Shown: piece by piece, positions 1 through 30,802 of the stretch
Layout: every line of letters starts with the position of its first letter
Position numbering within the stretch: the stretch's first letter is position 1
Virus record (IMG/VR): IMGVR_UViG_3300044616_001642
Location: 1-30,802 of that record
Length of the DNA stretch: 30,802 nucleotides
Direction: 5' to 3' (one strand)
Origin: a virus
Program-made: the position numbers and the translations under genes
The notes under the pieces: generated by a model
Told to the model about the DNA's origin: nothing
Seen by the model: the letters and a program-made list of their open reading frames with translations, nothing else
Databases searched by the model: none

Positions 1-355
1 CTTGAGATCCAATAATGTTGAATTTTTCTAGATTTAATCCGGGTATTCCTTCTAAGTCTCTTTTCTTTAAGCGACCTTCTATATTGAGGTAGTAAACTTC
101 TCTACCTTCTTTGAATGATCCGTGAGCGTACTCTTTCTTTTGTGCGGTTGCACAGAAATCTAAAGAGGTCGTTGTTTTTCCACATTTGGGTTGTCCTGTA
201 AAAATAACAAACGATCCTTCTGGGATGCCGCCATTTAGTACAACGTCTAATGCCGGACTAACTGGGATGGTAATCAAGGACTTATCAATAACGGCATTTG
301 CCGTTAGCATCACATTATCTCCAAAATTCTTTTTAACATCTTCTTTAAGCGCCAT
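1..355 (-). CDS. RecA-like recombinase, N-terminal part (runs off left edge)
   Basis: Only the first 118 residues are visible; the ATG is at 353-355 and the rest lies beyond base 1. RecA/UvsX proteins polymerise on single-stranded DNA and drive strand exchange during phage replication and repair. A Walker A loop GQPKCGKTT at about residues 54-62 follows a stretch LDVVLNGGIPEGSFVIFTG, which matches the RecA-family pattern (a 'LD..LGGG.P.G....' strand before the P-loop). The P-loop has Cys where bacterial RecA has Ser. The start overlaps the end of the 143-residue gene upstream by 11 bases, so the two are probably co-transcribed and translationally coupled. A DnaB-type or other RecA-fold ATPase is the main alternative, because the diagnostic C-terminal half is missing. 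Confidence 0.8.
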   Translation of the reverse strand, partial: MALKEDVKKNFGDNVMLTANAVIDKSLITIPVSPALDVVLNGGIPEGSFVIFTGQPKCGKTTTSLDFCATAQKKEYAHGSFKEGREVYYLNIEGRLKKRDLEGIPGLNLEKFNIIGSQ

Positions 356-776
356 CGTCTAGATCCTTTAATTTAGAAAGTATGCCCTTTTTAATATTAT
401 CGCTAGTCTTATAAGTCTTGTCTTCTTTTCTGTCAAACTCAAGAGTTAATGACTTATTCTGAGATTCTAGTATTTTCTCCTGTTGTTCTATAATAGGGTT
501 CAGGTGAGGAGCACGTAAGGAATAAATTTTTGAAGCTTCCTTGGTATTCAAAGCTCTAACGATTGCTGTTTCAGAATACTTTTCCAGAAGCTTGTTGGCC
601 GTGCCTATTTGATTCCTGTAATATGCTGACCATGTTTTATTTGCCCAAAATCTATAATGCAAATCTTGACCAGTAAGCTTGGCTTTATTCTCGCATATTA
701 TCTCTGTAATATATTGAGCAGCAGATACGAGCTTACCGTTCGAGTATTTCGAAGGGTACTTATTGCTCATGTTCAC
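345..776 (-). CDS. hypothetical protein, 141-143 aa, upstream of recA-like gene
   Basis: I do not recognise a family. The protein is charged and soluble, with no signal peptide or membrane segment. The N-terminal half (about 12-60) has aromatic residues typical of a small folded helical domain (LTGQDLHYRFW, WSAYYRNQ), and the C-terminal third is Lys/Asp-rich and probably flexible. Two starts are possible: GTG at 774-776, which overlaps the upstream TGA as GTGA, or ATG two codons later at 768-770 with a GGGTG-like ribosome site just before it. I favour the ATG slightly. Its position directly before the recombinase suggests a replication or recombination accessory role, but this is inference from location only. 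Confidence 0.7.
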   Translation of the reverse strand: MNMSNKYPSKYSNGKLVSAAQYITEIICENKAKLTGQDLHYRFWANKTWSAYYRNQIGTANKLLEKYSETAIVRALNTKEASKIYSLRAPHLNPIIEQQEKILESQNKSLTLEFDRKEDKTYKTSDNIKKGILSKLKDLDDGA

Positions 777-1117
777 CCATTTGGTTTAAAGATGTGTTTT
801 TGATTTCTGGGATTAGCTGTATTAGTTGGTCGTGCATGATCATTTACTTCTGATGCTTCTTTAGTCATGATAGCTACACTATTATTTTTCTTTGATGATG
901 TGTGTCTGATCATTAACTCTTTCGAAGAAGTCTTACCTACTACCTCTGAAGTGGTCTTAATTTTGTCTGATCCCTTAGTGTTGGTAGTTTTTTCTAAAAT
1001 ACGATCCACCGACTTGGTATCTACGTCTAGTTCTTTGGCTATTGATGCGGACTCTTGTCCTTGACTATGTAGCCACATTATTGCATATTTTTGTGTTTTA
1101 GTGATTCTAGCAGACAT
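773..1117 (-). CDS. small helix-turn-helix protein, 114 aa
   Basis: Residues about 6-43 read as a homeodomain-like helix-turn-helix: TKTQKYAIMWLHSQGQ, then ESASIAKELDVDTKSVDRIL, with the alternation seen in resolvase and sigma-like HTH segments. The remaining 70 residues are rich in Lys, Ser, Thr and Asn and look disordered. It probably binds DNA, perhaps as a phage transcription modulator, but no operator is visible. The ATG at 1115-1117 overlaps the TAA of the upstream gene by one base (TAATG), and its own TGA overlaps the next start, so it sits in a tightly coupled chain of five or more small genes. The family is not identified. Confidence 0.75.
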   Translation of the reverse strand: MSARITKTQKYAIMWLHSQGQESASIAKELDVDTKSVDRILEKTTNTKGSDKIKTTSEVVGKTSSKELMIRHTSSKKNNSVAIMTKEASEVNDHARPTNTANPRNQKHIFKPNG

Positions 1118-1500
1118 TATGAAACCTCTCTTTCGGCGTTATTGAGCCATGCGATATTCTTAGTGTTTAAAAAACCAACATAAAGATTAAAGGTTTTTTC
1201 ATTTACTTCTTTGAACTTTATACTGTCTTTACATACTCTGTCTAAAAATGTATTAATTTTTTCTTCTCCATAGATAGATACTGGATTATAGAGTTTACCG
1301 TTATTGCTAACCCTAATATAAAATCTATGTGTATTATCAGCACGATATATCTTTTTGGCGAATACTTTGTTTGGTGTTTCGTCGTTTAGTCTACAGTTTT
1401 GTTCCGAGTCTACAACATCTTCCATCCCCTGTAAGGTATAGAATTCATTCGTAGAATCGACATTGGTCGCTGGTTTTTGTTGAAATATAAAGCTATCCAT
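1117..1500 (-). CDS. hypothetical protein, 127 aa, paralogue of the gene at 2212-2631
   Basis: Function unknown. The C-terminal 75 residues align with the 139-residue protein at 2212-2631: RFYIRVSNNGKLYNPVSI against RFYVRTEQNNTIYNPVPI, then VCKDSIKFKEV against VCKNNMNFKEV, and FLNTKNIAWLNNAEREV against FLKTKNNRWLNAAQREI. The N-terminal halves diverge. This is a tandem-type duplication separated by two unrelated genes. The mixed beta/alpha pattern with conserved Tyr-Asn-Pro and Trp-Leu-Asn suggests a compact domain. Its start overlaps the upstream stop by 8 bases, and its TAA shares one base with the next ATG. No signal peptide or membrane segment is present. Confidence 0.75.
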   Translation of the reverse strand: MDSFIFQQKPATNVDSTNEFYTLQGMEDVVDSEQNCRLNDETPNKVFAKKIYRADNTHRFYIRVSNNGKLYNPVSIYGEEKINTFLDRVCKDSIKFKEVNEKTFNLYVGFLNTKNIAWLNNAEREVS

Positions 1501-1864
1501 TGGTATCGTTCTTTTCTTGTGTTAATGTTTCTTCTGTTTGTTCTGATGCTGTTACTATTGCTTTTTCAAAGTGAGATATAAAAGCATCTATATACTTTTG
1601 ATGATCTTGTCCACTAGGTACTGGTATATGATAAGTATAATTACTCAGCCCTGCAGAGCCTACGTTTTTGCCTTCTTCATCTTGCTCTAATACATTAATA
1701 CTTAAATTTAGAGTTAACTCTAAAGGACAATCGATCAACTTAGTCTGTTCTGGAAACAAATCTAACTGATTTCTGAATTGTCTTTCATAAAAATTGTATG
1801 AGTCATCTGATAAAAGACTTTTTAGCTTATCGAGTTCTTCGTCTGTTAGTGGTTGTTTTTCCAT
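1493..1864 (-). CDS. hypothetical acidic protein, 123 aa
   Basis: No family recognised. The protein is acidic and soluble. Residues 1-35 are helical and Glu/Asp/Leu-rich; residues 45-95 look beta-rich (ELTLNLSINVLEQDEEGKNV, SNYTYHIPVPSGQ); an amphipathic helix near 97-110 (YIDAFISHFEKAIV) is followed by a Thr/Glu-rich tail. The start at 1862-1864 lies 38 bases inside the coding region of the upstream zinc-ribbon gene in another frame, a longer overlap than elsewhere in this cluster. The 3' end overlaps the next start by 8 bases. Context implies an early or middle phage operon, with no stronger functional clue. Confidence 0.7.
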   Translation of the reverse strand: MEKQPLTDEELDKLKSLLSDDSYNFYERQFRNQLDLFPEQTKLIDCPLELTLNLSINVLEQDEEGKNVGSAGLSNYTYHIPVPSGQDHQKYIDAFISHFEKAIVTASEQTEETLTQEKNDTNG

Positions 1865-2210
1865 TGTCTGTCCATTTTGTCTTAGGGTGTTTCTTCATTC
1901 TTGACATGCCGGTAGGAAGATCAGTACTAGATGCATCCTCCCTATATTCGTTGTGCTTTTGGAATAAAAACTGTTTGTGGTCATCACTCATTCTGTCTCT
2001 ATTCCTATTTGCTAAATCTCCTAGGCTAGTAAGTTCACTGTCTGCTTTTTTTACAGAAGCATTTATGGTTGAAACGTCTTCGATATAACACCTATTTGTT
2101 TGTTTCGAATTACATGACGGACACTTTGGTTGTTCAATGTAGTCTTTAATGTAAAAAAACAACTCAAAAGAGCTATTGCACTTATTACACGAATATGAGT
2201 ATGTTGGCAT
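1827..2210 (-). CDS. FmdB-like zinc-ribbon protein, 127 aa
   Basis: The first 40 residues match the FmdB/CxxC zinc-ribbon type: the start MPTYSYSCNKC, Cys8/Cys11, and a second knuckle PKCPSC with Cys30/Cys33. Such ribbons bind one Zn and are thought to act in regulation or as small nucleic-acid-binding modules; in phages they are common and uncharacterised. The remaining residues are polar and basic, ending in a run of Arg and Thr (TTNRRRTR), consistent with nucleic-acid contact. The start lies one base after the stop of the upstream 139-residue gene, and the 3' end overlaps the next gene by 38 bases. Family assignment is firm for the ribbon only. Confidence 0.8.
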   Translation of the reverse strand: MPTYSYSCNKCNSSFELFFYIKDYIEQPKCPSCNSKQTNRCYIEDVSTINASVKKADSELTSLGDLANRNRDRMSDDHKQFLFQKHNEYREDASSTDLPTGMSRMKKHPKTKWTDNGKTTTNRRRTR

Positions 2211-2211
2211 T

Positions 2212-2631
2212 TTATTTTATTTCTCTTTGTGCCGCATTTAACCATCTATTATTTTTGGTTTTTAAGAAAGTTAGATACTTATCAAACACGGACTGTGAAA
2301 CTTCTTTAAAGTTCATATTGTTTTTACACACATTATTAATGAACTGAAAAGGTTTCTTGTCCTTAACAGACGAAGCTATCGGCACAGGATTATAAATAGT
2401 ATTATTTTGTTCGGTTCTGACATAAAATCTATATTGCATTTGAGTATTTGTCATATGCTTAGATGGCTTATTCGGCATGGCCTTAGCCATAATTTTTCCA
2501 TCATTTTCTTTTGTGATTCTAGGATCGCCCTGATCGTCTAAAAAGTCATGTTCGTCGATTAGTCCGTAGTATTTTGTATTGTTTTCTTGTTGTTCTGCAC
2601 TGGGACTTATATGAAAAGCTCCTGATTTCAT
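2212..2631 (-). CDS. hypothetical protein, 139 aa, paralogue of the gene at 1117-1500
   Basis: Function unknown. The C-terminal part shares RFYxR, IYNPVPI, NNVCKNNMNFKEV and WLNAAQREI with the 127-residue protein at 1117-1500, so the two arose by duplication. The N-terminal 60 residues are polar and differ between copies, which may give different partners. The start follows a TAGGA ribosome-site-like sequence about 10 bases upstream. It sits 11 bases downstream of the HNH gene and one base before the zinc-ribbon gene, in one operon. No enzyme motif, signal or membrane segment is visible. Confidence 0.75.
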   Translation of the reverse strand: MKSGAFHISPSAEQQENNTKYYGLIDEHDFLDDQGDPRITKENDGKIMAKAMPNKPSKHMTNTQMQYRFYVRTEQNNTIYNPVPIASSVKDKKPFQFINNVCKNNMNFKEVSQSVFDKYLTFLKTKNNRWLNAAQREIK

Positions 2632-2642
2632 CTTAGTGAATC

Positions 2643-3230
2643 CTAGTTATAAAAGTATGCTTCTGGTAAAAACGGTTGCCATTCATTAGGAATATCCGAT
2701 CTTATATTAAACAGTAGTCCGACCACAGGCAAGTACTTAAAATTTTTGGAAGGCTGGTACGGCAAAGTTTTAAGCGCCATATTGGCTTGAGTTGGTGTTC
2801 TGTTCGCCTTTTTCCTATTACACTCCACACATGCTGTTACAATATTAGTCCAGCATGTTGGGCTAGTATTTTTATTTTGCCATTTAGATTTAGGAATAAC
2901 ATGATCATAAGTTAATTGATTTGTTTCTTTTTTCTGATGACAATATTGACAGGTATAATCATCTCTAATAAAAAGATTTTTACGAGAAAAATTTACAGAC
3001 TGATTATGTAGCTTTAAATATCTGTTAGTTTTTACTACTGCTGGGATTGGGTGTTTCTTATTGTTGGTTCCTACTATCCAATCGTCTTTATAAAAGTCAA
3101 TAATTTCTATGGACATGGATGAGCTATGTTCATAACGAACAGACCACACCAATGCTCTCTGCCAACATATAATTCCAAGTGGAGTATAATCAGCATTTAA
3201 TACAAGACATCTACTATTTTGAACTTTCAT
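2643..3230 (-). CDS. HNH endonuclease, 195 aa
   Basis: The protein carries a complete HNH core: zinc knuckle CQYC (Cys94, Cys97), catalytic-type YDHVIPKS with His110, central WTNIV with Asn129, and second knuckle CVEC (Cys134, Cys137) followed by NRKK. HNH enzymes cleave DNA by a one-metal mechanism. The N-terminal VLNADYTPLGIICWQRALV is typical of a family of stand-alone HNH nucleases common in cyanobacteria, other bacteria and phages. Here it may act in genome processing, defence against competitors or homing; the sequence does not decide. The ATG at 3228-3230 overlaps the end of the PhoH gene by 17 bases. No strong Shine-Dalgarno is visible, consistent with coupled translation. Confidence 0.9.
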   Translation of the reverse strand: MKVQNSRCLVLNADYTPLGIICWQRALVWSVRYEHSSSMSIEIIDFYKDDWIVGTNNKKHPIPAVVKTNRYLKLHNQSVNFSRKNLFIRDDYTCQYCHQKKETNQLTYDHVIPKSKWQNKNTSPTCWTNIVTACVECNRKKANRTPTQANMALKTLPYQPSKNFKYLPVVGLLFNIRSDIPNEWQPFLPEAYFYN

Positions 3231-3942
3231 TTTCGTAGCTATCCAAACGGCCTATTATTTTTCCTATAATTGGGTGTCTAACAATATCTGAACTGTCTAA
3301 TCTAGAAACACCTATGCCTTCAACACCATTGAGAGCGGTAATCATATCATAAAATCCTCCCTGCATATGTCTATGTAGGTCTGACTGACTAACGTCTCCA
3401 GTTAGTATCATTTTACTATTGTTTCCAATTCTTGTTAATAGCATCTTAAGCTGATCATAAGAAGCATTTTGGCATTCATCAGCAACAATAAAAGCATTAT
3501 GAAAATTACGACCTCTCATCAAGCCTAGTGGCACTATTTCTATCTTATTATTGGTTTTTAGACTAATATATTGAGCGGTTGGTATAAAGTGATTTACTTC
3601 ATCTAACAGAGGTAAAAGATATGGATGTATTTTTTCTTCTGCTGTTCCTGGTAAATACCCTATTTTTTCTCCGGATTCTACTACTGGTCTAGTAATAATA
3701 ATCTTCTTGATTTTTTCGTCTAGTAGATATTCTAAAGCCATACCAATGGCGATGTGAGTTTTGCCGCTTCCGGCAACACCCTGGCAAAAAGTAATAACAT
3801 TTTCGGCCGCTGTTCTAATGTATTCTTTTTGGTTTTCTGTTCTGGGCTTTAATCTATTTCTGTAAGCACTTCCTATTGTTGGGGTGAGATCTTTTGTCGC
3901 ATCTAGAACCTTCTTCTTCTTAGCGTTTTTTCTATTTCTCAA
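3214..3942 (-). CDS. phoH: PhoH-like ATPase, 242 aa, TTG start
   Basis: A P-loop ATPase of the PhoH family, related to the helicase domain of superfamily I and frequent in marine and freshwater phages, where its role is still unclear (RNA-related functions are suspected). Walker A is GVAGSGKT at residues 55-62, followed by the family signature ITRPVVESGEKIGYLPG. Walker B FIVADECQ is at about 151-158 and the sensor-like TGDVSQSD at 181-188. No ATG precedes the P-loop in this frame. The TTG at 3940-3942 gives the usual Lys/Arg-rich N-terminus and is preceded by AAAAGGG with six bases of spacing, so I take TTG as the start. The gene follows a 73-base gap with a candidate promoter. Confidence 0.93.
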   Translation of the reverse strand: MRNRKNAKKKKVLDATKDLTPTIGSAYRNRLKPRTENQKEYIRTAAENVITFCQGVAGSGKTHIAIGMALEYLLDEKIKKIIITRPVVESGEKIGYLPGTAEEKIHPYLLPLLDEVNHFIPTAQYISLKTNNKIEIVPLGLMRGRNFHNAFIVADECQNASYDQLKMLLTRIGNNSKMILTGDVSQSDLHRHMQGGFYDMITALNGVEGIGVSRLDSSDIVRHPIIGKIIGRLDSYENESSK

Positions 3943-4015
3943 TTTATACCCTTTTACTACAGAGGAGAAATGTGTGCCAATTTACTATTAATATACACCG
4001 CTATCTGTAGTTATG
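3943..4015 (-). promoter_or_regulatory. intergenic region with candidate promoter before phoH
   Basis: This is the longest gap in the window. On the coding strand it carries GGTGTATATTAATAG (GGTGTAT at 3993-3999), about 50 bases before the TTG start, and the AAAAGGG ribosome site just upstream of 3942. The same GTGTAT element occurs in the other four gaps longer than 40 bases. A 7-bp inverted repeat (3957-3963 with 4004-4010) spans the gap, but its loop of 40 bases and lack of a T tract argue against a terminator. Confidence 0.4.
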
Positions 4016-4444
4016 TTATTTTATACCACTAGAGCCAAACCCATTATTTGACCTACTGGTATCTGAAAGGTCTGATACTTCTTCCATTTTAAAATTCCAG
4101 TGTTGTTCAAATATGATCTGTGCAATCCTATCTCCAATATTGACAACAAACTCTTTCTCTTTGTCTGTATTATACAGAACGATACCTAGCGGCCCTCGAT
4201 AAGAACTATCCACCACACCAGCTAAAACATCTATTCCGTTTTTAACTGCCAAACCAGATCTTGGAGCTATCCTTCCATAAAAGCCATAAGGAATCTCTAA
4301 AGACAATCCGGTATTAATAAGAGCACGAGACAACGGAGGAATAATAACATTCTCTATAGATCTCAAATCAGCTCCAGCATCTGAAACATTATTTCTAGAT
4401 GGTAGAGTAGCTTTAGGATCTAGTTTTTTAAAATATACTGGCAT
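4016..4444 (-). CDS. dut: dUTPase (deoxyuridine triphosphatase), 142 aa
   Basis: Trimeric dUTPases hydrolyse dUTP to dUMP and pyrophosphate, keeping uracil out of DNA and feeding thymidylate synthesis. All five conserved motifs are present in order: DAGADLRS (22-29), APRSGLAVKNGIDV (II), GVVDSSYRGPLG with the uracil-site Asp and Tyr (III), GDRIAQIIF (IV), and the C-terminal NNGFGSSG arm (V). The length is normal for the family. I place the start at the ATG 4442-4444, which shares one base with the reductase stop (TAATG). An upstream TTG at 4471 would only add nine residues read from the reductase tail and is unlikely. Coupling to the reductase supports a nucleotide-metabolism operon. Confidence 0.96.
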   Translation of the reverse strand: MPVYFKKLDPKATLPSRNNVSDAGADLRSIENVIIPPLSRALINTGLSLEIPYGFYGRIAPRSGLAVKNGIDVLAGVVDSSYRGPLGIVLYNTDKEKEFVVNIGDRIAQIIFEQHWNFKMEEVSDLSDTSRSNNGFGSSGIK

Positions 4445-6636
4445 TATAGTAAGCAAGCCCCTCCTGCACAACTAATTTCTTCAATACCAGCAGTATTGTC
4501 TTCTGTTTCAGAAAGTTGTGTGTAGTCTACCTTTTTAAAGCTATCAAATAGATCACAGTAGATTTTCCAATTATAAACATCCTTCATGCAGTACGTTAGT
4601 CTCCTAGTGTCTCCATCAAAGTATTTACCAGCAAAATTTTTCATCTTGGTAGTGAACACAAGCTTATTCTCATTATCTCCATCTTTGGCTTGATTCATTG
4701 AAACATAATCACAAGCTGCCCATAGATTATTATTGAAAGCATTTAGTCCAAGCTCAATTAAACCAGAACACCATAAAGCAGCATCACCGTATTCTTTAAC
4801 AATCTCTCTGCTAGTATAAACTGTGGTAAATGGGGCCTGTGGATAATCTTTATCTCCGCTTTGTGGAATCAAAGATATTCCTGCAAAATATTTTCGATTA
4901 TCATAAATATACTGGGTTACAGCATGCCACTCGTCTGGTTTAACTGTGACAGTATTACTCACATTATGACTTAAATATTCTTGAGTACATAATGATCTGT
5001 TTTTACCAGATTGTACCCAATTTTTTTGAGTGTCTTTAACAATGCCAAGCATTTCTACTGCTGGAAGCTGGTTCTTTAATTTGGCCCCGTCTGGAACCTC
5101 TATTGGAAATTTAATAACCTCATCGGTATTATTGGCCGACCACGAAGACTTTTCACAGGCTTGCGGGTTTAGTTTCTTGAAGTGCTGGAAGGGTGCTTCT
5201 AAAACGTTGGCTTGTACATGCCTTATGTATCGTTTAGCATGATGTGGATGGATGCCGGAGCTTGTGCCCAACATGCTTGAAGATGTTCCTTCGGGCTTTA
5301 AACAGGTTACTCTTGCAGCCTGATTGATATTAATCTTTTGGGCCATTTTCTTATTAGTATCAACAGCAATCTTGGCCCCTTTCTTTAAGACTTCTTCAGA
5401 AAGAATTAGGTCATGCTTTTCCATAATGCCGGTCATAGATACTCCAAGCAAAGCTTCTCTTTCAAAGATTGCTTCACTGTCTTTACCGAGATACTCTAGC
5501 TTAGTAAAACCAGCCTGTAAAGTTCCTATTAGGGCTGCTGCCTTACAGCGTTCGTAAAAATCTTCTTCATCAACAATTGACGAACAATTAATGGTAGATA
5601 GATTACAACCTTGAAAGCCAGATTTGCCGTTTTGTTCGTTCACAGGATAAAGAGAGATTTCTACACAGGGATTAAAAACCATCTCTGTTGAATCGCTCCA
5701 TATGAATCCTGGTTCTCCAAATTCTTTTACACTCTCCATTAGAGTAGTAAATTCTTCATAAGTTGTTTCGTTCTTGAGCAGGAGTGCTGAGTTGTTGCTT
5801 CGTGCTCTTTGGGGGTTGTCGATATACCAGTTGCCTGTTTTAGCTTTAGCCATTTCTTCGTCATCATGACTAAATAACGCTAATGAAGCACTTCGTCGAA
5901 CACCACCAGATAATACCGCATCACTACTATGCATAACAATATCGTAAGCATCAATAGGACGAAGCTTCTTTTGTCCATTAGCGATACAAGTATCTAATAG
6001 AGCACGAATTTTTTCTAGACCATTAGCTAATGGCTCATATCCAGGAGCCTTGCCCACACCAGAAGCTAAAGCAGCGCCCTTTGGCCTAATATTTGAGTAG
6101 TCAAATACCACATGAGAATTTTTGTATTGCTTGAATTCATCAACAGGCTTACTAAAGTAGGAACTCAATAGAACCCCTAGAGCATTGGCCCATCCTTCGA
6201 TACTGTCATCAATAACGTGCTTGACGGCTTGACCTTCTTCTACGTCGTGTTCTAATGATGGTAGTTTTGCAACGTGGTGCTTTTGAACGCTAAAGCCTGT
6301 GCCAGAACCACACAATAATAACCAAAAGCATTCTTGAAAAAATCTTGGGCGATCACAGTAGCTTGCTGTGCAATTATAAATTTTAGCGTGACGCTTTAGA
6401 ATAGGGTCTCCACCGAACTGTAAAGCTCTTTGGCTACCAAGAACCTTTTTCTTATACATCATATCATAAGCCCAATCGATATCCTCTGAGATACCGAACT
6501 CATCATACTTAGTATGCATCATACTTCTTACTCTATCAACCGCCTCTTTCCAGGTTTCTCTACGGTTCTTGTCTTCTAACCAACGAGCATACTTGCTAAC
6601 AAATGTATAATTCTGTAGTTCTTGAAGTGCTGACAT
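4444..6636 (-). CDS. adenosylcobalamin-dependent ribonucleoside-triphosphate reductase (class II), 730 aa
   Basis: Monomeric class II RNR of the Lactobacillus leichmannii RTPR type; it reduces NTPs to dNTPs with a thiyl radical generated from vitamin B12 coenzyme. The N-terminal YARWLEDKNRRETWKEAVDR is characteristic of the group. Visible residues include Cys89 (YNCTAS, first redox cysteine by position), the substrate loop GSGTGFSVQ (110-118), NPCVEISL with candidate radical Cys324 and Glu326, GCNLSTIN with the second redox Cys344, and CLKPEGTSSSMLGTSSGIHP (phosphate-binding region). The C-terminal tail SCAGGACLL carries a cysteine pair likely to re-reduce the active site. The length matches intein-free relatives. 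The phage depends on host or environmental B12. AGTAGGAG precedes the ATG. Confidence 0.95.
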   Translation of the reverse strand: MSALQELQNYTFVSKYARWLEDKNRRETWKEAVDRVRSMMHTKYDEFGISEDIDWAYDMMYKKKVLGSQRALQFGGDPILKRHAKIYNCTASYCDRPRFFQECFWLLLCGSGTGFSVQKHHVAKLPSLEHDVEEGQAVKHVIDDSIEGWANALGVLLSSYFSKPVDEFKQYKNSHVVFDYSNIRPKGAALASGVGKAPGYEPLANGLEKIRALLDTCIANGQKKLRPIDAYDIVMHSSDAVLSGGVRRSASLALFSHDDEEMAKAKTGNWYIDNPQRARSNNSALLLKNETTYEEFTTLMESVKEFGEPGFIWSDSTEMVFNPCVEISLYPVNEQNGKSGFQGCNLSTINCSSIVDEEDFYERCKAAALIGTLQAGFTKLEYLGKDSEAIFEREALLGVSMTGIMEKHDLILSEEVLKKGAKIAVDTNKKMAQKININQAARVTCLKPEGTSSSMLGTSSGIHPHHAKRYIRHVQANVLEAPFQHFKKLNPQACEKSSWSANNTDEVIKFPIEVPDGAKLKNQLPAVEMLGIVKDTQKNWVQSGKNRSLCTQEYLSHNVSNTVTVKPDEWHAVTQYIYDNRKYFAGISLIPQSGDKDYPQAPFTTVYTSREIVKEYGDAALWCSGLIELGLNAFNNNLWAACDYVSMNQAKDGDNENKLVFTTKMKNFAGKYFDGDTRRLTYCMKDVYNWKIYCDLFDSFKKVDYTQLSETEDNTAGIEEISCAGGACLL

Positions 6637-6637
6637 A

Positions 6638-6781
6638 TTATCTCCTACTTAATAGTGCTGTGAAACCTAGGGCGAGAGTGATCAAAAAATTGCCTAAAAC
6701 CATATTTGGCTGATCGCCCTTGTAAAAAGAATAAATTGATACGGATAACGATAATAAAAAACAAAATACTGATGTATTCAT
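6638..6781 (-). CDS. small membrane protein, 47 aa
   Basis: A short gene in the space between the reductase and the deaminase. ATG 6779-6781 overlaps the deaminase TGA as ATGA, a typical coupled junction, and the TAA at 6638-6640 lies one base before the reductase ATG, so the frame fills the gap exactly. It encodes two hydrophobic segments, about residues 4-20 (SVFCFLLSLSVSIYSFY) and 28-43 (VLGNFLITLALGFTAL), separated by the polar turn KGDQPN, and ends in SRR. The reductase ribosome site (TAGGAG) lies in its last codons. Function unknown; the two-helix hairpin could be an inner-membrane or holin-like peptide. Confidence 0.6.
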   Translation of the reverse strand: MNTSVFCFLLSLSVSIYSFYKGDQPNMVLGNFLITLALGFTALLSRR

Positions 6782-7245
6782 AGTACACCACACAAGCTCT
6801 TGAGCCAAGAGAGATCTGGTGTTACTCTAGAAATTTTTATTCCACTCATTTCTACAAAAGTGTCAAATATTTTTTTAGCGTTATCATCAAATAAATGAGT
6901 CCCGTGGTCATCAATCATATAAACTGTCTGAACTCCTTCTTGCCACAAAGCCATAATACAATCATTGCAGCACTGACCTGTAACATATGCTATTCCATTG
7001 TCTGGTCGTACAACACAATTGGATAGTGCGTTTCTTTCAGAGTGAACCATCCACGGATATTTATCCGGACGATTTTTGGGTAGCTTGCTATCGTCTAATC
7101 CTCGTGGATATCCATTATATCCAACCCCTAGAATCCTATTATTTTGATCAGTTATTACGCATCCATGTTGCGTATGTATGTCATGACTTCTTTGAGAAAT
7201 AACTTTCGCTAATCCCAAGAAGTAGTCCGTCCAGATTGGTCTCAT
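6778..7245 (-). CDS. deoxycytidylate (dCMP) deaminase, 155 aa
   Basis: Converts dCMP to dUMP, the substrate of thymidylate synthase; T4 gene cd is the classic phage example. Zinc-site motifs are present: HSE at 68-70 (HSERNALSN, with Glu70 as proton shuttle) and CCNDC at 92-96, where Cys93 and Cys96 take the place of PCxxC. The segment GYNGYPRGLDD (42-52) is typical of dCMP rather than cytidine deaminases. The length is within the family range. Together with dUTPase and the reductase it forms a pyrimidine deoxynucleotide supply set. The start lies 13 bases after the small membrane gene at 7259, without an obvious Shine-Dalgarno. ComE-type competence proteins share the fold but not this context. 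Confidence 0.93.
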   Translation of the reverse strand: MRPIWTDYFLGLAKVISQRSHDIHTQHGCVITDQNNRILGVGYNGYPRGLDDSKLPKNRPDKYPWMVHSERNALSNCVVRPDNGIAYVTGQCCNDCIMALWQEGVQTVYMIDDHGTHLFDDNAKKIFDTFVEMSGIKISRVTPDLSWLKSLCGVL

Positions 7246-7258
7246 TTTGTAGAGTCGA

Positions 7259-7504
7259 TTATTTTTCTAATAGCTTTTTGTAAAATACCAAGGAAGCAAT
7301 TGCTCCTGCAACTCCCATGATTATCCCTGCGGGTTGTAAGGGCGTCATGCCCAAGAGATAGGTTATTATACCTCCGCAGTACGATCCTGCAACCCCTAGA
7401 GCTACAGTTTTCCAAAAACCAAAATTTTCTTCTCCCGGTACTATGCTCTTTGCTATTGATCCAACAAACAAGCCATAAACACACCACACCATTATATTAA
7501 ACAT
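7259..7504 (-). CDS. GlsB/YeaQ/YmgE-family (transglycosylase-associated) membrane protein, 81 aa
   Basis: Small inner-membrane protein with three hydrophobic segments (about residues 3-18, 30-48 and 56-75). The pattern VYGLFVGSIAKSIVPGEENF, GFWKTVALGVAGSYCGGIIT and a final glycine-rich GIIMGVAGAIASLVFYKKL matches the transglycosylase-associated family (IxGxxAgxIArxlxPG, then GAxxGG). The family is stress-related in bacteria and of uncertain function. In a phage it could be a holin-like or envelope-modifying protein. GGAGG is six bases before the ATG at 7502-7504, which supports this start over the internal ATG four codons later; it overlaps the preceding gene by 8 bases. Confidence 0.8.
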   Translation of the reverse strand: MFNIMVWCVYGLFVGSIAKSIVPGEENFGFWKTVALGVAGSYCGGIITYLLGMTPLQPAGIIMGVAGAIASLVFYKKLLEK

Positions 7505-7895
7505 TTGCTGCCTCCACTAAAGTTACTACCTCATCATCCGTGAGAATTTCTCCTGTTTCTAACAAAGCGTTCAGTATGGTTAGAGAATATTTTTCATAAT
7601 CTTCCCTACTCATCTCTCTTCTCAAAATCTTTTTGATTCTCATTTTAGTGAACCAGCCTTTTCTTGAGCTGAACTCTTTAAGTTGTTCACCATACATTGA
7701 GCATTTATCCTCTGCAGTAGATTGATCAGATAGTTTGTTCTTGTTGCATTCTTGTAGAATTCTAACACATGTTAGAACTATGCTTATGATCATCAGAATG
7801 GTGACTACAGCAAATCCATAGTTATCTTCTTTGGGTACTCTTGACTTTTCTAGAATTTTAATAGCGATGGCTTTTAGCTTTTCATTATCAGGCAT
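7497..7895 (-). CDS. single-pass membrane protein, 132 aa, unknown
   Basis: No family assigned. A hydrophobic segment at about residues 27-46 (GFAVVTILMIISIVLTCVRI) is flanked by a Lys/Arg-rich N-terminal 22 residues and a long charged, helical C-terminal domain (about 50-132) with basic residues at 80-95 (KMRIKKILRREMSREDYEKY). The positive residues on both sides leave orientation open. The ATG is preceded by TTAGGAG with good spacing. It begins a run of membrane-protein genes (this one, GlsB-like, and the 47-residue protein) downstream of the fibre array, after a gap with a candidate promoter. A lysis or envelope-related role is possible but not shown. Confidence 0.7.
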   Translation of the reverse strand: MPDNEKLKAIAIKILEKSRVPKEDNYGFAVVTILMIISIVLTCVRILQECNKNKLSDQSTAEDKCSMYGEQLKEFSSRKGWFTKMRIKKILRREMSREDYEKYSLTILNALLETGEILTDDEVVTLVEAANV

Positions 7896-7937
7896 TATAA
7901 AGCTCCTAATATTAGAGGATATCTATTAATACACCAA
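7896..7937 (-). promoter_or_regulatory. intergenic region with candidate promoter element GGTGTATTAATAG
   Basis: Coding-strand GGTGTAT at 7929-7935, followed by TAATAGATATCC, lies 34 bases before the ATG of the 132-residue membrane protein. The extended match to the phoH gap (GGTGTATATTAATAG) differs only by a two-base insertion. A TTAGGAG ribosome site follows. Confidence 0.4.
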
Positions 7938-9710
7938 TTATGAGCTAATTCCCCATTTGAGCTTTAATCCAGCCTCAATAGCTATTCTTTCGCTGTCTGT
8001 TATTGCAGAATCGTATAATAGTATTTCTCCAATATACCCATTTAAATAATTCTCCAAAGAGTATCTAGAACCAATCCTAAGGGAGGTCATATTGTTTGAA
8101 CCTGAGTTTCCGCTTGCGGATAATGCTGAATTAATATAAGACTTAGAAGATGTTTTATCAAATACCATAGAACAAACAGTCCAATTATTAGTGAGTTGAT
8201 TATCTGTATTCCTTAAATCTGCTCCGGCATAAACATATGGTCCTTGAACATTTAAAAAGGTTACTCTATTGGAAGTCCCATCTGTGCTTGTTGTAGAATC
8301 AAAAGCATAAGAAGAGTCATTATTCGGTCTCCATACAACAAAAGCAGTAATTCTTTGAGACATTGATACACTATTAATATCTATATAATCATTAGTTCCA
8401 TCAAACAATAAAGCATCTTTATTATTAATGACTGAAGTTTTTCTTATTGGAGCATATGAAGAATTTGTTTGTGTTGCAGTATAGTTGTTGGTACTTTTAT
8501 CTGTCCATTTTAATACGGAACTATCTGCTGACACCAACGACCCCCCGTCTACTGCGTCATATAGGGTACTACTATCGCTAGCATCTAACCATAGCTGTAA
8601 CCCAAGAATGCTACTTGGATTAGTAATGACATTTTGGTTTTTATAAAGATATTCAGTTGGTGGAGTAAAATTAACAGTATATCGGGCTTGTCCTTTTGTT
8701 ACTCTAAGATCATTCAAAAATCCGTCTAAATATTCTCCAGTAGTACCATTAGCAGAACCTATCAAAACTCCAGAGGTACTACCGTAAGTATTTGATTGAG
8801 GTATTATTGATTCCCCTTTTAATTCTCCATTTACAAATATGAATAATCTTTGACCATATCTAACTAATGCCAGATGATGCCAAGAGTTTAAAATCGGAGA
8901 GATGGTTGTTGATACTGCTGTTGTGCTATTAGCGTATAAATAATATGATTCATTATATGATTTAAAAGCGAAAGTATTTTGTTGATCAATGGAGAAAAAG
9001 TGATTATATCCGTTACCTCCATGATTATTTAAATATACCCAACATTCTATTGTGAAATCTCCCGTACCAAAATTAAAGTCCAAACTGCTTGGTATTGATA
9101 GAGTACTATTAGAAAATTGAGCACTACTGTCGTTAAATTTGCTATTAGATGTTACAATTTTAGTTCCGCCGTTAGGCGTTATGGTCTTAGGAGATAAGCT
9201 ACTATCTAGGAATGTTGTACTGTTATCGGTTCCTGTCATTCTTAATAAAAGTTTAGTTTGTTCAAAATATGGGTCTTGATAAACAGATAGATTACCACCC
9301 AGAATCCAAGAGTTAGTATCGACTTTAGTTAATGAAGCTAGTCCATAATTTTTGACATATGATCCTAAAGCACTATTAACAACAACACCACTAGATGACA
9401 CAATATTGAGAGAGCCCATTAGAGAATTATTTGCTATATTAATGGTGGTACCAATTGAAATTGGCTCATTATGACTTGGTACGATTAAATTAGACGCACC
9501 ATTACCAACATAATTTATAACAGCTTTACCATCAGAGTAAGATAAAGTATAGTTAGAATTTTTGGTAACCATATCTTTAGACGATAACCAATCAGACAAA
9601 GAAGATATGGAAACTTTATATGTCTTACCGCTATCGCTTGCTGGCAATACATAAAAAGGATCCACCTGAGATGGAGCAGATGGTAATAGATTAAGAGTTT
9701 GTGTAGCCAT
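7938..9710 (-). CDS. tail-fibre/adhesin-like protein with two LamG domains, 590 aa
   Basis: Probable virion protein. Residues 1-142 form an N-terminal module related to that of the 385-residue protein at 21481-22638: YVLPASDSGKTYKVSISSLS, SIGTTI, and SLTKVDTNSWILGGNLS at its end. Modules of this kind head many cyanophage fibre proteins and probably anchor them to the virion. Residues 147-350 are a LamG/concanavalin-like domain (TKLLLRMTG, FGTGDFTIECWVY, WHHLALVR, LNDLRVTKGQARY), and 368-590 a second of the type LGLQLWLDASDSSTLYD. Such domains usually bind carbohydrate, so host-surface attachment is the likely job. The ATG follows the stop of the 89-residue gene without any gap. Confidence 0.88.
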   Translation of the reverse strand: MATQTLNLLPSAPSQVDPFYVLPASDSGKTYKVSISSLSDWLSSKDMVTKNSNYTLSYSDGKAVINYVGNGASNLIVPSHNEPISIGTTINIANNSLMGSLNIVSSSGVVVNSALGSYVKNYGLASLTKVDTNSWILGGNLSVYQDPYFEQTKLLLRMTGTDNSTTFLDSSLSPKTITPNGGTKIVTSNSKFNDSSAQFSNSTLSIPSSLDFNFGTGDFTIECWVYLNNHGGNGYNHFFSIDQQNTFAFKSYNESYYLYANSTTAVSTTISPILNSWHHLALVRYGQRLFIFVNGELKGESIIPQSNTYGSTSGVLIGSANGTTGEYLDGFLNDLRVTKGQARYTVNFTPPTEYLYKNQNVITNPSSILGLQLWLDASDSSTLYDAVDGGSLVSADSSVLKWTDKSTNNYTATQTNSSYAPIRKTSVINNKDALLFDGTNDYIDINSVSMSQRITAFVVWRPNNDSSYAFDSTTSTDGTSNRVTFLNVQGPYVYAGADLRNTDNQLTNNWTVCSMVFDKTSSKSYINSALSASGNSGSNNMTSLRIGSRYSLENYLNGYIGEILLYDSAITDSERIAIEAGLKLKWGISS

Positions 9711-9980
9711 TTATACTATTTCTCTGTGGAATAAGCTTGGTAGTCTTTCTAGATTCTCTCCTAATAGTTCTTTTATTCTAGCTTCAACTTGAGCTTGAGT
9801 ATAGTCCCCAGCCTCGTCATACTCTGAACCTCTCCATAGTGAGAGAGGGCCTGCTAATGGATGAACTTTTGCTAAAACTAATTTTCTAGATTCATGATCC
9901 ATAAGAACAACATCTAATTCGTTTAGTACTAAAGGATCACCAGAGCCTAAGTCGATTGTTACTGTATTATCTAATTTCAT
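9711..9980 (-). CDS. conserved-looking small protein, 89 aa, between fibre genes
   Basis: No named family. The first half is beta-like and acidic (TVTIDLGSGDPLVLNELDVV); the second half has an amphipathic helix (about 60-75, TQAQVEARIKELLG). It contains LSLWRGSEYDEAGDYT, which looks like a conserved surface motif. Its position between two large fibre-like genes suggests a fibre assembly helper or small structural protein. The start is preceded by TAATAGG, whose TAA is the stop of the upstream gene, and the stop abuts the next ATG, so translation is probably coupled through the array. Confidence 0.65.
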   Translation of the reverse strand: MKLDNTVTIDLGSGDPLVLNELDVVLMDHESRKLVLAKVHPLAGPLSLWRGSEYDEAGDYTQAQVEARIKELLGENLERLPSLFHREIV

Positions 9981-9996
9981 AATTTATTACCTATTA
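9981..9996 (-). promoter_or_regulatory. stop/ribosome-site overlap TAATAGG before the 89-aa gene
   Basis: The coding strand reads TAATAGG (9990-9996): the first three bases are the stop of the glycine-rich gene and TAGG is the Shine-Dalgarno-like core, 9 bases before the ATG at 9978-9980. The same TAATAGG string recurs before two other fibre genes. Confidence 0.5.
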
Positions 9997-10938
9997 AAAT
10001 GTGATAGAGCCTGTTGCTGTAAATTTGTATACGTTATAAGATCCGTCTGTTGTTATGATTGGAGAGCCCGTGGTTGATGAGGCAAGAACTAAAGAGCGAA
10101 TGATAACAACTCCGGAACCTCCTGCTCCTCCGTTATAGTACGCTCCGGTATAACTTCCTCCACCGCCACCACCGCCAGTATTATTTACCCCATCTTGACC
10201 AGTACTATTAATAACTGCATTGCCTCCTCCACCTAAACCGCCTGCTCCAACATAGCTACCATTAACTTCTCCACCTCCACCTCCACCACCATAGTAATTT
10301 CCATACCATAGTATTCCATTACCACCCTTACCGCTACCGGGACTATTGCCGCCATCCGAACCTGCTTGTCCAGCACCACCACCACCACCGGAACAGCCAC
10401 TCCAACTCCACGCCACAAAACCATTACCTCCACTATTTCCTTGACCAACAGTTCCTGATCCTCCAAATCTAAGAGGAATACCGCTGTTGGATTCGGTTAC
10501 GGCGCCTCCACTACCGCTACCTCCAGATACTCCATTGCCTGCGCCGTGAGATACTCCGCCACCACCACCAATTGCTGTTAATCCAAAAGCTGTTGTATTT
10601 TCTCCGTTGGTGCCGGGAGCAGCTCCATAATCTAAAATAGTACCACCTGCTCCTATCACAATATTATAAGTGTTTGGAGAAAAAAGATTCATTTGACCGG
10701 TCAAAACTCCTCCGGCTCCTCCTCCACTCCCTGTATTTGCTCCACTACCACCACCAGCTACAATTAAATATTCTATGGGAACAGCATCAATAAAACCCCC
10801 AGTATAAGGAACTATGCCGGTAGCTGGTGTTGAATAGGTTCCTGTTCCTATGGGATTAACTGCTGCTACTTGAAAAGAATATGATTGATTTGGTTCGTCA
10901 TTGATTAATCCAGTAATCATTTGAGTAATTTTAGCCAT
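9994..10938 (-). CDS. glycine-rich fibre-like protein starting with a partial FN3 domain, 314 aa
   Basis: Residues 1-46 are only the second half of a fibronectin III domain (GLINDEPNQSYSFQVAAVNP, then GTGTYSTPATG); the first half is the end of the preceding protein. From residue 55 it is a glycine-rich phage module: it opens with VEYLIVAGGGS-type sequence (here IEYLIVAGGGSGANTG), has long GGGG runs, contains YNIVIGAGG, and closes with VVIIRSLV and YNVYKFTATGSITF. Modules of this kind form polyglycine-II-like sandwiches in some phage adhesins and are common in aquatic phage fibres. Its start overlaps no neighbour; a 35-base spacer with TAATAGG precedes it. Probable distal fibre or adhesin subunit. 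Confidence 0.85.
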   Translation of the reverse strand: MAKITQMITGLINDEPNQSYSFQVAAVNPIGTGTYSTPATGIVPYTGGFIDAVPIEYLIVAGGGSGANTGSGGGAGGVLTGQMNLFSPNTYNIVIGAGGTILDYGAAPGTNGENTTAFGLTAIGGGGGVSHGAGNGVSGGSGSGGAVTESNSGIPLRFGGSGTVGQGNSGGNGFVAWSWSGCSGGGGGAGQAGSDGGNSPGSGKGGNGILWYGNYYGGGGGGGEVNGSYVGAGGLGGGGNAVINSTGQDGVNNTGGGGGGGSYTGAYYNGGAGGSGVVIIRSLVLASSTTGSPIITTDGSYNVYKFTATGSITF

Positions 10939-10973
10939 ATTATGTTATTTATTTCCTATTAGAGAGTTATAGA
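10939..10973 (-). promoter_or_regulatory. spacer between the two halves of a split FN3, with TAATAGG ribosome site
   Basis: This 35-base spacer separates the TGA of the 1299-residue gene from the next ATG. It contains TAATAGG at 10955-10961 on the coding strand, 16 bases before the ATG, and is otherwise A/T-rich. It lacks the GTGTAT element, so a new promoter here is unlikely. Confidence 0.5.
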
Positions 10974-13900
10974 TCAAGGATAATTTGTCCAAGTAGATCC
11001 TCCGTCTCTGGAGTATCTTACAGCATACGATAATGGTAATGATTGACCGTCACTAGCTGGACTATCCCAAGTTAAATATGCTCTGCCGTCTCCAGCAACC
11101 GCTGTTAGATTATTGATTGCTGATGGGGCAGTAGCCTCTGAAACATTAGGAGTAGCTGATATTGTGCTGGTATAACTTGTTGAACCAACACTATTAACTG
11201 CTTTCATTCTAAAGTAGTATGTTGTACCATTAGTTAATCCGTTTGATCCAGTAACATAAATACTACTATTAGAAAATGCTAGAGTGTTAGTAAAAGTTTC
11301 CCAATTAGTTTCATCTGTACTATATTCTATAGAGTATGTTGTACCAGATGGTAAACCTCCACTAAGTCCCTTAGTCCACGACAGAGCAACCAATCTATCT
11401 CCCGGATCAGCACTAAAATTAGTCATAAGTGTGGGGGCTGTGGCTGTGAAATCAATATAGAAATAACCATACTCTCCGTTTGTTTGGACAACAGAGTATG
11501 ATGATTCTGTAGAAGAAGAAGATCCATTACTGGTATTATATGGCCATAAATCTTGTACTAATGTGCGAAAATACACTCTTCCACTCAAATCTACTGTTGG
11601 TGTTAGATAAGTAACAGAATTCAGATTAGAGGCTGCGCTGTATCTAAAACCTATATTGCTTGATGAATTTGCGTCTGTCCATATTCCTTCAGACGGATTG
11701 AGAGAATATTGAAATCTTATGGCAGTGTCATTACCGGAGTACCAGCTATCGTCTGGTGGTGGACCCATACCCCAGCCTGAGTATGGATAAAGGTTAAATG
11801 TTTCATTTGCATTAGCATAATATCCTCTATAGTTAATACCATTTACAACTTCAGAGTTGTTATTTCTGTTCCCATCTGGATGTACTTCCATAGAGTAGTA
11901 AATAAAGCTCATATTTACTAATCTAACAGACTTGGTAACTACAGTTGAATATGCTGAAGTTATTATGCATCGTACAGCATCTTTTCCTGGAGGACTTTGC
12001 CATGTCCAATTGTTTACCGCATTAAATCCTTGACTATTAATAGTTAAGGTCGATCCTGTTGCGCCACTAATATTTTGCCAATTTCTTCCGTTCTCTCCAT
12101 TCCAATCATTGGCGTCGGTATCATATTTTTGCCACTGATATGATAGAGCAGAACTATCGGACATTGTTGCAGACACAGAGAACGTGGCGTTTTCGTTGAG
12201 TGCTAGTACTCTATCATTCTTTGGTTCTGAAGTTATTGTTAGTACTGGAGGAGGAGCTACTGTTACTGGTGAGCTTTCACTACTATAGTCTCCATATCCA
12301 CCACTATTTTGTCCACGAATGCGGAATACATAATTTTTATTATTGGGTATTCCTGTAACTTTGACATTTTTAAATTCTGAGCTTGGTAATACATCAATAC
12401 TGGCTCCTGTATATAGTGCTTCTCCGATGGTATATCTTAGTTCGTCCATTCGACCCAATACGTAATTATTAGCATAATGAGATCCAGAGTCTCCACCCAT
12501 AACTACTAATCCACCAGCAGAAAAATTATCATTATTAGTATCTGCTCTATCTACTACTTTATTTCCATTAACATAAATTCTTATAGTTCCATTTTGACGA
12601 CAAAATGCTAGATGTATGGGTTTTTTACTATAATTTCCTGGACCATTTTGGTCTGTATTTCCTCTTAAAATAGAACTACCTATATCAACATAATAAGCTG
12701 CTGATCCATTAACCATCTTAGTTAATCTAACGGTATAGTAATCCATTTTATTTATACCAAAATAAGAACCAGAAGAAGCATTATATGATCCAAATAGTCT
12801 GCCTATACTTGTTGAAGTATAGGGATCGTCTAGCATTAAAAACATTTCCAGAGTATAATCACCAGTTCCAGGATTCAGATCAGACGATTCATCCACCTTA
12901 ACAATATAAGGAGAAGTATAGTTTGTTCGATTATATTGTATGTCTAAGCATCCATCTCCAAACTTTTGATAGTTAGATGAGTTATCTCCACCTATAAAAG
13001 CAGGATTATTAGTAGTATTCCAAAGAACATTACGATTATACAATGAATAATCTTTAAGTTTGGCGTTGCCTCGAATGTCTCCCTTATTAAAATGTAATAA
13101 TAGTCTGGTAGGAGATGATGAAACCGGTGTCCATGATGGTTCAGCTAAATCTTCTGAGTATTGTAAGTCATATGATACTAATACGGACTTATCGCTTGCT
13201 GGAGAAACAAAAACAACTTCTGCAGAGGCATCTCCACCATAAACGGTTATGCTAGAGGGAGCTTCTGGAGCAGTAATTGTTGGTGCGACATCGGAATAAG
13301 GTAGTGCTGGTACGGAAAAGGTCGTTCCATCTGGATATCTACAAACTCCACGAGTTATGCGAACATCATCAAGATAACCATTAAAATAATCAGTGCTATT
13401 ATCAGCATATCGCCCAATTGATAGCGAACCGCCACCTATTGGTAATGTCCCGGTAAAGCTAGCTGTACTAACTTGTGATCCATTTTGGTATGTTCTAACA
13501 GTACTACCTTGTCTAACAACAGCATAATGAGTCCAAGCATTCTGGATCATGGAACCCATACTTAAGCTACTAACAGCCCAGTTAGCATAATCAACACTCA
13601 TATAAAGTTTAAGAGTGCCAGATTCATTATGTCCAAGCAACCAAGGATTATAACCCTGTCCTGTGCGTACCCTACACATAACAGACCCAGTACCCGAACC
13701 TAAACGATATTCCCAATATTCTATTGTAAAATCTTCATCACCAAAATCAAATCCTGGATGATCTGGTACTGTTAAATAGTCTCCACTACCATCAAAATAA
13801 ATACTACTACCACCAAACTTATTCTTAGCGATACTGAGTTTAGCATCTCCTTGAACAGTCCCAGTTTTTGGAAGATATGACGTATCGGTGATGGTTGTGC

Positions 13901-14873
13901 TATTATGTGCTCCATTAAAATGAAGTAATAACGAGGTACTATAAAAATATGGATCTGGATTAGTATCAACTGGAGGTACTGACGGCATAAGATCAGATTG
14001 AGATACATAATTTTGTACGCCGGTATAATTAATGGCTCCAACCCTAACACTATAGTTAGTTCCATTATCTAGTCCTGTTACACTAATAGCTGTAACAACA
14101 CTAGGAGAGTGAGGAAAATCAATCCAGTCAAAACCATTTGTTGAATGCTGAATAGAATAATCGGTAATAATACCTCCGTTATCCTCTGCTGGAGTATTCC
14201 ATATCATATTAATAGTGCGATCTAGTGGTCCAGCTACTAGATCGGTAGGAGCATTGGGTGGAGTTACAGGAGTTCCTGATGATGGGAATGGAGCATATAG
14301 TGTTTTAACATCAAAATTACTATTGTATTTTGCAGATCCTATTCCTTTAGTTATTCTAACTTCGTCTATATATCCATTAAATGTTTCACTTCCTGGATTA
14401 TATGCTCCAATATTTACCGCTCTGGATGAGCCTAGATTACTAGCGGCAGCAGAGCCAGAAATTGATAAAGATTCAGTTCCGTTAATATAAACTTTAATCG
14501 CTCCACTATTTCTAACTAAAGCTAAATGACTCCATGTATGTAATGGAACACTACTAGATCCCCAGTTCCAAGGAGTTCCATTAAACCATAATTGATTTCC
14601 TTCGGTACACATTCTCCATAATAGTCCGTCCATGTGTGTTCCAATGGAGATCAAGGTTCTATAGTCGTTGTTGTCTAGTGGATAAACCCACATCTCTATA
14701 GTAAAATCGCCTGTGCCAAAACCAAAATCCGTATGCTCAGGAATACTAGCATATTGATTTAATCCATTCAATAATAATGAAGCTCCACCGAAACGGCTTT
14801 TGAGAGTGCTAACTGATGCTCCATTATTTAATGTTACAGTTTTAGGTTTTGGTGACGAATCTATTATACTCAT
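10974..14873 (-). CDS. giant LamG/FN3/Ig mosaic fibre-like protein, 1299 aa
   Basis: Probable virion adhesin. Domain order: LamG 1-190, beginning part-way through the usual opening (MSIIDSSPKPKTV); FN3 205-297; LamG 312-520; first half of an FN3 535-587; a complete LamG 588-833 (opens TRLLLHFNKGD); second half of the same FN3 834-873 (VKVTGIPNNKNYVFRI); Ig-like 876-987 (SYQWQKYDTD); an unassigned beta-rich block 988-1145; FN3 1146-1243; and the first half of an FN3 1249-1299 ending STWTNYP. It therefore starts and ends inside domains whose missing parts are in neighbouring genes. LamG and FN3 domains point to carbohydrate or surface binding and spacing roles. No signal peptide. Confidence 0.88.
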   Translation of the reverse strand: MSIIDSSPKPKTVTLNNGASVSTLKSRFGGASLLLNGLNQYASIPEHTDFGFGTGDFTIEMWVYPLDNNDYRTLISIGTHMDGLLWRMCTEGNQLWFNGTPWNWGSSSVPLHTWSHLALVRNSGAIKVYINGTESLSISGSAAASNLGSSRAVNIGAYNPGSETFNGYIDEVRITKGIGSAKYNSNFDVKTLYAPFPSSGTPVTPPNAPTDLVAGPLDRTINMIWNTPAEDNGGIITDYSIQHSTNGFDWIDFPHSPSVVTAISVTGLDNGTNYSVRVGAINYTGVQNYVSQSDLMPSVPPVDTNPDPYFYSTSLLLHFNGAHNSTTITDTSYLPKTGTVQGDAKLSIAKNKFGGSSIYFDGSGDYLTVPDHPGFDFGDEDFTIEYWEYRLGSGTGSVMCRVRTGQGYNPWLLGHNESGTLKLYMSVDYANWAVSSLSMGSMIQNAWTHYAVVRQGSTVRTYQNGSQVSTASFTGTLPIGGGSLSIGRYADNSTDYFNGYLDDVRITRGVCRYPDGTTFSVPALPYSDVAPTITAPEAPSSITVYGGDASAEVVFVSPASDKSVLVSYDLQYSEDLAEPSWTPVSSSPTRLLLHFNKGDIRGNAKLKDYSLYNRNVLWNTTNNPAFIGGDNSSNYQKFGDGCLDIQYNRTNYTSPYIVKVDESSDLNPGTGDYTLEMFLMLDDPYTSTSIGRLFGSYNASSGSYFGINKMDYYTVRLTKMVNGSAAYYVDIGSSILRGNTDQNGPGNYSKKPIHLAFCRQNGTIRIYVNGNKVVDRADTNNDNFSAGGLVVMGGDSGSHYANNYVLGRMDELRYTIGEALYTGASIDVLPSSEFKNVKVTGIPNNKNYVFRIRGQNSGGYGDYSSESSPVTVAPPPVLTITSEPKNDRVLALNENATFSVSATMSDSSALSYQWQKYDTDANDWNGENGRNWQNISGATGSTLTINSQGFNAVNNWTWQSPPGKDAVRCIITSAYSTVVTKSVRLVNMSFIYYSMEVHPDGNRNNNSEVVNGINYRGYYANANETFNLYPYSGWGMGPPPDDSWYSGNDTAIRFQYSLNPSEGIWTDANSSSNIGFRYSAASNLNSVTYLTPTVDLSGRVYFRTLVQDLWPYNTSNGSSSSTESSYSVVQTNGEYGYFYIDFTATAPTLMTNFSADPGDRLVALSWTKGLSGGLPSGTTYSIEYSTDETNWETFTNTLAFSNSSIYVTGSNGLTNGTTYYFRMKAVNSVGSTSYTSTISATPNVSEATAPSAINNLTAVAGDGRAYLTWDSPASDGQSLPLSYAVRYSRDGGSTWTNYP
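12375..13112 (-). other. LamG domain inserted inside an FN3 domain (in the 1299-aa protein)
   Basis: Residues 588-833. The flanking sequences, YDLQYSEDLAEPSWTPVSS before and KNVKVTGIPNNKNYVFRI after, are the two halves of one FN3 domain. The LamG between them has normal start (LLLHFN) and end (MDELRYTIGEALYTG) signatures. The insertion point is the FN3 loop after the W...V strand. Confidence 0.75.
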
Positions 14874-14891
14874 TTTATTATTACCCTATTA
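14874..14891 (-). promoter_or_regulatory. double stop plus ribosome site splitting a LamG domain
   Basis: Coding strand: TAA at 14889-14891, then TAG, GGTAATAATAAA, and ATG at 14871-14873. TAATAGGG provides stop and Shine-Dalgarno core, 11 bases before the ATG. The two stops and the ATG are in one frame, and removing this 21-base unit joins LLLHLDSN to SIIDSSPKPK, a normal LamG opening. Confidence 0.7.
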
Positions 14892-17744
14892 GTTTGAATC
14901 TAAATGCAGTAGTAGTCTTGTCTTATTGTATGTATTATCTTGTCTAAGAGCTGTTAGGACTGACGATGTTGTTGAAACATAACTTCCTGTGCCAGCTATA
15001 TTTATTGCTGCTACCTGGAAAGAATAGCTAGTACCAACTAGTAATCCGCTAACCATAATAGATGTATCTATACTAGGAGTATGAGCATAGTTTGTCCATG
15101 TACTTTCACCATCAGACTTATACTGAACAGCATAATCTTTGATAGCTGAATTATTAGCTGTTGGTGCTGTCCAGTTGACATAAGCTCTATTGTCGTCTGT
15201 AATAACATTAAGATTAGATGGGGCGCCCAAGGTTGATATGACTGACGTTGTTGATGAACTATAGTCGCTTGATCCGATAGAATTAACTGATCTTGCTCTG
15301 AAAGAGTATGGAGTACCTAGAGTTGATAATCCTGTAACCCTATTAGCAGGAGCTTGGGGTAGCGTTCGTGGATCAAAATTGGATGTATATCTTGCTACTC
15401 CCTTAGTTACTCTAACATCATTCATGTTTCCATTAAAATATTCATTACCAGCAGGCCAACCACCCACATAAATTTTGCGGTTAGCAGTATAAAGAGTATC
15501 AGCAACAAAGCTTAATACTGAAATTCCATTTAAGTATAATGTTATTATTTTTCCATTACGCACAGCAGCAACATGGTTCCAAATGTTAACTAACGGTACT
15601 GATCCGCTCTCTTGTCCGCCTATTGTTCCTGGATAGAAACATAAAACACCACTATTTTGCCTTAGATATAATTGCCAGTCTCCATCTGTTCCTTCTCCTC
15701 CCCCGTTCCCTCTCTTACTAATAATAGTATTATATTTACTCCAATCTCCAGTAGGTTTTATCCAAGCTTCTATCGTCCAATCTTGATTGGTCAAATCAAA
15801 AACTGAATTATTTTGTATTACAAGATTATCGCTGGTTCCATCGAATACTACACTACCATTACCAAACCAGCTTTCAGACGATACTACTTTAACATTACCA
15901 ACCAAGCTTACATTATGATTATGTTTAGAATCATCAACAATAATAGTACTATTATTTGATCCTGTCATTGGTAGCAATAATGACACCTTGTCATAGTATG
16001 GATCTGATACTACACTAGTATTGTTCCATGTTGATCCGTCTTCAGAATACTGGAAGTTATAGGCTGTGATTGGTGAACGACCGTCGAATGTTGGAGGAGT
16101 TAGCGACACTTTGAAGACATTATCTCTTTCAGTAACTGCTAAACCAGATGGACTACTCGGAGCAATAGGACCTAATCCTAAATTGGGTGCAGGAGCAGCT
16201 GGTTTGGTGAAGCTAGCTGGATATCTTGCTGTTCCTTTGGTTATTCTAAGATCGTCTATGTACCCCTGATAAGTATTGGTTACAGAACCAGACGATGATC
16301 GACTTGCTCCTATTGTTATTCCATTAGAGTTTACTCTGCTAATGTTGTCGTTAATAGCAGTCGATGATCCTATTTCATTTCCGTCTAAAAATAGTTTTAA
16401 GTTATTGTTATTTCTGGTTGCAGCTAAGTGATACCATGTGCCAGAAGCTAGCGGTGGAGTTACACTTTTTTCTATTACTGTACTATTACCATTACGAAAT
16501 TGTATCACTGAATTATCTACTGTACAACCAAGAATTTCTTTTCTAGTATAAGCAAATGCTCCACCCTGAGCGCCACCCTGCCAATTAGTAAATTTAATCA
16601 GCCAATTACGATTGGTGGGAACATGTTTCATCACCATCTCAAGACCAACAATATTATTAGGATTTCTACCAGCATTATTTAAAGCAGTTAACCAATCATA
16701 ATATGATCTGGTTGCGTAATTACATATATTAGACCATCCTTCACCGTTCCAAGAAGTATTAGCTGGAGAAGAATATCTGACATAAGATCCTTCCGAAGCA
16801 CTATTATATATACCATTCTGATTAGCTCTTGTGAGTTCCAACACTCCAGGAATAATAGGATCTACTTCGGTTCCATAATTGGTTGCTGTAAAACTAACTT
16901 CTGGTCCATAAGAAGGAGTTCCTCCAACAGGAGACCCAACCATTAATCTCCATCCACCATCAGCTCCATCATAATTACCAACAATACTTCTAGTATTACT
17001 AACAGTATCAGGATTAATCCAAGCTTCTACTGTAAAGTCATCAGTACCAAGTTGCCATGCTTTATCTCCTGGAACGCTCAAATAAGAGCTACCATTAAAG
17101 TAAGCACTAGAATCACCAAATTGTTTAATATTTTGATTTGTACTTACGTAATTATTATTGACTACTCTTTTAGGGGATCTTGAAAGGTCTTTAAAGGCTC
17201 CTTCGGTAACTAAACTAGCATCATTAAAAGGAAGACTAAAATTAGAAGTGTACCTACAAATTCCTTTAGTAATTCTTAGTCCATCTATATTACAGTCAAC
17301 CGGATGGCTTCCGGTCTCACTATTACCAATAGCGATACCATGACTAACATTATTAAATATAGCATCTCCATTACTCCATGATGCTGTTTGAACCCCATTA
17401 GAGAATGTTCTAAATGTGGAACCAGAACGTGTGACCGCAATATGATACCATTTGTTTAAAGAGACATTGTTAATGATATTCTGACCTGATGATACTTGCC
17501 AACCGCTACCATTGCTAGAAGCATAAAATGTTACTTTTGATCCGTCTTGAGTATAGATCAAAAAAGAGTCTGAACCAGATGCTGGCCATCCTTTTGTCAA
17601 TACCGATTTAGCATCAGACCAGCTATTAAATTTTACCCAAAACTCTATAGTAAAATCCCCAGATCCAAAATTAAAATCTTCACTATAAGGAATATATAAG
17701 TATCCATCACTATTTACTTTTAGATTAGTTAACAAAGAAGACAT
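14889..17744 (-). CDS. giant LamG/FN3 fibre-like protein, 951 aa
   Basis: Probable virion adhesin. LamG 10-165 (FNFGSGDFTIEFWVKF, WYHIAVTRSG, IDGLRITKGICRYTSNF), which starts without the usual LLLHF opening. LamG 185-510, itself interrupted at about 281-403 by a different domain (TNYGTEVD, NGIYNSASEGSY, GGAQGGAFAYTR). Half FN3 528-578 (ITAYNFQYSEDGSTWNNTS), nested LamG 580-797, remaining FN3 half 798-838. Complete FN3 840-930. Residues 940-951 (KTRLLLHLDSN) are the opening strand of another LamG that continues in the next gene. AAAAGG precedes the ATG. The module plan is the same as in the 1299-residue neighbour, and both likely belong to one fibre. Confidence 0.88.
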   Translation of the reverse strand: MSSLLTNLKVNSDGYLYIPYSEDFNFGSGDFTIEFWVKFNSWSDAKSVLTKGWPASGSDSFLIYTQDGSKVTFYASSNGSGWQVSSGQNIINNVSLNKWYHIAVTRSGSTFRTFSNGVQTASWSNGDAIFNNVSHGIAIGNSETGSHPVDCNIDGLRITKGICRYTSNFSLPFNDASLVTEGAFKDLSRSPKRVVNNNYVSTNQNIKQFGDSSAYFNGSSYLSVPGDKAWQLGTDDFTVEAWINPDTVSNTRSIVGNYDGADGGWRLMVGSPVGGTPSYGPEVSFTATNYGTEVDPIIPGVLELTRANQNGIYNSASEGSYVRYSSPANTSWNGEGWSNICNYATRSYYDWLTALNNAGRNPNNIVGLEMVMKHVPTNRNWLIKFTNWQGGAQGGAFAYTRKEILGCTVDNSVIQFRNGNSTVIEKSVTPPLASGTWYHLAATRNNNNLKLFLDGNEIGSSTAINDNISRVNSNGITIGASRSSSGSVTNTYQGYIDDLRITKGTARYPASFTKPAAPAPNLGLGPIAPSSPSGLAVTERDNVFKVSLTPPTFDGRSPITAYNFQYSEDGSTWNNTSVVSDPYYDKVSLLLPMTGSNNSTIIVDDSKHNHNVSLVGNVKVVSSESWFGNGSVVFDGTSDNLVIQNNSVFDLTNQDWTIEAWIKPTGDWSKYNTIISKRGNGGGEGTDGDWQLYLRQNSGVLCFYPGTIGGQESGSVPLVNIWNHVAAVRNGKIITLYLNGISVLSFVADTLYTANRKIYVGGWPAGNEYFNGNMNDVRVTKGVARYTSNFDPRTLPQAPANRVTGLSTLGTPYSFRARSVNSIGSSDYSSSTTSVISTLGAPSNLNVITDDNRAYVNWTAPTANNSAIKDYAVQYKSDGESTWTNYAHTPSIDTSIMVSGLLVGTSYSFQVAAINIAGTGSYVSTTSSVLTALRQDNTYNKTRLLLHLDSN
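15354..16007 (-). other. LamG domain inserted inside an FN3 domain (in the 951-aa protein)
   Basis: Residues 580-797, from DPYYDKVSLLLPMTG to NDVRVTKGVARYTSNF, interrupt an FN3 whose halves are FQYSEDGSTWNNTSVV and NRVTGLSTLGTPYSFRARSV. It is the same insertion site as in the 1299-residue protein. Confidence 0.75.
16536..16904 (-). other. foreign beta-domain inserted inside a LamG domain
   Basis: Residues about 281-403 of the 951-residue protein. The LamG text WRLMVGSPVGGT before it and VIQFRNGNSTVIEKS, WYHLAATR after it are ordinary LamG. The inserted block has its own conserved look (YGTEVDPIIPGVLELTR, NGIYNSASEGSY, GLEMVMKHV, GGAQGGAFAYTR). From memory, similar sequence appears in cyanophage structural proteins as a separate domain; a profile search is needed. 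Confidence 0.6.
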
Positions 17745-17757
17745 TTAATATTTCCTT

Positions 17758-18138
17758 TTATTGTTGTGGCTGTTGTGGAACTTCAATAACAACCCATGAC
17801 TTTGACTCTTCATTCCAAGTATAAAATTTATCATCATTAGGATAATCTACTGGGGCTTTCCATTGACAGGTATTTTCGTCCAAAGTCCATGAAGCAAAAG
17901 GCTGTGGTGAAATAAAAGCGTCCAAGGTCTCATTATAACTATACCCTATACCAGCATAATTTTTCCTAATTTTACCACTATATGATGTTTGTTTCCATCT
18001 ATTGTGGCCAAACAAAGAGTTCAAAAACTCTACACCTTTATTTTCGTTCTCAACTCCATTATCTAATAGTTCATTATTATTAACTACTACTACTTGAGTT
18101 ACTACATTATTAGAATCTAATTCAGCAAAATGAGCCAT
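17758..18138 (-). CDS. cyanophage-type conserved MAHF protein, 126 aa
   Basis: Matches, by recall, a conserved hypothetical family widespread in cyanophages and related aquatic phages: starts MAHFAELDSNNVVTQVVVV, carries KTSYSGKIRKNYAGIGY-type sequence (here QTSYSGKIRKNYAGIGYSY), then AFISPQPFASWTLDENTC, APVDYPNDDKFYTWNEESKS and a W-V-x-x ending. It is probably a small structural protein or fibre accessory; the function is unknown. It has a strong ribosome site, AAGGAG, before the ATG. It interrupts the fibre array between the 1093- and 951-residue genes, 11 bases after one and 13 before the other. The C-terminal PQQPQQ tail is low-complexity. One of the better organism clues in the window. 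Confidence 0.85.
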   Translation of the reverse strand: MAHFAELDSNNVVTQVVVVNNNELLDNGVENENKGVEFLNSLFGHNRWKQTSYSGKIRKNYAGIGYSYNETLDAFISPQPFASWTLDENTCQWKAPVDYPNDDKFYTWNEESKSWVVIEVPQQPQQ

Positions 18139-18149
18139 TATTTTCTCCT

Positions 18150-21100
18150 TTATAAGATTACGTTTCCGCTTCCGCCAGTAAAGCTATATATCTGATATCC
18201 TGGTCTAGATGTTGTGTCAAGGCTATAGGTTAAACCTTGTGGTATGTTGAATAGTTGGGAGCCTTGGTAGGCAATAATTACTATTCCGCTACCACCATTA
18301 CCAGATCCACTATTTCTTCCTCCTCCACCTCCACCCCCAGTATTAGCTTGACCGTGATTGGTCTGGACAATAATATCATTATTCCCGTTTCCTCCTCCAC
18401 CTAATCCTCCAGGAGTATAGCCGCTCGCAGCAAAGCTTGCTCCTCCTCCACCAGCATAATAGGTTGCTGCGCCAGTTATAGATGACTGTAAACCATTACC
18501 TCCTCTACTTTGATTACCGTTTGGAAAACTCCCACCACAATCATATCCTCCATCATAACCAACTTCACCTGCTCCTCCGCCACCGCCACCCGATTGACAA
18601 CCGCCGCATCCTGTATTACCTCCTCTATTACCTTGTCCTGATGTTCCATTACCGGCAGTTCCGCACCCATCTCTTCCTTGTCCTCCTCCGCTACCGCCAT
18701 CTGAACCATTAGAATCATTATTATTTCCTCCAGTACCACCACCAATAGCCGTAATAGTATCAAATATAGAATTTTGTCCATTTGTACCAACGGCGCCACC
18801 GGCTCCAACAACAATATTTACAATATCTCCCGCCGATTTATTCATGGTGCCAGATAACATACCTCCAGCTCCTCCGCCGCCACCACCATCATAATGATGT
18901 CCACCACCACCACCACCAGCCACTACTAAATATTCAATAGTGGAAATGGGTATGGGTAATGTAACAAATTTGGCTCTATATGCTCCTTGTCCTACGCTAT
19001 TGACAGCAGCCACTCTAAAAATATAGTCGCCATCAGCTAATCCACTAATAGTAGCTCCTGTACTAGATGATACTCCGTCACTTACTGTTGTCCAACTACT
19101 ACCACTAGCGCTTCTATACTCAACAACATAATCTGTAACATTATATGAAGATGCTACAGCATCCCATGATAATATTAGATCTCCTTGACTATTTTGAATA
19201 TTCATTATGTTTCTTGGAGGAGGTGGAGCTTTTGGCGTTGACGGGAAAGTTATTGATCCTGTTCCAGTAAACATATAAATATTATATGATCCATTTGTTG
19301 ATACTGTTGGACTACCGGTAGTAGAAGTTGCTGATGTTAATGATCTTAAAATAACAGCTCCAGAACCGCCAGACCCTCCATAGTTATTAGAGTTAAAATG
19401 AGAGCCACCACCGCCACCACCACCAGTATTATTTCCACCATTTCCTCCAGGAGTGTTAGTTTGGTTTTGGGTACCCCCTCCACCTCCAGAAGCTCCATTA
19501 TTTATACCAGCTCCACCAGTTGTGGTTCCTACAGCGCCACCACCACCTCCTCCAATGCCACCGTCTCCACCGGTAGTGCTAAATCCTGAACCTCCACCAC
19601 CACCAGCCCAATAATAAAGAGTTCCTAATATGCTACTTAGCACTCCGGGACCGCCGTGACCTCTTACACTTCCGTTGCCAATACCTGCACCTCCGGCTCC
19701 ACCACCACCACCAGGATACCACGTTGGTCCACTACCAGCGCCATTAAATCCTTGCTTTGTTGTACCGTTTCCTGGCAAACCACCATAGCTACTACTGCTT
19801 TGACGACCACCCGATCCTCCTCCACCACTACCTCCATCGCTTGCGTTCCATGAGTTACCATTATGTTGACTGGCTCCGTAGCCGCCACCGATTGCTGTAA
19901 CAAGACTATTTCCTTCTACTACAATAGTACTATTACCTCCATTGGTTCCTGCTCCACCACTACCAGAAGCAGCCCCAGATCCACCAGCACCGACAACAAT
20001 ATTAAATGTGCTAGTATTTTGTAAATATAGTACAGGTTCTGCTGTTGAACCTCCTCCTGATGTTGCTCCAGAAACATTTGTGATTAATCCACCAGAGCCA
20101 CCACCGCCGCCCATATCATTACCTCCACCGCCACCGCCCGCCACAACTAAATACTCAACAGCTGTTGGAATAGGCAATGTTACGTCTACAGTATCAGACC
20201 ATGGTCCTTGTCCAAGACTATTGGTTGCTGCTATTCTAAAAATATAAAAACCATCAGCTAGATTAATAGTAACATTATTATTAGTAGACACTCCATCATT
20301 AACAGTAGTCCAATTTATTCCACCATCATCACTATATTGAACTACATAATCAACAAGTAACGGAAAAGCAAAATCCCAATCTAATCTGAGCGGTCCACCC
20401 GATTGTTGAGAAGCAACTATATTTGTGGGAGCTGCTGATGGAGTATCGTTATATGATGAAACTAAAGGCTGTCCAATAACAATAACATTTTTACTATTAC
20501 TAGACAAGTCTTTGAATGGACTAGTTGGGTTGGGATAAGCGACCGTTGGAACAGTTATGGTTCGAGCAATCCCCTTGGTAAATCTAAATTCATCTATTTG
20601 AGCATCAAGACCACTCAATGATGTTACTCTACCAATCAAAAATCCGCTCTGATTGAAACTAATATTGTTTAAAACTGTAGAATTATTTACGTTTTGTTCT
20701 ACTCCATCTATAAATATTTTTATGGTTCCGGAAGTTCTTGTGATAGCCAAATGATACCAAGTGTCTATGCTAGCAGACCACGCAGCTACAGCAGAGTTTG
20801 ATGAACTATGTTGTCCGATATATAGTCCGGTTCCAGGAGCATAATTAATATACCACTTACTACTATCTGCACCGTTTACATCATTAGTACTATTACAAAT
20901 AGGATTATGAGTGTTGAAGGATTTGAATTTAATAAATAGTTCAACAGTAAAGTCACCGGTACCAACATTAAAATCGTTAGAAGACCCCATTGATAAATAA
21001 TTGTTTCCAGTAAATCTTATGGATCCTGTACCAAATCGACTATCTGATACAGTATATGGGTTATTAACTCTACTTATAGATTTAGGATTAAGAGATGAAT

Positions 21101-21431
21101 CTACTATGGCTATTCCATCGCCATGTAATAGTAGTTTAGTTTGTACTGAATACTGATCGTCGTTTTGGTCTAGTCCAGGAGTACCTAAAATTAATGAAGA
21201 GTTTCCAAAATAGTTATCACTATTACTTGTCTGATCCATATTTAATAATAGTTCAACATTATAATAATCATTATCAACAGCAAATAGGGATGGAGTAGCA
21301 AATACATACTCGGTAAATGGACCGGCTCCGATAGAGTTTACTGCCGCGACTCTAACTTTGTATGTTACGTCGTTATTTAGGCCAGTTATTGTATAACTTC
21401 TGTTGGGACTATTAGTATTAATTGTTGTCAT
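18150..21431 (-). CDS. giant FN3/LamG/glycine-rich fibre-like protein, 1093 aa
   Basis: Probable virion adhesin. Residues 1-47 are the second half of an FN3 (RSYTITGLNNDVTYKVRVAA), continuing a half-domain in the preceding gene. Residues 55-86 (YYNVELLLNMDQ, FGNSSLILG) are a LamG remnant. Full LamG 97-295 (TKLLLHGDG, FNVGTGDFTVELF, WYHLAITR). A second LamG opening without a body at 304-328 (SPFKDLSSNSKNVIVIG). FN3 333-420, glycine-rich module 425-730 (VEYLVVAGGGGGG to YNIYMFTGTGSITF), FN3 733-825, and a second glycine-rich module 832-1093 ending in YQIYSFTGGSGNVIL. The two FN3-glycine pairs look like an internal duplication. A candidate promoter lies in the preceding gap, and GGA is eight bases before the ATG. 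Confidence 0.87.
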   Translation of the reverse strand: MTTINTNSPNRSYTITGLNNDVTYKVRVAAVNSIGAGPFTEYVFATPSLFAVDNDYYNVELLLNMDQTSNSDNYFGNSSLILGTPGLDQNDDQYSVQTKLLLHGDGIAIVDSSLNPKSISRVNNPYTVSDSRFGTGSIRFTGNNYLSMGSSNDFNVGTGDFTVELFIKFKSFNTHNPICNSTNDVNGADSSKWYINYAPGTGLYIGQHSSSNSAVAAWSASIDTWYHLAITRTSGTIKIFIDGVEQNVNNSTVLNNISFNQSGFLIGRVTSLSGLDAQIDEFRFTKGIARTITVPTVAYPNPTSPFKDLSSNSKNVIVIGQPLVSSYNDTPSAAPTNIVASQQSGGPLRLDWDFAFPLLVDYVVQYSDDGGINWTTVNDGVSTNNNVTINLADGFYIFRIAATNSLGQGPWSDTVDVTLPIPTAVEYLVVAGGGGGGNDMGGGGGSGGLITNVSGATSGGGSTAEPVLYLQNTSTFNIVVGAGGSGAASGSGGAGTNGGNSTIVVEGNSLVTAIGGGYGASQHNGNSWNASDGGSGGGGSGGRQSSSSYGGLPGNGTTKQGFNGAGSGPTWYPGGGGGAGGAGIGNGSVRGHGGPGVLSSILGTLYYWAGGGGGSGFSTTGGDGGIGGGGGGAVGTTTGGAGINNGASGGGGGTQNQTNTPGGNGGNNTGGGGGGGSHFNSNNYGGSGGSGAVILRSLTSATSTTGSPTVSTNGSYNIYMFTGTGSITFPSTPKAPPPPRNIMNIQNSQGDLILSWDAVASSYNVTDYVVEYRSASGSSWTTVSDGVSSSTGATISGLADGDYIFRVAAVNSVGQGAYRAKFVTLPIPISTIEYLVVAGGGGGGHHYDGGGGGGAGGMLSGTMNKSAGDIVNIVVGAGGAVGTNGQNSIFDTITAIGGGTGGNNNDSNGSDGGSGGGQGRDGCGTAGNGTSGQGNRGGNTGCGGCQSGGGGGGAGEVGYDGGYDCGGSFPNGNQSRGGNGLQSSITGAATYYAGGGGASFAASGYTPGGLGGGGNGNNDIIVQTNHGQANTGGGGGGGRNSGSGNGGSGIVIIAYQGSQLFNIPQGLTYSLDTTSRPGYQIYSFTGGSGNVIL

Positions 21432-21480
21432 TTTAATTCCGATCTATATATTTTTATATACACCTCAATTTATTTCATAA
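21432..21480 (-). promoter_or_regulatory. intergenic region with candidate promoter element AGGTGTATATAAA
   Basis: Coding-strand GGTGTAT at 21458-21464 followed by ATAAAAATATATAG, 27 bases before the ATG of the 1093-residue gene. This gap separates the two halves of a split FN3 domain, so the boundary appears to carry its own transcription signal. Confidence 0.4.
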
Positions 21481-22638
21481 TTATTCTATCCAAACACGAA
21501 TATTAGTATCGTAAGACACACTATCTGCTACAAAACCGATTACGTCTCCAACTGCAACATTTACAGAAACATTAAGTGAGTTATGAGAAGAGTCCATTAT
21601 AATGTCAGTTGAACCTTTAAAAATATAGAACCAGTCAGAATACAAAACGGTTCCAGTAATTCGTAATATTCCACTTCTTCCAACGGTTAGACTAGTCCTA
21701 GAAGCGGTATTGTTTCCAAAACGATGACTCGGAATAAGTGGATCGTTAGATTCTCCAGAACCACTCCACGAACCTTGTGGATATAATATTGTGTTGGTAA
21801 AAGCGGGATTTTGATTTGCTGGAGGCGTTGCGCTCGGTGTTCTTGATGTGGTAACTGTGGGTGTTGGACTAAGTGTAGTCGTAGTCGTAGGAGTCGGACT
21901 TAAACCGGGAGTAGTCGAAGGAGTAGGTTCTGGTTGGTATTCTATTATATATTGACTAATATCTAAACGGCCATTACTAGCTGGAGCATCCCAAGATAAG
22001 ACGATTTCTTGATTACCTCCATAAGCAGACAGATTTTGTGGAGAGCTTGGTGCTCCAAACATAGATGGAGACGGAGTAACTGTGGCGGTAGGAGTTACTG
22101 TTGGTGTTGGGGACTTTGTTGGAGTAACAGTGGCTGTGGCTGTTGTTGTTGGAGTATTTGTGGGGGTTGTGGTTGGCGTTGGACTACTTGTGGGAGTGGT
22201 AGTTGGTGTTGGAGTTCTTGTTGGCGTTGTAGTTGGTGTAGGTGTCGGACTCAAAGCCAAGTCTCCACTCACAATCCAAGTATTACCATTAATTTTACTA
22301 ACAGTAGCCTTACTATAAACTCCTCTTAGTGTCCATCCCACACTAGAGTTAACAGTAATATTAGAGCCGCCCGTAATGTTAACAATTCCCGTTCCTAATC
22401 GTATCAATTCTATAGTTGTTCCAATGGGCAGACTATTATTAAAGGTAACAATAGTTTTAGTATCAAAAGAATTTACATTATAATTTCCAATACTATTTTT
22501 AACTTCTTTACTAGATATCCATGAAGATAACTGATCAAAACTAATCTTATAGGTCGAATCAGTGCTACTAGCAGGAAAAACATAGGTTCCAGAAACTATT
22601 GGAGCCTGATCTAGTTGACTAATTCTTAAATTGGCCAT
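21481..22638 (-). CDS. fibre-like protein with anchor module, Pro/Thr linkers and half FN3, 385 aa
   Basis: Residues 1-129 match the N-terminal module of the 590-residue protein ([45 protein letters not shown]), probably a virion-anchoring domain. A Pro/Thr linker follows at 130-192 (repeats of TPTPTTTPT type). Residues 195-236 are the first half of an FN3 ([32 protein letters not shown]). A second Pro/Thr linker occupies 237-273, then a C-terminal beta-rich domain 274-385 ([20 protein letters not shown], ending DTNIRVWIE). The missing FN3 half is the start of the next gene. An extended stalk with a small tip domain is the likely form. Function is inferred from module types only. Confidence 0.82.
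21820..21930 (-). repeat. Pro/Thr-coding low-complexity repeat (37 codons)
   Basis: Imperfect repeat of codons for Pro, Thr and Ser (plus-strand GTxGGx-like periodicity) coding residues 237-273 of the 385-residue protein. It lies exactly where an FN3 domain is broken. Confidence 0.8.
22063..22251 (-). repeat. Pro/Thr-coding low-complexity repeat (63 codons)
   Basis: Codes residues 130-192 of the 385-residue protein as variants of TPTPTTTPT. It links the N-terminal anchor module to the FN3 half. The plus strand is correspondingly Val/Gly-coding by shadow only. Confidence 0.85.
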
Positions 22639-22698
22639 AATAATTATATCTCTAAAATGTTGGTAGATAACAAATCATACACCTTAATCTTAATACTC
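22639..22698 (-). promoter_or_regulatory. intergenic region with candidate promoter element AAGGTGTATGATT
   Basis: Coding-strand GGTGTAT at 22677-22683, 39 bases before the ATG of the 385-residue gene. An AGAG weak ribosome site sits near the ATG. No hairpin with a T tract is visible. Confidence 0.4.
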
Positions 22699-25293
22699 CT
22701 AACAAGTGTCTGCTTTTATAATTCCTATTTGATCTTCTGATTCTTTGATCTCTTTTTCGGCCATACCTATTACTTCATCTAATACTAATCCATAGCCATT
22801 TTTTTTATTAATAGCATTTTCAATTTCATTTTCATCTGGATCAGGTATTAGGCTAATTACACACGTTATTATATTAATATTTCCTTCTTTACCCGCACAA
22901 TTAGCTGATTGTCCACATATATTTACGGTTTGATCATTACAGGGATAGGTGTCGTCATTACACACCGACCTATAAACAGGAATACAAAAATTACAAGGAT
23001 CATCTTTTTTAATTATTTCAATTGTGTAATCTGTTGAGTTTTTCCAATATTCATGAGGAAATCCATTTAATAAAGTCTTACTATCAGATAGTTCTTTATA
23101 TGTTTGTTCATTTTTTTCTATTTTTATTCTTTTTATATATGCAACTATAGACTTACCTTCTTTTGGAGATCCTACTAAAGTTTGAACATAAGCAAAAGCA
23201 TCTTCGGGTTTTAAAAACGTGCTTATTCCGTTTATTATTGTGTTGCATGGGCGAAGTTTTTCTGTTAGTGAGCATTCCAGTATAGAGTAAGTCTTGTCCG
23301 ACTCAAGATTACATACTTTTATTAATGTGTCTGGGGAGTCAAAATCATTAAATGCTCTGCCACCAATATCACATCTAATATCTCTTTGTTTGGGTGTGGA
23401 CAGCTCATAAATTATAGTTTCCTCATGACCGCACATTTTTACATTACTGGGCTCTTTTTTCCAATTACCGTCTGATGGCTTTGATAGCTCGTTTGCTCCG
23501 TCTAGACATGAGCCTGTTACAGAATCAGCAAAATCAAAACAAATACCATAAGGTCCTTCTATTGGTTTAATATCAAAATCTGATTTGTCTGACATGGTAT
23601 ATGAATATTTTGTTGCTATTATCCCATTGTCTATCTGAACAAGAGGCTGAGGGTAAAGTTTTGGTGGAGGATTTTGTAATGTGCATTCACAATTAGCGCC
23701 AGGAGGTCCATAATGTTCAAAGACTTTCCAAAATACTCCTTGTTCGCTGTGATCTAAATATACTCCTATATTTCCAGCTGTTAGTGCTCCACCAGTAGAG
23801 GTACATGTACAATCATACTCGGGTGTATACTTTATTTCTTGAATATTATGTTTTTCATCAAGTTTATAGTATTCAAGACTATTATTGTTTCCATCATGAC
23901 ATTTTACTATTGGTTTAAATTCTTGTATTCTATATTTTAATTCTAGCCCGGTTTTATATGTTGTATATACCCATGGATAATATGTCCCAGGCGTACTCAC
24001 TACAGATACTCCTTTAGCACTTATAATGCCATTACTTACGTTTTGATAACATGCATCCTGAGACTGGCTCCAAATCATTGTTAGTCCTTCTGGTGTTGGT
24101 TCTACATCAATTGGTATGCCTTCTCTTCTAGTACTAAATACGGTAGTGATACCCTTTTTAAAAGTAACAGTTGGTCCTCCAGCATTACCTCTTCCTGTTG
24201 TTGTTGAAATAAAAGGTCCCTCGTCTACAACCGTTTTAATCTTGTTGGTCGGCCTGGTCCAATTTAAATCACAGCATTCTGTTGGGCTGTTTGGGAATAT
24301 ATTTGTTTGATTAGGCTTAGCGTCACACATTACATCACCACCCTCACAACACCACTCACACTTTTCTTTACGAACCAAAATACCTTCAGGTAAATCTGGA
24401 CCATTATTTTTACCGTTTTCTATAATGTATGTATAGTTCCATCCTAATGTTTTTCTATTTTCTTTTGGAACTGTCTCCAGAAAACCAATTGTAGACTGAG
24501 CGCAGCCACAGTTATCTATGGTATAATTTCCGTTATTGTTTGTTACACATCTTTCATATCTAAATTGAGCACATGGTGCCATATGTTTTATTATTTTTTT
24601 AGTATATTTTGGTTCTGATTCTGTTAATATAAAACTTTGGGTATTTATTTCAGAATTAATGGTTGGTTCTGGAATACTTTCTGATGGACTTAGTATTATG
24701 CTTTGTCCATTAATACTATCGCTAGTATCTTCTAATGCATTTATTGATTGTCCACTAAGAACTTCTGCTGCACTGTTGTCGTCTATGGTGTCGTCATACT
24801 TTGAAGCTTCATTAACAATACTATCTAAATTTTCTATGTCTATGGCAGCAACATCATTATTGGCCAATATAGTTTTTTCATCAATTTTACTATTGCTTAT
24901 ATCGTTTTGTATTGACATTGATACTGCTTGATTAGACGAGATTAAAATTTCACCAAACTGTGTTGTTATATTATCTCCTGCTTCTGTTAGTAATATATTT
25001 TCTAAATCTATAAGAGCTACTTTTACTTTATACGTATTATTAAAAAAATTCTTACTAATATTTGAAATTTCCAGAGTATCCAAATCTTGTCCTATTTGGT
25101 AATATGTTTGTCCTCCATCACGAGACTCATACCAAGTATAACTAAAAAAATAAGTAGATGCATTACTATACTCTGCTGTAAGATTTTGCATATTAACTTG
25201 AGCTTTAAAAACAACATTGTCTCCCTCTATGGGCAGCTCAGGATTTTGTGTAATAGATACTATTATGTCATTGTCAAATATGAAATTACTCAT
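22699..25293 (-). CDS. cysteine-rich virion-type protein with N-terminal Ig-like domain, 864 aa
   Basis: Residues about 8-115 form an Ig-like domain (TQNPELPIEGDNVVFKAQV, FSYTWYESRDGGQTYYQIG, TLEISNISKNFFNNTYKVKV); its opening also completes the last strand of the preceding protein. Residues 115-235 are acidic and Ser/Ile-rich, probably disordered. The rest, 236-864, is an unrecognised region with about 31 cysteines in pairs such as CEWCC, CTC, CEC, CNFC and a final C-terminal Cys, but no known zinc-finger or EGF pattern. Near the end, an amphipathic helix (820-850, EIENAINKK, EVIGMAEKEIKESEDQ) may mediate oligomer contacts. Location in the fibre array suggests a structural role. The ATG lies one base after the previous stop. 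Confidence 0.75.
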   Translation of the reverse strand: MSNFIFDNDIIVSITQNPELPIEGDNVVFKAQVNMQNLTAEYSNASTYFFSYTWYESRDGGQTYYQIGQDLDTLEISNISKNFFNNTYKVKVALIDLENILLTEAGDNITTQFGEILISSNQAVSMSIQNDISNSKIDEKTILANNDVAAIDIENLDSIVNEASKYDDTIDDNSAAEVLSGQSINALEDTSDSINGQSIILSPSESIPEPTINSEINTQSFILTESEPKYTKKIIKHMAPCAQFRYERCVTNNNGNYTIDNCGCAQSTIGFLETVPKENRKTLGWNYTYIIENGKNNGPDLPEGILVRKEKCEWCCEGGDVMCDAKPNQTNIFPNSPTECCDLNWTRPTNKIKTVVDEGPFISTTTGRGNAGGPTVTFKKGITTVFSTRREGIPIDVEPTPEGLTMIWSQSQDACYQNVSNGIISAKGVSVVSTPGTYYPWVYTTYKTGLELKYRIQEFKPIVKCHDGNNNSLEYYKLDEKHNIQEIKYTPEYDCTCTSTGGALTAGNIGVYLDHSEQGVFWKVFEHYGPPGANCECTLQNPPPKLYPQPLVQIDNGIIATKYSYTMSDKSDFDIKPIEGPYGICFDFADSVTGSCLDGANELSKPSDGNWKKEPSNVKMCGHEETIIYELSTPKQRDIRCDIGGRAFNDFDSPDTLIKVCNLESDKTYSILECSLTEKLRPCNTIINGISTFLKPEDAFAYVQTLVGSPKEGKSIVAYIKRIKIEKNEQTYKELSDSKTLLNGFPHEYWKNSTDYTIEIIKKDDPCNFCIPVYRSVCNDDTYPCNDQTVNICGQSANCAGKEGNINIITCVISLIPDPDENEIENAINKKNGYGLVLDEVIGMAEKEIKESEDQIGIIKADTC

Positions 25294-25294
25294 T

Positions 25295-28200
25295 TTATTG
25301 ATAAACCGTAATTGTGGATATGGAATCAGTGATTAATACTTGATATTTATAATTAGGATAAAAGTTTTTAATTATATTGTTAACTTTTATAGAGCTGGTA
25401 TTTGTTGCTATATTAGTATATGTTTTTCCTCCATCTTTTGATTGTTTCCATTGATATGATAGATTACCAGCTGATGAGCTTGCATTAATTGATAGATCAA
25501 TATTAGCATATTCTGTGGTTCCAATTTTTGTATAACTAACAAGGGAGCTAATAGGAAACGCTCGTATAGATGGTAAAAATTTTAGTTGCGCAGGTTCGCT
25601 GGCTAATCGTACTTTATTAACGGTTAATATAACTCTATAATAGTAATTTTTTGAAGCTGAAGTTAAATTACTTAAAAACAAAGCTCTACTATTAGCATTC
25701 GGTATGTTTGTATAAGTTTTATTATTTGCTGATTTTTGCCATTGGTAATTTATTACTGGATTTGCTGAAAGAGGATCTGTAGCTGTGGCTTGAACATCAA
25801 AAACTGCTGATGTAGTGTCTGTGGATACAGATAAGGGCTGAGATAATATGGAGATAGTTGATAAAACAGTTAATTTAACTCCATTAGTGGTTATGCTAGA
25901 GCCGTTATCTCTCAAAACCACTCTGTAATAGGTTTGGTCGTCAACATATGATGAAATATTCAATTCTAATGTATTAGCTGTGGCTTGTGGGATATTTGTG
26001 TATATCCCATTTTTTTTGTTCGATTTTTGCCACTGATATTTTAAAATTCCATTATTAGAAGTTGCCTGTATAGAGAAAATAGCTTTTTTGTTATTAGCAA
26101 TTTGCTCTATTGGATAACTTGAAACAATTATACTAGGAACTACAGTTAAAGAGCATGTTTTGCTGTATTTTGTTGTAGCGTCTTTTGATTCCGCCGAGAG
26201 TCTGAATAAAGTATTATTATCTGCAAGTGCTGGAGTTTTGATGGTCAAAGTATTTGTAGACGTACCAGAATATTTGTTGCCGTCGCTTAAATTTTGAAAT
26301 GCATTATTAGAAATACTATATTGCCATCTATATGTAACAGGAGAATTGATGGAGCTTCTAGCAGAACCATCCATAGATACTGCAACATTCGGTGTTGTTG
26401 ATCTGTTTCCTGGATTGGTCACAAAATAAAGAATATTAGAATTATAGTATTTATCATCTGGTTTTAATCCTCTCAATAATTTAGAAAGATTTTTCCAGAA
26501 CGGGTCGTTCATAGAAATCTCTTCTGTAATATTTAGTATTTGAGAAGAACTATCTGCTGCCGTTACAGCATCAGTTAGCATTTGTCTAGTAATTCCAAAA
26601 GGTTTCATTACTAAACCAAATCCGTCTTTTTGTGATCCTGTTAATCCTTTCCATACGGCGTATTTTAGATTAGATGGATTTTTTTTATTTTCTATTAAGG
26701 ATTTTAGTATCCAATAAAGAGCACCACCTATTCTAATTGTTCCTGGATATTGTACGCTGTTTGTCCATTTAGTATATACGTTTCTATAGGGGTTGTTTCG
26801 CCATGTGCTTATTCCATATATTATATCTAGCATATTTCCAACATTTATATTTCTAAATGATGTTTTTACACATTGTTCGCTATGATAGAAAATGATGGAT
26901 CCTGGCTTTGCTGTTCTGATACGTGTTTCATACGATTCTCTATTTGACACAAATATAAAATCTGATTCTACTCCAGCATTTATAGTTTCATCGTTAATAT
27001 TTTTAACATATCTTGTTGGAGAATTTCTGGTTTGTATGGACACGGCAACAACCGGCAGTACGTCAGAAAGTGTCTTAAATTTGCCCGAAGCTATCTTACG
27101 AACAATTGGTTCCGCAGTAAGTAGTCCTCCTCCTTGTTGTACAAAATTTTTAATAGAATTTTCCATCTTAATAGAAATATCTATAGTGCTGCGCATTTTT
27201 GAGTCACTTTGTAATACAATAACGTCTGTAGATGGTAATGTTGTAAGATTTGCTCCATTTACTATATTAATAGTTTTATTTGTAATAGAAGATAGTGTAT
27301 TTTTAATTTGATTATCGTTATTGCTACTCCCACAACTTATAATTAAAATATCAGGATTAGTTTTATTTTTACACAGCCATTTGATGCTGTTTTTAATGAT
27401 CTTACTATAGTTTATATTGGTTAAATTTTTAGCATCAATAGGAGTGGACATAGAAATACATCTACCATTGATATAATTCCATCCTGTTACACCGGCTACT
27501 GTGCAATTTCCTAAAGATAATGCTGTTGATGGTACAGGGGTTGACGGTGCCTCAAATATAGTAGAACTAAGTAGTTTTTCTTCGTTATTTTTCATAACCC
27601 ATACATCATCAACTGCTGCTGGTCCGCTACTGGATGTTGGTGTTTGAAATCTATTTTTATAGATCGCTTTATATGAGTCTCCAGCTTTGTATTGCATATA
27701 AAAATATACTATGGGTTCTATATTTTTATTGTCATCCAAACTAGCGAGTGAACCTTTACTAGATGCTAATTTTAAATGAGGATCTCCCCATAAATAAGTG
27801 TTTTTATTTAGTTCATTAAAGTACGGTAGTTCTACTGATGTGTATAGGGTGGCACTATTGCTTGTTGTACTAGATGTAGCTGACGATATCACAACTCTAT
27901 ATTTAAATAAGTTTTTAGATTCAAAATCATTAATGTCTGTTGTATATAAAATATTATTGTCAATTGATGAAATATTTTTAAAATTATATCCATCTGCAGA
28001 TTCTTGCCACTGATAAGATAATAAGCTATTAGAATCTGTAATTACTTTAAAAACCTCTACTTGTTCCGAGCCTATACTTATGTGGGCATTGATTGGCTGT
28101 AGTATAATATTAATAGGATTAATGTTTACATTCAACGTAGCCATATTGCTGTATACTGTTATGGGTAATCTGTTATTAAAAAATGATACAATTTTAATAC

Positions 28201-28618
28201 GATACTGATCCCCATTATTGTCGTCATTTATATTATTTATAACTAGAGAAGTATTTGTTGCTCCAGAAATGGGAATAAAAGTTTGAGGAGATGCTCTATT
28301 TGCGACTTCCCATTGATAAGCAGTATTTGCTCCAGTGCTAATGTCTGCTATGATAGAAAAATTAGCTGTATTGCTAGTATCGGTGTCTATTGTTTGATCA
28401 TATGGATGTTGTGTAATATTGACTGTTGGAAAAACTATTAATTCGGCCGAAAGCGACGTTACTGATGCCGAACCAGAGGTTGCTATAACTCTATATCTAT
28501 ATGAATGCTGAGAAGCGTCTATATTTGTTAATGATAAAGACGGATTACTGGGAGCTCCAGTAAGGTCCTTGAATGTTGTTCCTCTGTCTGTTGATACTTG
28601 CCATTTATAATTAATCAT
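25295..28618 (-). CDS. multi-Ig fibre-like protein with a central GATase-like domain, 1107 aa
   Basis: Residues 1-64 are the second half of an Ig-like domain (INYKWQVSTDRGTTFKDLTG). Ig-like repeats follow at 65-164 and 167-262 (SYQWQESADGYNFKNIS). Residues 263-740 are a unique region; within it 420-505 reads as a Rossmann-type strand-helix pattern (PDILIISCGSSNND, STDVIVLQSDSKMR, IKNFVQQGGGLLTAEPIV) like class I glutamine-amidotransferase/ThuA folds. No catalytic Cys-His-Glu set can be assigned. Further Ig-like repeats lie at about 741-828, 829-918, 919-1015 and 1016-1107. The last lacks its final strand, supplied by the next gene. No Shine-Dalgarno precedes the ATG, and no GTGTAT-independent signal is visible. 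Confidence 0.8.
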   Translation of the reverse strand: MINYKWQVSTDRGTTFKDLTGAPSNPSLSLTNIDASQHSYRYRVIATSGSASVTSLSAELIVFPTVNITQHPYDQTIDTDTSNTANFSIIADISTGANTAYQWEVANRASPQTFIPISGATNTSLVINNINDDNNGDQYRIKIVSFFNNRLPITVYSNMATLNVNINPINIILQPINAHISIGSEQVEVFKVITDSNSLLSYQWQESADGYNFKNISSIDNNILYTTDINDFESKNLFKYRVVISSATSSTTSNSATLYTSVELPYFNELNKNTYLWGDPHLKLASSKGSLASLDDNKNIEPIVYFYMQYKAGDSYKAIYKNRFQTPTSSSGPAAVDDVWVMKNNEEKLLSSTIFEAPSTPVPSTALSLGNCTVAGVTGWNYINGRCISMSTPIDAKNLTNINYSKIIKNSIKWLCKNKTNPDILIISCGSSNNDNQIKNTLSSITNKTINIVNGANLTTLPSTDVIVLQSDSKMRSTIDISIKMENSIKNFVQQGGGLLTAEPIVRKIASGKFKTLSDVLPVVAVSIQTRNSPTRYVKNINDETINAGVESDFIFVSNRESYETRIRTAKPGSIIFYHSEQCVKTSFRNINVGNMLDIIYGISTWRNNPYRNVYTKWTNSVQYPGTIRIGGALYWILKSLIENKKNPSNLKYAVWKGLTGSQKDGFGLVMKPFGITRQMLTDAVTAADSSSQILNITEEISMNDPFWKNLSKLLRGLKPDDKYYNSNILYFVTNPGNRSTTPNVAVSMDGSARSSINSPVTYRWQYSISNNAFQNLSDGNKYSGTSTNTLTIKTPALADNNTLFRLSAESKDATTKYSKTCSLTVVPSIIVSSYPIEQIANNKKAIFSIQATSNNGILKYQWQKSNKKNGIYTNIPQATANTLELNISSYVDDQTYYRVVLRDNGSSITTNGVKLTVLSTISILSQPLSVSTDTTSAVFDVQATATDPLSANPVINYQWQKSANNKTYTNIPNANSRALFLSNLTSASKNYYYRVILTVNKVRLASEPAQLKFLPSIRAFPISSLVSYTKIGTTEYANIDLSINASSSAGNLSYQWKQSKDGGKTYTNIATNTSSIKVNNIIKNFYPNYKYQVLITDSISTITVYQ

Positions 28619-28675
28619 ATTTTTAGATTATTTTGGATAACCGGAAAGGAGAGTTACAATGTAATACACTAAAAT
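28619..28675 (-). promoter_or_regulatory. intergenic region with candidate promoter element TAGTGTATTAC
   Basis: Coding-strand AGTGTAT at 28664-28670, 46 bases before the ATG of the 1107-residue gene. The gap separates two halves of an Ig domain. The upstream TAA and the downstream ATG are in the same frame, with a further in-frame TAA between them. No ribosome site is evident before the ATG. Confidence 0.35.
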
Positions 28676-30802
28676 TTAGCCTGATGTGCGAGTTGGTGTT
28701 GGAGTTCTTGTTGGTATAGCTGTTCTGGTCGGGGTTGGTGTAGCCGTGGTCGTAGCAGTGGGTGTTGGCGTTGGAAATACTATGTCAAGACCTATAGAAA
28801 AAGTTGCTGTATTATTATTACTTATAATTTGGTCTGTTGGTTGGTTTACGATCACTAGAGAAGACCCCAAAACACTTAGTCTTGCTGGATTGCTGGTTAC
28901 AGAACCTTGTGGACTCGTAAGATTTACTCTATAATATACATTATTATCTAGTGTTGTTAAATCACTTAAAATTAAATAAGAATTATTAGAGTTGACAATA
29001 GTATTCCAATCTACTTGGTTTGTAGATTTTTGCCATGAATATATCACGTTTGATGGCCCACCGACTACATCAAATATGGCTACTCCATCCCCTTCTGGTT
29101 GCTGGACAATGGTTATGTTGGACGGTCCCGTTGTGATGAAGGGAGGTAAGGGGGACTGAGTGGGCGTTGATGTGGGTGTTCTGGTAAGAGTTGGAGTTAT
29201 TGTTGGTGTGGGTGTTGCGCTTTTAGTTGGTGTGGGCGTGGAAGTTTTTGTTGCTGTTGGTGTAGGTGTTGGCGTTACGTTAATACTGTTTAATAAAAGA
29301 ATTTTATTGGGACTATTACCAACAGAGATAGTATTGATTAATGATCCTGTGTTTACAGAATAACTATAAACACAAGAAGAATCTGTATCTATTACATAAA
29401 AATATAAACCACTATCTGTAACAGCTATTTTTGTGGTTAGTGTCGATGGTAAATAGACTGTATTTTTAATATTGTTTGTTCCGGTGTCTATGACATTAAC
29501 AAAACCAGACTGTGATGACAATGCATATGCATCTCCATTTTGTCTATTAATTGCAATATCCGTAATATCAGAATTATTGTTGACTGTAGCCATGAGGACT
29601 GGGACAGATCCTGCTATGTCATATATCCTGATACTATTATTTTGTAAACCTAAATATAAACTACGATCTTCAATATTTAAAATACCGCAAACATAATTAG
29701 ATGACAAATTTAAATTATAGGTCAGGGCTGTCCAGTTAGCTGAGGCATATTGTGTCGAGTTGGAGGGTAGTGTTATTATAGCTACGCTATTTACATCAAA
29801 TACATATATTTTTTCGGATATTCCATCATACCCATAAGAAATTTTTTGATTATTTGATCCAATAGGTATTGTGGTGATAACATTTTGGTTAGCAATATTT
29901 ACAATGGAAACAGAGGTTGAAGTTAAACTAAATGCAATACTCTCATTTGTATTAAAAACAAAATCGATAACATTAGTAGCTAAGTTAATGGTAGTCTTTG
30001 CGTATGTAGAGGTATTTATAACTGATAATGTTGATGAATTTTCTGAAATAACATATACTGCAGATTTATTACTGTTTGTAATCAGATTTATAGGTTTAGA
30101 TATTCCTGTGATCGTATTTAATAGTTTTTGGGTTATAGTATGTACTATACTAATACTATCTGATCCATAATTTGCTACATATGCTCTAGAAATTGTTGGA
30201 TCGGTGGGTGTCGGTGTCGTTGTTGGTGTCGATGTTTTTGTTGGTGTATTTGTTGGTGTGCTAGATCTTGTGGGTGTGGCAGTTGCGGTTGGGCTTCTAG
30301 TCTGTGTTGGAGTTACTGTTCGTGTAGGAGTAATAGTCGGAGTATTAGTGGAAGTTGCTGTTGGTGTTGGAGGAATAACATTTGAACAACTACAATCGTT
30401 AGACCCTATGCATACGTTATCAATTACCGGACCATAGCATCCGCAAGACGTACAAGTGCTTTCAAATTTTACAACAGAGGAGGATGATGAAGCTGTGAAT
30501 GTTATTGATCCGTATTGCCAACCCATCTTATTATAATCTGGACCTACTAGATTAGAATAGTATTGCATGTAAGGGCGTATATCAAAAGAATAATCTTGTG
30601 CTATAAAGTTGCTGTTAGTAATAGTTACTCTAAATGTTTTATGTGGTACATTATTACTACTAGTAGAATAATTATTCCCTGAGTAATTGAATTGTAGTGT
30701 ATATGTTTTGTTTGGAATTGTTGAAATTGTTTGAGAGATATAGCCTGGAGAACAAGAATTAAGATCTATACAATAGTGTTCTGGTAATGTTCCAAATTGC
30801 CA
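28676..30802 (-). CDS. fibre-like protein with choice-of-anchor-C/DUF642-like domain, YVTN propeller and Ig (5' end beyond window)
   Basis: The frame is open to the right edge: 78 codons precede the first ATG at 30566-30568, so the gene starts outside the window and 708 residues are visible. In visible numbering: 1-133 is a DUF642/choice-of-anchor-C-like beta-sandwich (CIDLNSCSPGYISQTISTIP, KMGWQYGSITFTA, GPVIDNVCIG); 144-203 a Pro/Thr linker; 204-505 a beta-propeller of seven YVTN-like blades (RAYVANYGSDSISIV, AVYVISENSSTLSVINTSTY); 506-554 a Pro/Thr linker; 555-645 Ig-like; 646-676 the first half of another Ig; 677-708 a Pro/Thr tail, then TAA. Likely a virion adhesin that binds host surface material. 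Confidence 0.82.
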   Translation of the reverse strand, partial: WQFGTLPEHYCIDLNSCSPGYISQTISTIPNKTYTLQFNYSGNNYSTSSNNVPHKTFRVTITNSNFIAQDYSFDIRPYMQYYSNLVGPDYNKMGWQYGSITFTASSSSSVVKFESTCTSCGCYGPVIDNVCIGSNDCSCSNVIPPTPTATSTNTPTITPTRTVTPTQTRSPTATATPTRSSTPTNTPTKTSTPTTTPTPTDPTISRAYVANYGSDSISIVHTITQKLLNTITGISKPINLITNSNKSAVYVISENSSTLSVINTSTYAKTTINLATNVIDFVFNTNESIAFSLTSTSVSIVNIANQNVITTIPIGSNNQKISYGYDGISEKIYVFDVNSVAIITLPSNSTQYASANWTALTYNLNLSSNYVCGILNIEDRSLYLGLQNNSIRIYDIAGSVPVLMATVNNNSDITDIAINRQNGDAYALSSQSGFVNVIDTGTNNIKNTVYLPSTLTTKIAVTDSGLYFYVIDTDSSCVYSYSVNTGSLINTISVGNSPNKILLLNSINVTPTPTPTATKTSTPTPTKSATPTPTITPTLTRTPTSTPTQSPLPPFITTGPSNITIVQQPEGDGVAIFDVVGGPSNVIYSWQKSTNQVDWNTIVNSNNSYLILSDLTTLDNNVYYRVNLTSPQGSVTSNPARLSVLGSSLVIVNQPTDQIISNNNTATFSIGLDIVFPTPTPTATTTATPTPTRTAIPTRTPTPTRTSG
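28679..28774 (-). repeat. Pro/Thr-coding low-complexity repeat at a gene end
   Basis: Codes the last 32 residues of the propeller protein (variants of PTPTRT). It interrupts an Ig domain just before the stop codon. Confidence 0.8.
29141..29287 (-). repeat. Pro/Thr-coding low-complexity repeat (49 codons)
   Basis: Linker between the seven-bladed propeller and the following Ig domain (PTPTPTATKTSTPTPTKS type). Confidence 0.8.
30194..30373 (-). repeat. Pro/Thr-coding low-complexity repeat (60 codons)
   Basis: Linker between the anchor-C/DUF642-like domain and the propeller (TPTITPTRTVTPTQTRSP type). Confidence 0.85.

Follow-up and report, generated by a model that had tools for sequence, protein, structure and literature searches.

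In chaperone-usher pili, donor-strand complementation produces an ordered polymer in which the strand missing from one subunit is supplied by its neighbour. The donor strand is the N-terminal extension of the next subunit, and a dedicated periplasmic chaperone and usher are used. The long tail fibre of T-even phages is formed from several gene products, which are assembled in order and non-covalently. An FN3 domain cut in its CD loop yielded two fragments that refolded together without ligation, with a Tm of ∼45°C against 78°C for the unsplit domain (PMC11666773, available part; this split monobody paper cites Dutta et al. 2005). In some jumbo phages the catalytic subunit of DNA polymerase III is encoded in separate genes, and the parts are thought by the authors to reconstitute the catalytic protein (PMC7824862, available part).

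Fibre genes and the domains cut at their boundaries

Fibre genes A to I of an uncultured giant phage all lie on the minus strand of the window, which is the whole 30,802-nucleotide stretch of DNA analyzed (Table 1). Their products carry the repeated LamG, FN3, Ig and glycine-rich domains of modular phage fibre proteins. Pfam Laminin_G_3, fn3 and Gly_rich_2 were found, and Ig was found by a custom profile. The custom profiles comprised 92 (FN3), 217 (LamG) and 93 (Ig) positions, and the FN3 loop names (CD at D/E, DE at H/I) were assigned by hand.

Table 1. Coordinates of the fibre genes and of the domain pieces at their boundaries and inside them (G2 is a relative of the window phage; profile ranges are positions in the custom profiles)
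Feature	Positions	Strand	Basis or remark
Gene A	28676-30802	-	
A: first part of Ig, profile 2-26	28778..28864	-	profile match
Gene B	25295-28618	-	
B start: remainder of A's Ig, profile 33-92	28430..28615	-	profile match
B/C boundary, marginal	25293..25297	-	B's last Ig = 16-83 of 93
Gene C	22699-25293	-	
Gene D	21481-22638	-	
D: first part of FN3, profile 1-40, cut in CD loop	21934..22053	-	profile match
D: Thr/Pro linker + ∼100-aa C-terminal region within FN3 cut (slot content)	21484..21933	-	
Gene E	18150-21431	-	
E start: remainder of D's FN3, profile 46-91	21288..21428	-	profile match
E: stand-alone LamG strand-1 piece (profile 15-33), may pair with G	21213..21278	-	weak, 9.9 bits alone
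E: stand-alone LamG piece (profile 36-58), may pair with G	20436..20519	-	weak, 3.3 bits alone
Gene F	17758-18138	-	126 aa, phrog_7759; between LamG pieces of E and G
Gene G	14889-17744	-	
G start inside LamG, profile 67-203	17223..17741	-	profile match
G: internal FN3 first part, profile 2-46, interrupted by whole LamG	16017..16148	-	profile match
G: internal FN3 remainder, profile 56-89	15237..15344	-	profile match
G C terminus: LamG strand 1, DNTYNKTRLLLHLDSN	14892..14939	-	16/16 residues same in G2
Gene H	10974-14873	-	
H start: remainder of G's LamG, profile 36-203	14298..14870	-	profile match
H: internal FN3 first part, profile 1-50, interrupted by whole LamG	13110..13259	-	profile match
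H: internal FN3 remainder, profile 53-89	12264..12374	-	profile match
H C terminus: first part of FN3, profile 2-46, cut in DE loop	10977..11126	-	profile match
Gene I	9994-10938	-	
I start: remainder of H's FN3, profile 57-90	10807..10935	-	profile match

A sequence-only reading of the window had claimed that at five gene boundaries one protein ends inside a domain and the next begins with the missing remainder. Complementary profile positions bore this out at A/B, D/E, G/H and H/I; B/C was marginal, the final Ig strand of B being without its tip only. When joined, the pieces gave a single near-complete match at A/B (63.9 bits over 2-92), D/E (71.2 bits over 1-91) and H/I (62.5 bits over 2-90), and at G/H the joined LamG scored 162.4 bits over 15-203 against 149.7 for the H part alone. 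The proteins H and G do end inside a domain (a half-FN3 and LamG strand 1, respectively), whereas A and D continue past their half domains, A with a 33-residue Thr/Pro tail and D with a Thr/Pro linker plus ∼100 aa. At D/E and H/I the cuts fall between FN3 strands and leave complementary fragments. At G/H the strand missing from H is seen at the end of G, which would supply it. A sixth, weaker case, which the sequence-only reading did not list, is possible: one LamG would lie in three pieces, two on E and one at the start of G.

Read-through models of A/B and G/H, which partly assume the answer because the halves were on one chain and a whole-domain alignment was used, were whole domains: A/B had a mean pLDDT of 81.3 (half blocks mostly 89-98, spacer residues 60-72 below 50) and aligned with the single-domain Ig 3bfo_A over 85/85 residues (Z 12.4, rmsd 1.9), and G/H had a mean pLDDT of 82.4, with the G tail as strand 17-24, and aligned with 5ho2 over 190 residues (Z 22.0, rmsd 2.4).

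With gaps of 1-57 nt at A/B, B/C, D/E, G/H and H/I, introns were not taken to be the cause of the cuts.

Recurrence, conservation and selection

Half and whole domain starts were counted in those genes whose product has a domain no more than 20 aa from its N terminus. There were 9 half and 3 whole starts in this phage group, 3 and 0 among four distant relatives, and 5 and 35 in all other loci surveyed (12:3 against 5:35, Fisher p 4.5e-6, inflated by relatedness). These counts speak against chance; the sequence-only reading had held the pattern to recur too often for accident. Mid-domain ends in the other loci surveyed numbered 2 against 96 whole ends. Bacterial control loci were uninformative, as none of their 24 domain proteins had a domain, half or whole, ≤20 aa from the start. 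Docking does not necessarily follow from a mid-domain start, because in L109 a gene starts mid-LamG and the missing part lies later in the same chain, as a circularly permuted LamG; a gene of L112 also starts mid-LamG, by eye with the same arrangement. Mid-LamG starts were also seen in L035 and L198 and are likewise set against the docking explanation given below.

G2, with ∼70% DNA identity to the window phage, retains the halves at A/B, D/E, G/H and H/I, and L004 retains H/I unchanged. The Ig cut is kept in L134, L135, L142 and L165: the upstream gene stops at profile position 26 in 4/4, and the downstream gene begins at position 32 in 3/3 of L134, L135 and L165, the contig of L142 stopping soon after the same downstream start. 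The region of the B start is the same in G2, L134, L135 and L165, and the same Ig cut is present even in phages with a B protein of only ∼25% identity. The sequence-only reading had set against docking any relative that carries one half of a pair alone; none was seen at the orthologous joints in G2, at H/I in L004 or at A/B in L134, L135 and L165. Only three independent lineages support A/B, and only two support each other joint. A search with B of 32 clade and distant records gave a match in 6, long in G032, G033 and G035, cut at the contig end in G034 and limited in G010 and G023 to Ig-type stretches that match less strongly. Close cultured relatives were not found among phage-collection records, of which the 190 obtained with G were all <60% identical with 0 covering 80%, and the 9 obtained with B likewise included 0 covering 80%.

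The homologous site was located in 33 loci via a neighbouring 132-aa gene. L100-L102 are the window phage's own, and the cluster of the window is also present in L004 and L122 (G2). No FN3, LamG or Ig match was found in the stretch examined in 25/28 other clade loci, an absence that is not full because ∼8/28 loci have <8 kb upstream of the marker; L109, L112 and L128 (3/28) had other domain matches.

The contents of the cuts differ between phages. The two halves at H/I are 35 nt apart in the window. In G2 this split is filled by an extra half-FN3 plus C-terminal region, closed by a stop and followed by a 631-aa gene whose own product starts with a half-FN3; nested and crossed pairing were undistinguished by profile scores (sums of 130.6 and 131.8 bits). 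The slot content of D also differs in G2, where four genes separate the D and E halves.

Substitution rates were calculated between the window phage and G2 unless stated, and the dN/dS ratios are rough because dS is near saturation at most joints. The half-FN3 of E had dN 0.067 at dS 1.87, its two whole FN3s having dN 0.36 and 0.38, and the end of G had 9 synonymous and 0 nonsynonymous changes over 16 codons. In I, dN was 0.145 for the half-FN3 against 1.2 for the remainder of the protein; the half has been kept and the remainder replaced. The half of D had dN 0.178 at dS 0.70. Not all halves are more constrained than whole domains. The half of H had dN 0.227 at dS 1.02 (whole FN3 of H, dN 0.208). 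The half-Igs of A and B had dN 0.379 and 0.432, with 0.299 and 0.617 for the adjoining whole Igs. Between L134 and L165 the half-Ig of B had dN 0.257 (dS 0.99) and the next Ig dN 0.184 (dS 3.04).

Proposed joints and alternative explanations

The retention of the cuts in related phages points to chains that join by each supplying the part of a domain that the other lacks. It is probable that one beta-sandwich, completed jointly by two successive subunits, docks them together, and that exchangeable cargo is carried in the cut loop. Docking is proposed because each chain carries a complementary piece of one Ig, FN3, LamG or FN3, and A-B, D-E, G-H, H-I and probably E-G would be separate polypeptides joined in this way. 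The shared domain would form the joint and set which subunit comes next. As the cuts lie in interstrand loops, the shared domain could close with the upstream tail leaving via the loop, and the loop could accept exchangeable cargo in the form of a Thr/Pro linker with a terminal domain, extra modules or whole genes. Docking of the separate chains into an ordered fibre, raised by the sequence-only reading, is the best-supported functional reading; we infer it, together with the presence of the fibre in virions. A more detailed version, in which the chains form an ordered relay with a different beta-sandwich at each joint and the cut loop is an evolvable side-branch slot, is held tentatively as a serious possibility. 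Linkers, binding domains and whole subunits could then be swapped with the backbone untouched, and inserts would nest because every new subunit would itself be flanked by half domains.

The likely origin would be the entry of modules, each made up of stop, intergenic DNA and start, into domain loops of long fibre proteins. Inside G and H the same FN3 loops hold whole inserted domains. The earlier suggestion that stop/start insertions divided one giant ancestral gene has partial support in these inserts and in a stop-ending block in G2. Fused orthologues, however, did not turn up in the scans, and which way the change ran is not proven. A read-through G/H pattern scan (133 relatives, 79 loci kept) gave none with both halves on one chain, nor did pattern-based scans with B alignments or with E; this silence carries little weight because the scans were pattern-based and the G/H scan, which recovered G1, missed the known relative G2.

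The region is prone to rearrangement. G2 has a LamG inside a LamG, absent from the window, whose insertion edges gave no clear signature in a by-eye reading. It also has, between D and E, a high-GC block adjoining an integrase-like gene, and most clade loci are without such domains at the site in the stretch examined. The cuts could on these grounds be evolutionary scars, left where recombination or insertion cut domains whose unpaired halves persist passively as short appendages. This is unlikely, as the halves have dN<dS and remain open in frame, the Ig cut has been retained at ∼25% protein identity, and the half of I was kept while the rest was replaced. Decay of a modular gene, also suggested earlier, is disfavoured by the retention of the halves with dN<dS at ∼70% DNA identity and by that of the Ig cut. 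That copies of one fibre protein swap or permute domains in a homo-oligomer, rather than neighbours in gene order docking, would suit the permuted LamG of L109 and, by eye, L112. It is quite unlikely for the present genes, since at four joints the pieces sit on different consecutive genes, in order, and no single protein has both.

Recoding by frameshift, readthrough or ribosome bypass, yielding a continuous fibre protein, would be compatible with G/H, which is in frame over a 15-nt gap in the window and G2. However, that junction has two consecutive stops (TAA TAG) followed by an AGGG motif and ATG. Stop-to-start distances for the window, G2 and L134, taken by hand from coordinates, are 60, 8 and 2 nt at A/B and 4, -1 and -1 nt at B/C; the frame of the window differs, while G2 and L134 agree. 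An extra region lies between the D and E halves, with whole genes there in G2, and recoding is accordingly very improbable. Assembly or sequencing error might be suspected in a metagenomic virus record, but is barely credible when the five junctions are found letter for letter in a 237,915-base contig, H/I is found also in the separate contigs L102 and L004, and diverged relatives share the same cuts.

Comparison with known systems

Split domains common to consecutive phage fibre proteins were not described in a full-text literature search that had most subscription papers outside it. If the halves dock by completing one beta-sandwich, subunit order would be set by shared domains, and the fibre could branch at the joint, allowing host-binding parts to be swapped and the backbone kept.

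The long tail fibre of T-even phages is alike in being an ordered, non-covalent fibre of several subunits; we know of no shared split domains at its joints. Modular phage fibre proteins use the same LamG, FN3, Ig and glycine-rich families, but mid-domain ends, and likewise mid-domain starts (5, with 35 whole), are rare in the other loci surveyed. As in donor-strand complementation, neighbours would complete a beta-sandwich, with G predicted to give one strand to H. Unlike in chaperone-usher pili, the strand at G/H comes from the C-terminal end of the chain before it rather than from an N-terminal donor, up to ∼half a domain would be shared, several domain types are involved and each joint is different.

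The split DNA polymerase III is an enzyme and not a fibre, and no exchangeable cut material is described in the available part of that paper (PMC7824862). The engineered split FN3 resembles D/E in its cut in the CD loop (PMC11666773, available part). Its fragments were made, whereas here the pieces are natural gene ends, the DE loop is used at H/I, and Ig and LamG are cut as well. If the halves dock, these would be split pairs of FN3, Ig and LamG that arose by natural evolution, come in orthologous sets and could serve as non-covalent connectors.

Sequences compared and positions of the cuts

Proteins were lettered A to K in order of transcription (Table). The window, a virus record of 30,802 bases, was compared with a 237,915-base contig (G1; loci L001/L002, handle G001), which is from the same phage (0 mismatches and one gap over the 29,826 bases compared), with L004, a relative of 87% DNA identity to the window phage over 10.7 kb, and with a 140-kb contig (G2; L003, handle G002), of which aligned stretches were 67-78% identical in DNA, one 54-base stretch reaching 87%. 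D differed between the window and G1 by 42 bases, in frame; the window copy is without 14 residues (QPVVFTIPNETIQY) and G1 otherwise matches. A PhoH-like protein and a B12-dependent-type ribonucleotide reductase are encoded near the fibre block, and the gene between them looks by eye like a putative dUTPase. Single open frames of 6,560 aa (G1) and 5,733 aa (G2) possibly encode tape-measure proteins of very long tails.

Features, with dN and dS of the half domains (window phage versus G2)
Feature	Position	Strand	Half	dN	dS
Fibre gene A	window 28676-30802	minus	Ig	0.379	1.71
Fibre gene B	window 25295-28618	minus	Ig	0.432	2.59
Fibre gene C	window 22699-25293	minus			
Fibre gene D	window 21481-22638; G1 11977-13176	minus (window)	FN3	0.178	0.70
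Fibre gene E	window 18150-21431	minus	FN3	0.067	1.87
Fibre gene F	window 17758-18138	minus			
Fibre gene G	window 14889-17744	minus	LamG		
Fibre gene H	window 10974-14873	minus	FN3	0.227	1.02
Fibre gene I	window 9994-10938	minus	FN3	0.145	saturated
Gene K	window 7938-9710				
PhoH-like, putative dUTPase and reductase genes	window 3214-3942, 4016-4471, 4444-6636				
Genes of 71% and 59% GC	L003:711-2179, L003:2268-3125				
G homologue	L003:7499-11056				
Putative tape-measure frames	G1 81201-100883; G2 32301-49502				
Genes opening mid-LamG	L109:3647-6931, L112:3084-6635				
Unrelated genes opening inside LamG	L035:9260-10090, L198:7416-8663				

Profiles of FN3 (92 positions), LamG (217) and Ig (93) were made from intact domains of the fetched loci. 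In profile searches the Ig of A/B halted at position 26 and resumed at 33, the FN3 of D/E at 40 and 46, and the FN3 of H/I at 46 and 57; G ends with LamG strand 1 and H opens with the remainder, from 36. The sequence-only reading had claimed five split boundaries; these four carry complementary halves, and at B/C the loss is confined to the end of the last strand. Halves put together gave a single near-complete domain by profile score. In a hand count against 22 intact FN3s, the D/E halves contained 8 of 9 (nearly) invariant columns, the ninth, a Trp, coinciding with the start codon of E. The G protein opens at LamG position 67, and two short E pieces of the window phage cover 15-33 and 36-58. 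Adding these to G brought coverage back to 15-203 (15-202 in G2) and gave higher scores, 142.6 bits against 123.1 for the window phage and 160.1 against 134.1 for G2; by profile match, a LamG split between E and G is a likely, if weak, case.

The cuts are no assembly error and are not recent. All five junction sequences were identical, letter for letter, in G1, that of H/I also in L102 and L004. All four joints were present in G2, where G/H has the same 15-nt gap, two stops, AGGG motif and ATG as in the window phage. The Ig cut was also found in four distant relatives (L134, L135, L142 and L165); B of L134 and L135 is ∼25% identical to window B, and the best stretch of L165 B 26%. In this group the upstream gene ends in ...GAE, its TAA overlaps the downstream ATG by one base, and the downstream protein begins MSINYQWQ. 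Because the four are mutually related (the B proteins of L134, L135 and L165 share 59-91% identity), support for A/B comes from three lineages and for the other joints from two.

Structure models of the halves and selection

Read-through models, with the halves on one chain, were based on aligned intact domains, those of the window as well as of the fetched loci. The A/B model gave one whole Ig despite a ∼50-residue spacer (mean pLDDT 81.3, pTM 0.67, spacer core <50) and aligned over 85/85 residues with 3bfo_A, a single Ig of solved structure (Z 12.4, rmsd 1.9). The G/H model gave one concanavalin-type sandwich in which the G tail forms a strand (mean pLDDT 82.4, pTM 0.84; best match 5ho2, Z 22.0, rmsd 2.4, 190 residues). 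As modelled, the halves fit together as one domain, single-chain models being silent on binding between chains.

Between the window phage and G2, dN was below dS in every half measured, and the last 16 codons of G held 9 synonymous and 0 nonsynonymous differences. Compared with whole FN3s, which in E, G and H had dN of 0.18-0.38, the half domain of E and the terminus of G stand out. The H half resembles a whole FN3 of H (0.208), and the Ig halves of A and B showed no clear difference from adjacent Igs. Between L134 and L165, dN was 0.107 at dS 0.53 for the A half-Ig (whole Ig 0.123 at 0.86) and 0.257 at 0.99 for the B half-Ig (next Ig 0.184 at 3.04); L134 and L135 were too close for dN/dS to tell. 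The most striking case is I, in which the half FN3 is kept (72% identity to G2 over 40 residues) and the remainder is not. From residue 60 on, 201/255 residues were alignable at 24% identity with dN 1.2, because the downstream part in G2 is another protein. The H/I halves of the window phage and L004 were identical in DNA and hence little informative.

Content of the cuts and survey of gene ends

The content of the cuts varies across relatives and the flanking halves are constant, G/H being the exception since its gap is alike in the window phage and G2. In the window the A/B cut is filled by a Thr/Pro tail of 33 residues plus 57 nt. G2 has a longer Thr/Pro stretch there, with an additional C-terminal region and 5 nt, and the distant group nothing beyond the overlap. 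For D/E the window has a Thr/Pro linker, ∼100 aa and 49 nt, where G2 carries a shorter tail plus four genes. At H/I the window and L004 each have 35 nt. The cut in G2 contains another half FN3, a C-terminal region and a stop, and then a 631-aa gene opening with a half FN3, so the halves stay balanced. FN3 domains inside G and H contain whole LamG domains.

Two of the genes between the G2 D and E homologues have 71% and 59% GC versus ∼40% nearby and look horizontally acquired; an adjoining gene of 31.5% GC has an integrase family match just below the cut-off. The G homologue of G2 carries a complete LamG within another LamG, an insert that the window copy is without.

Genes with the first domain ≤20 aa from the start were surveyed in the fetched loci, leaving out G1/G2 duplicates (L001-L003, L100-L102, L122, L132, L133, L166) and counting ends identical over 120 aa once. 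Mid- versus whole-domain starts numbered 9 versus 3 in G1, G2 and L004 (22 closed-start domain proteins), 3 versus 0 in the distant group of four (8) and 5 versus 35 in all other surveyed loci (134), the five being in L035, L050, L109, L112 and L198; the non-independence of relatives inflates Fisher tests on these counts. Half versus whole C-terminal ends numbered 2 versus 6, 4 versus 0 and 2 versus 96, respectively, both half ends in the last group coming from L050, whose mid-domain start looks like a frameshift. The count is conservative, since the threshold omits the A, D and G ends as well as the H start, where strand 1 alone is missing. Bacterial loci were uninformative as a control.

In five other genomes of the clade (two partial), one mid-domain start was seen by eye among 14 domain proteins (1 open-start), that of the L109 gene already counted in the survey. 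Genes of related phages, in L109 and L112, open mid-LamG, with the missing first part further along the same protein; the L109 domain is a circular permutation (114.7 bits with the pieces reordered versus 103.6), and that of L112, read by eye, looks permuted also. Unrelated phage genes in L035 and L198 open inside LamG at profile positions 58 and 53.

Proposed docking, origin and known systems

The simplest reading using all observations, and the most likely, is that adjacent chains dock via one common domain. Each chain would contribute to the shared domain, which would specify the partner, and the tail of the upstream chain would leave the joint as cargo; two chains, A-B and D-E-G-H-I, would result. 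An origin by module insertion is proposed mainly because cut contents vary and whole LamGs lie inside FN3 and LamG domains. D and K, which flank the E-J block, have a homologous N-terminal domain (32% identity, E 2e-13); in L134 the domain stands alone as a gene of 155 aa (26% identity, E 2e-6). This suggests that an anchor gene was present in two copies and that E to J were inserted between them.

Subunits that share a domain are known in principle from donor-strand complementation. A full-text literature search, mostly of non-subscription papers, did not return any description of successive phage fibre genes with cuts of this kind running through domains. Extracts of published articles describe reassembly of engineered FN3 from fragments as established (PMC11666773, citing Dutta et al., 2005) and a split polymerase in jumbo phages (PMC7824862); the split phage genes in the extract of PMC3322345 are inteins and introns. 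We rate the principle of domain sharing as known and phage fibre genes cut through domains as a new form of it, in which docking is predicted.
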